Below, piece after piece: positions 1-64,000 of a stretch of DNA of 64,000 nucleotides. Position 1 is the first letter of the stretch. Each line of letters starts with the position of its first letter. A program made the translations under genes and the position numbers. Under the pieces are notes generated by a model. It was not told where the DNA came from. It searched no databases and saw only the letters and a list, made by a program, of their open reading frames with translations. This DNA comes from Hydrangea macrophylla (lineage: Eukaryota; Streptophyta; Magnoliopsida; Cornales; Hydrangeaceae): NCBI GenBank assembly GCA_033977485.1, contig CM066990.1:10977001-11041000 (forward strand), read 5' to 3'.

Positions 1-271
1 ATTGGAATTGGTGTTGTAACACACCAGCCATTGAGGCCAGAATGTAACAACGGGCCATTCCATTCGACTTCTTCCATTTGTCGAACTCGCGTCTGGCAGC
101 TGCCGAAGCATTTGCCGCGGGTTCTTCAAGGCTTGGGGTGGTGAGGACATATATGTGATCCTCCGCAGTTAAAACGATGTCAAGGTTACGTTTCCATTCA
201 ATGTAGTTATTTCCAGTTAACTTGTTTTGAGTGAGTATGGTGGCAAGTGGACTAAATGCAGATCCAGACAT
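1..271 (-). CDS. gag: Copia gag polyprotein, N-terminus (partial)
   Basis: An open frame starts at the ATG at 271-269 and runs off the left edge without a stop, giving 90 codons. It begins MSGSAFSPLATILTQNKLTG and continues with NNYIEWKRNLDIVLTAEDH, the conserved N-terminal block of plant copia gag (the region matched by the DUF4219/UBN2-type gag families), which forms the particle shell that packages element RNA. A basic FDKWKKSNGMAR stretch follows. No stop or frameshift is visible in this part, unlike every other coding region in the window, so this may be the most recent arrival. It is preceded by a very long leader after the primer-binding site. Whether the rest is intact cannot be seen. 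Confidence 0.85.
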   Translation of the reverse strand, partial: MSGSAFSPLATILTQNKLTGNNYIEWKRNLDIVLTAEDHIYVLTTPSLEEPAANASAAARREFDKWKKSNGMARCYILASMAGVLQHQFQ

Positions 272-1502
272 TATAATTACTGAAAATCAAACAAACAAAA
301 TAAATATGGATATCAGAATTGACAGTTTGAAATAAAAGAATCCTTAAAACTCTTATTTAAAAACAAAGTCGCCGGAATATCGAAACGAACGAATAAAGCC
401 TCCGTGTGGTGGTCAATGTTCGATCTTTCGATTTATCATGACTTATCCGCTATGCAACTCTTGCAAAATAGCCATGACTCCCGAACCTATTTGATCTCTA
501 AGTTTCTGAATAATGCCCCATATGGGATCCCTTATCCATAGCTTAGCTAGTGTGTACCATTAACTAGGATCCAATCACAACCGTCTCAAGTAGCGCCTCC
601 GTGTGGTGGTCACCCTCTAACACGTCTGATTGATCCTATCCATAGGAAGTTCACATCTAGTAACCAATGAGCAGTGTACCCTCCGTATGGAATGATCACC
701 CCTGGCGAGGTGACACAGAATACACTACTCATCTTACAATGAACCGTTAATGGAAGATCGTGGGTGTTATTTGATAAGACCCTCTCCCACTAGATTTAGT
801 AAATTAAGGATTTTGCTTTTGAAAAATGTTTCCACACACTACCCATAAACATCCAATGTTTACTAATGTGTTGAAAAACGGTTTTTGAATTTTATTTTAG
901 AAAACTTGTTTTAAGTGCATGCAACAATGTATTATACGCCAATCACAAAACAAGCACATAAAACAAAAAACTAAAAATGAAATATAGGCATTCAGACAAT
1001 GCCTCTATCTCCCATGGCTCTATTTCCATAGATCCACCTTCTTGGTTTGGTCGCCTCCGGCTCCATCTTTATGGACAACGACTCCTTGCTCCATCTTCAT
1101 GAAATTTCTAATTCTATTACATTGGACCTATGCTTCTTTTGAAGCTTACAATTTATCTAGGAAAAAGAAATAGCAAAAAGGAAATAAAAGGCTAGGGAAA
1201 CCGGTGCGACTTTCCTTTTCGTAGGATTGAAGCCGCAGCGCCCTTTACATACGCCTTAAAACCAAACCATTAATAAATTACAACATGCACCAATCTCAAA
1301 CAATTTAAATATAAATATTTAAACGACTTGGTGCCATGGGAGATAGCGACTAATTTTGCTGCAAAAGGGTTAGTCGTACACGCATCCACACATACATAAC
1401 AAATATATGTAACTATTGGAACACTTAATTGATTCACACAGTATATAAACACTTTACATACTGAATTAGAACTTAAAACAGCATCTTGCTTCTCTGTCAC
1501 AG

Positions 1503-1571
1503 TTCGATCGATCGAAGACCGTTCGATCGCTCGAACCTTCGATCGATTGAACACTGTTCAATCGCTTGAAC
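1503..1571. repeat. TTCGATCGATCGAA paired-motif array (copia leader, first)
   Basis: Four copies of the 14-bp self-complementary motif, some with one or two changes, start at 1503, 1522, 1538 and 1557. They form two pairs, each with a start-to-start distance of exactly 19 bp; the pairs are 35 bp apart. Confidence 0.8.
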
Positions 1572-1681
1572 ATTCTGTTTCACAGAATGATTTAAAAAAT
1601 TTTACAGAAATAATTTAAGATTAAAGTATAATTTAAAAAACCCTTATAACTGTGAACAGAACACCTGGACAGAGAATCTGT

Positions 1682-1801
1682 CTCGATCGATCGAACACTA
1701 TTCGATCGATCGAACACCAGAAGGCTTCGATCGATCGAAACGAGTTCGATCAATTGAGAACAGAATGTTCGATCGATCGAAACAAGTTCGATCGATCGAA
1801 C
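1682..1801. repeat. TTCGATCGATCGAA paired-motif array (copia leader, second)
   Basis: Six copies start at 1682, 1701, 1726, 1745, 1768 and 1787. They make three pairs with exactly 19 bp inside each pair and 44 and 42 bp between pairs. Confidence 0.85.
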
Positions 1802-1956
1802 CCACCTTGCATCCTATGCAATCACAGTTTTGTATTCTGCTGCGATAACACTGCAGAAACAGAACTATGACGATGCAGTTTCGAAAACAGTTCTAAAATC
1901 AACATGCAAATCAAAACTAGGGTTCCAAAACGCATCTATAGATCCAAACGAGCGTG

Positions 1957-1968
1957 GCTCTGATACCA
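1957..1968 (-). other. Copia primer-binding site for initiator tRNA-Met
   Basis: On the minus strand the sequence is TGGTATCAGAGC, the standard plant copia primer site complementary to the 3' end of initiator tRNA-Met. It lies two bases inside the LTR boundary, which fixes the LTR end at 1971. Confidence 0.95.
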
Positions 1969-2316
1969 ATTGAAGGAAAAAGTGGTTTAAAGTTAGAGTT
2001 TAAACGCGCAGCGGAAAATAGGTTAAGTTATAAAACTTTTGGTATTCCAGGATCTACTACTTGTCAATTCCATAGATGCGTACAAGGGGTGCAAGAATTA
2101 TACCTTAGTGTCTTGAACCCAATTCTGAAACTTCAACTTCCAGCAGCCTCCACTAGATGATCTTCACCCTTATGACTCCTGCGGATGCCTGCCGGAAAGA
2201 CTAGGGTTGGTGGGAACCCTAATAGAGAGGATAGGAAGGTTTTGGGAAGACTATGATAGTTTCTGTAGCTTCTGCGTATAAAAACGATGATCACTTACTT
2301 CCAGAACGCAGCTGCC

Positions 2317-2325
2317 CTATTTATA
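2317..2325 (-). promoter_or_regulatory. Copia LTR TATA box
   Basis: TATAAATAG on the minus strand, about 22 bp downstream of the motif array at 2348-2461. The position inside the LTR is right for the element promoter. Confidence 0.6.
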
Positions 2326-2347
2326 GATTTCCAGAACCGACCTAGAC

Positions 2348-2461
2348 TTCGATCGATCGAAGTGACTTCGATCGATCGAACCTTCGATCGATCGAACCAT
2401 TCTCGATCGATCGAACCTGCTGACTTCAATCGATCGAACATACTTCGATCGATCGAACCTG
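2348..2461. repeat. TTCGATCGATCGAA paired-motif array (copia LTR)
   Basis: Six copies start at 2348, 2367, 2383, 2402, 2425 and 2444: three pairs with exactly 19 bp inside each pair and 35 and 42 bp between pairs. The array ends just upstream of the LTR TATA box. Confidence 0.85.
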
Positions 2462-3465
2462 TCTTAACAGCTTCCTCAAGTGTCTTTCCAAGCATCCTAG
2501 CGGAGCTAAGAGTGGGACCTCCTAGGCTCTTTATTGTTGGCTCAGACCAGTTTGTTAATTACCATGACCAAACTCTTTGATCAGCAAACTAACTAACTGG
2601 TCAGTTAACGTTTATTCCACTATAAAACAATAACTGAACTCCAACGCAAAAGAACATATCCGAAGCGATAACTAGACTTGTATGGTGTACTAATGTCCCT
2701 CTACCGTCAGCATTCGTAATCATATTCAGGTAGTCGGATAACTATTACTGTCATCCTGAATCATGATTACTTCTTGTATTCCTTGAGTCCCATTCACCAC
2801 TCATGATTACCAAACATGTTGATAACTCTTATCAACAAGACTGCAGTACTCAGTAATCAACTTGGTGACATTCTCAAGGGAATGCTTACTCTGAATCAGA
2901 GGGTAGATTCTATCTTGACAATATATGTTCACAACCCTATGGACATGACATACCCAAGATACCCAGGTGTTGATCTTCTATAGACCTCACTGATTGGTAA
3001 GTCAAAATAGCCATATCCATAGTCTGTGTTCATAATCATCTCAAGATTGAGAACACGTACCTTATACAAGTTATGAGTTCCTATTGACTGTTGACAGCCT
3101 TAAGCGTCAATAGGAAAGCTCAGGTCCGTCAATGCACTATAAGCACTAGCATATCAACTAAGAGCTACACTCTAGTGATTGAGATTAATCACTCCATCCA
3201 ATGGTAGTTAATTATGCTACAGTGTAGACCTGATGAGGTATCCAGTCTCATCATCCACTGTGACATATTCTAAGTATCAAAAATAGTAATTCGTATCTCA
3301 CTTGTGTGTATCTCATACACACACGAATTGCTTACTATGATACTTAAGGACAAAACAATCATCTCATGAAAGAAACATACACAATGAAATGTAAAGCTGA
3401 TATCCATATATTATAATGCTAATGTCTCATACATAAAGTAATGGTTTGAGGGCACAAACCCAACA

Positions 3466-4020
3466 CATGGTAGTTCTTAAGGGGATTTGGATCATTGATG
3501 CTAGGGTTGGTAAGGGATCGGCTAGTTGGTTCTCCTCACGGGGAAGGTAATAAAAGGAAATCTTTTCAAACTGCACTTTTAGGCTCTATAGGTAGTCATG
3601 GTAAGGTCTCAACTTCTCATTCTTTACCCTCCAATCATCTCGTACTTAGGATATGATCAGGTTAGAATCTCCAAAAATATTGATCCTTTCAACTTTCAGG
3701 GCTAAGGCTGATTCCATCCCAATTATGCATGCTTTGTACTCCGCAATGTTATTGGTTGAGTCATACCTGAGTTTGACGGCCAATGGCGTAGGGGCCCCAT
3801 CGGGTGCTATGAGAATGATTCCAACCCCGTAGCCTATTTGGTTGGCTGCTCCATCAAAGTGCATTTTCCATAAGTCCTCCTTCACCTCCATTACTCCATC
3901 GTCTAGAAACCGAAATTCACCCTTTTCTTCTGATTCTATTGCAAGGTCAGCCAATTACTCAACAACAGCTCTTCCCTTCACGGATTTGGCGGTAACATAC
4001 TTGATATCGAACTCAGCTAG
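3466..4020 (-). pseudogene. Tat1 second (archaeal-type) RNase H fragment
   Basis: This continues the Tat1 polyprotein broken off at 15388. On the minus strand it reads LAEFDIKYVTAKSVKGRAVV, a stop, LADLAI, and then the RNase H core WKMHFDGAANQIGYGVGIIL, NIAEYKACIIGMESAL and INIFGDSNLIIS. It goes on past further stops to YYLPREENQLADPL before the copia insertion at 3465. The D, E and D catalytic positions are visible. A second RNase H after the normal one is a hallmark of the Tat lineage (Ogre and relatives). Stops at about 3957, 3646 and in the tail make it non-functional. Its upstream half is at 15388-15678; LTR A separates the two. Confidence 0.85.
4016..4020. repeat. Target-site duplication of LTR A, left copy
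   Basis: GCTAG here pairs with ACTAG at 15383-15387, one mismatch in five. Removing 4021-15387 rejoins the Tat reading frame (TMML then AEFDIKY), which supports the boundary independently. Confidence 0.75.
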
Positions 4021-4899
4021 TGTCACGCCCCGGAGTAAGCCAAAAATAGGGGAAAATAAAATTTCCTTTATGGGTCTGTGGACACGTGACTAGTTTGTTA
4101 ACCGTTCTGTCCTTCTAACTCCTCACAAGGTGATCATAAGGGAAAAGCTAAAGCATAAGCATGACTTAAACTTATCAGAGTATAAATACAGCAGTAGAAA
4201 TTAAACAAGAGTTACAATAACATCAATCCTAAGACAAGAGGCCATACTAAACAATTTATATAAACTAAAAAAAAAAAAAGAAAAAGAATAGGAGAAACTA
4301 TCGATCAGATCTTCAGCAAGGCTTTATCCTCCTTAGCTCCACGGCACTGCATCCTGAACTCTTCTATCTATCTCCAAACCAACAACACTCTGGGCATAGG
4401 AATGCCCAGGGCGTAACATGTCGTCAGCCTTGGAACAAGGCTGAGTAAGAGTCTCAACCGCACAATAATCGATAAATACAAAACATCTCTCGACTCACGT
4501 CATAGTTTGGTATCTTAAGATATGGTTAATCTCTTACCAAAAGACGCATTCTCACCACAGACATAGCAGAGGTCTCAACAAGACAGGTAGACAGATAAAC
4601 ATGATCATCATAGAATACATTCTCCTTATTTTATCCTCGTGCGTGCAAATACATGACCGATGCGACTTACTCCCAACCATTTTTAAAGACACTTGTTTTC
4701 AAAACAGATACTTTTCAAAAACATTTCATTTTAAAACCAAAACATTCCAAAACCAAATCATTTCGAACCAAACCATTTTACTCAACAACTCAATCTCATC
4801 ATTCATTTTCTCTTTCTCATCCACTTGTCAACATGCGGTACATCAAGGATAATAACATGCCATAATAGCCGATTCAAACTTATTCCCTTGATAGGCCGC

Positions 4900-5105
4900 T
4901 AGACGTCTTCATGGCGCACACTATCTGTAAACAATGGAACTGGCACATGGGACGTCTTCCACCATGTGTATACTCTCACCGATCATCTACACGACTGAGA
5001 AGTATATTAGAGCACTAGCCGGACATCGTCAACGTTACATGGGACATCTTCAACCATGTATGTGCATCACCGGACGTCTTCAACGGCGAGAGGTGCACTA
5101 AGAAC
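4900..5105. repeat. Degenerate GACGTCTTC repeats in LTR A
   Basis: Five spaced copies of GACGTCTTC or close variants (4902, 4951, 5032, 5043, 5073). The reverse complement of the same motif recurs in LTR C at 9438-9625. Confidence 0.6.
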
Positions 5106-7011
5106 CCTAATCGTTCATGTCCACCCGGCTCATCAGTCGTTGATCCATCGGATCTAGCAATCACATCTCTTTCACATTCACATTCACATATCTCATCTCA
5201 TTCACATTCTCATTAAACACCTCTCTTTCTCATACAACGCATGCTAACACATGTCATGAAATGCAAGTGTGTCCACTATCAATACTCACATGCAAATCTA
5301 CTTTCATTCCTCTTTATTATTAACATGGCAAGCGTTATCTAGTCCGGTTAACAACCATCGTAAATGTGCATTTAACAATTAGCAGCAGAAATATTACATA
5401 TAAAACATGGATCGTGTAACATGGATGGACACCAATAATCATATAGATAAAACCCTTAACATGCTCACGTATGCGATAGTACTATCATAACATGCTTCGC
5501 ATAGCCATACAATTATCGGAACATATGTAGCATCATAAATCAATATTTTACTCATACAAAAACATCATACAGATAGCTTTTAAACATCCTATATTAATCT
5601 TATTAGGATTAGAGTGAGGTTAGGAAACTCACCTCGAGTCACCGATCCTCGAAAAGCAGATAATCGTCAAGTTCTACAATAATAAATGGAAGAAACAACA
5701 ATAATGTATGAGTACAACTATAGGGGCAAAATGGTAATTTTACCAAATAAGGTTATAAATCTCAAGGTAGTGATCTATGTGTCATTCTAAGTCCAACGCC
5801 ATTGACTAGACTCAAATCGGAGTCTGTCACGTTTTACGGGGGTAATGTGTAGGGCTTTCTAGATTAACGTAGGCCCTAAAGACAAACTATATTTTTGACC
5901 GAGTTGAAAAGTCACGAGAATTAAGGAGAACGATCCAGGCATTATTCTAAGACTCTGGGAACTGACCGCGTATTTTTCGGAGTCATAGATTATTTATTAT
6001 GATTTTTTAAAGATTATAAGTACTAGAAAATACTCGAAAAGGAATTTAAATACATTAATATGACTATACTGAGAAATCAGTACTTTGAAATATTTTTGTT
6101 AAATACTAGATATTAAAATACACTACCAATATTTATCTCGTAATTTTTGGAGCTCATTTAGTATTTTTAATAATTAATATACTAGTATAATAGGTCCTTA
6201 TTAATTATTAAAAATATTAATATCTATTAAGATATAGTATTACAGCTTTATAACTTTGGGGATATCATAAAATAGCATTGGGAACATTCCCCTAATTTTT
6301 CATAATTTATTAGAGCTCATAGGTATTTAAATACTAGGGAAACTTAATATTTATTATTTATATCAATCATGTAAATTAATAAATTTATAATACATAATAT
6401 AATAATGATATACTGTCACGCCCCGGAGTAAGCCAAAAATAGGGAAAATCAAAATATTCCTTTATGGGTCCGTAGACACGTGACTGGTTAATTAACCGTT
6501 CTGTCCTTCTCAACAAAGACATGTAAACAAGTAAGCATATAATCGCATTTCATGATAGAATACATTCTCGTTTCATCGACATGCTCGTGTGTGTCAAAGT
6601 CCGAACAATACGACTATCTTTTGGTTGGGATATCGAATCCATGACCTGATCAATGAACTCACAACACATATTCTGGGAACAACACATCCACAGGTCGAGA
6701 AAGAACAACACTCGACAATGAATCGCTCGATTACACACGTCACTGAGGTGTACAAATCAAGTTTAACCGGGGGTCAAATAACTGCCATTACCTTACACGT
6801 TCATACGTTTCATAGTTTAGTTCATTAATAACTTCCAATTATAACTATCAAGATTTCGTTACACGTTCAACATTCTGTTTCACCCCTTAATACATTCACG
6901 ATGGAAACTTTTCTGATCACTATTAACGCAATAATCGTGCCATACAACATACTTATAGCTTGGGTATGAACTCTCAATGGTCAACACACTATGTTCATAA
7001 CAACCGAAGTA

Positions 7012-7485
7012 CCCACTAGCATTCACACTATCGCCCAATTGGCACTCAAACCATCGCCCAACTGGCACGTTGACTGTCGCCCATCTGGCACATTAACTAT
7101 CGCCTAACTGGCACTCAAACCATTGCCCAACTGGCACGTTGACTGTCGCCCAACTGGCATATTAACTATCGCCCAACTGGCACTCAAACCATCACCCAAC
7201 TGGCACGTTGACTGTTGCCCATCTGGCACATTAACTATCGCACAACTGGCACTCAAACCATCGCCCAACTGGCACGTTGACTGTCCCCCAACAGGCACAT
7301 TAACTATCGCCCAACTGGCACTCAAACCATCGCCCAACTGGCACGTTGACTGTCGCCCAACTGGCACATTAACTATCGCCCAACTGGCACTCAAATCATC
7401 GCCCACCTGGCACATTGACTGTCGCCCATCTGGCACATTAACTATCGCCCAACTGGCACTCAAACCATCGCCTAACTGGCACGTT
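7012..7485. repeat. Minisatellite with 23-bp subunits in a 69-bp higher-order unit
   Basis: About 20 subunits of 23 bp, each starting CCCAACTGGCA. They come in a fixed order of three types ending CGTTGACTGTCG, CATTAACTATCG and CTCAAACCATCG, so the true period is 69 bp, present nearly seven times. Because 69 is a multiple of three, the array is open in several frames and gives a 23-residue repeat peptide; nothing else suggests that it is translated. Confidence 0.9.
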
Positions 7486-8024
7486 ACTCAAATTCACTTC
7501 TCTTTCCCAATCACATTTCTCATTTAATCACATCTCACTCTTCATGCAATGCATATTAACTCATGTCATGTTATGCAAGTGTCCATTATCAATTACTCGT
7601 ATACATCTCTACTTCTTTCATTTACTTCATTAACATGCCATGCGTTAACTACTCGGATTAGCAATCATCACAAAACGTGCATTTATCATCTCAACAACAG
7701 AAACATAATCATATAATCATGGATCACCTAACAAGGATTTGATACCAATAAACATATAGATAAAACCCTTGACATGCTCACGTAAGCACTAACACTACCA
7801 TATCACGAGTAATCACAGCGATACAGATTCTTGGAAAGATATAGCATCATACACAACGCATTACTAAATAGCACATCATCCAGATAGCTTATAAGTATCT
7901 TCAATTAATCTTAATAGGATTAGAGTGAGGTTTGGAAACTCACCTCGAGTTACCGATCCTCGAAAAGCAGATAATCGTCAAGTTCTACAACAATAAACGG
8001 AAGAAATAGCAATAATGTAAGAGT

Positions 8025-8029
8025 ACAAC
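8025..8029. repeat. Target-site duplication of LTR C, left copy
   Basis: ACAAC, repeated exactly at 10490-10494. LTR A keeps the empty site (GTACAACTATAGG near 5720). Confidence 0.93.
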
Positions 8030-8110
8030 TGTAATACCCTGTATTTTCGGATGCATGGTTATATAAATAAGACCCTGTATGTTTTTGTGAAACCTTGGTG
8101 AAGAATCTTT

Positions 8111-8305
8111 CTCGAGCGATCGAACTCACTTCGATCGATCGAACATTGTGCTTTCTCAATCGATCGAACATACTTCGAGCGATCGAATCTCTGCCGACAT
8201 GATTCTGTGATGTGTACCCTTTCCCGAGCGATTGAACTTCTTTCAATCGATCGAACCTTAATCGACCTGTTCTCAATCGATCGAACTCATTTCGATCGAT
8301 CGAAC
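8111..8305. repeat. TTCGATCGATCGAA paired-motif array upstream of LTR C TATA
   Basis: Eight motif copies start at 8111, 8130, 8155, 8174, 8223, 8242, 8272 and 8291. All four pairs have exactly 19 bp inside the pair; spacing between pairs varies (44, 68, 49). The TATA box follows about 50 bp after the last copy. Confidence 0.87.
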
Positions 8306-8352
8306 GTTGTATTTTCAGTTTACGTGGTTGCCACCTGCCCTTCTTGTTTCCC

Positions 8353-8362
8353 TATATATATA
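8353..8362 (+). promoter_or_regulatory. LTR C TATA box
   Basis: TATATATATA between the motif array and the GT/GA-rich leader. The context is right for transcription rightwards from about 8390. Confidence 0.55.
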
Positions 8363-8404
8363 CGTGTGTTTTGTGTGTGTGTGGTGTTTGGCAGTTTAGA
8401 GTTA

Positions 8405-8500
8405 GAGAGAGAGAGAGCTTGTGTGTGTATGTGTGTTCCATATATATATATATATATATGTAACCGTATGTGTGTGTGTGATATATATATATATATATGT
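8405..8500. repeat. Compound microsatellite (GA, GT, AT) in LTR C leader
   Basis: Successive GA, GT and AT dinucleotide runs, then GT and AT again. Open frames across this tract are low-complexity artefacts. Confidence 0.8.
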
Positions 8501-8656
8501 GCTTGGGCAGAGAAGAAGAAGAAGAGAACAAGAAGAGGAGCAGAAGAAGAGGAGAATAGAGACAGAGAGGAGAAGAGGAGAGAAAGAGAAGAAGGAGAGA
8601 GAGAACGAGCTCACCATAGCCGTCGCCGTCAAGCTCGGAACGCCGCCACCGGACCA

Positions 8657-8673
8657 CCGGAGAGAGGTGAGTT
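8657..8673 (+). promoter_or_regulatory. Splice donor inside LTR C
   Basis: CCGGAGAGAG/GTGAGTT, a near-consensus plant 5' splice site about 310 bp after the TATA box. Donors at comparable positions occur in LTRs A, B, D and E. Confidence 0.55.
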
Positions 8674-8785
8674 CATTAACTCACTCGAGGAATGATTCTA
8701 GGGTGTTATATGCTGTTTAGAACGTTTATATTGTGACCCCGAGATCTTTGTTCGTCGCTGCCAAGTTTCTGGGTAGAAGATGATG

Positions 8786-8950
8786 TTCGAGCGATCGAAC
8801 TATTCTCGATCGATCGAACTTACCGCTTCCTCAATCGATCGAAGGAACTTCGATCGATCGAAACGACTTTTCCTCGAGCGATCGAAATGACTTCGATCAA
8901 TCGAACTTCGTTTGACTTCAATCGATCGAGAGGACCTCAATCGATCGAAC
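8786..8950. repeat. TTCGATCGATCGAA paired-motif array downstream of LTR C donor
   Basis: Eight copies start at 8786, 8805, 8830, 8849, 8873, 8892, 8917 and 8936: four pairs, each exactly 19 bp, with pairs 44, 43 and 44 bp apart. It lies in what would be the leader intron. Confidence 0.88.
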
Positions 8951-9437
8951 CTTGCAGAACATGATTAATTCCTGTTGATTATAATATGAACTGTTTAGTT
9001 GATTAAATGTTGATCCATGCTTTTATTATGCGATATTGTTAATTTAAGAGATAGTGCAACACTGTTATGAGATGAACTGTTTAACTGTTACATGATAATA
9101 TTGCTGAACTGAATAGTAGAATGGAATACGACAGCATGTTAATAATCAGAAATGAATAGATATGTTGAATACAGAGCATGTGGTATTTCCTGTACTTAGT
9201 AGATGAGCATTTCACAACATGTGTCAGCATGCATGGGATAGTGATGTGAAGAGATGAGAAGAATCTGATGAGAAATGGGACAGTGTTATGATGAGATGAG
9301 AATCGGGAACTGTGCATCAGTATGGAAATGGGATATGTGACTTATGTGGAATAATGAGATATTGGTACTTTGGATCCGTGGGATCAACGGCTGACGAGCC
9401 GGGTGGACGTGGGATGGTTAGAGTTCCTAGTGCGCCT

Positions 9438-9625
9438 CTCGCTGTTGAAGACGTCCAGTGATGCGTATGCACTGTTGAAGACGTCCAGTGTACCGTTGAA
9501 GACGTCTGGCTAGTGCTCTAATGTATTCTCAGTTGTGTAGACGACCAGTGAGGATATACACAGCGTAGAAGACGTCCGTTGTGCCGCTTCCATCGTTTAT
9601 AGATAGGTGGTACCGTGTAGACGAC
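9438..9625. repeat. GTTGAAGACGTCCAGTG repeats in LTR C
   Basis: About six spaced copies of GAAGACGTCC or GTAGACGACC with CAGTG tails. They correspond to the reverse complement of the GACGTCTTC repeats of LTR A. Confidence 0.65.
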
Positions 9626-10494
9626 CGGTAACCCTATCAAGGGATTGTGGGACCTGCTGCCTAGTCGGGTGATTCCGATTGGCAGTATTGTATCGACGAA
9701 TGGATATCGGATTTGGATTATGGTATCAACGTACAGATACAGAGATGGATATGGATATGAGAATGGCTAGTAAGAAGATGGTTCAGTCGTGGATTCAGCG
9801 TCCCGACGTAAAGGTATATGCATGGGTGGTTGCATGGGTTACATGCATGGATTTGGTGAATACGTGATGAGATATTTATACCATGATCTTTATTATTGAG
9901 TTCATTTAATATGATTCCTGTTATCGTTGAATTCATGCATAGTTTAATAAGACCTCTGCTATGTCCGTGAGTGACGTCATTGATAAGAGATTAACCGCAT
10001 TCTAAGATGCTGAACAATAGCGGTGAGGAGTGTTGTTTAATGTACTCACTCAGCTTTGTATTCGAAGCTGATGGCGTTTATGCCCTGGACATTCCAATGT
10101 CTAGAGCTTCGCAGGACTTGAGGACGAGAGACTGATGTTCTGCCGGTCTTGGAGCTGAAGGCTTGGAGAAGAAGACATGCTGCTTGTAATAGTTAGTTTG
10201 TATATCTGTTGTTATTGTTGTTATAGGCCTCAGACTATAAGCCAGCTATTGTAATAGATTTAGTAGACCTTTATAATTGGTACTTGGGCATTTGTTGCTT
10301 CCAAACCTTTTATAGTTTCCGCTGTAGCCTCTGATTATGTTAATAAGATATGTTCTATGAATAGCATTCCTCCCTATCGTGGTGTTTGTTGGTTTGATTA
10401 GATGACAATGCGGTTATTCACCCGTCATTCCCTATGGACCCATAAAGGAAATTTATTTTTCCCTATTTATGCTGCTCCGGGGCGTGACAACAAC

Positions 10495-11960
10495 TATAGG
10501 GGCAAAATGAGAATTTTAACAAATGAGGTTATAAACCTCAAGGTAGTGATCTACGTGTCATTCTAAGTCCAACGCCATTGACTAGACTCAAATCGGAGTT
10601 CGTCGCGTTTTACGGGGTAATATATAGGGCTTACTAAACTAATGCAGGCCCTAAAGACAAGCTGTATTTTCGACCGAGTCGAAAGGTCACCAAACTTTAA
10701 GGGAATGTTCTAGACATTATTCTAAGACTCTGGGAACTGACCGCGTATTTTTCAGAGTCCTAGATTATTTATTATGAATTTTTTTAAAGATTATAAGTAC
10801 TAGAAAATACCTGAAAGGAATTTAAATGCATAAATATGACTATCTTGAGAAATCAATACTTTGAAACAGTTTTATTAAATACTAGATATTAAAATATACT
10901 ACCAGTATTTATCTCATAATTTTCGGAGCTCGTTTAGTATTTTTAATAATTAATATACACGTAAAATAGCTCCTTATTTATTATTAAAAATACTAATATA
11001 TAGTATTATAGCTTTATAAAATCTTGAGATATCATAAAATAGCATTAGGGTCGATCCCCTAATTTTCTGGAATTTATAAATGCATATAGGTATTTAATAT
11101 CTATTTAAATACTCTTAAAACTATTTATATTATACTTACAAATTACTAAACAATTAATAATTATATTATTACCATAATATAATTATACTCAGTATATTAA
11201 GAATATTATATAATAATACTCCATAGCTTGAGAGTATTTATAAATACATATAAGTATCTACTATTTATTTAATTACCATTTAAAACCAGTATTTATTATT
11301 TACATTAATCGTATAAATAATAAATATATGTAACATATAATATAATAATGATATACAAAATATTAAGAATATTATATAATAGTATTCCATATATTAAAAG
11401 TATTAATGATAAATTTAAAACTATTTATAATGATTAAACCATTTAATCTCTTAATATATAACTAATAATACTAATAATAATAATATTAATCTCAGACCTG
11501 GCGGGTCAACCGGAACCAACTCGAGACCAAACGGGTAACCCATTTATAGAAACGAAGAAACCCAAAGCAGCGACCCAATGGGTCAGACCCGACCCGACCG
11601 AATCCTAAGCGGACTACCCACTAACACTCACAAAGGAACCCATCCTAAAACCCTTTCGGGTGGGACCTCACCCGAACCCGAGACCCACTTCTTCTCACAA
11701 TCCTACCCAGCCCATTAACCTGAACCTAACCAACCCTACACTATACCCAGAGCCACTAACAAACTCAGCGTGACCCTCCCCAAATACCCGAACCCGACCC
11801 AGACACAACCCGAGGCCAAACTACGTCGTCCCACTTAAAGGGACCCACGAGTTTATTAAAACATGGTTCTTACCTAAACCCTGACCCACTCACACTCAGA
11901 GCCTGACCCGCCCCGTGACCCGAACCCAAACCCGAACAAATCTGGTACGATCCGAAGCCA
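10495..11960. other. AT-rich body of LTR B, then ACCCGAACC-rich tract
   Basis: No gene. From 10700 to 11490 it is strongly AT-rich with short TATTAA-type repeats; from about 11500 to 11960 it is rich in GACCCGAACCCG-like words. The matching part of LTR A (13375-14050) has the same layout. Confidence 0.7.
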
Positions 11961-12756
11961 AACGACGTCATTTGCTTAAGTCACTTTCGGTTATTTTAAA
12001 TGAAACCCTAAATCGAAACGGGTATGTACCATCAGTTAAGCTTAAAGTACAAGCATATAGAGCGCTAGGGTTCCGACCTTCTTCTCCAGCGCTTGGCCTG
12101 CCACCGACGAGGCGTGTTTTCGCCGGAAAACTTCAAGGGGCCATATCTCCTTCATTTCTCCATGAAAATGGGCGATTCCAACGGGGGAATGACCGGAAAG
12201 GGGTCCTTTATCACATACTAGGAGCTGGGGGATCAGTTTATTCATTTTGGGTTCCCACGGTGAGATTATTCTTTCGGGCCATTAATAAGAATAATGGCCT
12301 GCATAGCCTACCAAACGAGTCCTAAACCAAAAGTTGTTCCTATGGGGTCTATCTGGGACCAAGGGGGTCAGATTGGTATAACTTAAAGGCCATGTGGTTG
12401 AGATTTCAAAAACTAAGTTATTGGGGGTGGTTCTAATGACCGCCGGAGCTCATGCAGAGCCTTAGGCTCTGTTTGGCTTCATGCATGTAGATCCTAGGCC
12501 ATCTAGATGACATGCAGGGGTGTAAAAATGAAATGAGGGATGTGGGTTTACCTCAGATGGCCCCTGGTCCTCTTCAAACCTCTCTGGTCTCACTCCCTCT
12601 CTCCTCTGTGCCCTTCTTCCTCCTCCTTACTGCGTGGGTGTGTGTTGGTGAGGATGAGACAGTGAGGGAGAATTCAGGGAGGGGGTTTAGTGTACAATGT
12701 AGAGGTATGTTTGTGTAACAAGGCCGAGAGTGTGTGTGTGAGGTTTGGTTTCTTCC

Positions 12757-12759
<3 letters not shown>

Positions 12760-12817
<58 letters not shown>
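12760..12817. repeat. (CT)n microsatellite in LTR B
   Basis: About 29 CT units without interruption. On the sense (-) strand this is a GA-rich leader downstream of the LTR TATA box. Confidence 0.95.
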
Positions 12818-12823
<6 letters not shown>

Positions 12824-14571
12824 ACTCATTCTCTCTTTCTAATCTGTATAAATAGATATGTGGGGGTGGAATTGAGAGTACAAGGAGGGGGTATGGTGCC
12901 TTTTTATAGAGGGGAGGGTGAGGGAGGTTATCCCATGTGTTGGGTGCACAAAAGTGTACCTATGAATGTGTTTGTGTGTGTCTAAGGGTAGATTGAGGTG
13001 GGGTCCACATGACCTATCAAGAAATGGTGTGGGTCCCCTTTCTCGGGTTGTGCATAAGGATGTGTTCCTGAGTCCCAAAGTACGTACATGGCTGTTGTGA
13101 AAGTGAACACCGTATTAAATATACCGAGTTAGTTATAAGCCTAAGTGTTAGTTCGTCTAAGAGTTCTAAATAACTCTTAAGACATCGAGGTTATGTTTAT
13201 TCTAATAAATACTAAGTTATTAACGTCGTCGTCACGACGTTAACTACAGGACCTTGTAAAGATTCTTAATTAGGGTTTTCCTAATGGACCTTCTGTAACC
13301 GTTCCTCGGGTAATTTCACTGTTTTCTAATATCTGACGTGGAATTTCTAGAGAAATTCAAGGTGCTATATATACATAATATTAAGAACATTATATGTTAA
13401 TATTCTATAATATAAAAACATTAATAATATAATTATAAAACATTATAATTATTAAAACCATTTAATAACTTAATAGTAATAATAATAATACATAATCATA
13501 ATCATAATAATAATAATAATAATAAGATAACCCGATGGGTTAACCCAAACCGACCCTAACTAAATGGGTTACCCACTTATACTCATAGCAAAACCCACAT
13601 GGGTGACTCATTGGGTCAAACCTGACCCGAACCTATCCTAAGTGGACTACCCACTAATACACACAAGGGAACCCACTCTAAAACCCATTCGGGTTGAACC
13701 TAAACCCGAACCCAAACCCAACTATACTCACTAAATAACCCAATCCGCTGACCCTAACCCAAACCAAACCCGGATCCACTAGCAGACTCAACACGACCCA
13801 AACCGAAAACCCAAACCCAATGAGACCAGAACCGAAACCTTAGAACCACGCACACACACAATAATATCCGGACCAAAGACCCGGACCCGCCCCGAATACG
13901 GCCCGGCGTCAAAACGACGCCGTTCCATTAAACCCAACCCATGGGTTATTAAAACCCGATCCTAATCACTACCCTTACCCATATACATTCACACACTAAC
14001 CCACCCAAACCTTAACCCGACCCGTCCCCACACCCGGGTGTTATAACCCGTTAATATCATTTTCTTCTCCGGCGAGGCAGGGCCGCCGGAGAATTGGGGC
14101 TCGCTGGAAAAGCTTCCAATGCTCGTATCTCTCTCATCTCTTCGTCAAAATGCATGAGACCAACGCCAAATGGATCCTTTGGACCTCCTCTACATCATAC
14201 TAGAGGATGAACACCAATGAATCTCGTTTGCTAACCTAACCAGTCCTTTATTCTTCCGACCAAAATAAAGAATAATGCCTTGCCTGGCCTATCAAATGGA
14301 TTCCAAAATCAAAAGCCCCTCATAGTGAGTCTATCTCGGTTCATTCCGATCAGCATGGTGTGAATTTGAGGGGTTGAAGTGATGATTCATAAATCAAGCT
14401 TCTTAGTGAAGCTCTAATGGCTATCGGAGCATGTACAGAGCTTAAGGCTCTATTTGGGGGCGTGCATGTGTGTTCTGGGGATCCCTATGTAACATGCAAA
14501 GGTCTAGGGAGTAAGGGGAGGCTGGGTTTACCTTCGGTGAGGTCTGATCCTCACCTTCTTCTTCGGTCTAC

Positions 14572-14576
<5 letters not shown>

Positions 14577-14624
<48 letters not shown>
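14577..14624. repeat. (CT)n microsatellite in LTR A
   Basis: About 24 CT units at the position equivalent to the LTR B tract at 12760. Confidence 0.95.
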
Positions 14625-14628
<4 letters not shown>

Positions 14629-15387
14629 GTCTTTCTTCTTCTCCCAGTCCCTTCTTCTTTCTCCTCTGGTCTATGTAGGTGTGTGTGGTGCACAAAGAGG
14701 ACAGAAAGAGGGTGAGTGTGTGATGCAGTTGTATAAATGCACAATGTAGGTGGATGTGGGATTGGTTTCTCTCTAGACTCTCACTCTCGGGTCTCTCTCT
14801 CGTTCTCACTATCATACTATATTTGGGACAGATTCAAGGGCTACATGGGAGAGTTATGAGGGGGCAAGGTGTATTTATAGAGGGTGGTTGAGGGAAGGGT
14901 ATATTTGTCCAAACATGTAAGTGTGGGAGTGCTCCAAACTTGAGTGTGTATGTGCATATGTGTGTTGGTGTGCCCAAGGGTAGATATAAAGGGGACCAAT
15001 AAGGTGGTGGTAGATGTGCATGGCTGCCACATGGCAGGCGTGTGGATCCCACCTTCGTACTGTGTGCATGTACCTTGGTTTGTGTGCACTACGATGATAG
15101 TGAATACAATTACTAAAGTATAAGTGTATGGGCTGTGTATGAGCCCTAGGCATAAGCCAGTCTATGACTTCTAAATAGAACTAGAGATCGAGGGCGAGAC
15201 TATTACTGTTATTAGTATTATGTTAATTCTGAATCGTCATTAAGACATTACCTTAGAGGGTGCTTATAAAGATTTCTACTTTGGGAATATCCTAATGGAT
15301 CTTCTGTAACCATTACCATGGTGACATCACTATTTTCCTAATATCCTACGTGGAATTACTTAAAGAAATTCAGGGTGCTACAACTAG

Positions 15388-18120
15388 CATCATGGTCCAC
15401 CTGGAAATCTTACTGGTCAACACGGGTTTTTCAAACAGGTATTTGAGTGGGTCCATTCGGGATATCAGGGTTACAGGGAAGGCTAACATGTAGTGCCTAA
15501 GGCGACGGGTGCACCAGACCAAAGCCCAACAGGCTTTTTTTAAGGGTGAGTATTTCAACTCGTATCCGGTCATCCTTTTGCTCAAGTAATAAATGGCTCT
15601 TTCTGCGTGCCCTTCTTCTCCTTCTTGTGCCAGCATACACCCCATTGAATCTTCGAACACGGAAAGGTAAAGTAACAAGTGTCTTCTGGGTAAGGGTGGT
15701 GATAAGACAGGCGGGTTTTGGAGGTATGTTTTGATCTTATCGAAGGCTTATTGGCAAAGGGTATCCCATTCGAATTTTTCTCCTTTTCTAAGTAGCTTAA
15801 ATAAAGGGTCATAGATTAGGGTGAGTTTTGAGATGAAGCGGCTTATGAATTGTATTCTACCTAGAAATCCCCTTAATTCCTTCTCATTCTTGGGCGGCTG
15901 CATTTCGACTATGGCCTTTATTTTGGTCGGGTCCACCTCTATCCCTCTTTGAGTAATGAGAAACCCCTAACAACTTTCCGGTAGTGACTCCGAAGGTGCA
16001 GTTCTGAGGGTTCAACCTCATACTAAATTCTCTTAACCTTCCGAAGAACTTTCTCAACGCGTCCAAGTGTCCTTTCCTCTCCTTAGATTTCACAATCATA
16101 TTGTCCACATACAATTCTACCTCCTTATGGATCATATCATGCAACAATGTTGTAGCGGCCCGCTGGTAAGTTGCACCCACATTTTTTAGCCCAAACGGCA
16201 TCACCCTATAGCAGTATGTGCCCCATGGTGTGATGAAAGTGGCTTTCTCTCTATCCTCGAGCGCCATTAGAATCTGGTTATACCCTAAGAACCCATCCAT
16301 AAAAGATAAGAGTCCATGTCCCGCTGTATTGTCCACTAACACATCAATGTGAGGTAAAGGAAAATCATCCTTAGGGCTGGCTTTGTTAAGATCCTGGAAG
16401 TTGACAAAAACCCTAACGCGACCGTCCTTTTTTCGAGATAGGCACAATATTGGTGATCCATTCTGGATACTCGGTGACCATTAAGAATCCAGCTCTCAAC
16501 GACCTTTCAACTTCTTCTTTGACTTTGAGTGCCCATTCAGGCCTCATTCGTCTCAATTTTTGTTTTACAGGTTTTGAGTTGGGGAAGAGGGGGATATGAT
16601 GTTGGACTATTTCTGGATCGATACCTGGCATATCGCTATAAGACCATGCAAAAACATCTTTGAATTCATTTAATAGATTGATTAATTCTTTGCTTTCTTC
16701 TTTGCTAAGTGTAGAGCCAATAAAAATATTTTGAGGATTATCTTCATTTCTTAGATTAATCGTTAGAGTGTTCTCAATAATTTTACATGCATATTCTTTT
16801 TCTTTTTTGATTAATTTTTGCAATTCATCTGTTATTTCATGATCATCACATTCATTAAGCGCAATCGAGTAGGCAGAATTGGTCATGCTTTCATTGATCT
16901 TCTTTGGAGCAATTATAACAAACATGGAAATTGAAAGACGCCTCATTTGGGCCATTACAGACTCTAGGTGTGGGGGATACCTATCATTAGACTCGAAAAC
17001 CCATTCTTTCTTGCTTTCTCCTCCCAGTTCGGTGATGAAGCATTCTTCCATATCCCCTATCTTGGTAATCTCTTCCATCTCTCCTTTTTCCAGTTCTTCC
17101 ACGTCCTCCTCATTGTCTTCTCCTTGTACCCCTTCGACCAAACCCTCAGCTTGTTCTTTTTTGACCTTGTCGCCTATGACCTTTTTTAGCCCATTCCCTC
17201 AACTTTTGCGCTTTCTTCGCCCAACAGGTTCTTCATGACTGAGCCATCCAGCGCACCAATCCAATCTTTAACAGTAGCTGACTTCACGGGCACCTGTAGA
17301 TATGGATCTTGATACTCAAAGAATTCGTGGGAGAAGAAGATCTCAAACCCTGGCTTCAAATAATTGTCTTTCTGATCCACCCATGGTTCTGGGAAGCCAC
17401 AAAAGGGGAAATCATCTTCCTCCTTCACAAAGTATCCATTGATCGTCTTCAGGTAAGGATCCAATGGTGCATCAGTTGCCTTCTTCTTATCTCTCAGCTC
17501 TTTCTTCAATGGTTGATAACCCAGACCATGAGTGTGAGTCTGGGTGGCGAGCTTTGGAAACTCTGGCAGACCTTGATGATTCTTACCCATTCCCATACCT
17601 GGGAAGAAACCCATCTTCTTCATGATACCAGCGACCAACGGACTCGCGTACTGATCAAATTACGACGACAGGAACTCTCTTGGCTTCTCTCCCTCCAACA
17701 TGTTAATGAACTCGTACCCCCCAGACTTGTCTCCTCTTCTTGGAATTGTACCTTTAGAACTGGTGCGCTTGACGAAGCCTCAGACAGATGGAACCAACTA
17801 TCCCCGAGAAAATCACAGACCTTGCTCTTCAGACACACTTGACTTTCTGATGAACTGTAGATGGTATGGCACCCAGACTGTCTAGCCACGGCCTTCCTAG
17901 CAGTAAATTGAAAGAAGCAGGTCTGTCGATGACCTGAAATTCAGCTTTCTTTTCCATAGGCCCGATAGCGAGATGAAGCAGAATTATCTCCATGACCGTT
18001 CTCTGAGTGTTGTCATATACTCTCACCTTCTACTCAGATAGTATGAACGTTGATTCATCCAAACCCATGCGCTTAGCTGTTCAAAATGGACATACGTTTA
18101 GCGTAGATTCATTGTCAATA
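15388..18120 (-). pseudogene. pol: Tat1 pol: protease, G-patch, reverse transcriptase, RNase H
   Basis: Read from 18120 leftwards. The protease active site is IDNESTLNV (the sister copy has DNGS), followed by VRVYDNTQRT and FNLLLGRPWLDSLGAIPS. A G-patch-like segment IMKKMGFFPGMGMGKNHQG lies at 17580-17630, typical of Tat elements. RT starts with FAWSYSDMPGIDPEIVQHHI, then FMDGFLGYNQI, TPWGTYCYRVMPFGLKN, and YVDNMIV where YVDDMIV is expected: the second catalytic aspartate is replaced by Asn. The RNase H region (15678-15388) shows YYLSKRMTGYELKYSPLKKA and ISRWTMML. At least four frameshifts or stops break it (near 18050, 17200, 15966 and 15750). The end is cut by LTR A and resumes at 4020. Dead copy. 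Confidence 0.88.
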
Positions 18121-18967
18121 TGACAAGCAGGTACCGTGTTCCCCAAGGCATTCAACAGTGACATATAGTGGTTTATTATGAATAAGTCCTCTCGGAGGTA
18201 GGTCATCTGATGAGAAGGTAATAGCCAGAGTTGGGATTTTACTGATTATTCCCACGAGGACTTCTGGTGCTGTGTCGATAGAAACATCGGATTGGTCCAA
18301 AGCATCCAGGACTGCATGCATGTGACGTTTAGAAGCGACCAATAAACCCCAGATGGTGATGTTAGTCTGAGTTTTCTTCATTTGCTTCAGAATCCTATCT
18401 TCTTCCTCTTCTTCATTCGTTTTCCCTTTTCCTTTATCCATTTGTCTCCCCGGGTGATCCTCCTCCAGCTCATGATGTTTGAAATGTCTCCCTGACTGGG
18501 TTAGATGACTGACTTCTTCTTTTGCCCACAGATTGTCAACTTCGGAAATGACTTTCAAACTTTCTTTCTTTGTTCCTTCTCCACCGCTCTCATACCATAG
18601 GTCATCTTCCACCTGACCCATATCGGTGTTGCCAGTTTCTTGGTTCCACCAATCCAATTGATCCCCTAAAGTTCATATCATCGGATAAGGCTTCCTTGGT
18701 GTCCCGACTTTAGTGATCAGCCTCGATGAATTAAGGATCGTTTCTTCTATCCCTAAGAAGAAAAGGCCTTGCGGTGGCGGTACAGCGTGATGACTAGGCA
18801 GCGAATTCCTAGTAACATTAGGAGACTTGACAGGCGGCTCTGATATCACCTTGTTATCAATGAGGTACTAGATTTTGTGCTTTAGCCTTGTGCACCGATC
18901 CGTAGAATGACCCTTCTGCTGATGAAACTTGCAATAAAGATCCTCCCAAAACATTGGCAGAAGTGGA
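18121..18967 (-). pseudogene. gag: Tat1 gag C-terminus and gag/protease linker
   Basis: Resumes the gag frame interrupted by Athila-1. It opens with a zinc-knuckle-like YCKFHQQKGHSTDRC (C-x2-H-x4-H-x4-C), then HKI, stop, YLIDNKVISEPP, and later the DLWYESGGEGTKKESLKVIS and DDLPPRGLIHNKPLYVTV blocks found before the protease in Tat polyproteins. The knuckle would bind element RNA during packaging. There is one nonsense codon right after the knuckle, another before TLGDQLDW, and a frame break before the protease. Bases 18963-18967 (GTGGA) are the left target duplication of Athila-1. Confidence 0.8.
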
Positions 18968-19889
18968 TGATTGAGTCAAAATCAAGTTCTTGTGTTTATC
19001 TTATTTAAAAAAATGTAGTACGGTGGAAATAGGGTGTCGAGTCCACAGGGATTGGAGTGCAACAATACTTGGTGGGCGCTTAATAACCAATTATAATGCG
19101 AGGTGCAATAACCAAACTAAGAAATAAAATTGAGTCTTTTCGACTTTGAAGTTGGTTTAATTTGTAAAAGCTTATACTACGATGGATATCAAGAAAAAGA
19201 GAAAGTAAACCTTGAACAAAGTTAAGTTTAATTAACAAACGGGGGTTTTGTAAATGGAGAAGTTGAGGTTGGGGAGAATTCCCCCACCTTGGACCAACCT
19301 ACACATGATTTTCACACTTGTAGCACATTCTAGAGTAGAAAATTCCATTGGGACAAACTATCAAACATGTAGTAAACCAACATGCTAGATAGATGTTCCA
19401 ATGCAATACATTGGTATAGGATTAGAGTTTAGAGATTTAACAACTTCCAATGCTTGACATTGGAAGTGAGGTCTCAAAACATCCAACCACACACCCATGA
19501 ACTCTAGAGATGCTACAAAATGTGAGAGTCCTACAATAAATCACACATGGGTCCAATGGTGGGTTTATGATCCCCAACCTACATGATTTAGCTACTCCTA
19601 ATCATAATGACAACAATATTAAAGAGAGGGAAGGAGAGATTATACCAACAAGCTAAACCCACAATAAATGCCATAGAAAATCCAATGAAATCTTCAATAA
19701 AAAACTTCCAAATATTCAATACATTGACACTCTCTTCTCTCTAACAAATAAAAGGATGTAAATATTGGTAGATGGGGAGTAATGAGGGAGAGAGATGAGA
19801 GGATTATAGAGAGAGAGATTGAAACCTCAGGGAAACTTAGAAAACACAAGCTAAAAAACAAGCTAAACCTAACAAAAATCTATCACTAA

Positions 19890-19899
19890 CTATATATAG
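19890..19899 (-). promoter_or_regulatory. Athila-1 3' LTR TATA box
   Basis: CTATATATAG followed on - by GTTAGTG. The other LTR has the same box at 31280-31289. Confidence 0.6.
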
Positions 19900-19953
19900 C
19901 TTATACAAAAGATGGCAAACTTGTAATAAAAAGGGAAAGTCATCAGCAGAGGC

Positions 19954-20203
19954 GCGGATCGATCCCTTCAGATTGGCGGATCGATCCGCCTTTCATCTGG
20001 GAAAATACTATGTCTTCGAGAACCCGCGGATCAATCCGCTCTTCTAGCCGGATCGATCCATTTAGAGATCCTTCTCGCAGAATGCTATGGGAAGATCGCG
20101 GATCGATCCCTTCATTAGGGCAGATCGATCCGCCCTTTTTGAATCAGACAGTAAGTTCCCATTGAACATGCGGATCGATCCCTTCATTAGGGCGGATCGA
20201 TCC
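19954..20203. repeat. GCGGATCGATCC phased paired array, Athila-1 3' LTR
   Basis: Four pairs start at 19954, 20026, 20098 and 20170: the period is exactly 72 bp each time, and the second site of every pair starts exactly 22 bp after the first. Spacers between pairs have little obvious similarity. The array lies just upstream of the TATA box. Confidence 0.92.
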
Positions 20204-20440
20204 GCCCTTTTTAAATTCTTCTTCTTGACCTTTTTCAACTACATGAATGCTACCACGGCTGGATTCCCCTACACCCAAGCTTACATACCCTACCAAAAGA
20301 GATCTTTATTAGCTAAAAGAGGGTAACAACAAGAACAATCAAAAGCACAATTTATCCATTAAGTCTCCGATTTGAGTAGTAATTTGTGTCCAATAAGGGT
20401 AAAATCATGAAATTCAGAGTGCAATATTGGACACGAATCA

Positions 20441-20453
20441 CACACCCCAACTA
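20441..20453 (-). other. Athila-1 terminal polypurine tract
   Basis: TAGTTGGGGTGTG on -, directly abutting the 3' LTR. This is the plus-strand primer site in reverse transcription. Confidence 0.85.
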
Positions 20454-21408
20454 GCATGTTGCTAGTCTCTTAGCAATAAAGCTAAATACCAAGAGATTTA
20501 AGAATTACCTTGCACAAAAATTTATTTAAGATTAAATTTTCGTGGGGAACACGATTGCATTGAGCGTATGCAACAAACCGTGAAACCTCTAGGTTGCCTG
20601 TGGAGGCGGAGTGTTGTCTCCGGAGGGTTCTCATAATGATACCACAAACATTTTTGTTTCCTCATGATAGTTGCCCACTATCTAATGCTAACACTCAACA
20701 AAGTCCTAAGTATTTTCAAAATATTTTAGCACATGACACATAAATCCAAAAAGTTCTCAAACTATCAAGATTATTAGATAAACTTCATTACGCTCAATCT
20801 TGGATGCGTGTGTAGTGTGAGGTGCAAAACTACAACTATCAAGATGATGACAATGCTTTCATAATCCGAATTTCATTCAAAATGTGCTTTAACTCAATTC
20901 TCACCGGTGTTACACTCAAAAAATGAATCACTCGAAATGGGTAATACACTCGGGGCATACTGGCAATTAGAGTAATGGAAATGGGAATCAAAGCCACGCA
21001 CATGCCAATGATGAAAAACATAAGCGTGAAAAATGAGTAAAACTAATCTCAAGAAAGATACCATTCACTAGAGGATGTGAAATAACTCAAACTACTTGTC
21101 ATGATAGTTTCAAACTCCAAATCACACAACTCGAGAATCAATTAGGAACTTGAGGGGGTTTTAAAATGGGAAAGTGATATGAGGCGAAGGACAAGTGGGC
21201 ATGAAGTGAGATGTTCAGATAAAAACTTAGGATTTATTGGAATGCGTGGATACAAATGATCGTAAGAGATGAGTCATCAGCAAATATTTCTATAAAGCTC
21301 AAACAAAAGAGAAGTACACTTGACTATGAAGTTTTTTTTTTTAACTTCTTTTCTTTTTTTTGTTTTTTGCAGAAGATGAGACTAAAATTGCGATGAGAGA
21401 AGCAAGCT
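20454..21408 (-). other. Athila-1 3' untranslated region
   Basis: About 950 bp between the internal and terminal polypurine tracts. No open frame of interest; homologous noncoding sequence occurs in Athila-2 at 53830-55457. Confidence 0.7.
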
Positions 21409-21446
21409 CTCACACCCCCCAACTAGGACTGTGCATTATCCTCAAT
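21409..21446 (-). other. Athila-1 internal polypurine-like tract with conserved ATTGAGGA box
   Basis: On - it reads CATTGAGGATAATGCAC, then CCTAGTTGGGGGGTGTGAG. The G-run is nearly the same as the terminal tract and as the Athila-2 tracts, so this is a second copy of the plus-strand primer sequence about 960 bp before the LTR. Confidence 0.75.
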
Positions 21447-21771
21447 GAAACTACAAAGTGTAAGGGGAAGAACAAAATTACCGGACGCAAATAAGGTGGG
21501 CATGCGGTAAAAGCTAGTGCCTGCGATTGTTAGAATCAAAGAAAGAGAAGAAAAAGAAAACAAACAATTTGACATGGCACAATAGTAAAACCGTAAGCAT
21601 GGGCCAATAGTCAAATAAACACACGTCCATAAACAGCCAAAGTCAATCCAACAAAACCCTGAACAAGATAACACAATCATCCAAACATAAAAGTATAACT
21701 CCAAGTCTAACGAAATGAGCATAAACACACCCTAGCATAAGCAAAATACTATCCCCGAGCACTCTCCCCAA

Positions 21772-23013
21772 CTAATCCTCACCATCTCCGTCTCCTCCTC
21801 CATAGCTACCCGAGCCACCTGCACCACCAAAAGCACTGGGATCATCCGCACCACCATAGGCACCTGAGCCTCCAGCACCACCAAAAGAGCCTGGGCCGCC
21901 TGCGGCACCATACGGGTCGCGAAAGTAGTCTGGGACATCAGTGCCTGGGTACTGCATCCGGAACGAATCGGTCTGGAAGCGAATCAACATGCTCATGTCC
22001 CGCCGATAGCTCATACCGAATGCATCAACCTTCCCCCTTAAGCTACAAACATCACTCCGTATCCCTGCAATCTCCATGCCCTGCTACCTCTGCTCGATAG
22101 TAAGAGTCTCGAATCGACGGTGCAACTCGACCATACCCTGTGCAGGCTCCTCCTTCTCCATCTCGGCCTGAGCTCCAGACGGTCCCTCCTCCACTCTGGC
22201 TCTCTTGGACGCGGATCTAACCTGTGCATCGCTACGAGCGAGCGTCGTCCCATTGATTGGGGACAACGCAACTTTGAGAACATTGGACGCTAAGGCCTCA
22301 CACCCATGTGAGGTGCAAAGCCGGGTAACAAGGACCACAAAAGGGAGGCTAGCAGTGGCAGCAGTGTCGTTGGACGCTGCTACCATGAGGGAGATGATAA
22401 TGCTCGCGAAGTCGACTCAGGCGGTGGGATCAGTAATAGCGTACAGGAGGGTATCGTGGTCCCCCCTAATAGTCTTGTGGCGAGTTGGCCACACTGCCGT
22501 AGTGACAATGATATTACAGCACCGGTAGAACCTGGTGAAAGAAGATGGGGCAATCTGGTCCCTGATCCACTCGGTCGGTCGACCCGTGAACCGGGTAGCG
22601 AAGGTATCATTGTGAGGCCGCTGCTCCAAGTCATCCAGGTAAGGCTCAGGGTCCTCCACGTGAGGAACCCCCATGAACACGGCTAAAGTAGCCGGGGAGA
22701 CCGGGATGCGGACACCCCGAATATACGACTCAAAAGTGCGAGCGCCGGTGGTGACTAGACTAGCGAAGAAGATCCGGACCCACGTCTCATTGTATCCGCC
22801 CGAATGTTCCAACTGGGTGAGCCATCGGCGGCACCTAAAGGTCTGGACCACGTCGTCTGGAAAATCGAAAATAGTAATGAGCTGCTCAGGGAGGATGGAC
22901 TTTTTTGACTTAAAGAAGTTGACGAACCATTATTTCTCGATTTTAGAGCAGAAGCGGTCATACCCACGGGCGGGGGATCACTCGATTCTGTTATATTTTA
23001 ACGAATTCACCAT
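21772..23013 (-). pseudogene. Athila-1 env-position ORF (broken)
   Basis: A 414-codon frame from the ATG at 23013 to the TAG at 21772, with in-frame stops after NRIE, KIEK, DPTA and IEQR. Conserved blocks are FFKSKKSILPEQLITIFDFP, LEHSGGYNETWVRIFFASLV, FMGVPHVEDPEPYLDDLEQR and a Gly/Ser/Asp-rich tail (GGAGGSGAYGGADDPSAFGG). Athila-2 has the same protein at 52433-53369. Athila elements often carry an ORF in this env position. I see no signal peptide or membrane segment, and the central block is of the kind annotated in plants as a putative transposon protein, so function is unknown. An upstream motif array and splice donor suggest it had its own transcript. Confidence 0.75.
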
Positions 23014-23827
23014 TGTTTTTGAAAGAAAACAACAAGAGCAAGCTCAACATATAAGATGATAGGCGACATGCTCAAAAAGTGCAATGCTCAAGCTACAGGT
23101 GATGTAATACCAATGGTACGCATGGACATCCCGAGGATGTGAACGGTCGGGGGAAACATGAAATGCCTAAGAGGACGTTGGGCACGGGGCACGGACATAA
23201 TGCACGACAGTCACGAACGCAAGTGCACGATCGACGTGGGGTGAGCGTGACGTGTCACAGGCCATGAAATCAACCATAAAAAATGCACACGAGAATGAGA
23301 GCATGCACCGAAAATGAGAAAATATGAACAATGCACGCGACGGTTGTGAAAATGCACGTGTGGATTTGGATAATGCCCTAGGAGAATTCATTTGGGCATT
23401 TAATCAAACACATTGCGTGCCTAAGGAGTGATCTCAATGTTTAACAAATATGGATGCATGGATCTATCCCAAACAAACCACAATGTGGCTTAAGCATGAG
23501 GCACAGTCAAAATGCATGAGAAATCAACCCACAATGTAAAGAAAAGGGTGAAAAATCAAGCCCTAAGGTTAAAATTTTCAAAATAGTGAGCAAGGGAAGA
23601 AATCACTCATCCTAGGGGGCAATCCCAACCAAGACAAGAAAAATAATCGATGAGAGTTGTTAAAAAACATACCTTGGATAAGTGATAGTGATGATCTTGA
23701 AGAGGAATGAGCACAAGGGTTGATTTGGAGAGGTATTGGGCAATGACACTTTGAGAGGGTTTGAGAGAACTTTAGAAAATTTAAAGGAAATGAGAGAAAT
23801 CTTCCCATTTAACCCGTTTCAGCCCCC
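23014..23827 (-). promoter_or_regulatory. Possible leader and intron of the Athila-1 env-position ORF
   Basis: Between the internal motif array and the ORF start there is no gene. On -, TTAAAT at 23812-23807 is a weak TATA candidate, followed by a pyrimidine-rich leader and a good splice donor TCCAAG/GTATG at 23673/23672. A matching acceptor before 23013 was not identified with confidence. Inference only. Confidence 0.35.
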
Positions 23828-24150
23828 ACGGATCGATCCGCTCAGAGGCCGGATCAATCCGACATTTTAAAACGATTTATTTGCGCCTTTTCAAAATCGC
23901 TGATCGATCCGCTCTAAGAGCCGGATCGATCCATTTCGGAGGTTGAAAAGCAGTGTGTCTGTTGTAAAATGCGGATCGATCCGCTTGTTAGGCCGGATCT
24001 ATCCATTTCAACAATGTCAAGGCAGTGTCTCTTCCCAAACTCGCGATCGATCCCCTCGATAATGCGGATCGATCCTCCCTTTTTCAATTTGCTCAATAAC
24101 TTCTCCAGAAACCCGCGGATCAATCCCCTTGGGACTGCGGATCGATCCGC
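23828..24150. repeat. GCGGATCGATCC phased paired array, internal, before env-position ORF
   Basis: Five pairs; the GGATC of the first sites is at 23830, 23901, 23973, 24044 and 24117 (spacing 71, 72, 71, 73), and the second sites follow at 21 or 22 bp. It has the same motif and geometry as the LTR array but is a separate copy located between pol and the env-position ORF. Confidence 0.92.
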
Positions 24151-24307
24151 CCCTTTCCCTCCTCAATAGTTTTCAACTCTGAAAGCTTTTAATCATTAGA
24201 AAAAAAAAAAAGGGCGCTATGGATGCTAAGGACATGACTTAGAACAAAAATTATGCCAAAATTCTAACAAGGGGCATACAAAAAAAGGGAGTATAGCTCA
24301 CGAGAGC

Positions 24308-27300
24308 CTACTCGACCCCAGCATTGGGGTCTTCCAAAGGAATTGATACCAACTCCGTGTCAAAACCTTCAAGAAAAGGTTTGAGCCGTTGTCCATTGAA
24401 CTTAGAAATTGTCCCATCCGCGGGATCTTGAATCTCAACGGCTCCATAGGTAACCACCCTGTGTACAATGTATGGCCCACTCCACCGGGATTGTAACTTA
24501 CTCGGAAACAAGTGGAGCCGTGAATAGTATAACAACACCTTGTTACCACTATAAATTGCTTATGAATAATCCGTTTGTCATGAAATGCTTTAACATGTGC
24601 CTTGTACACTTTAGAATTCTCGTAGAGTTCACTTCGAATTTCCTCCAACTCGTCGAGTTGAAGCTTTTTCTTCTCGCCACTCTCATCCACCTCGAAATTG
24701 AGCTTCTTTATGGCCCAATAAGCACTATGCTCAAGCTCGACGGGCAAATGACATGCCTTCCCATAAACTAACCGGTAGGGGGACATTCCTAAATTTGTCT
24801 TATAGGCCGTCCTATATGCCCAAAGCGCATCGGTTAGCCTAAAAGACCAATCTTTCTTCGACGGATCGACCGTCTTCTCTAGAATCCCCTTGATTTCATG
24901 ATTAGACAATTCGGCTTGGCCATTAGTTTGCGGGTCATATGTGGTGGAAACCTTATGGGTGACGCCATATTGCTCCATTAACCGAGCAAAAGGGGAATTG
25001 CAAAAGTGCACCCCTTGATCACTAATTATGGCCTTCGGAGTGCCAAACCGGGACAAAATATGTTCTTTGAGGAATTTTAAAACAACCTTGTGGTCATTAG
25101 TCCTTGACGGTATGGCCTCAACCCACTTGGAGACATAGTCAACCGCCACCAAAATATATTCAAAATGATTGGATTTGGGAAAAGGTCCCATGAAGTCTAT
25201 ACCCCAACAATTGAAAACTTCTATAACAAGAATGGGGTTTAGAGGCATCATGTTCCTCCGGGTGACTCTACGAAGAAGTTGGCACTGGGCACAAGCTTTG
25301 CAATAAGCATGTGCATCTTTAAAAATTATGGGCCAATACAACCCGCTATGGAGCACTTTAAAGGCCGTCTTTTGTGAAGAAAAGTGGCCTCCACACGCTT
25401 GATCATGGCAAAAAGACAAGACACTCGGTATCTCATCATTAGGCACGCATCTCCTCACAATTTGATCGGCGCAATACTTAAACACATAGGGATCATCAAA
25501 GAAGAATGACCGTGCCATGGTTATCAACCGTTCCCTATCTTGAGTGGACCAATCTTGAGGTAGTTGGCCCGTGATAAGGAAATTCACCACATCGGCATAC
25601 CAAGGGAGAGTTGAAACATTGATCAATTGCTCATCTGGGAAACACTCTCTAATAGGCACGGGGTTAATATAATCATGATTAAATGTCAAACGCGACAAAT
25701 GATCTGCAACAACGTTTTTTACCCCTTTTTTATCTTTGATAGAGAGATCAAATTCTTGTAATAGAAGGATCCATCGGATTAGCCAAGCCTTAGCATCTTT
25801 CTTGGAAAGAAGGTACTTGAGGGTGGCATGGTCGGTGAAACAAATGATCAGCGATCCCACAACATAAGACCGGAATTTCTCGAGAGCAAATACTATGGCG
25901 AGCAACTCTTTCTCCATCATGGAGTAGTTGGATTGCGCACTATCAAATGTACGGCTCGCATAGTAAATGACATGGGGCTTTTTGTCTTTCCTTTGCCCCA
26001 AAACGACTCTGATGGCGTAGTCACTCACATCGCACATTAATTCGAATGGAAGGCTCCAATCGGGAGGTTGCATAATTGGTGCGGAAGTGAGTAATACCTT
26101 AAGCTTCTCAAATGCCTCTTGGCAATCTTGGGACCACTCAAATGGGATGTCTTTAGCTAAGAGGAGACACAACGGTCTAGAGATCGAGCTAAAGTCCTTT
26201 ATAAATTTACGATAGAAGCCCGCATGGCCCAAAAATGACCTAATGTCTTTGAGGTTCCTGGGAGGGGGAAGGTTGGAAATGACATCTATTTTGGTTTTGT
26301 CAACTTGCATTCCCTCGCTAGACACAATATGGCCTAACACAATCCCTTGTGTCACCATGAAGTGGCACTTCTCCCAGTTAAGAACGAGATTCTTTTCTAT
26401 ACATCTCTTGAGAACCTTTTCAAGATTCTCAAGGCATTCATCGAATGAATCTCCAAAGACTGTGAAGTCATCCATGAAGACTTCCAAAAACTTCTCCACC
26501 ATATCACTGAAGATACTACTAATAAGCATGCACCTTTGAAAGGTGGAAGGTGCATTACAAAGTTCGAACGGCATCCTCCGATAGGCAAACGTGCCAAAGG
26601 GGCAAGTGAAGGTGGTTTTCTCTTGGTCCTTGGGGGCTATTTCTATTTGATTATACCCCGAGTAACCATCTAGGAAGTGGTAGTGCTTATGGCCCGCTAC
26701 TCTTTCTAGAACTTGATCAAGGAAGGGTAAGGGGAAATGGTCCTTTCTAGTGACCGAATTCAACTTCCTATAATCAATACAAACACGCCACCCTGTGGTG
26801 GCTCCTATGGGTACCAACTCTCCACTCTCATTCTCGATGACGGTGATCCCCAACTTCTTAGGGACCACTTGGGTAGGGCTCACCCACTCACTATCGAAAA
26901 TGGGATAGATTATCCCCACATCCAACAACTTGATGACCTCGGTCATCACCACCTCTTTCATATTAGGATTAAGCCTCCTTTGCATTTGACGTGAAGGCTT
27001 GGCTTCATCCTCTAGATAAATCTTGTGGGTGCAAATCTTCGGAGAAATGCCCCTCAAGTCTGCTACACACCACCCGATAGCACTTTTATGCTCCTTCAAA
27101 ACCTTCATCAATTTCCCTTCTTGACAAGGGTCAAGCTGGGAAGATACTACAACCGGAAAACTCTCGTCCTCTCTCAAAAAGGCATACTTGAACTCACTTG
27201 GCAAGGATTTGAGCTCCAGTATTGGTGCGACTATATTGGATGGAAGAGGGAAAGTATCCCTCGGAGGTAGTCTTTCAAAATTAGAGGTCCACATGGCCTC

Positions 27301-28216
27301 TCCTAAGGTTCTTTCGACCTCCAAATCTCTCGCAACCACAACTTCCTCCTCACTCATCTCTGTTTCCCTCCCAAACTCATGATCACACTCAACAAGGGTG
27401 GTATCAAAAGCTAAGAATTTATCAGCATGTTCGAGAATATCTATATTATCATCACTAAAACATGCAGGATTAAGAGAAGGACTAATACAAGAATCATTAG
27501 CACTTATAGTACCAGAAATATCAAAGAAATCCTGCACTAAAGAGTCAACAAGATAGATTTCATAAATATCATCACCATTTTCCTCGTCAAGATCAGGTTG
27601 CTTAAAGAGTGAGAAGATGTTCACATCCACGGTCATATTTCCAAAAGTTAAGCGCATGAGACCATTCCTACAGTTAATTAATGCATTAACAGTAGCAAGG
27701 AATGGCTGCCCTAAGATGATTAGAATTTGTGATTGTTCATTGACAACGGGTTGCGTGTCAAGCACGATAAAGTCCACCGGATAGTAAAAATTACCCACTT
27801 GGACTATAACATCTTCTATAATGCCCCGTGGCATCTTAACGGACCTATCAGCCATTTATAAGGTGACACAGGTCTCCTTAAGCTCTCCTAAGCCTAGTTG
27901 GACATACACCGAATAGGGGAGAAGATTCACACTAGCACCTAAATCAAGGAGTGCTCTATCTATGTGGTGTTGTCCAATCACACATGCTATAGTAGGACAA
28001 CCGGGGTCCTTGTATTTGGGTAGAACCTCGTTAAGGATAACGGAGCTCGCATGTGCAGCCATATAGGCAATCTTTTTGACATTAAGCTTTCTTTTAACGG
28101 TGCACAGATCTTTGAACAATTTGGCATAGGCCAAAACTTGTTTAATTGCTTCTAAAAGGGGAATATTAATTTCAACTTTATTAAACAATTCCAAGAACTC
28201 GTTATTCTTGGTGTTC
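24308..28216 (-). pseudogene. pol: Athila-1 pol: protease, RT, RNase H, integrase
   Basis: The protease shows ALLDLGASVNLLPYSVY and, after one stop at 27858-27856, [20 protein letters not shown]. From there a frame of about 1185 codons stays open. RT has [15 protein letters not shown] and the active-site box [10 protein letters not shown] near 26465-26480. RNase H shows [29 protein letters not shown] and [14 protein letters not shown] with all acidic residues. Integrase has a zinc-binding region ([10 protein letters not shown] then CKACAQCQ) and the core acids in [25 protein letters not shown] and [16 protein letters not shown]. Near 24550 a frameshift moves the C-terminus ([20 protein letters not shown]) into another frame ending at 24308. 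Apart from one stop and that shift the enzyme domains look intact. Confidence 0.93.
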
Positions 28217-30208
28217 TCAACCTTCTTTTTTAACCTTTGAGGAAATTGGTGGAACGGGGTTCACAAATTCTTGATTCATGGAATCGGGGGCTTTAGAGAA
28301 GTCCTCATCCAAGTCGACCCTATTCGGGATCAAGGTGTCCCCACTATCACATTCGGCCCCCTCCTCACTCGGATCGTTGCTAATTGGTGATTCTTGGGGA
28401 GGTTCTTGGACCTTGTTGTCCACGACCTTGCCACTTCGAAGAGTGGTGATTCCTTTTAAGTGCTCAACGGGGTCATTGGGGTTTGAGGTTCCACCATTAG
28501 ATTGTCCTTTGGGATTTTGGAAAGGTTGGGCGGGAAGCTTTCCCTTATCAATAATTTGTTGATTTTGAAGCAATTGAGCCAATTGAGCTTGTAAAGCTTG
28601 CATGGATTGAGCATGCGATGATTGCATTGCTTGAATGGATTGCTCAAGTTAACCCATTCTTTGGGACAAGCCATGGTTATGATCTTCAAAGCTTTTCTTG
28701 TGAGGGGGTACATAAGGGGTTGAGTGTAGATGCGCCCCTTGATTTTGGGTAAAATGTGGCCCTTGAGATTGAGGAATGGGTGGACCAAAGTTTGGAGGGG
28801 CATACGATGATGGAGGTAGTTGATGTGGATAGTATGGTTGTGGAGGGGCATTGGGTGCTACTGTTGCCCCTTTATTGTTGTGGTAATTGTGCCCCGGAGC
28901 ACTCCACCTTCCGGGAGGATTATAGGCATCATTTTGGGAAGGATTGAATCTAGGCCTAATGTTCATCCCGAGCGCACATGCTTTCTCTAAAGCTTGATTT
29001 TGGAGGATAGGAAGAACGGGGCACTCATTGGTTGAGTGTTCTAGGTCATAGCACAAGTAGCAATGCAAAGGATTGATCGGTGCGAGGATCGGGAGAAGAG
29101 TGGGGCCCATGGTGACCTTTTGAGATTCTAAAGCCTCCACTTTCCTAGTGAGTTCAGAAATGGATTCGGCCTCACTTGTCACTGGGTAAAGATTATGATT
29201 TAATGGGGCTACGGTGACCGGTAAGGTGCGGTCATGAGGGTTGGATGTACCCCACCCACGCGAAGTCTCATAAACATATTCCAAATAGGCTTCGGTTTGC
29301 TCGGCTTTGAGAGTTAAGAAACTCCCGGAGCATATGGTTTTGATTAATTGTTTTGTATTGGGTTGTAACCCCCCATAACAAATGGAAATTTGACGGAATT
29401 TGTCAAAACCATGGTGCGCGTATTTCCTAAGGAGATCCTCGAATCTCAACCAACACTCAGCAAAGGTCTCGTGTTCCCCTAAGGAGAAATTTTGAATTTG
29501 TTTGACCAATGCTTGTGTTTTGTGCATGGGAAAAAACTCCTTATAGAATTGCTTTTGGAGTTCTGGCCATGAGCCTATGGAATTTAGAGGTAGGGTCACT
29601 AAACAATCTTTAGCCCTATCCTTGAGCGAGAACGTGAACAATTTGAGCCTTATGAGCTCAGGTGTGCATCTTTGTTGTTCAAACGTTCCACATATGTCCT
29701 CATACTCCCTAATATGCTTGTAGGGATCCTCGTTCTCTCGGCCATGAAAATTAGGTAAGAGATTGATCATTCCTGGTTTGAATCAAAATACCCCCGCATT
29801 GTACGGGAATGTTATGCAAGATGGGGAAGACACAGTCTCGGGTTGAAGGTAATCCCCGATCGTTCTCCCAAAGGTTTGATCCATTGGCGGGGGTGGAGGA
29901 AGATAATGATGTTGAAAAGGAGGTGGTGCATGCGGCGGGTACATGGGTGGAGGTGCGGGGTTATGTTGACCCCATTGCTCCCGACGGAATCGATCCATGG
30001 GCATTTTGCCTTCTGTGACAAACGTAGCATGATCTAAAAATGCGTCAACTACCGGCTCTCGGTGACCTATACTGTGCGAATTTTGGGTGAATGATGATGA
30101 TGAAGTGGTCGAAGGCCGCCAAAATGACCCACTACTACTACTGCTAGAACTAGCATTAGTATTAACTGCAAAGGGGTTAGTCATACCTGCGTCGCTCGGA
30201 TTTGACAT
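28217..30208 (-). pseudogene. gag: Athila-1 gag
   Basis: A frame of 664 codons from MSNPSDAGMTNPFAVNTN, broken by TGA after AGVF (29785-29783) and TAA after SQRMG (28651-28649). The core block contains MINLLPNFHGRENEDPYKHI, FTFSLKDRAKDCLVTLPLNS and WPELQKQFYKEFFPMHKT, the standard gag helical domain of Athila elements, and a zinc knuckle CYLCYDLEHSTNEC (C-x2-C-x4-H-x4-C). The tail is rich in Pro, Tyr and Gln. At about 28245 a one-base shift puts the downstream PQRLKKKVENTKNNEFLELF into another frame, so the gag-to-pol readthrough is lost. The N-terminus has a Ser run and a His/Pro-rich stretch. Confidence 0.9.
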
Positions 30209-30337
30209 TGTAAGAGGTTATCGATTCTCACTTAAAGGCTACTCCTTCAAAGACAATCAACAAGAAAGCAACCAAGATTAAAAGCAAAAGCACGATAGTT
30301 AGAAACTAAGCGACCTAAGGTTGTTTCCATTTTCAAA

Positions 30338-30355
30338 TCCCCGGCAACGGCGCCA
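30338..30355 (-). other. Athila-1 primer-binding site (tRNA-Asp type)
   Basis: TGGCGCCGTTGCCGGGGA on -, the standard Athila primer site, three bases from the 5' LTR. Confidence 0.95.
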
Positions 30356-30358
30356 TTT

Positions 30359-31830
30359 TGATTGAGTCAAAATCAAGTTCTTATGTTTATCCTATTTAAA
30401 AAACGTAGTACGGTGGAAATAGAGTGTCGAGTCCACAGGGATTGGAGTGCAACAATACTTGGTGGGCTCTTAATAACCAATTATAATGCGAGGTGTAATA
30501 ACCAAACTAAGAAATAAAATTGAGTCTTTTCGACTTTGAATTTGGTTCAATTTGTAAAAGCATATACTACGATGGATATCAAGAAAAAGAGAAAGTAAAC
30601 CTTGAACAAAGTTAAGTTTAATTGACAAACGGGGGTTTTGTAAATGGAGAAGTTGAGGTTGGGGAGCATTCCCCCACCTTGGACCAACCTACACATGATT
30701 TTCACACTTGTAGCACATTCTAGAGTAGAAAATTCCATTGGGACAAACTATCAAACATGTAGTAAACCAACATGCTAGATAGATGTTCCAATGCAATACA
30801 TTGGTATAGGATTAGAGTTTAGAGATTTAACAACTTCCAATGCTTGACATTGGAAGTGAGGTCTCAAAACATCCAACCACACACCCATGAACTCTAGAGA
30901 TGCTACAAAATGTGAGAGTCCTACAATAAATCACACATGGGTCCAATGGTGGGTTTATGATCCCCAACCTACATGATTTAGCTACTCCTAATCATAATGA
31001 CAACAATATTAAAGAGAGGGAAGGAGAGATTATACCAACAAGCTAAACCCACAATAAATTCCATAGAAAATCCAATGAAATCTTCAATAAAAAACTTCCA
31101 AATATTCAATACACTGACACTCTCTTCTCTCTAACAAATAAAAGGATATAAATATTGGTAGATGGGGAGTAATGAGGGAGAGAGATGAGAGGATTATAGA
31201 GAGAGAGATTGAAACCTCAGGGAAACTTAGAAAACACAAGCTAAAAAACAAGCTAAACCTAACAAAAATCTATCACTAACTATATATAGCTTATACAAAA
31301 GATGGCAAACTTGTAATAAAAAGGGAGAGTCATCAGCAGAGGCGCGGATCGATCACTTCAGATTGGCGAATCGATCCGCCTTTCATCTGGGAAAATACTA
31401 TGTCTTCGAGAACCCGCGAATCGATCCGCTCTTCTGGCCGGATCGATCCATTTAGAGATCCTTCTCGCAGAATGCTATGGGAAGATCGCGGATCGATCCC
31501 TTCATTAGGGCGGATCGATCCGCCCTTTTTGAATCAGACAGTAAGTTCCCATTGAACATGCGGATCGATCCCTTCATTAGGGAGGATCGATCCGCCCTTC
31601 TTAAATTCTTCTTCTTGACCTTTTTCAACTACATGAATGCTACCAAGGCTGGGTTCCCCTACACCCAAGCTTACATACCCTACAAAAAGAGATCTTTATT
31701 AGCTAAAAGAGGGTAACAACAAGAACAATCAAAAGCACAATTTATCCATTAAGTCTCCGATTTGAGTAGTAATTTGTGTCCAATAAGGGTAAAATCATGA
31801 AATTCAGAGTGCAATATTGGACACGAATCA
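30359..31830 (-). repeat. Athila-1 5' LTR (1472 bp)
   Basis: Pairs with 18968-20440. The motif array is at 31344-31593 and the TATA box at 31280-31289. It ends at the right target duplication GTGGA (31831-31835). Confidence 0.97.
31344..31593. repeat. GCGGATCGATCC phased paired array, Athila-1 5' LTR
   Basis: Same four pairs as in the 3' LTR, with a few changed sites (for example GCGAATCGATCC), still at 22 and 72 bp. Confidence 0.9.
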
Positions 31831-31835
31831 GTGGA

Positions 31836-32970
31836 CTCGGTAGAGGTCGAGGCTCCAACAGACGAAGATGCCCATTTGTTATTAGCCTATCAAGAGCGGT
31901 TGACAGTGACACCCCCAAGTCTCAGAACTTCCTAGGCTATTTGTCCCATCCTATCCTCGGTGTTATGTCGAATTTCTTTCTGGCCCGCTCACCGCATTGA
32001 TATCGGTGGGATCAGAGTGACCCCCTGAATGTCCCCCATTTGATCCATAACTCGGCCTTCTATACCGATTCGGTTGTTCTTCCTTCTTGATTACCCCTTC
32101 TTGGATCGCATCCTCTATCATTATTCCTACGTCAAAAACCTCAGCAAAGGTGTTGATTGACTGGAATCTCATTTTCTCTTGGTATACAGGTTGAAGGTTC
32201 TTCATCAACATTTGGATCTAATCTTTCTCGGACAGCCTCTGTACCATCTTAGTCGTTTTTCTCCTCCACCTACTCAAATACTCAGCAAATAACTCCTTGT
32301 TTCCCTGCCTGGTGGTCTCCAAATCTTGGATTGTGACATCCAAGTCTTGGTTATACTCATATTGTGCCACGAATGCTTTGATCACTTCTTCCCAAACCCG
32401 GGTTTTGCTTGGTTCAAGAGTGAGGTACCAGGATAAGGCAGCTCCAGTTAAGGTCTGCTGAAATAAGATAACCATCATGGCAGTGCTCAGCCCACTGGGT
32501 TGGAAAGCCCCGATACACATTCTCACATGGCTGCGAGGATTCCCTGTCCCATCAAACTTATCGAAAACTGGCACTTTAAAATCGGTAGGCAGCATTTCAC
32601 GGACCCCATCATACAAACCTTCCAGCTCCATCAGGTAAGTATCGACCCCCTGAGCCTTGCGAATTACCCTTTCCAGCTTCTCTATCTTTTCGGTCATTAT
32701 CCTCTCTTTGTCAGTCTTTTCCCTTTCTACCCTTTCCCTATCTGCTCTAGGAATCTCGACTCTTAGCATCTCTGGGCCATTGTACCAACCTTCTTCCGTA
32801 ACTGGCGGATCATTATTTGGTGGATTCACGACTGGTGGTGGGCGTGCTATTACTTCTATCATAACCATCATTCGATTCATATTCTCAGCCTGTCGCCTCA
32901 TCTGTTCCGCCTGTTGTTCTACCAATGTTCTTAAGTCTGCTACTTCCCCATCATTCCTTTCATCTGCCAT
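31836..32970 (-). pseudogene. gag: Tat1 gag, N-terminal and core part
   Basis: Starts at ATG 32970 with MADERNDGEVADLRTLVEQQ and a Glu/Arg/Lys-rich helical stretch, then the gag core FDKFDGTGNPRSHVRMCIGA, LFQQTLTGAALSWYLTLEPS and ELFAEYLSRWRRKTTKMVQR. A stop after LSEKD at about 32218 interrupts it; the frame continues with IQMLMKNLQPVYQEKMRFQS and breaks again near 31963. The remaining C-terminus is at 18967 and below, beyond Athila-1. The family forms the retrotransposon capsid. The sister gag is at 48223. Confidence 0.9.
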
Positions 32971-34279
32971 TTCACTGTCTTTTCCTCTCCTTACTAACCT
33001 TACAGTGGGACCTCTAAACCAAGTCGTGCCAGAACTGGATGCTACTTTTACCCTACAAAAGAAAGAGGTTTTTTTTTCTTCAAAAGACTTTTTGTTTTCT
33101 TTATTTTTATCAACATCTCCTTATTATAAATATTTTTGAAAGACTTTTTGTGAGATGAAATGGTTCATATGTCACACGGATGTAATGCATGTGTGTGTGT
33201 GTGTGCCTATTCTATATGCAAAAGAAAGGAAAAATTCTAATCCTAGCAAATAGACATATAAGCATATAAAATCTTCACTCATGTCAAATGCGCCAATTTC
33301 ACCTCTCATTGCAATCCTCACTACCCTTTCAAAGGTCGGGTGTTTAAAATTTTTGAAATACATTTGAGGAGCATTTCTTAATATGATGAGATCTTTCAAA
33401 AACAATTTGCAAGAATTTTTTAGTCTTTTACTTGAAAATGAGGATGTGAAAACATTTCTCAAAAAGATGATTGGATAGAAATTTTGCTTTGAAAAGCATT
33501 TCTCCAAAAAAAAATAGTTCCCAAAATTTTTGGATTTTTCCTTTGAAGATGATCATGTAAAAAATATACTTTAACAAAGATTAGTTTGTGGCTTTAATAA
33601 AAAATGTGAACTTCAAAGATTCTTGAAAGAGTGACTGAAACTTTGGAATAAAGATGACAAAAATTCGTTTGCTTACAAAGATGGATTTAAAATTCTTTTT
33701 GGTACAAGGATCACCTGATCGGATTATCACTATACTTTTCATGAATTTGGATACATACAAGATCAATGATGCTTAGCTAAACATGATATAAGAGATGTAA
33801 TCTTATAATCAGGACTCGGCATGTCCTCAAAATGTCATAAGACATTAAGAGGAATTGCTCAAAAGTGATTTAAGAGGTTATACATCTTTCGTCAAGCAAC
33901 TATCGTCATCATCTCAACTAATCCCTTCCGGGCATACAAATCTCCCTGGCACATAATCCTAATCAAGAATTGATTTCCAAGATTTGAAAGGTTCTATAGA
34001 AGATATCATGCAAAGGCTGGGTTATGGTCAAATAAGGGACCCTTGACACACACCCGATAGGATGATTCATATACCAACACATGGTACGAGATCAAGGGTG
34101 ATCACACAGTCCCATGATGGCTTAATCGACCGGGTAACCCCGAGCCGCCAAGGTCAAAGTTTTGTGCAATCAATTGGCGAGACATGCAAGTGCAATGCAA
34201 CGGGCACACAAAAATTAATTAACTCGATTAAAAGGATGCTTTGAAGTCTAATCCTCGAGTAAACCCAAAATCAAAAATT
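32971..34279 (-). other. Tat1 untranslated leader
   Basis: About 1.3 kb between the tRNA-derived primer region and gag. No gene is seen; it aligns throughout with the Tat2 leader at 48224-49534. Confidence 0.75.
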
Positions 34280-34329
34280 CTGGTCTGCGAAACCAGAGAT
34301 TCTGGGTTCAATCCCCAGCAGAGTCGCTA
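34280..34329 (+). other. 50-nt 3' half of tRNA-Arg, containing the Tat1 primer-binding site
   Basis: On + this is a tRNA 3' half: anticodon arm CTGGT-CTGCGAA-ACCAG, variable region, T arm CTGGG-TTCAATC-CCCAG, acceptor strand and a degenerate CCA (CTA). The primer-binding site proper is the last 18 nt (34312-34329), read on -. As I recall plant tRNA-Arg(ACG), it matches from position 27 to the 3' end with few changes; the anticodon reads GCG instead of ACG. There is no D arm or acceptor 5' strand, so it is not a tRNA gene. Three bases separate it from the LTR. Confidence 0.85.
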
Positions 34330-34332
34330 GAT

Positions 34333-37180
34333 TGTGGATACCGGCATTTGGGCCCACTTTTAATTTTAAAACATTTCAAATACAAAGAGTCGCCACTTAA
34401 TTTTAAAAAGGAAAAATTAAGAAATCATTTTAAAAGCAAACCGATCTTTTGCGAAACCAAAGATTAACTAGGTTCAGGGATTATGGAATGAGAAGGGAAG
34501 GAGCCCGACGGACTAAAACACTCATTTTCATCCTATCTCGCGATAGGCCTCTACTCAACATCCTTTTAATCGAATTATTAATCTAAATGCGTCATCAACT
34601 AATACATATGTATAAATATACATCACAAAAGCATGTCCAAAGGGTATAAGATTGCTAAGGGCAAAATATCATTCAAAAACCACAAAATTCATTTAGCAAG
34701 CGACATGATATGCAATAGAGGACAAAGGAACATACCCGGGATCCATGCACAAATTTTAAACATGCAATGCATGCAAGCAAATAAAATAAAACCTAGAAAG
34801 TAATCTCTAATCGCATATAAACACATAAGGCAAGACCTAGTCTAAGGTGTCGCGCATGGAGTCAAAAATCAATTAAAATCAAAGAAGTAAATTAAACTAG
34901 AGGAGGGGTTGATAAATTGTACCTCAAATGCGCTGCAAAACATAGGGTTAGTTCACATACTTTAAATAAAAAATATCATTAAATCCTAAGGAACAAATCC
35001 TAACACAAAGCGGATTCCATTTACAAGTATCAATCTATATGAATGAATGCACCTGGATACATGAATGTGAAGAATGTAAAAGCTGTGTACTATTCATTGA
35101 TTTGGATCATTTAGCCTCTGGTTTTAAGCTTAAGTAATCTTTATTAGTGTATGGTATAAGCCTTAGGTTAAGAAAAGATCATTTAAACCCTTATTTACAA
35201 AATTGGTAAAACTGTGACAGGATTCTGAAAATTGCTGAGAGCCGATTAGAACTTCAAGGAAATAAAAGACATGGTTTCCGCGGTTTGATCTTGATGATTT
35301 CAAGGTACAAGATGCCTCTGTGAGTCTAATTTTTAATCCAAAAAGAAAATCAAGGCTTTAACGGTTAGATCTCTAGGAATTGAACAAATACCAGACATCA
35401 CTCCGGACTTCATAACTCTCTGTCCAGAGTTCTTATATGATTTTTTAAAACTAGTAAAAAATTAGAAACACTTAGATCTTTTTAGGGGATCTTGTTAACA
35501 CATCAAACTTCATATAAAAATTATTTGGGGTCAAAAATGTTTGATTAAGGTTCTAATTTACTCATTTCAAAAAGGTGTTGATGTTCTAAAACTCTGGACA
35601 GATTGTTGTTGTCTCCCAAAAACTCATAACCAAACCATGTTAGCCATGGAGGCTAGTTAAAACAAAAAAAAATTAGTGGTAGAACTTTGAGTTATAGACA
35701 TTTTTCCATTGGTTTCATTCAATTCCAACGGTTCGATGTTTAACTAAAAATCCTTGATCAAAGGTGGTCATTGAATTCACTGCACCATTTATCAAGTTCA
35801 ACTTTATTTGTTAACCCCAACTACTAAACCTTGAAGTTGGGCTTAATCCAAATTATTTCTTCTACCATTTGAAGGTCATTGAAGATTAATGACATTTAAA
35901 CTTGTGGATTTTAAATGAAGTATGAAGAAACTCCTTAAAACCCCAAGATAAAGAACCTAAACCATGAAGATAAGCTTAGATTCAAACCACTTCTCCTACC
36001 ATTTGATGGTCATTGGAGACTAAGAACATTCATATTTGTAGATTTCAATGAAGTATGAAAAGACTTCATAAAACCTCAAAATATTAAGTTCAAACTATGG
36101 ATAAAAGTTTGGACCCATTGACTCAATATACTAAAATCAACCTCAATCCTCTTATGAATCATAAGTTCATAAGAATATTAAGGGACACTAAGTGCAAAGA
36201 CCCAAGTAAGATATTGAAAGTCTCATGAATCTTTAGAAATAAACATAATCAAAAGAAAGGAACCAAAGTTCTACTTCAAGATTTACTTAAACTTTGAACC
36301 CAAGGCCATTTTGATCCAAACTAATGAAATGAGAGTTCAATCACAATACATGTGGTGTGTGATGAAATGAGGTGGGAAGAGAGGTTTTGAAAATGTGTAA
36401 AAAAATCCTAAGCATCTATGTATTGTGATTGAACAAGGATGTTAAAACTAAGTGATTTAGAGTTTACCTCTAAGTATCCTTAACACCTTTTATTGCTTTG
36501 AGATCTTCCAAGAATGATGATCAAGCTCTTCTTCTTCTAATTCCACTTCTCTCTTAATTTAGAAAGTTTTGAAAGAAAATCAATATTGGGATCCTAACAC
36601 TCTAAAATTCCAAGTTCCTATTAATGGGATACACATCCTCTACATATAGGTAATCTTTGGAGGGTTATTTTAGAAAATTCGTAGCCAAAACCCCAATTCC
36701 GGCCGCCTTTTGAAGGTATAAACCAACCTATTTTAGGACAGGCTGTCACAAAATATGGCACTCAGGAGATATCCACGGCACTCAATAAATGTCGTTGCAG
36801 CACTCACTGTTTGCCAGAACGACATTTAAAGAATGCCGCATTGGCACTCACGGAGTGCCACAGACAACTCCTTGGATTGCCTTTTTTCATGAAAGTTCAA
36901 ATTTTGCAGCACTTGGTGAAATTTGCGGCATTCACAGAGTGCCATTCTAGCACTTTGCAGAGTGTCGTACGGCATCCCGTGACTGCCACAGAACTTATCC
37001 TATACCATTTTTCTCGGTTGTCTCTTTTCCTCTCTTTTTCGTTTTGTTTTGAATTGAAAGAGCCTTCGGAAGAGCTTGAATCACCTTTGGAAGTCTTGGA
37101 TTAGTCGGACGCTTGTCATCATTGGATCTTAAAGGATACTCCCCTTAATTTGACGTGTGGTCAAAATTAGGGTGTCTACA
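34333..37180 (-). repeat. Tat LTR shared between Tat1 and Tat2 (2848 bp)
   Basis: On - it runs from TGTAGACACCCTAATTTTG (37180) to CCACA (34333). To its left lies a primer site and gag (so it is the 5' LTR of Tat1); to its right lies a polypurine tract and the end of Tat2 (so it is also the 3' LTR of Tat2). It is about 95% identical to 49588-52432 in a sampled 215-bp stretch. TATATG-type box at about 36643-36650, motif array at 36757-36987. Confidence 0.92.
36757..36987. repeat. GGCACTC/GAGTGCC motif array, shared Tat LTR
   Basis: About a dozen half-sites GGCACTC or GAGTGCC and near variants, mostly 20-22 bp apart (for example 36757, 36777, 36799). The best composite, TGGCACTCACGGAGTGCCA at 36842-36860, is self-complementary. 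The array begins about 107 bp upstream of the LTR TATA-like box on -. Confidence 0.8.
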
Positions 37181-37388
37181 GTTTGCCCCTCTTCGACAGA
37201 GCTTGTGGAGCAACGCGTGTCACAAGTGAATGTCGAAGCCTGTATGAAGACAAGCCTTTGACCAGACCGTCGAATTTAGGTAAAAACAAAATGCGTTGCA
37301 AAAACGGCTGCACAAATGGCTCATGTCGGCCGTGCTCAATGGTGAGCTGCCTACGTATCCTTTTGGGAATCAGACCAAGGCGTAGTTC
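37181..37388 (-). other. Tat2 terminal polypurine tract and Tat 3' box
   Basis: On - the sequence GAAGAGGGGCAAAC abuts the LTR start. About 165 bp before it is a box GAACTACGCCTTGGTCTGAT followed by GGATACGTAGGCAGC (37388-37346), a strongly conserved 3' feature of Tat elements. A second copy of this module is at 43213-43475, and F has one at 58178-58389. Confidence 0.85.
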
Positions 37389-37873
37389 AAGCCAGGGATA
37401 AACACACACAAGCACAAATAATCATACAGGTGGATGCACCTATCCTGTTGTGATGCACGTGCTCAGGTAATGATGGTTGTCAATGCAATTTCATGCTCTA
37501 CAAACGATATGATTCGAAAATCATGCTAAAGTGATGTATCCAGATGCAATCCTAACCTCATGCTCTTCAACGCTCTTGGTCACTCCGACTTAAAGGCGAG
37601 TTATTTTCAAAGTTCAGAGCTTTCGATTATCGGGTTGATTCTTTTTTTTAGATTCGTAGCTTATCCTGACCAGATAGGTGAACGCAATTGACTGGGTGTC
37701 GCTTCACGACTTAGACCCCGGTGTCAATGCATGTTTTCTCTAAAAATCCGCAGTCCTTCGGCCTCGTCGGATATGTTTGCTCTAAAAATTTACAGCCTTT
37801 CGGCCCTAGCAGATATGTTTGCTCTGAAAATTCGCAACCCTTCGGCCCCGTTGGATATGTTTGCGGTAATCTG

Positions 37874-37968
37874 CGAATGCCGTGCGACACTCATGGAGTA
37901 GTGCTGCGGCACATAGTGAGTGTCGTACGGCACTCTACTGACTGCCGAGCACAATTTTTCAAGTGCCG
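37874..37968. repeat. GGCACTC/GAGTGCC motif array upstream of antisense gene 1
   Basis: Contains GACACTCATGGAGTAGTGC, GCGGCACATAGTGAGTGTCG and ACGGCACTCTACTGACTGCC. The segment GAGTGTCGTACGGCA is shared with the LTR array at 36960. It lies 235 bp before the first ATG of the + strand gene. Confidence 0.75.
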
Positions 37969-38202
37969 TTCGAAACGATAGATTACTCAAACTTTGGATT
38001 TTCAACTCATTTCATTCACTTTTCAAAACCTCTCACTCTCGGATCCTCTCTGGAGATTTGTTTTTTCTCTTTTCCTCACATTGATCCAAGGGATCCATAA
38101 GTTTCTTCTTGATCAGAACTCCATTATTTCCTTTATTTTAGTTGTTTTCTTGATTAACTCTAAAGTTTAACCCTCAGTTTATTCTCTTTTCCTCGCCAGG
38201 TT

Positions 38203-40989
38203 ATGGCTAGCGGCTCGAGGAGTAGGAAGAAGGTCAAGTACACGACCACTCCCCACTCCGATTCTACTTTCTTGCTCCGGGACCCGGGCGAGCATCTATC
38301 TGCACGGGCATTCCAGCGACAGGTATACATGCCTCCTCCAGTTCCCTTTTGTAATTCCTCTTCATTATAAACTTTAAGAATGCAATGCGTGATCAACACA
38401 ACTTCAAAATGCCTCTTTGTGTATGCAAATGTTGTGCTTATAGTGCTCTCGAGCGCTTTCAATGCTTTACTTAATGCTCATTCATTTTTTTTTTGTTTTC
38501 TTTATCTTATCTCCTATGAACTTCATGTATGTAGGGACAAAACTTCACATGAAAATGAATGCTATGCCTATAAATAATTTTTGAATCTTTCACCTGTATC
38601 AATTTCATTTTTATTTTTTTCTCAACTCTTCTCAAGGACCTTTTAAATGCTATGCACGTTAATCAAAATTTTCAAACACTCCTTATGAATAACGACCCTT
38701 ATGCTTGTGAATTTCTTTTGAAATTATGCTCCTTTCAAACCTTTTCACACAAGATTTGTGGGCGTTAGTCATATCATCAGGACTACATGCGTTTTCTCAA
38801 GAAATTAACCCGTGAAATCTCCCAAGCACTTAGACACTTTTGTCTTCACTCCTTTCCTTATTCATTCCTTTTTTTATTATCACTGCTCTTTCATTTATTA
38901 TTACATATATATATATATTTTTTTTTTTGTTATTTTTATTTATCACTCTTTGTTTCTTTATTTCTTTCTATTCTTTCATTCACTTGCTGACATTTGAACT
39001 TTGCAATTTTCTTTTACAGCTTTCGCCCGACGTGCTGAAAGGACACGGCAGCCCCGCTCATGGCTTTGCTTGGTACAAGGAGTTGAGCGAGACTGTAAAA
39101 GGGTCTCATTATTGCTGCTGGCTTTGGAGATTTTGTCAAGCTCTTAACAAAGAGCTCGAACGATCTTCGTCAGATACATGCCCTAGCAGAGCATTGGTGG
39201 GACACTACCAGCGCATTCCACATTGACTTCGGGGAGATGACCATGACCCCGCTGGACTTCTCTATGATCACTAGGATCCCTTTCGGGGGGAGTGCCTACG
39301 GTACTTAGATTCCATCACCGAGTGGGATCGGGTGTTGCCTTTTCTAGGAGTCGTCCCTGAGGAGCCCTTGGTCATGGCCAAGTGGTTTATGGATACTTTT
39401 AGGGGCCAGGAGGGCTTTACCGATGAGCAGATGGCTTGGGGCTTCCTCATGTATATGCTTGGGTGCTCTCTGCTGAGCACCAAGGGATCGGGTTTCTATA
39501 GCACTAGTAGCGTCTTTGGAGCATATAGACCAGATCTCGAGTATGACTAGGCTGGTGCAGGATTAGCCATCCTATATAAGCATATGGGGGACATTTCCCA
39601 GGATTGGCCGGATTCTACTAGTGGTTTTTGGAGGGCATGGGAGGTATGTCCTCTGCTTGATTTTTTTTATATATTTCATTGTTTATCACACTTTTAGAAA
39701 TTATTTAAACTATGAGACTCACGCCTTTTCCTTTATTTATATTGCAGATTTGGTCCCACAAGTATCTACACATAATGTCCCCTGAGACAAGCGATGCTGA
39801 CGCCTCATTATGCCCCAGGGAGTGAAATGGGCGAAGGATAGGGTCAGGTAGAAGACCGGGGCTCACAATTTTATAGCGTTTGGGAACTTCCTAATGAACT
39901 TGAGAGAGCCCTATGTTCATTGGCAGCCATGGCTTAGGGTGCTTCCCACTGCTTTTACGGGGATACAGGCATCAGGTGGGTACGAGCCGATGAGACGGCT
40001 ACTAGATGGGCCAGAGGCCCGGGCGTGGTATTTGGGAGAGAGGGTGACTAGGCAGTCTCTAGCAGCTCTTGGATTCTTCGTGCCACACCCTCTTCTAGAT
40101 TCTATGAGAGCCACGGACGCGCTTTAGGGTAGTGAGCTTATAGCTGCTCTGATTAGCTTGGGCATCCGTGTATTCGTGGACCCCCTCCCCCAAGTATATA
40201 CAGCTTTCCACGCTGCTAAGCTGATGCTGAACTTCCCTCTGATGGAAGTGACCTGGGTGAGTGTATGATTTCTTTATCCTTTCCTGAGTTCTCTCTTATT
40301 CTTTATTTACATTTCATCCTTGTTGTTTACAGCTCGTCCCTATTGCTATTCGTCCTCCCGCTTTACCCGAGTAGGATTAGGCCATGTCGACTGTCTCCTT
40401 CAGCGAGCAGTTCTCGACAATGATTCCCTGACTCTATCAGGGTGTCCCTACCATTCCTCTTCAGTATGATGATGTCCCGCGTGCTTATGCGGAGGAGGGC
40501 ATGACGTATGCCCACAGCGTGCGGTAGTGGGTCCTCGGGCGAGAGTGGATGGTAAGAAATTATTCTCATCTTTCTCAATGATTTTGGATGCCACTTATTT
40601 ACTAATCTTTATTTTCAGCTCTTGGTTTCAGCATAAGGGAGCTTGGGCGACAGTCGCGGCCCAGTTAAGGGCCTGGGTAAAATCTCCACTCTACTTTCAA
40701 AATTTTATTTTATCTTAAGAACTCTTGAGTTTTACCTCCTTTCTCCTTTTAGGTGGAGGAGAACAGGGCACTGGCCCAACAGGTGGGGGTGCTTCAGCAG
40801 CGGCTTCAGCAGTTCGGCATCAGTTTTAGTGATGCCCCTGGAGACAGCAGCGTTGGATGAGGTGGCGGCAGTGGTGGGGGTACTAGTGGTGGAAGGGGCA
40901 GAGACAGAGGCAGAGTGAGCGGGATAGAGGCAGAGGAGGAGCCCCTCAGACGTGTGACCCGCCAGACTCGAGGCCGGGGTCGGGGCTGA
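38203..40989 (+). pseudogene. Antisense gene 1 in Tat2: plant-mobile-domain-like protein, six exons (broken)
   Basis: Six exons with GT-AG introns can be read: 38203-38322, 39020-39643, 39748-40256, 40333-40551, 40619-40676 and 40753-40989. Exon 1 encodes MASGSRSRKKVKYTTTPHSD; exon 2 has AAGFGDFVKLLTKSSND, WWDTTSTFHIDFGEMTMTPL and AWGFLMYMLGCSLLSTKGSG, a plant-mobile-domain (aminotransferase-like) pattern found in host MAIN/MAIL-type proteins and in transposons; exon 6 adds a heptad-like LAQQVGVLQQRLQQF and an RGRDRGR basic tail. It lies between Tat2 pol and the 3' LTR, opposite to the element's own genes. Frameshifts near 39101 and 39300 and several stops disable it. Because it is antisense, its introns would not be spliced from the genomic RNA and so survive copying. 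Exon limits are inferred. Confidence 0.7.
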
Positions 40990-41050
40990 CCTCACCTTAT
41001 CTCTCTTTTATGTATTTATGAGTGTTTTGGGGAGGATGCACATACTTTGA

Positions 41051-41303
41051 ATGACTATATGCATTTATGCTTCCTTATTATTATTATGATGGTTTCTAGA
41101 TAGTTAAGATAGGATAGGCATCTTCATCACTTTATTGCGATTGCTTCTTTCACTTTTTCTATTTCATATAAAGAGATAATAAAAGCAATTTGGATGACTA
41201 TATACATATATGCTTACTTATTATTATTATGATGGTTTCTGGATAGTTTAGATAGGATAGGCATCTTCATCACTTTATTGCGATTGCTTCTTTCACTTTT
41301 TCT
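41051..41303. repeat. Direct duplication, about 110 bp at 143-bp offset
   Basis: 41051-41160 and 41194-41303 are nearly identical (both contain GATAGGATAGGCATCTTCAT). They lie downstream of antisense gene 1. No coding potential. Confidence 0.85.
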
Positions 41304-41550
41304 GTTTCTTATTATTGCTCATCGTATGTGTAACCATGGCTTGGTCCTTTCATTATTACTATTTATGACTCTGCGAATGTCATTGCTTTTATTATCTCTT
41401 TATATGAATGAATGGATGAATGAATGCGACCATAGCTTGGTCTTGTTGCACGTGTTGCATGATGCGCATGCTTTATTGCTTTTATTCAGTTTTTGTTTGC
41501 AGGTGGGCAGAAAACAGTACAAACAGATTATGGCCAAAAGATAGGCTTTT

Positions 41551-41690
41551 GCGGCACTTGATTTGGCCTACACAGCACTCGGTGAGTGCCGTTGCAGCAG
41601 TCAGAGAATGCCGCATTGCATTTATGGACTGCCGCACGGCACATGATAGAGTGTCGTTCTACTTTTTTAAGTGCCGCTCTGTGTTCTGGG
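41551..41690. repeat. GGCACTC/GAGTGCC motif array upstream of antisense gene 2
   Basis: Half-sites at 41553, 41574, 41584, 41606, 41627, 41638, 41649 and 41669, many 20-22 bp apart, including GCACTCGGTGAGTGCC. It shares GAATGCCGCATTG with the LTR array. It ends about 13 bp before a TATA-like box. Confidence 0.8.
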
Positions 41691-41701
41691 CAGATCCACT
41701 T

Positions 41702-41710
41702 CTATTTATA
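41702..41710 (+). promoter_or_regulatory. TATA-like box of antisense gene 2
   Basis: CTATTTATA, 46 bp before the ATG at 41756 and directly after the motif array, followed by a pyrimidine-rich leader. Confidence 0.5.
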
Positions 41711-41755
41711 CCCACTTTCTCTTCAAAACTCCGTAAAACACTCTCTTCTTTTCAA

Positions 41756-42850
41756 ATGGCCCCCATTAGACCCTAAATCCTTTTCCCATGGATGGATACC
41801 CTTTTTGGCATCGACAAGCTCAACTTCGAGTGTTTCAGACTAAATGACCTCATCTCTTTCCATTGGATGATTCTAAATGAAAGTTTACTTCAAGCTGCTA
41901 TTCAGAGTTAGGATCCCTCTTTCCATGTCTTTCGCTTTGGCTCTCAGGAGACTTTTCCTTTGTTTGAGGAATTCAGTGCTACTCTACACACTGATCCTTT
42001 TACCGAGTTGACAGTTCCTCTGGTTCAAGTCGGGTATGTCTGGGACCTGGCCGCTCTCCTCCATATATCACAGAATGCGGCGGGTTCTTTCATTTACGAT
42101 AGGCAGATTGATTTTGAGTGCCTTTCCTCCGTCTATGCTCCCGTGGGGGACCCTTACGATGGTGGGTATCAGATCGTTCGGCGTAGCACATTATCGATTG
42201 CTATGCTTTCTTACTTCCTCTTTCAGTCATCTTTCGACATTCTCATACCCATTGCATGTGGTTTACGGGAGATGAAGAGCATTGTTATGCTGATCCTTGG
42301 CGAAACTTTGATTGGTCTGGACCGCGCCCACGCTGTCGGGGCTATGTTATCTTCGAGGTCACCCTTTGTCTTGTAGGTTTGGCTCATGGAGTGCCTTGAT
42401 CCCTTCATACACCCCTCACACCTTCGCGGGTCACTTCCCTACGTCCATATGGAGGTTCACCGCCTATTCTATTCTGCCGATACTTGGCTTGGTTGGCTCC
42501 GAGGTCTTTCTACGGGTGATATCTGTTGGATCTGCCCGCAGTGGTCTTTCCTTTCCATCACTGTACAACCTCCCGGGCAATTCGGTATCTGGCTACCTGG
42601 TTTGCATGCTACCACTTTCTATATTCCTGGCTGGGTGGTTTGTCAATTCGGGTTTCTCCAGGATATTACTGAGGCTATTACTGCTGATTTCATGAGAGAT
42701 TCGATCATGCGCCCTTCCATAGTAAAGGCTTTCATTGAGGCTTGGCATGACAGAGTGTCAGCTCATTTCCGTAGGGTCCCCGCTTCGATCATGCCAACTA
42801 CTGAGTACCTTCTTCAGATCCAAACTCTTATCCAGGGACAGACTTTGTAG
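41756..42850 (+). pseudogene. Antisense gene 2 in Tat2: 365-codon single-exon ORF (broken)
   Basis: A continuous frame from ATG 41756 to TAG 42850 with three in-frame stops (41774-41776, near 41908 and 42374-42376). It begins MAPIRP, stop, ILFPWMDTLFGIDKLNFECF, and contains FHWMILNESLLQAA, DPSFHVFRFGSQETFPLFEE and ending PTTEYLLQIQTLIQGQTL. The HVFRFG...FEEF block is typical of a family of plant transposon-associated proteins of unknown function (similar to DUF7745 as I recall it). No frameshift is apparent, so the frame was under selection until recently. It has its own motif array and TATA-like box just upstream. Extra ORFs between pol and the 3' LTR are known for Tat elements; what this one does is not known. 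Confidence 0.72.
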
Positions 42851-43212
42851 ACATACATGGATGAAAGTAAAACAAACAGGATAGAGCTTTATTTTTGTAA
42901 AATTTCATACGAGTCCTGCCTATTCTTTTACGCTTTTAAATGTGATTTTTCTCATTTCTCTTCTTAAAGAGTATTCTTGGGAAACATTCTGACGTGTTCA
43001 ATCAAAGTGTTCGCTCTTCCAATTAATCTCTTGAGTTACAAAAATTTTCCTTTTAATGTCTTTTCTTGGCTCTTTTACTTTGCTTTTGCCTAAAGTTTCA
43101 ATCATTCTATACTATGAATTTTGTTTGTTTTTTTATAGCACTTATTTTAATAGCCAAGAGATCCAGAGACAGGTTTGAAGGAAATATCTGGGTTCTTCGG
43201 ATAGTAAACGAA
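42851..43212. other. Spacer between antisense gene 2 and Tat2 pol end
   Basis: AT-rich 360 bp; probable 3' end of antisense gene 2. Nothing else supported. Confidence 0.5.
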
Positions 43213-43475
43213 GTTTGCCCCTGGTTTCGGGGATTTGAAGTGGTTCCAGGCAAACGCAAGTTTGCCCCTAGTTTAACACAAGGTTTTTCTTTTTTTAGAA
43301 TTTCATGGACCGAAGGCTTTTGTGAGCCCCCCTACTTATCCCTAAATGGGTATCAGGTCCGAAGTAGTTCGGTTTAAGGCTTGACGGAGAGTGTCTTTTT
43401 AGGAAATTATTAGTGACCGAACCGAGCAGGTTGCCTACGTATCCCCTAGCGAGAATCAGGTCAAGCGTAGTTCAT
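43213..43475 (-). other. Internal duplicate of the Tat polypurine tract and 3' box
   Basis: On -, AGGGGCAAAC occurs at 43222-43213 and 43269-43260, and the Tat box GAACTACGCTTGACCTGATT then GGGATACGTAGGCAAC lies at 43475-43430. The distance from tract (43260) to box (43430) is about 170 bp, against about 165 bp at the terminal copy. The two antisense genes sit exactly between the two copies. Confidence 0.8.
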
Positions 43476-43599
43476 CAACTCTAGAGGTTTGGAAAGGAAA
43501 GGGTTTCAAGCAAAGTATTTCTTGAGGTGATTGAGGTTAATTGGTTGTTTAAATTCGAACCCCGTCTAGGTCCATGAGATAGGCAGCCCCTCCAGAAAG

Positions 43600-44737
43600 G
43601 AGAGTCTTAATGATGTATGGACCCAGTTGGGTTTGAATTTTCCTCAAGGGTCCTAAATAGGTACTTTCAGTTCTTTGAGGACCAGGTCACCCTCAGCAAG
43701 CTTCCTTGGGCGGACCTTTTTGTTGAAAGCACGAGCTATCCTTTTATGATATCCTCGAGTATGATTTATTGCAGCCAACATTTTCTCATCGAGTAACATC
43801 AAATCTTCATACCTTCCCCGTGTCCATTCTAACTCAGTTATCTCACATTCGGCCAAAACCCTTAGAGAGGGTATCTCTACCTCGACAGGAAGGACAGCTT
43901 CCATCCCATAAACTAGCGAATATGGTGTAGCTCCTGTAGAAGTTCTCACAGAAGTCTGGTATCCCCATAGTACAAATGGCTGCTTCTCATGCCAATCCTT
44001 ATATGTGTCTGTCATTTTTGACGTTCTAATTTGCTGCCTCTACCGCCCCATTCGTTTGCGGTCTATACAGAGATGACTGGTGACAGGTGATCTTGTACTT
44101 CTCTAAGAGCAGGATAACCTCTCCTTGAAAGTGACTGCCATGATCAGAAATGAACTCATTTGGGACCCCATATCTGTAGATTATGTTATTCTCGATGAAG
44201 CTCACCACATCCTTGGCTTTCAAAGTTATATACGAAGCTGCCTCTACCCACTTGGTAAAATAATCGATTGCTACAATTATGTAGCGGTGCCCGTTAGAGG
44301 CCTTTGGGACTATCTCACCAATGATATCGATTTCCCACACAGAAAATGGCCAAGGGGTGGTCATGCTATAGAGTTATGACGGCGGGGTGTGCATTAGATT
44401 TGCATGGATCTGGCACTTATGGCACCTTCTGACATATTCGCAGCAGTCTTTGTCCAAGGTCGTCTAATAGTATCCCTATCAGATAATCTTTTTTGCTAGC
44501 ATGTGCCCACCCTCATGTATTTCCTCCATCATTCTCTTAGCTTTCCTCCCATATAAGCATTCCAAATTATACCCGGTGTAGAATTTCGTCCATAGCTTAT
44601 TCGCGTAGATCACAAATTGGGGTACTCTCCCTTTTTAATGAAGTTCCATACATCCTCATACCAAGGCAGTTCACTCTCCTCTTCTATGGTTGCGATCATT
44701 TCAAGCGAAGGCTGGTTTCTTATATCTATGGATAGCG
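43600..44737 (-). pseudogene. Tat2 integrase and C-terminal domain
   Basis: From right to left: pre-integrase segment LPWYEDVWNFIKKGEYPN; zinc-binding cysteines (RCHKCQIHANLMHTPP); catalytic core PWPFSVWEIDIIGEIVPKAS, GHRYIIVAIDYFTKWVEAAS, VPNEFISDHGSHFQGEV and RPQTNGAVEAAN, with the D, D and E present; then the C-terminal part WGYQTSVRTSTGATPYSLVY and KKVRPRKLAEGDLVLK. Stops near 44637, 44026 and at ELKVPI make it inactive. It follows the deletion junction at 44737; the integrase of Tat1 is outside the window. Confidence 0.87.
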
Positions 44738-46430
44738 GGATATGATGTTGGACTATTTCTAGATCGATACCTGGCATATCGCTGTAAGACCATGCAAAAA
44801 CATCTTTGAATTCATTTAATAGATTGATTAATTCTTTGCTTTCTTCTTTGCTAAGTGTAGAGCCAATAAAAACATTTTGAGGATTATCTTCATTTCCTAG
44901 ATTAATCGTTAGAGTGTTCTCAATGATTTTACATGCTGATTCTTTTTCTTTTTTGGTTAATTTTTTGCAATTCATCTGGTATTTCATTATCATCACATTT
45001 ATCACATTCAATAAGTGCATTCGAGTAGGTAGAATTGGTCATGCTTTCATTGATCTTCTTTGGAGCAATTATAACAAACATGGAAATTGAAAGACGCCTC
45101 ATTTGGGCCATTACAGACTCTGGGTTTGGGGGATACCTATCATTAGACTCGAAAACCCATTCTTTCTTGCTTTCTCCTCCCAGTTCGGTGATGAAGCATT
45201 CTTCCATATCCCCTATCTTGGTAATCTCTTCCATCTCTCCTTTTTCCAGTTCTTCCACGTCCTCCTCATTGTCTTCTCCTTGTACCCCTTCAACCAAACC
45301 CTCAGCTTGTTCTTTTTTGACCTTGTCACCTATGACCTCTTCTCAGCCCATTCCCTCAGCTTTTGCACTTTCTTTGCCCAACAGGTTCTTCATGACTGAG
45401 CCATCCAGTGCACCAATCCAATCTTTAGCAGTAGCTGACTTCACAGGCACCTGCAGATATGAATCTTGATACTTAGAGAATTCGTGGGAGAAGAAGATCT
45501 CAAACCCTGGCTTCAAACAATTGTCTTTCTGATCCACCTATGGTTCTGGGAAGCCATAAAAGGGGAAATCCTCTCCCTCCTTCACAAAGTATCCATTGAG
45601 CGTCTTTAGGTAAGGATCCAATGGTGCATCAGTTGACTTCTTCTTATCTCTCAGCTCTTTCTTCGATGGTTGATAACACAGACCATGAGTATGAGTCTGG
45701 GTGGTGATCTTTGGAAACTCCGGCAGACCTTGATGATTCTTACCCATTCCCATACCTGGGAAGAAACCCATCTTCTTCATGATACCAGCGACCAATGGAC
45801 TCGCGTACTGATCGAAATACAACGGTAGGAACTCTCTCGGCTTCTCTCCCTCTAACATGTTAATGAACTCGAATCCCCCCAGACTTGTCTCCTCTTCTTG
45901 GAATTATACCACTAGAACTGGTGCGCTTGACGAAGCCTCAAACGGAAGAACCTAACTATCCCCAAGAATATTATAGACCTTGCTCTTCCAGACACACTTG
46001 ACTTTCTAGTGAGCTGTAGATGGTATGGCACCCAGACTGTCTAGCCACGGTCTTCCTAGCAATAAATTGAAAGAAGCAGGTATGTTGATGACCAGAAATT
46101 CGGCTTCCTTTTCCACAGGCCCAACAGCGAGATGAAGGAGAATTATCTCCATGATCGTTCTCTGAGTGTTGTCATTACTCTCACCTTCTGCTCAGATGGT
46201 ATGAACGTTGATTCATCCAAACCTATGCGCTTAGCTGTTCAAAATGGACATACGTTTAGCACAGATCCATTGTCAATAAGACAAGCAGGTCCTCCCGGAG
46301 GTAGGTCATCTGATGAGAAGGTAATAGCCAGAGTCGGGATTTTATTGATCATTCCCACGAGGTCTTCTGGTGCTGTGTCAATAGAAACATCGGATTGGTT
46401 CAAAGCATCTAGGACTGCCTACATGTGATG
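44738..46430 (-). pseudogene. pol: Tat2 protease, G-patch and RT N-terminal stub
   Basis: The protease keeps its active site CLIDNGSVLNVCPF, but a deletion of about 60 bp has removed the preceding LIHNKPLYVTV block present in Tat1. The G-patch-like IMKKMGFFPGMGMGKNHQG lies at 45735-45785. After KDVFAWSYSDMPGIDLEIVQ the sequence stops matching RT at HHIPL (about 44737) and jumps to pre-integrase sequence. All RT catalytic motifs and both RNase H domains are gone, so this copy cannot encode reverse transcription. There are also stops after FYGFPEP and elsewhere. Confidence 0.87.
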
Positions 46431-48223
46431 TTTAGAAGTGATCAATAAACCCCAGATGGTGATGTTAGCCTGAGTTTTCTTCATTTGCTTCAGAGCCCTA
46501 TCTTCTTCCTCTTTTTCATTCGTTTTCCCTTTTCCTTTATCCATTTTTCTCCCTGGGTGATCCTCCTCTAGCTCATGAGGTTTAAAATGTCTCCCTGACC
46601 GGGTAAGATGACTGACTTCTTCTTTTACCCACAGATTGTCAACTTTGGAAATGACTTTCAAACTTTCTTTCTATGTTCCTTCTCCGCCGCTCTCATACCA
46701 TAGGTCATCTTCCACCTGACCCATATTGGTGTTGCTAGTTTCTTGGTTCCGCCAATCCAATTGATCCCCCAAAGTATATATCATCGGATCCTCTGGCATC
46801 TGATAAGGCTTCCTTGGTGTCCCAGCTTTAGTGATCAGCCTCGACGGATCAAGGATCGTTTCTTCTATCCCTAAGAAGTAAAGGCCTTGCAGTAGCGGAA
46901 CAACGTGATGACTAGGCAGCGGATTCCTAGTAACATTAGGAGTCTTGACAGGCGGCTCTGATATCACCTTGTTATCAATGAGGTCCTGGATTTTGTGCCT
47001 TAGTCTTGTGCACCGATCCATAGAATGACCCTTCTGCTGATGAAACTTGCAATAAAGATCCTCCTGAAACATTGGCAGAAGTGGACTCGGTAAAGGTCGA
47101 GGCTCCAATGGATGAAGATGCCCTTTTGTTATCAGCCTATCAAGAGCGGTTGATAGTGACACCCCCAAGTCTGAGAACTTCCTAGGCTGTTTATCCCCTC
47201 CTTTCCTCGGTGTTATGTCGAATTTTCTTTCTGGCCTGCTCAACGCATTGATATTAATGTGGGATCAGAGTGACCCCCTGAATGTCCCCCATTTGATCCA
47301 TATCTCGACCTTCTATATCGATTCGGCTGTTCTTCCTTCTTGATTACCCCTTCTTGGATTGCATCCTCTATCCTTGTTCCTACGTCAAAAACCTCAGCAA
47401 AGGTGTTGATTGACTAGAATCTCATTTTTTTTCTTGGTATACAGGTTGAAGGTTCTTCATCAACATTTGGATATGATCTTTCTCGGACAGCCTCTGTACC
47501 ATCTTAGCTGTTTTTCCCCTCCACCTACTTAAATACTCAACAAACAACTCCTTGTTTCCTGCCTGGTGGTCTCCAAATCTCGGACTGTGACATCCAAGTC
47601 TTGGTTATACTCATATTGTGCCACGAATGTTTTGATCACTTCTTCCCAAACCCGGGTTTGCTTGGTTCAAGAGTGAGGTACCAGGATAAGGTGGCTCCAG
47701 TTAAGGTCTGCTGAAATAAGATAGCCATCATGGCAGTACTCAGCCCACTGGGTTGGAAAGCCCTAATACACATTCTCACATGGCTGCGAGGATTCCCTGT
47801 CCCATCAAACTTATCGAAAATTGGCATTTTAAAACCGGCAGGCAGCGTTTCACGGACCCCATCGTACAAACCTTCCAGCTCCATCAGGTAAGTATCGACC
47901 ACCTGAGCCTTGCGCATTACCCTTTCTAGCTTCTCTATCTTTTCGGTCATTATCCTCTCTTTGTCAGTCTTTTCCCTTTCTACCATTTCCCTATCTGCTC
48001 TAGGAATCTCGACTCTTGGCATCTCTGGGTCATCGTACCAACCTTCTTCCCTAACTGGCGGATCGTTATTTGGTGGATTCACGACTAGTGGCGGCAGTGC
48101 TATTATTTCTATCATGACCATCATTCGGTTCATATTCTCAGCATGTCGCCTCATCTGTTCCGCCTATTGTTCTACCAATGTTCTTAACTCTGCTACTTCT
48201 CCATCGTTCCTTTCATTTGCCAT
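46431..48223 (-). pseudogene. gag: Tat2 gag
   Basis: Starts at ATG 48223 (MANERNDGEVAELRTLVEQ), with a stop at the next codon, where Tat1 has Gln. The core FDKFDGTGNPRSHVRMCIRA and LFQQTLTGATLSWYLTLEPS is followed by loss of one T near 47655, giving a frameshift. The C-terminal part (47243-46671) has LDRLITKGHLHPLEPRPLPS, the knuckle YCKFHQQKGHSMDRC and PLLQGLYFLGIEETILDPSR. Nearly the whole protein aligns with the two Tat1 pieces at 31836-32970 and 18121-18967, which proves that Athila-1 interrupts a once continuous gene. Confidence 0.88.
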
Positions 48224-49534
48224 ATCACTATCTTCTCCTCTCCTTACTAACCTTGCAGTGGGACCTCTAAACCAAGTCGTGCCCGAACTAGATGTTATTT
48301 TTACCCTACAAAAGAAAAAGGTTTTTTTTCTTCAAAACACTTTCTGTTTTCTTTATTTTTATCAACATCTCCTTATTATATATATTTTTGAAAGACTTTT
48401 TGTGAGATGAAATGGTTCATATGTCACACGGATGTAATGCATGTGTGCATATTCTATATGCAAAAGAACGGAAAATTTCTAATCCTAGCAAATAGATATA
48501 TAAGCATATAAAATCTTCACCCATGTCAAATGCGCCAATTTCACTTCTCATTGCAATCCTCACTACCCTTTCAAAGGTCGGGTGTTTAAAATTTTCGAAA
48601 TACATTTGAGGAACATTTCTTAAGATGATGAGATCTTTCAAAAACAATTCACAAGAATTTTTTAATCTTTTACTTGAAAATGAGGATGTGAAAACATTTC
48701 TCAAAAAGATGATTGGATAGAAATTTTGCTTTGAAATTAATTTGAAAAGCATTTCTCCAAAAAAACAGTTCCCAAAATTTTTGGATTTTTCCTTTGAAGA
48801 TGTTCATGTAAAAAATATACTTTAACAATGATTAGTCTGTGGCTTTAATAAAAAAAAAAAGTGAACTTCAAAGATTCTTGAAAGAGCGACTGAAACTTTC
48901 GAATAAAGATGACAAAAATTCGTTTGCTTATAAAGATGGATTTAAAATTCTTTTTGGTAGAAGGATCACCTGATCGGATTATCACTGTACTTTTCATGAA
49001 TTTGGATACATACAAGGTCAATTATGCTTAGCTAAACATGATATAAGAGATGTAATCTTATAATCAAGATTCGGCATGTTCTCAAAATGTCATAAGACAT
49101 TAAGAGGAATTGCTCAAAAGTGATTTAAGAGGTTACACATCTTTCGTCAAGCAAGTATCGTCATCATCTCAAGTAATCCCTTCCGGGCATACAAATCTCC
49201 CTGGTACATAATCCTAATCAAAAATTGATTTTCTAGATTTGAAAGGTTCTATAGAAGATATCATGCAAAGGGTGGGTTATGGTCAAATAAGGGACCCTTG
49301 ACACACACTCGATAGGATGCTTCATATACCAACACATGGTACGAGATCAAGGGTGATCACACAGTCCCATGATGGCTTGACCGACTGGGTTGCCCCGAGC
49401 CTCCAAGGTCATAGTTCCGTGTCATCGACTGGCGAGACATGCAAGTGCAATGCAACGGGCACACAAAAATTAATTAACTCAATTAAAAGGATGCTTTCAA
49501 GTCTAATCCTCGAGTGAACCCACAATCAGAAATT
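48224..49534 (-). other. Tat2 untranslated leader
   Basis: Homologous to 32971-34279. No gene seen. Confidence 0.75.
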
Positions 49535-49584
49535 CTGGTCTGCGAAACCAGAGATTCTGGGTTAGATCCCCAGTAGAGTTGCCA
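49535..49584 (+). other. 50-nt 3' half of tRNA-Arg, containing the Tat2 primer-binding site
   Basis: Same structure and length as 34280-34329, with an intact terminal CCA. The anticodon loop is again CTGCGAA, while T-loop and acceptor positions differ (GGGTTAGATCCCC, TAGAGTTGCCA). The 18-nt primer site is 49567-49584, three bases from the LTR. Confidence 0.85.
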
Positions 49585-49587
49585 GAT

Positions 49588-52432
49588 TGTGGATACCGGC
49601 ATTTGGGCCCACTTTTAATTTTAAAACATTTCAAATACAAAGAGTCGCCACTTAATTTTTAAAAGGAAAAATTAAGAAATCATTTTAAAAGCAAATCGAT
49701 CGTTTGAGAAACCAAAGATTAACTAGGTCCGGGGATTATGGAATGAGAAGAGAAGGAGCCCGATGGACTAAAACACCCATTTTCATCCTATCTCGTGATA
49801 GGCCTCTACTCAACATCCTTTTAATCGAATTATTAATCTAAATGCGTCCTCAACTAATACATATGTATAAATATACATCACAAAGCATGTCCAAAGGGTA
49901 TAAGATTGCTAAGGGCAAAATATCATTCAAAAACCACATAATTCATTTAGCAAGCGACATGATATGCAATAGAGGACAAGGGAACTTACCCGGGATCCAG
50001 CCGCGAATTTTAAACACGCAATGCATGCAAGCAAATAAAATAAAACCAAGAAAGGAGTCTCTAATCGCATATAAACACATAAGGCAAGACCTAGTCTAAG
50101 GTGTCGCGCATAGAGTTGAAAATCAATTAAAATCAAAGAAGTAAATTAAACTAGAGGAGGGGTTGAGAAATTGTACCTCAAATGCGCTGCAAAACATAGG
50201 GTTAGTTCACATACTTTAAATAAAAATATCATTAAATCCTAAGAAAAAAATCCTTACACAAAGCGGATTCCATTTACAAGTATCAATCTATATGAATGAA
50301 TGCACCTGGATACATGAATGTGAACAATGTAAAAGTTGTGAACTATTCATTAATTTGGATCATTTAGCCTCTGGTTTTAAGCTTAAGTAATCTTTATTAG
50401 TGTATGGTATAAGCCTTAGGTTAAGAAAAGATCATTTAAACCCTTATTTACAAAGTTGGTAAAAACTATGACAGGATTATGAAAATTGCTGAGAGTAGAT
50501 CAGAACTTCAAAGAAATAAAAGACATGGTTCCCGCGGTTTGATCTTGATGATTTTTGGGTACAAGATGCCTCTGTGAGTCTAGTTTTTAGTCCAAAAAGA
50601 AAATCAAGGTTTCAACGGTTAGATCTCTAGGAATTGAACAAATACCAGACATCACTCAGGATTTCATAACTCTCTGTCCAGAGTTCTTTTATGATTTTTT
50701 AAAACTAGTAAAAAAATCAAAAACACTTGAATCTTTTTAGGGGATCTTGTTAACACATCAAACTTCGTATAAAAATTATTTGGGTCAAAAATGTTTGATT
50801 AAGGTTCTGATTTACTCATTTCAAAAGGGTGTTACTGTTCTAAAACTCTGGACAGATTGTTGTTGTCTCCCAAAAACTCATAACCAAACCATGTTAGCCA
50901 CCATGGAGGCTAGTTAAAAAAAATAGTGGTAGAACTTTGAGTTATAGACATTTTCGTGTTGGTTTCATTCAGTTCCAACAGTTCGATGTTTAACTAAAAC
51001 TCCTTGATCAAAGGTGGTCATTGAATTCACTGCACCATTTGTCAAGTTCAACTTTATTTGTTAACCCCAACTACTAAACCTTGAAGTTGGGCTTAATCCA
51101 AATTATTTCTTCCACCATTTGATGCTCATTGAAGACTAATGACATTTAAACTTGTGGATTTTAAATGAAGTATGAAGAAACTCCTTAAAACCCCAAGATA
51201 AAGAACCTAAACCATGAAGATAAGCTTAGATTCAAACTACTTCTCTTACCTTTGATGGTCATTGGAGACTAAGAACATTCAAATTTGTAGATTTCAATGA
51301 AGTATGAAAAGACTTCATAAAACCTCAAAATAATAAGTTCAAACTATGGATACAAGTTTGGACCCATTGACTCAATATACTAAAATCAACCTCAATCCTC
51401 TCATGAATCATAAGTTCATAAGAATATTAAGGGATACTAAGAGCAAAGACCCAAGTATGACATTGAATGTTTCATGAATCTTTAGAAATAAACATAATCA
51501 AAAGAAAGGAACCAAAGTTCTACTTCAAGATTTACTTAAACTTTGAACCCAAGGCCATTTTGATCCAAACTAACGAAATGAGAGTTCAATCACAATACAT
51601 GTGGTGTGTGATGAAATGAGGTGGGAAGAGAGATTTTGAAAATGTGTAAAAAGATCCTAAGCATCTATGTATTATGATTGAACTTGGATGTTAAAACTAA
51701 GTGATTTAGAGTTTACCTCTAATTATCCTCAACTCATTTTGTTGCTTTGAGATCTTCCAAGAATGATGATCAAGCTCTTCTTCTTCTAATTTCACTTCTC
51801 TCTTAATTTAGAAAGTTTTGAAAGAGAATCACTATTGGGATCCTAACACTCTAAAATTCTAAGTTCCTATTAATGGGATACACATCCTCTCTATATAGGT
51901 AATCTTTGGAGGGTTATTTTGGAAATTTTGTAGCCAAAACCCTAATTTCAGCCGCCATTTGAAGGTATAAACCGAACTATTTTAGGACAGGTTATCACAA
52001 AATGCGGCACTCAGGAGATATCCAAGGCACTCAATAAATGTCATTGCGGCACTCACTGTTTTCCAGAACGACATTCAAAGAATGCCGCATCGGCACTCAT
52101 GGAGTGCCGCAGATAACTCCTTGGACTGCCATTTTTTCATGAAAGTTCAAATTTTACGGCACTTGGTAAAATTCGCGACATTCACAGAGTACCATTCTGA
52201 TACTTCATAGAGTGCCGTACTGCATCACGTGACTGCCGCAGAACTTATCCTATGTCGTTTTCCTTTATTTTCTCTTTTCCTCTCTTTTTCGTTTTGTTTT
52301 GAATTAAAAGAGCCTTTGGAAGAGCTTGAATCACCTTTGGAAGTCTTGGATTAGTCGGACGCTTGTCATCATCAGATCTTAGAGATAATACTCCCCTTAA
52401 TTCGACGCGTGGTCAAAATTAGGGTGTCTACA
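49588..52432 (-). repeat. Tat 5' LTR of Tat2 (2845 bp)
   Basis: On - it runs from TGTAGACACCCTAATTTTG (52432) to CCACA (49588). TATA box CTATATAG at about 51891-51898, with the motif array at 52006-52245 beginning 108 bp upstream. Its outer edge cuts directly into the Athila-2 env-position ORF. Confidence 0.92.
52006..52245. repeat. GGCACTC/GAGTGCC motif array, Tat2 5' LTR
   Basis: Same array as 36757-36987; the first sites at 52006, 52026 and 52048 keep the 20 and 22 bp steps. It includes CGGCACTCATGGAGTGCCG with one inner change. Confidence 0.8.
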
Positions 52433-53369
52433 ATACCCCAACTCGAGTATTCAGGGGGGTATAATGAGACATGGGTGCAGATATTTTATTCCAGTATAGT
52501 CACCATGGGGCCTTACTCTTACGAGGCTTATGTGCGGGGCGTCCCCATTCTGGTCAATGCCGTGTCTCTGTCAGTGCTTATGGGCGTCCTGCACGTCCAA
52601 AATCACACGAGGATGATTAAGGACCCAAGCCAAGGACCCACCGCCCATGGAATGGCCTCCCGTTTTGTCGACTAAACAACTCAATGGATCTCGGACCAGT
52701 TAGCTCCCTCCACTTTCACAAAATTCTTTCTCTTGGTTAACCTTATTCTGACTGCAATAGTGTCGCCCACCAAACATAAGACCATGCGAAAGGACCATGT
52801 CGCCATGTTGTATGCTATGAGACCTCAATCCTAGTTGATTTTGCGACTCTTGTCATTCTTCATATGATTGTCGCTTCTGCGGACACCACCGCCTCGGGCA
52901 GCCTCTCCTTCCCTACCCTCATCACCCACATTTGCACTCACTATGGGTGCAATGCCTTAGCCACTGATATTTTAAAACCTGCTCCTTCGCCAATTAATTC
53001 TATACCATCACCAAGAGCGATGCTTAAATTCATTCGCACTCTAAGAGGGCTAGGACCGAAGAGGGACCCAGTGGTACACGTGAGGAGGTGGCAGGCCCAA
53101 CTTATGACATGTCCAAGGTGTACCAGTACCTCGACAGTTTGGGCTAGGAGTAGCAGAGACAAGGCTGAGATTTACAGGGGCTACGAGGTATGGTTCAGGA
53201 TTTTCATGGGGATTACCAGCGCGACATTGACATGATGATGCGCTTTCAGAGCGACTTCTTTCAGATGCAGTTCCCCAGAGTGGACGTGCCTTACTATTTT
53301 TAGAATCCATATGGAGGGCCGGGTGGAGCAAGCAGCCAAGGCGGCGATGGTGATGGAGTGGATGATTAG
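52433..53369 (+). pseudogene. Athila-2 env-position ORF, 3' part (broken)
   Basis: Matches the Athila-1 protein at 21772-23013: PQLEYSGGYNETWVQIFYSS, LSVLMGVLHVQN, WISDQLAPSTFTKFF, HKTMRKDHVAMLYAM, SADTTASGSLSFPTLITHIC and, at the end in another frame, DMMMRFQSDFFQMQFPRVDV with GGDGDGVDD before the TAG at 53367-53369. It has stops at 52673-52675 and after RPQS, and at least two frameshifts. Similarity of both copies over the whole length shows a genuine conserved protein rather than a chance ORF. Function unknown. Confidence 0.82.
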
Positions 53370-55457
53370 CAGAGTTTCCTCAAATTCTAACTCTATACGC
53401 TCTAATTGTAGTGCGTTGGCATTGTTCTTAGTGAGTTTAGAATTTGTAGGTAACTCTTGTATTTTGGGCATTCCCGAGTTGGGATTAGAGTTGGTTAGTT
53501 TAGTATGTGTTTTTGTTGTTTGGATGTTTTGGGATTTGTGGATGTTTTGTTGATGTTTGAGGATTTACGAATTTCTTCTCTCTAAGTTGGGTACAATGTG
53601 GATGATTTGGATTTTAGTTTTTCGACTATTGGCTTATGCTTATTACTGTACTATTGTGCCATGTCAAATTCTTCTTTTCTTTTTTTTCTATTTCTTTGTG
53701 GATTCTAACATTGCAGGCACAGTTTATTACCGCACGCTCCCTTTGCTTGCCTCCAGTAATATTGTTCTTCCCCTTGTACTTTATCGTTTCATTGAGGACA
53801 ATGTATGGTCCTAGTTGGGGGGTGTGAGAGCTAGCTCATCTCATCACAATTTTAGTGTCATCTCTTTCATTTAAAAAAAAAAAAAAAAATTTTGCCTTGT
53901 CCCGTGTTTCCAATGACTTTAGTATAGTTACCCCATTCTAAGGCCAAGCGATGACGCTTGTCTTGAAGTTTTCTTTCGATATTAGCATGCGACACTTGTT
54001 GAATCCCATTAGTTCTATAACTTTCTTGATTATAGTGAATTGCATGAAGTTTAAATGTTGGATTATCGAGCACGATGCATGACTACTTGTGTTAGGATGG
54101 TATTTAATGTAATTATTACCTGGAAATCAGTTGAAACGCATGTGGAGACTTTACCCTTGTGAGCTTTAGATCCTTTTCTCCATTGTTGAGTGCTACACAC
54201 TTCAATTTTCTATTTTTAAAAAATACACAAAAGCCATAGATAATCTCATCTTCTTACTTTGATTGTTCATTAGAGAAATCATTTTGTGGAATGCAAAATT
54301 CTCACTTACTTGTCATTGTAGTGGAGAACAAAGAATCACATTGTCCAAGGAAATGATTTTAGGCTCTTTTCACAAATTCTAGCCTCAACCGCATATACCC
54401 TTCTTTCACTGAACCATACACCTTCCATACCTACATTTGAATTACATTCTTGGGATGTCTTCGCATGAGATCGTGTTTATAAAGTTGTAACAGAGATTGA
54501 ATCATGTTGTTTGTGAGAGTACAAAGTAAAAAGAAAAGAAAAGAAGTTAAAAAAAAATAAATAAATAAAAAAGTTTCATAGTCAATTGTACTTCTCTTTG
54601 TGAGCTTCAAAGAAATATTTATGAATGATTCATCTCCTATAGTCATTTGTATTCATGCATTCAAATAAATCCCAAGCTTGTGCCCAACCATTTCACTTAC
54701 TTTTCCCTTTTCCTCCACCGCATAACACCTTCCCCACTTTACAACACCCTCGAGGTCCTAGTTGATCCTCAAGTTTTGTGATTCAGAGTTTGCGACGATC
54801 ACGACAAATAGTTAGAGTTATTTCATGTCCTCTAGTGAATAATATCTTTCATGAGATAAATTTTACTCGTTTTTCACGCTTATGTTTTTCATCATTGGCA
54901 TGTACGTGGCTTTGATTTCTATTTCCATTACTCTTTTTGCCCGCATGCCCCAAGTGTATTGCCCATTTTGAGTGATTCATTTTTAGAGTGTAATATCAGT
55001 GAGAATTGAGTTGAAGTGAATTTTGAACGAAATTCGGATCATGAAAGCATTACCATTTTCTTGATAGTTGTAGTTATGCACTTCACACCACACACGCATC
55101 CAAGATTAAGCTTAATGCAACTTATCTAATAGCTTTGATAGTTTGAGAACTTTATGGATTTGCGTGACATGTGCTAAAATCTTTTGAAAATCCTTGAGAT
55201 TATGTAGAGTGTCGGCATTAGATAGTAGGCAACTATCATGAGGAAACAAAATGTTTGTGGGTAGCATTCCAAGAACCCTCCGGAGATAAAACTCCGCCTC
55301 TACGGGTAACCTAGAGGTTTAACGACTTGTTGCATATGCTCAATGCAATCGTGTTCCCCACAAAAATAGTTTATCTTTCTTTCTAAATAAATCATAGTGC
55401 AAGGATTTCTTGAATCTCTTGGTATTTAGCTTTGTTGCTAAGGGACTAGCAACATGC
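53370..55457 (+). other. Athila-2 3' untranslated region
   Basis: About 2.1 kb with no supported gene apart from the internal polypurine-like tract at 53791-53829. A T-rich run and homology to Athila-1 noncoding sequence are seen. Confidence 0.7.
53791..53829 (+). other. Athila-2 internal polypurine-like tract with ATTGAGGA box
   Basis: ATTGAGGACAATG then TAGTTGGGGGGTGTGAGA. The terminal tract at 55458 repeats TAGTTGGGGGGTGTGA, so the 16-bp core is present twice, about 1.65 kb apart. Confidence 0.78.
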
Positions 55458-55470
55458 TAGTTGGGGGGTG
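55458..55470 (+). other. Athila-2 terminal polypurine tract
   Basis: TAGTTGGGGGGTG directly before the 3' LTR at 55471. Confidence 0.88.
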
Positions 55471-56856
55471 TGATTTGTGTTCAATATTGCATTTTTAACT
55501 CGTGATTTTATCCGTATTGAGCACGAATTAGTACCTAAACCGGGAGATTTAATGGATAAATTGTACCTTTGTTAATCCTCTTTGTTATTGTCTTTTAACT
55601 AATAAAAATCTCTTTCTTGTAGATGTTTGAGACTTGGTAGAAGATTGGGACCGAAAATTTGAGATTATACTTCAAAGGAAGTAAAATTTGAGAATCTGCC
55701 CAGGCGAATCCATCCAGGCTCATCAGGTGGATTGATCCGTTCATTCTAAAGGAACTCCGTGTCCAGAAAATGCAAGGCGGTTCAATCCGGCATTACACCG
55801 CGAATCGATCTGCAAGTTTCACTGAAGATTCTGTTGCCTAATTGAAGAACCGGATCGATCCAGCTTTTTGTCTTGGATCGATCCGTGGCCTCTGATGTGT
55901 TCCTTCTTTTAATCACAAGTTTGCCATTATGTGTCAAAAGTATATATATTTAGAGATGGTTTTTATTTAGGGTTAACTTGTATTTTCTTTGTTAGTTAGG
56001 AGTAGTAAACTCTCTCTCTTTTAGGTCTCCATCTCTCCATCCCATTTATTCTCCCATCTACCTCACTCAAGTTGTATTGAAGACTAAGAGAGAGAAATTA
56101 GTGTGTGTATTGAATAGCTTAAAGCTTGGCTTAGATTTTTATTGGATATATCTATGGCATTTATGATGGTTCCCTCTAGTTGGTATAATCTCTCTTTTCC
56201 CCTCTTTAATATTAATGTTATTGTAGTTATGAATAGCTAAATCGTGTAGATTGGGGATCATAAATCCACCATTGGACCCATGGGTGTTTTAATGTAGGAC
56301 TTTCACACTTTGTAGCATGTATAGAGTTCATAGGTGCAAGGTTTGATGTATTGAGACCCAATTTACAATGTCAAGCATTGAAAGTTGTTAAATCTCTAGA
56401 CTTCAAACCTATACTCATGTATTGCATTGGAACTTCTATCTAGCATGTAGGTTGACTACCACATATTTGATAGTTTGTCACAATGGGATTCTCTACTTTA
56501 GAATGTGCTACAAGTATGAAATCCATGTGTTGGTTGGTCCAAGGTGGGGGGAATGCTCCCCAACCTCAATTTCTCCATTTAAAAAACCACTAATTTTTAA
56601 TTAAACTTAGGTTTGTTCAAAGCTTACTTTCCATTTTCTTAATAGTCATTGTAGTAAAATTTAGTACAAATTGAATCAAACCCAAAGTCAAAAAGACTCA
56701 ATTTTATTTCGTAGTTTGTTAATTACTCGCATTATAATTGGTTATTAAGCGCCCACCAAGCATTGTTGCATTCCAATCCCTGTAGACTCGACACCCTATT
56801 TCCATTGTACTATGTTTTTAATAGGGTAATAAAAGAACTTGATTTTGACAACATCA
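55471..56856 (+). repeat. Athila-2 3' LTR (1386 bp)
   Basis: From TGATTTGTGTTCAATATTGC to GATTTTGACAACATCA, clearly related to the Athila-1 LTR but strongly diverged. Motif array 55704-55886, then TATA box TATATATATT at 55941-55950. Confidence 0.9.
55704..55886. repeat. Phased paired array in Athila-2 LTR (diverged GGATCGATCC type)
   Basis: Three pairs with GGATC-equivalent positions 55706/55729, 55779/55802 and 55852/55875: 23 bp inside each pair and exactly 73 bp between pairs. Individual sites are eroded (GCGAATCCATCC, GCGGTTCAATCC), yet the spacing is regular. It lies about 55 bp upstream of the TATA box. Confidence 0.85.
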
Positions 56857-56858
56857 TT

Positions 56859-57108
56859 GGCCTATTCAAAATAATTTCTTTGTGTGCCTTAACTCAGCCC
56901 ATTCAAATTGATTTCTTAGCGTGCCTTAATCTAGCTCACTCAAAATAATTTCCTAGCGTGCCATAACTCGGCCCATTCAAACTGATTTCCTAGCTTGGCC
57001 TCAACGCGGCCCACTCAAATGATTTCCTAACGTGCCTTAACTCGGCCCATTCAAAATGATTTCCTAACGTGCCTTAACTTGGCCTATTCAAAATAATTTT
57101 CTAATTGG
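56859..57108. repeat. Tandem array, 37-38 bp unit, about 6.7 copies
   Basis: Unit GCCCATTCAAAATGATTTCC followed by TAACGTGCCTTAACTCG, with variants. Athila-2 is inserted at its left edge, so part may lie to the left. Confidence 0.9.
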
Positions 57109-57860
57109 CGTTTTATGATCCTGTGATGCCCCATTTGATCCCTAAACTTAACCTTTGCTCTGTTCTGGTTCTTTGATGCATTTTTTTAACAATATTTTCA
57201 TGATAATGAGTACTTGAAAATATTCATAGAGTATTATACATCACACTTGCATATGCATATGAATCCCCAGTAGAGCAATTAGCCTCATTACATTGCATTG
57301 CATCAGTCTCCCGCATTGTCGCACTAACCCGTTCAAGCAAATTTGAGTCATGCAGGGTGCTCCCATTTTACCTTAGATGGTTCCAAAAGTACCTTGTTCC
57401 TAGCAGAGTGATGTTGTATTTATATCCAATTCCCCAATAGAGTTATCTCGCATTCGCATCCGTGTTAAAGTTTGCCCTGCACTTGCAGTTCGCCTTAAAT
57501 GGCTCTGTAAGTTCATTCCCCAATTGAGTTAGCACTAGAATAGTAGTTCTCCTTTTGAGGCTCTACTATGTAAAGCATCCGTGTTGCTAGTTGCAAACGC
57601 TCGTGATGGTCACTGTAACTGGCTTATCACTGCGTATTCTGGGCATAGTTCGCCTAAAGTTGCTCTATGGACCCTTCTTGTGTCCACCTAGCTCACGCGA
57701 AGAACAACGCACGAAGATGTTGATAGTTGTTGGGTGCAAATGCTTGTGATGTTCACTGTAACTGGCTCATCACTGCATATTCCGCGCATAATTTACCTTG
57801 AGTGGCTCTATGGACCCTTTCTTGTTTCTACCTAGTTCATGCGAAGAGCTACGCATGGAA
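57109..57860 (+). other. Element F 3' noncoding sequence
   Basis: No gene. It holds two diverged copies, about 130 bp apart, of a segment containing GTGATGGTCACTGTAACTGG and GAAGAGC/GAAGAAC words (about 57605 and 57735). Confidence 0.5.
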
Positions 57861-58046
57861 ATGTCGCATTGTCCGTGCTTAGGAAACCCCAATGTCATAT
57901 CGTCCAGGCTTAGGACATCCTAATGTCGCATCGTCCGAGTTTAGGATACCCCAATGTTGCATTTTTCGCGCTTAGGACACCCCAATGTCACATTATCCGC
58001 GCTTAGGACACCCCATTGTTGCATTGTTCGTGCTAAGGACACCCTT
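57861..58046. repeat. Tandem array, exact 31-bp unit, six copies
   Basis: Unit ATGTCGCATTGTCCGCGCTT then AGGACACCCCA. Six copies fill 186 bp without length change, with substitutions only, many at CG positions. Confidence 0.93.
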
Positions 58047-58177
58047 CATGTGTTTCAGATCCCAGTTACACCGCAAATTGTAACTTAGGTCCATCCCCGA
58101 GTGTGCTGCATGTTTTTAAGTTTCATATCATTCATTGTATTTTACTTGAATTATTGCTTGCATGTGGTGTGCTCATT

Positions 58178-58389
58178 GAACTACGGTTGGTTTGATTTCT
58201 TGTAAAGGAATATTTAGGCAGCACTTTCGAGCACGACCATTTAATTTTTGAGATTTTTTTGTGTGCTTGCATGTATTCATTTTCTTGATTTTCTTTTTGA
58301 AGTCTTTCGGACTCACTTAAAGGTTGAGATACTTTGACATTCCCTTATGACGCGCGTTGTTTGCAAATCTCTCTCAAAGAGGGACAAAC
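58178..58389 (+). other. Element F Tat-type 3' box and polypurine tract
   Basis: Box at 58178-58222 and tract AAAGAGGGACAAAC at 58376-58389, about 155 bp apart, as in Tat2. Confidence 0.75.
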
Positions 58390-59668
58390 TATAGACACCC
58401 TATTTTGGTTCGTCTGTTCGACAGAAGGAACCCCGCCTAAAAACAACCTAATGACTGGATTCGAGAATTGTCGATTATATGAAGGAGAACTCCATGAAGC
58501 ACTGTGGTCTTTTAGACATGTTAGATAACCCTTAGAAAGACTTACGAAATTTAGAAACTCAATTTAGAACCAAAAGCCCAAAATAAAATGCTTTTCTACG
58601 TGAAATGACCAAAATATTTTTATTAAGTCAAAATACTCTTATCTGAGCCAAAATCCGGACTTTGGGGTAGGATCCCAAGAAATCCTTTTCTAAATAGTCC
58701 TAAAATATTTTTAAACTGTAGCCCAAACAAAATAATTCCCAAATATTTTTTGTACCAAAATAACCTTGAAAGCCCATTACGGGCAGCCTTTTTTAACACA
58801 ACTTTAGTGTTTTGACCATAACTCTTAAACCAGGAGGAGTTTGGGCTTGAAATCACTTGCAATGGATAGCATATTTCTTGGGCATATAAATCCGTAGGTC
58901 ATAAACCTAATTTGGACGTAAAATGAGTGAAACCTTTTAAAGTTGTCCCATAGTGCAGTGACAGGATTAAAAGCCCAAACCAGGATTTCTATCTTGTTTT
59001 ATTTTTGGAGACTTTTTAAATACAAAAATTAGTATTTTTAATTACCAAAACACTCAAAAAAGATTAGGATAGAATTTAAAAACTTCCATATCCTAATTTA
59101 CTTGGGCTCTACTCCACTTATTTATAACTTTGCCACCTAGAAAAATTATATAAAGCTGTCACACCCATCCCAGGAATTTATAATTTTATCATGCATATTT
59201 GTAATTTGGGAGTTTATCAATGTTAGTTGATAATGGTGATGAGGTTGACTGTGAGTCAACGGTAAGGTGTCAGTGAGGACACGGGAACATGGCAGTTCAT
59301 ATTGCATGGGCATGAGTAAATGGCATTTGCATGATTTAAATGTTATTTGACTTTATCTGGTATTCTTGTGAATAGTAATTATACCTGTGTAGTATAATTC
59401 TGGTATTTGGATACTTTAGTATATCATTTTGAGAACTGTGGTGAGAACGTGAGTGATACGTTAATTAAAAAGGTAGGTTGTGTAGAGATTCCACAGAATT
59501 TAGTTTTCGGACGTTATTTTGGACCCAAACGAAACCTAGTAGAAAACTTTTGAAATTTATAGTTTTCACTCGTAAAGTTATAAAATGGACGTGTGCGAAG
59601 TTTTGGGAGTTAATTAGAAGTTTTGAAAAACTGGCGGGGAGGTAAACGTAATTCCCAGAAAGTTTTTC

Positions 59669-59676
59669 TATAAATA
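59669..59676 (+). promoter_or_regulatory. LTR D TATA box
   Basis: TATAAATA followed by a GA-rich leader; the splice donor is 160 bp downstream. Confidence 0.65.
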
Positions 59677-60773
59677 GTAGAGGATAGGATTTCATTTCTC
59701 CAAAAAGTTATAAAATATCTAGAGAGAGAGGAGAGAGAAGGGAGATTGGAGCCAACGGGTTTTGCGACGATAAACGACGACCATTCGTCCGTCAGATTTT
59801 CTCCAGATTCAAGATTTGAACTCGTGGAGGTAAGATCTACGTTTTGATACTACTTAGGCCGTGTTTGGCCAATTTTTGTAAAAAATCTTAATTCTAGACT
59901 TTTGGAAAAAACAGGTATAAACTTGTAGGAATTTTCTCAAATTCAAAATCCGACGATCATTTGACCTCCTAGTCGATCCTTCAAAGTTTGGGGGAAATCG
60001 CACGAGGTATGAAGTCCTAACTTGTGAAATATAGAGAAATACATGTTTTATATTTCAACGACGAAATTGAGATCCGGGCGAAATCCATGTGTTAATTGTA
60101 GGCCCGTTAATTATGCACGTGCTAAATTGTGAAAAGTATGTCTAAATTTACGCGAGCACGTTGAGTTGTCTATGTGGGTCAAAGGGGAGTTTTATACAAA
60201 TTCATGCCGGAGTAAGCTTCTCGATGTTTGAGAATTTGAGTAGTGACGGCTACTGTGCATGGTTGTAGGCTTGGACTTGCCATGGCACTTGTGGGGATGT
60301 AATGGTTGTAGGCTTGGACTTGCCATTGACATCGCGGTTTAAGGCTTGGACTTGCCGCTACCGGATGAATGCATATTTTTCTCCCTAGAGACTATTGATA
60401 TGATTTATGAGATTAAAGCATGTTTATCATATATTGCATATGTTAGAACTTGTACACTCAACATATAGCTGAGCAGTGGATATGTACTCCATTGCAGGCA
60501 AAAAGAAAGACAAGAAGAAACGTGATGAGTGAGGCCGTGGAATGCCGGGGAATCAATTGTCTATACTTTTGTTCTACTCCGAACTTGTAATAATAATCTT
60601 GAATTCGTAGCATGTTGTAGTATAATCTGAACTTAGATTTAGTACTTGTAATCCCTAGTAAACGCTCTTGTATTTATGTTTTTGAATGATGGAATGGAGT
60701 GGACATATGTTGGTTTGGATTTGGGAGAACCTTGATTGGGAAAAACTGCAGTTTTGGGTTTTGCTGACAGAAA

Positions 60774-61064
60774 CCAGTCGACTGGTTTTTGATCCAGTCG
60801 ACTGGATCACTGTGTTGAATTGGTTACTGCTTGTTTCGTCTTTGATTCAGTCGACTGGGTTGAGAAAACAGTCGACTGGATGGGGCCCCAGGCCATGACA
60901 TTCTGCTGGATTAGGGTACCAGTCGACTGGACATTTTCAGTCGATTGATAATTTTAGGCACCAGTCGACTGGGTCCCCGACACAGTCGATTGGATGGGCT
61001 GTTATATTTTGAAACCTTTCTGTTTGAGATCACCAGTCGACCGGATCCTTGATCAGTCGACTGG
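60774..61064. repeat. CCAGTCGACTGG paired-motif array, LTR D
   Basis: Ten copies of the 12-bp self-complementary motif (a few with one change) in five pairs starting at 60774, 60847, 60919, 60961 and 61033. Distances inside pairs are 20, 21, 18, 21 and 20 bp; distances between pairs are 73, 72, 42 and 72 bp. Confidence 0.9.
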
Positions 61065-61599
61065 ACCTATGTTTCTCAATTGAATTCTTTCTAACTGATT
61101 ACAACTGGACAAAACTTTATTTTTTTTAACTCTGATTTTAATGGATTTTAATAATGTTTTCCGCTGCCATTTTACTTTAATGGAACTGGATAAGCCTTGA
61201 TGGCGTGCCACGTGTCCTATTTCCACCCGTAGTGGGATGCGTCGTGACAAAAGCAGTCTCCACCTCTTCATTCCATGCACCAGAAAATCCTAAGGACTAG
61301 AGAGCTCAAAGAAACCCCCAACGAGAAGATTCCTAGAGCACTCCTAGAAAGTTCTTGGGAGAATTATATTTTAGATTTTGGGTTCTTAGAGATCATGGTG
61401 CTAGCGGAAATTTGCTAGAGAAGATTCTGAGGGAAGTTCTAGGGGTAAGCTTTCTTCTTCTTCTTTTCTTTCTTGTTTTTATTGTTTCTTAGTTTTGATT
61501 TTCATAGTTCATAGTTTAGTTTTCTTTTCTTGTTTACTCATAGTAATTCTTTTTTCCATAGTAGTTTAGATCTCTTAACCTCATAGGTTAGCCTACTAT

Positions 61600-64000
61600 T
61601 GTCACACCCCGAATTTTCAGACAATTAAATATTAGTCAAAGGGTAATCCCTAAACCAATATCCAGTTGTCCAATTAATGAAGGTGATCGAAACGTAAAAT
61701 ATCACACAATCTGTACAGGACAAAACTTAATTCACAAATGCAATATACCAGTAAAATATTCCAACAATAAGGATGAAAACCTAAGATTCCAAAACCATAA
61801 TTAATATCTCTCCATAAATGTCATGCAAACAGTATCTTAAAAGTCAAATGGCCCACAACGCTAATATCTAAAATATTAAAACTCTCAAATAAAAATTTAT
61901 AAAAGCTAATAAGGACTTCACACGTCTCTTGCTACCAGATCCCACGAACTTGTCATTATCCCTACACATTCCGATCGGCTACGCTCCAAAAAGAACGCAC
62001 CCGCGAGAAAAACTCAACGGGTCAGTCACATGACTGGTATGAGTTAAATAACACTAATCACACACAGTCTTAGGGATCGCTCACAATTCCTTACACCAAC
62101 ACAACAATAATAAATAAAAGATCGGGCAAGAAAGTAGTTCGCTCACATAACGGGACAAAGGGGTAGTTTTCCTTTTATGTGGCGGCCATATAGTTCCTAA
62201 CTAGACTGAATAAATACTTACCCTTCTTAGCTATGGTAGGCAAATACCTGCAAACACATTAGTGGGCCTACCATCCTGCGTAAATAGATGTTAGGAAAAA
62301 AAATCAAAATCATACTTTAAATGTTATTAAAAAAAAAAAATTTATCTCCAAGAAGGAGTTGGAATTGGACAAAACTTAAAACACGAAAGATGTTCAGAAT
62401 TAAATTTCCAAGGGAAGCCACGCGACCCCGCTCATTAATTCTAAACACGTAAGTCATAAATTAATTATTAAGCTTCAGCTCATAAAACATGCGATATTCA
62501 GCAGATTCTGAAATTAAATCAAAACGGTGTCAAGATGACGTTTTTAGGAAAAGTGTAAAACACGAAAGTCACTCGGATTGTCGTTTTACTTCAGGTTACG
62601 CGAAACGACCCTCAATTGTGAAGTTAAGTGACCAAATTATCTAATTTACTAATCTGATCCTATTTATTATTAGTTCACAATGTTCCCAAAGATATTATGG
62701 TACACATACAATACTACATTTAAACTAACGGATACCCACATAAGTTGTTTGATATGACAAGAATTCGACTACAACAAAATATAACGAATTACATTACAAC
62801 GTATAGCCGCAATTTAAGCACCACATGTGTTTTAGTTAATTAAACCTTATGTTCACCACTTCGGCCACCCATCCATGGTTCAGCCTACACATATATCACA
62901 TGTGTCTCCTAATGTAATACTAACTCCCACTCCGGTCCCAACTCCCATGGGGTATCACTGGGATTTGAGTCTACACCGAAAGGCTAGTACTTACATTTTT
63001 TACGTCAATAAACAATGTCTAAATACACATGAAATAGACCAACAAGCCGGGCATAAGGCTTAAAATAAAGAGACGGGTCATCCACGTAGTCGCCGTCTAA
63101 TCACACAATACGGGTCATCCACGAAGTCGCCGCCTAAACTCATAAGGAGCAGTGGTGAACACTAAAGGATTTTCTAATATTAACTTCTAAAAAATCTTCA
63201 CATGGATGGTCTCACATTCACAAATTTATGAAACCCAACATTAGATGAGAATGCTTACATCTCAACGAAATTTCACGTTATATCATAATAACAAACACGA
63301 GTTTATCCCGACAGAAAAATCAAATTAGACATCCAATACGTTTTTAATCATATAAAAAACTGGTACTGAAATTTAAATCTACAGCCCAAACGGTGCAGAA
63401 TCAGGGAAAACTCAAAACACAAAAAGTGTGCAGAATTGCGTTTTACACAGGACCCGCAGACAGAATGTTAAAATTCCAACCCACGAGTTTACAATAATCT
63501 TCTAAAGTTTCTGCAACTGTGTGAAATAAAAAAAACGAATTTCACATATATTTCTTAATTACTATGAAAATCTCACATAGGGTTTTATCAAACTAACTAT
63601 TCACCTAACCCTTTTCGAATACCCTAATATCATAATCATAAAGTCACACAAAGGGGAAAGAAAATATCTAGATTACTTCAACAACAACACAACGTATATC
63701 CATTACTAAGATTTAACCCTAACAATTAAATTAAACATGTACTACTTTAATTTACTCTCGTATACATGCATATATATATATACGTGTATATATATATGCT
63801 CGCATCTATAAAATTTAACTCACCTCATTGATCAAAAATCGACCACCACGTATGCTTCGCGATTCCCCACGTGCCCACGAACCCGAGACCATTCTCCTTT
63901 CTTCTTCTTCTTCTTCTTCTTCTTCTTCTCTCTCTCTCTCTCTATTTGCGGCTGTGATTAGAGATGTGGGTTTCTCTTTTTGGGTGGCTAGGGTTAATGA
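61600..64000 (-). mobile_element. LTR E, partial (continues beyond the right edge)
   Basis: Starts TGTCACACCCCGAATTTTC at 61600, of the same general kind as A and B and in the same orientation: near the right edge the - strand reads a GA-rich leader (63900-63950) and then GAG/GTGAGTT (about 63830-63820). No open frame of interest. Its far end, any target duplication and whether it is solo cannot be seen. A two-copy GGGTCATCCACG(T/A)AGTCGCC repeat lies at 63075-63136. Confidence 0.7.
63899..63944. repeat. (TTC)n and (TC)n microsatellite in LTR E
   Basis: About nine TTC units followed by a TC run; GA-rich leader on the sense (-) strand. Confidence 0.9.

Follow-up and report, generated by a model that had tools for sequence, protein, structure and literature searches.

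Regularly spaced palindrome arrays in copia and Ty3 retrotransposons of Hydrangea macrophylla as candidate promoter elements

Introduction

Short repeated U3 cis elements bound by host factors are familiar from the stress-responsive LTR boxes of Tnt1, Tto1 and ONSEN, which have fewer copies than the arrays described here and an unlike geometry. The closest known precedent is the repeated palindromic motif (RM boxes) of Sirevirus (PMC2829016). In Sirevirus LTRs, each family has its own palindrome, repeated many times shortly upstream of the TATA box (Bousios et al. 2010, PMC2829016), and extra copies before the envelope-like ORF were taken to support an internal promoter, with function untested in that study. 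The sequence differs between families, of which 12 of 13 have a CGG-CCG core and Tnd-1 lacks it (PMC2829016, Table 3), and RM boxes were reported to be Sirevirus-specific and absent from classic Ty1/copia elements (PMC2829016). The parts of PMC2829016 considered here describe neither fixed spacing nor a comparison of sites with spacers.

An initial annotation of the DNA analyzed here had offered VANDAL transposons as its precedent, an imperfect parallel that missed the RM boxes (PMC2829016). The 9-bp VANC21 motif is arrayed in one orientation, and its binding has been shown (PMC5735166, PMC10398659). VANDAL elements share with the present ones dense, short, family-specific noncoding motifs and fast repeat turnover (PMC5735166, PMC10398659), but they are DNA transposons, whereas the arrays reported here are palindromic, have fixed spacing, lie in LTR elements and are known from sequence alone. 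A single orientation is not found here, as palindromic words have none and the Tat half-sites run both ways. Arabidopsis SIRCs consist of 2–8 short repeats (10–29 bp) split by unrelated DNA; related copies occur inside mobile elements including ATHILA, and SIRCs are viewed as MITE-derived (PMC10342631). They differ in being direct repeats, more than half without palindromes, and the part of PMC10342631 considered here describes neither a position at promoters nor a fixed spacing in two steps.

Here we describe palindrome arrays in a 64-kb stretch of H. macrophylla DNA (the window). Palindromic boxes, earlier described as peculiar to one copia genus, here recur as one architecture in both copia and Ty3 elements and in at least four words.

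Results

Palindrome arrays in different LTR elements

The motif cores in the window are TCGATCGA, GATCGATC, GTCGAC and GGCACTC-NNN-GAGTGCC (Table 1). When the window sequence was rechecked, the motifs and coordinates of the initial annotation were confirmed, while its statement that all contain CpG proved wrong for the Tat motif GGCACTC/GAGTGCC. The GGATCGATCC element has gag, the domain order RT-RNase H-integrase and an extra 3′ ORF, as expected of Athila (Ty3); the lineage names Athila and Tat are those of the initial annotation. Solo LTR B is itself inserted within a repeat.

Table 1. Positions of elements and arrays in the window
Feature	Position	Strand	Details
Ty1/copia LTR, TGTTGGG...CTTCA	1971..3465	-	from sequence; same LTR in L002, L006, L022
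copia PBS TATCAGAGC	1957-1965		from sequence; follows LTR 1971..3465
Array A2, 6 TTCGATCGATCGAA sites, copia U3	2348..2457	-	spacings 19,16,19,23,19; TATA 22 bp downstream
Array A1, 10 sites in two blocks, untranslated leader of same copia as A2	1503..1800	-	downstream of PBS
Solo LTR B ("LTR C" of the initial annotation), TGTAATACCC...GTGACA	8030..10489	+	5-bp target-site duplication ACAAC
Array B1, 7 sites of the 14-mer, solo LTR B	8111..8304	+	TATATAT 49 bp downstream
Array B2, 8 sites, solo LTR B	8786..8949	+	spacings 19,25,19,24,19,25,19; ~430 bp downstream of TATA
Athila 3′ LTR	18968..20440	-	98% identical to 5′ LTR at 30359-31830
Array C, 8 GGATCGATCC sites, Athila 3′ LTR	19956..20203	-	spacings 22,50,22,50,22,50,22; TATATAT 58 bp downstream
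Athila 3′ additional ORF, start, PF20167 domain	22420..22929	-	interrupted downstream in this copy
Array D, 10 sites, internal Athila	23830..24148	-	between pol and 3′ extra ORF
Athila pol (RT, RNase H, integrase)	24298..27855	-	
Athila gag	28649..29782	-	
Array E, Athila 5′ LTR	31346..31593	-	counterpart of array C
Array H, Tat LTR, half-sites GGCACTC/GAGTGCC (<=1 mismatch)	36757..36987	-	spacings 20,22,32,12,10,22,52,10,23,21
Array I, same half-sites, second Tat copy (93%)	52006..52237	-	
LTR of second, diverged Athila	55471..56857	+	BLAST, approximate ends; 78-82% in aligned parts
Array F, GGATCGATCC, 3 sites at <=1 mismatch	55729..55884	+	last pair 23 bp; TATATAT 57 bp downstream
Solo LTR D, TGTCACACCC...GTGACA	59157..61249	+	5-bp target-site duplication AAAGC
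Array G, 10 CAGTCGACTG sites, LTR D	60774..61064	+	spacings 20,53,21,51,18,24,21,51,20

Like RM boxes, these are high-copy palindrome clusters in LTRs upstream of TATA (A2, B1, C, E and F; H and I by a weaker word). Array D occupies the env position, between pol and the extra 3′ ORF with PF20167, which may or may not be env-like. Unlike RM boxes, the window motifs lack the CGG-CCG core and occur in classic copia, Athila, Tat and other LTRs. Sirevirus is defined by a linker of at least 0.52 kb, several AGGGGGAG PPTs and an AT/TG junction (PMC2829016). Assignment of the copia element to this genus was rejected: in L022, a copy whose LTR is 98.9% identical and on which linker and PPT were assessed, pol stops 15 bp before the LTR, and there is one PPT (AGTGGGAG) and a TT/TG junction. 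The Sirevirus 5′ junction CA/ATTGG/TATCAGAGC is present in the copia element (window 1957-1972).

Motif words far exceed chance expectation

The 14-mer TTCGATCGATCGAA has 101,717 matches in the 2.22-Gb genome vs. 8 for its backward control, and close pairs of CAGTCGACTG number 61,095 vs. 0 for the control. Within the window, near-matches to TTCGATCGATCGAA (33 at <=3 mismatches), GGATCGATCC (33 at <=1) and CCAGTCGACTGG (9 at <=2), counts that include a few sites outside arrays, compare with means of 2.85, 1.25 and 0.8, respectively, in 20 dinucleotide shuffles. A word-blind scan of the window, from which low-complexity words and the 6.9–7.6 kb minisatellite had been removed, gave eight ten-mers with at least 6 copies in 500 bp; three were perfect palindromes (0.2% expected), and the other five may include overlapping as well as independent words. 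The palindrome arrays are thus real and far above chance. In random stretches, eight-mers with at least 3 copies per 600 bp showed no palindrome excess (8/1036;.0077 vs..0078 expected), and those with at least 4 copies did (7/370). Seven further palindrome clusters seen in random stretches were AT-rich or had three irregular copies.

The same 14-mer occurs in elements without other detected similarity, namely the classic copia, solo LTR B and the L009 repeat. Because one word is common to different elements, host factors seem likelier readers than element-encoded ones. Its roughly 100,000 exact copies could be a large sink or reservoir for a host factor that binds them.

Sites recur at preferred distances with unlike spacers

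Sites within a pair lie ~20–23 bp apart (for the 14-mer, 19 and in places 16 or 25), and pairs recur mostly at 70–74 or 42–44 bp. In the window, Athila spacings alternate 22/50, those of LTR D are mostly 20–21 and 51–53 (18/24 once), and 14-mer spacings are mostly 19, with 16, 23–25, 30 and 68 also present. Genome-wide, among the matches listed, GGATCGATCC pairs were 20–23 bp apart in 50 of 50 (18–26 allowed; 29 distinct spacers), the following pair being 71–73 bp away in 17 of 20 close cases; 29 of the 42 distinct CAGTCGACTG spacers, from 50 pairs, measured 20–21 bp (10–40 allowed); and half of the 14-mer pairs (25/50) were 19 bp apart. Spacing in family members is therefore far from random for all three words, and the claim of pairs at a regular distance with unlike spacers is upheld by these counts. 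The geometry is not uniform (16, 19 and 25 bp for the 14-mer; 12, 17, 18 and 24 bp for some CAGTCGACTG pairs), and "about two helical turns," as the initial annotation put it, describes the 14-mer only loosely and is at odds with the 50-bp Athila step (4.8 turns).

Could the 72–73 bp units, two of which make ~145 bp, position a nucleosome at the LTR promoter? Distances of 145 and 146 bp were found in 2 of 20 GGATCGATCC cases among the matches listed, and nucleosome placement at the LTR has been argued for wheat RLG_Quinta (PMC11302176). Such an architectural signal would, however, need neither palindromes, nor different words, nor a 42–44 bp unit, and we regard it as extremely improbable.

Functionless, minisatellite-like turnover, in which a palindromic word multiplies by local duplication and the repeat unit sets the spacing, would account for units that have plainly been duplicated (starting at 20098 and 20170; tandem rows), for gains and losses of 50- and 72-bp units in the internal Athila array, and for CAGTCGACTG spacers resembling one another slightly more than shuffled letters do (mean similarity.48 and.40; shuffled letters somewhat lower,.33). 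Few spacers can be aligned, however: pairwise, only 4 of 208 CAGTCGACTG comparisons among the matches listed were at least 80% alike, which runs against spacers being tandem duplicates. Since spacers among these matches mostly differ in sequence, recent tandem duplication alone is insufficient to explain the regular spacing. Families with different words also have similar spacing, and sites are kept while spacers and flanks diverge (see below), making this explanation very unlikely.

Sites are conserved while spacers diverge

Between diverged copies, identity was 85–100% in sites, 45–81% in spacers and 63–88% in the remainder of the LTR. Values for site, spacer and rest were.89,.50 and.83 (LTR D–L031);.98,.60 and.81 (Athila–L014);.85–.97,.45–.49 and.75 (Athila–F, the LTR with array F);.88–.97,.48–.52 and.76 (L014–F);.85,.53 and.63 (solo B–L001);.95–1.0,.55–.66 and.88 (copia–L006); and.93,.81 and.84 (copia–L002), positions gapped in the other copy being left uncounted. 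The L009 pair gave.92,.67 and.76. The excess of sites over the rest of the LTR, as distinct from spacers, was non-significant for D–L031 (p=.065), Athila to F (.057) and copia to L006 (.08); over spacers it was weak for copia–L002 (.083), and young copies had no site excess (L022: sites and spacers 1.0, rest.988). Between the 5′ and 3′ LTRs of Athila, changes were more frequent in sites than elsewhere in the LTR (5/80 vs. 21/1392, p=.011), which we read, from five changes, as probable methyl-cytosine decay. As sites mutate fastest within one Athila insertion, their conservation resembles the outcome of selection acting in lineages that move. The intervening DNA is replaced, whereas words and distances persist, so that a reader of plant retrotransposon promoters becomes directly testable.

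Adjacent palindromes are complementary to one another by construction, and array transcripts (U3 at the 3′ end, the internal array) might fold into hairpins that feed small-RNA silencing or serve packaging, as has been argued for the Sirevirus palindromes of maize, a genome whose palindrome clusters have a surplus of small RNAs (PMC10760457, citing Bousios 2016). Among 39 partner positions that depart from the word in window pairs, however, 2 were Watson-Crick, 4 G-U and 33 neither, a count in which any genuine signal would be obscured by the decay of silent copies. Because a change in one partner site is rarely compensated in the other, DNA-protein recognition is favored over RNA hairpins. 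Hairpins could form without self-symmetric sites or a fixed spacing, the spacers that would be their loops vary, and selection preserving a silencing trigger would be odd. An RNA-level role is accordingly quite unlikely.

Arrays at promoters

With a fixed pattern, a standard TATA box was found <=70 bp downstream of 5 of 11 arrays (A2, B1, C, E and F) vs. 4.7% of random windows, and was absent there for the other 6; H and I are perhaps TATA-proximal, by a weaker TATA-like word. The proposal that arrays often lie just upstream of TATA thus applies to these five and perhaps to H and I. It does not apply to B2, to A1, which follows the PBS, or to G, ~1.1 kb downstream of the LTR TATA (59668), and the Athila array at 23830-24148 is internal and outside the LTRs.

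We favor, with reasonable confidence, a reading in which the arrays are upstream promoter (enhancer) elements whose palindromes are recognized as dsDNA by dimeric sequence-specific proteins. Each palindrome would be occupied by a protein dimer, two dimers ~20–23 bp apart would form one unit, units would repeat at ~72 or ~43 bp, and bound arrays would activate transcription. Each family would use its own word, the 14-mer also being common to elements without other detected similarity. The initial annotation's proposal of binding platforms for dimeric factors that control transcription gains indirect support from symmetric sites, fixed spacing, mostly unlike spacers, cross-lineage conservation, a promoter position in about half of the arrays and the scant sign of RNA pairing. 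As the words are defined, abundant and short, the prediction is one dimeric factor per word.

The internal Athila array and the extra ORF

Array D was found in 20 of 20 other Athila copies, chosen for a single unbroken match, which favors equal unit number (other matches consist of two overlapping pieces). Over the 21 copies, 91 of 176 spacings were 20–24 and 72 were 48–51 bp, and majority agreement was.958 in sites,.791 in spacers and.858 in flanks; none of 651 circular shifts of the site mask reached the site value. Indels >2 bp were of 10 (4 rows, deletion and insertion), 14, 22, 50 (2 rows) and 72 bp in the array and of 3–7, 10, 11, 27 and 35 bp in the flanks. In ordered copy comparisons, CpG was retained in 2911/3433 cases in sites, 1062/2289 in spacers and 714/1626 in flanks; the copies share ancestry, so these counts are not independent events.

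Retained CpGs would suit an anti-silencing platform, on which an element-encoded or host factor removes or blocks DNA methylation by analogy with VANC in VANDAL, as would dense, short noncoding motifs in fast-changing surroundings, like VANC targets (PMC5735166, PMC10398659), and the PF20167 ORF directly behind one array, whose product is predicted to be nuclear in sunflower (PMC11728184). CpG retention is equally expected from selection for binding, however, and VANC21 motifs, in the part of PMC5735166 considered here, have a single orientation and are not described as palindromic; we consider such a platform unlikely.

Additional ORFs are known from maize Grande, whose antisense gene23 has a reported promoter of its own (PMC7264820), and from sunflower Athila, with PF20167 (PMC11728184). 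The Athila element here has a 3′ extra ORF in common with them, PF20167 being shared with sunflower; the parts of PMC7264820 and PMC11728184 considered here describe no palindrome array. A rather improbable extension is that a nuclear PF20167 protein binds GGATCGATCC palindromes at its own internal promoter and LTR, keeping Athila transcribable, that related proteins with different words read the similar 20–23 / 72 or 43 bp arrays of other families, and that fast spacer turnover escapes small-RNA silencing. Such self-recognition, if true, would be a VANC-like system in LTR elements.

Under the promoter-element reading, Athila would deploy its array twice, at the LTR promoter and at an internal promoter before the extra 3′ ORF, the latter with a TATA-like box and a leader that may be spliced; this double use predicts an internal promoter for the extra gene. 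Array D, the TATA-like box and a candidate splice donor probably constitute that promoter. At the aligned TATA position, a manual count gave neither word in 2 of the 21 copies, TTAAAT in 5 and TATAT in 14, and the candidate donor, GTATGT, is conserved.

Palindromic-word arrays and the elements that carry them

Arrays of self-complementary words number 11 in the window and lie in 7 insertions of 5 LTR-retrotransposon families (see table). The lineage names Athila and Tat follow the initial annotation and are provisional; the gag and pol domains fit Ty3 elements.

LTR-retrotransposon features of the window and the arrays assigned to each element
Feature	Position	Strand	Arrays of the element	Remarks
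Ty1/copia LTR and its PBS	1971-3465	minus	A1, A2	redrawn from sequence
Solo LTR (LTR B)	8030-10489		B1, B2	target-site duplication ACAAC; redrawn from sequence
First Athila element, two LTRs	18968-20440 and 30359-31830		C, E (LTRs); D (internal)	LTRs 98% identical; sits inside Tat element
Second Athila LTR	near 55471-56857		F	
Tat element, two copies			H, I	one copy holds the Athila insertion
Solo LTR (LTR D)	59157-61249		G	target-site duplication AAAGC; redrawn from sequence

Site counts in the window were approximately 11- to 26-fold above dinucleotide shuffles. A word-blind scan for ten-mers repeated at least 6 times in 500 bp gave 8, and 3 of these were perfect palindromes, against an expected 0.2%. 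Genome-wide, one array word occurred 101,717 times, compared with 8 for its backward-read control; CCAGTCGACTGG occurred 14,039 times (30 backward-read) and GGCACTCNNNGAGTGCC 12,393 times (1 backward-read). Paired words were found at 61,095 places for CAGTCGACTG (the LTR D word), 24,268 for the 14-mer shared by copia and LTR B, and 12,843 for GGATCGATCC (the Athila word), each versus 0 in the control.

An additional 180 kb was drawn at random from contigs 1-18, as 18 stretches all inside the first 60 Mb. Of the 166 ten-mers that occurred there 4 or more times in 600 bp, 3 were palindromes. Among eight-mers, a palindrome excess was seen at 4 copies (7/370) and was absent at 3 (8/1036). When a single mismatch was tolerated, the number of palindrome clusters was 11, of which 4 had window words and 7 did not; the latter were AT-rich or consisted of three irregular copies. 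One candidate word from this genome, TTTCGAAA (locus L020), was dropped as low-complexity AT-rich sequence. The word at locus L026 in the additional scan was TAGGCCTA.

At locus L009, two 75%-identical stretches (5-865 and 3355-4215, 3.35 kb apart) each hold a six-site 14-mer array. Outside the array, BLAST found no similarity to those window elements that were tested, and L009 appears to be a further family with the same word. The stretches were first assumed to be an LTR pair, a status made uncertain by the 75% identity and the conserved sites; L009 was therefore left out as a decay control.

Spacing of the sites

For each word, spacing was sampled from the first 50 listed pairs, all of which lie in the initial 13 Mb of a single contig. 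Because the listed pairs hold segmental copies, distinct spacers (the DNA between sites) were counted where possible. At the start of contig G000:C1 (0-1.3 Mb), 14-mer places recur in ~503 kb blocks, direct and inverted; the cause is either segmental copying on a large scale or an error in the assembly.

Among the matches listed, GGATCGATCC pairs had 29 distinct spacers, all corresponding to a site-to-site step of 20-23 bp where 18-26 was allowed, and the next pair lay 71-73 bp away in 17 of 20 close cases (123, 145 and 146 in the rest). For CAGTCGACTG, 29 of 42 distinct spacers among the matches listed corresponded to steps of 20-21 bp (10-40 allowed); the other steps were 12, 17, 18, 22 (2), 24 (5), 32, 33 and 37. 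In seven CAGTCGACTG arrays examined in full, 30 of 61 spacings were 20-21 bp and 18 were 49-57 bp; the array at locus L054 has spacings of 21 and 41-42 instead. The 50 listed 14-mer pairs were spaced at 19 bp (25), 16 bp (7), 42-44 bp (13), 25 bp (2), 18 bp (2) and 35 bp (1). Those 42-44 bp pairs that were inspected had a degenerate site between them, and the listed 19-bp pairs had 12 distinct 5-bp spacers. Among the first 50 listed places of the Tat palindromes, seven close distances, counted by hand, were 21 bp (2), 43 bp (4) and 91 bp (1). A 23-bp minisatellite at 7027-7486 (20 copies, 69-bp higher-order unit) contains GGCACTC by coincidence.

The different words thus have in common a short step close to two turns of the helix, and a repeat unit that measures ~72 or ~43 bp. 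The two-turn step proposed in the initial annotation is loose for the 14-mer, and the geometry does not follow a single rigid helical rule. In Athila the mean phase was 34 degrees at the short step and -79 degrees at the long one, and for CAGTCGACTG it was about 0 (vector.66); the 14-mer vector was weak (.40, computed with counts of 8/24 rather than 7/25 for spacings 16/19 and with the one 35 omitted). Uniform phasing as a general rule is unsupported by these values.

The regularity was not dissolved by random spacing or by alignable spacers: spacing is quantised, and only 4 of 208 CAGTCGACTG spacer pairs among the matches listed were at least 80% alike. Simple tandem duplication is ruled out as the whole explanation by this spacing with mostly different spacers, although some units are duplicates. 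Spacers of GGATCGATCC often have GC at their start or end (array C, 19956-20203, and listed pairs); therefore, the complete Athila word could be GCGGATCGATCCGC, one arm of which is weak.

Site conservation and spacer turnover

Diverged copies of four families were compared, and sites were more alike than spacers in all comparisons except copia copy L022 and Athila's own LTR pair. L022 is young, with sites and spacers both at 1.0; the excess for copia copy L002 was weak (p=.083). Sites also exceeded the rest of the LTR in identity, significance not being reached every time. In diverged comparisons spacer identity fell below the rest of the LTR: spacers change faster, in part because gain and loss of units leaves non-corresponding units aligned with each other. 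Comparison of spacers alone was uninformative for sorting CAGTCGACTG arrays into families, since LTR D gave no match to its known relative L031; clear grouping was obtained only for L055, L056 and L057.

The largest set comprised the Athila internal array of the window and 20 other copies, chosen from 40 scored candidates for one match across nearly the entire query, which biases it to equal unit number. About 10 other candidates match in two query-overlapping pieces, the pattern expected from unit loss. All 21 arrays retain 7-11 sites, and 163 of 176 spacings are 20-24 or 48-51; the remainder are 40 (3), 58, 60 and 71-74 (8), the last of which would fit a site decayed past counting. Within the array, indels longer than 2 bp measure 10, 14, 22, 50 or 72 bp, and the three 10-bp deletions could descend from a single event. 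None of 651 circular shifts of the site mask equalled the conservation of the true sites. CpG retention in ordered copy comparisons, which are not independent, was.85 at sites and.44-.46 elsewhere.

Within one Athila insertion the relation is reversed, sites having changed more between its LTRs (5/80) than the rest (21/1392); four changes were G/A and one C/A. The contrast between lineages and within an insertion could reflect selection in still-moving lineages as opposed to decay in silent copies. The arrays might alternatively act as RNA hairpins, but compensatory change between partner sites is slight or lacking, and this reading was set aside.

Placement relative to promoters

Read along the element strand, 5 of the 11 arrays had a match to a fixed TATA pattern no more than 70 bp downstream, compared with 4.7% of random windows; arrays C and E are the two LTRs of one element, leaving four independent cases. 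Arrays H and I have a weaker TATA-like word, TTTATACC, added to the pattern after being seen. The earlier statement that arrays often sit just upstream of a TATA box is borne out for those five and fails for G, whose TATA lies 1.1 kb upstream of the array, and for B2 and A1, which are downstream of the LTR promoter. Just past the L054 array, at a distance of a few bp, stands CTATATAG. AT-rich TTTATATAC (1441-1449), not caught by the fixed pattern, lies ~54 bp downstream of A1 in the copia leader and is possibly a second promoter.

Judged from sequence, the arrays are probably promoter arrays whose palindromic sites would be occupied by DNA-binding dimers. An anti-silencing role is possible and, if true, would be the more exciting version of their function.

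The same plan is described for Sirevirus RM boxes, palindromes that precede the LTR TATA and the env-like ORF (PMC2829016). These are described there as Sirevirus-specific; the window arrays lie in Athila, Tat, a classic copia and other LTRs. The window copia was excluded as a Sirevirus on linker, PPT and junction, judged on L022; its own 5′ junction does match Sirevirus. In maize, an excess of small RNAs over palindrome clusters is reported (Bousios 2016, as cited in PMC10760457). None of the titles listed from open-licence papers, chiefly on LTR palindromes and promoters, dealt with arrays of this kind in Athila, in Tat or in a classic copia, which is weak evidence of absence. The raw array words matched 116 papers, and among the 40 listed no title concerned plant LTR palindromes.

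The Athila internal array and the extra ORF

Array D has pol on one side and, on the other, the 3′ extra ORF with domain PF20167. Across the 21 copies an A/T box lies ~15-25 bp past the final site; in two copies, which have long runs of G, the distance is greater. Counted by eye, it reads TATAT in 14, TTAAAT in 5 (including the window's copy) and neither in 2. A conserved CT-rich stretch follows, then a conserved GTATGT candidate donor at 23672 (minus), ~160 bp from the array. This arrangement suggests that array D is probably an internal promoter for the extra ORF.

One sunflower Athila 3′ ORF contains PF20167 with a predicted nuclear location (PMC11728184), and maize Grande is reported to contain an accessory gene that has a promoter of its own (PMC7264820). 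Of 23 candidates from a search for PF20167 homologues, not one reached E<=0.001, and a single-sequence structure model was uninformative (mean pLDDT 35.9).

In the window copy, 27-bp repeats at 21800-21897 encode a Gly-rich tail, and a stop interrupts the ORF upstream of it. Short tandem arrays with 31-bp and 37-bp units (57860-58044 and 56859-57103) neighbour the second Athila LTR.
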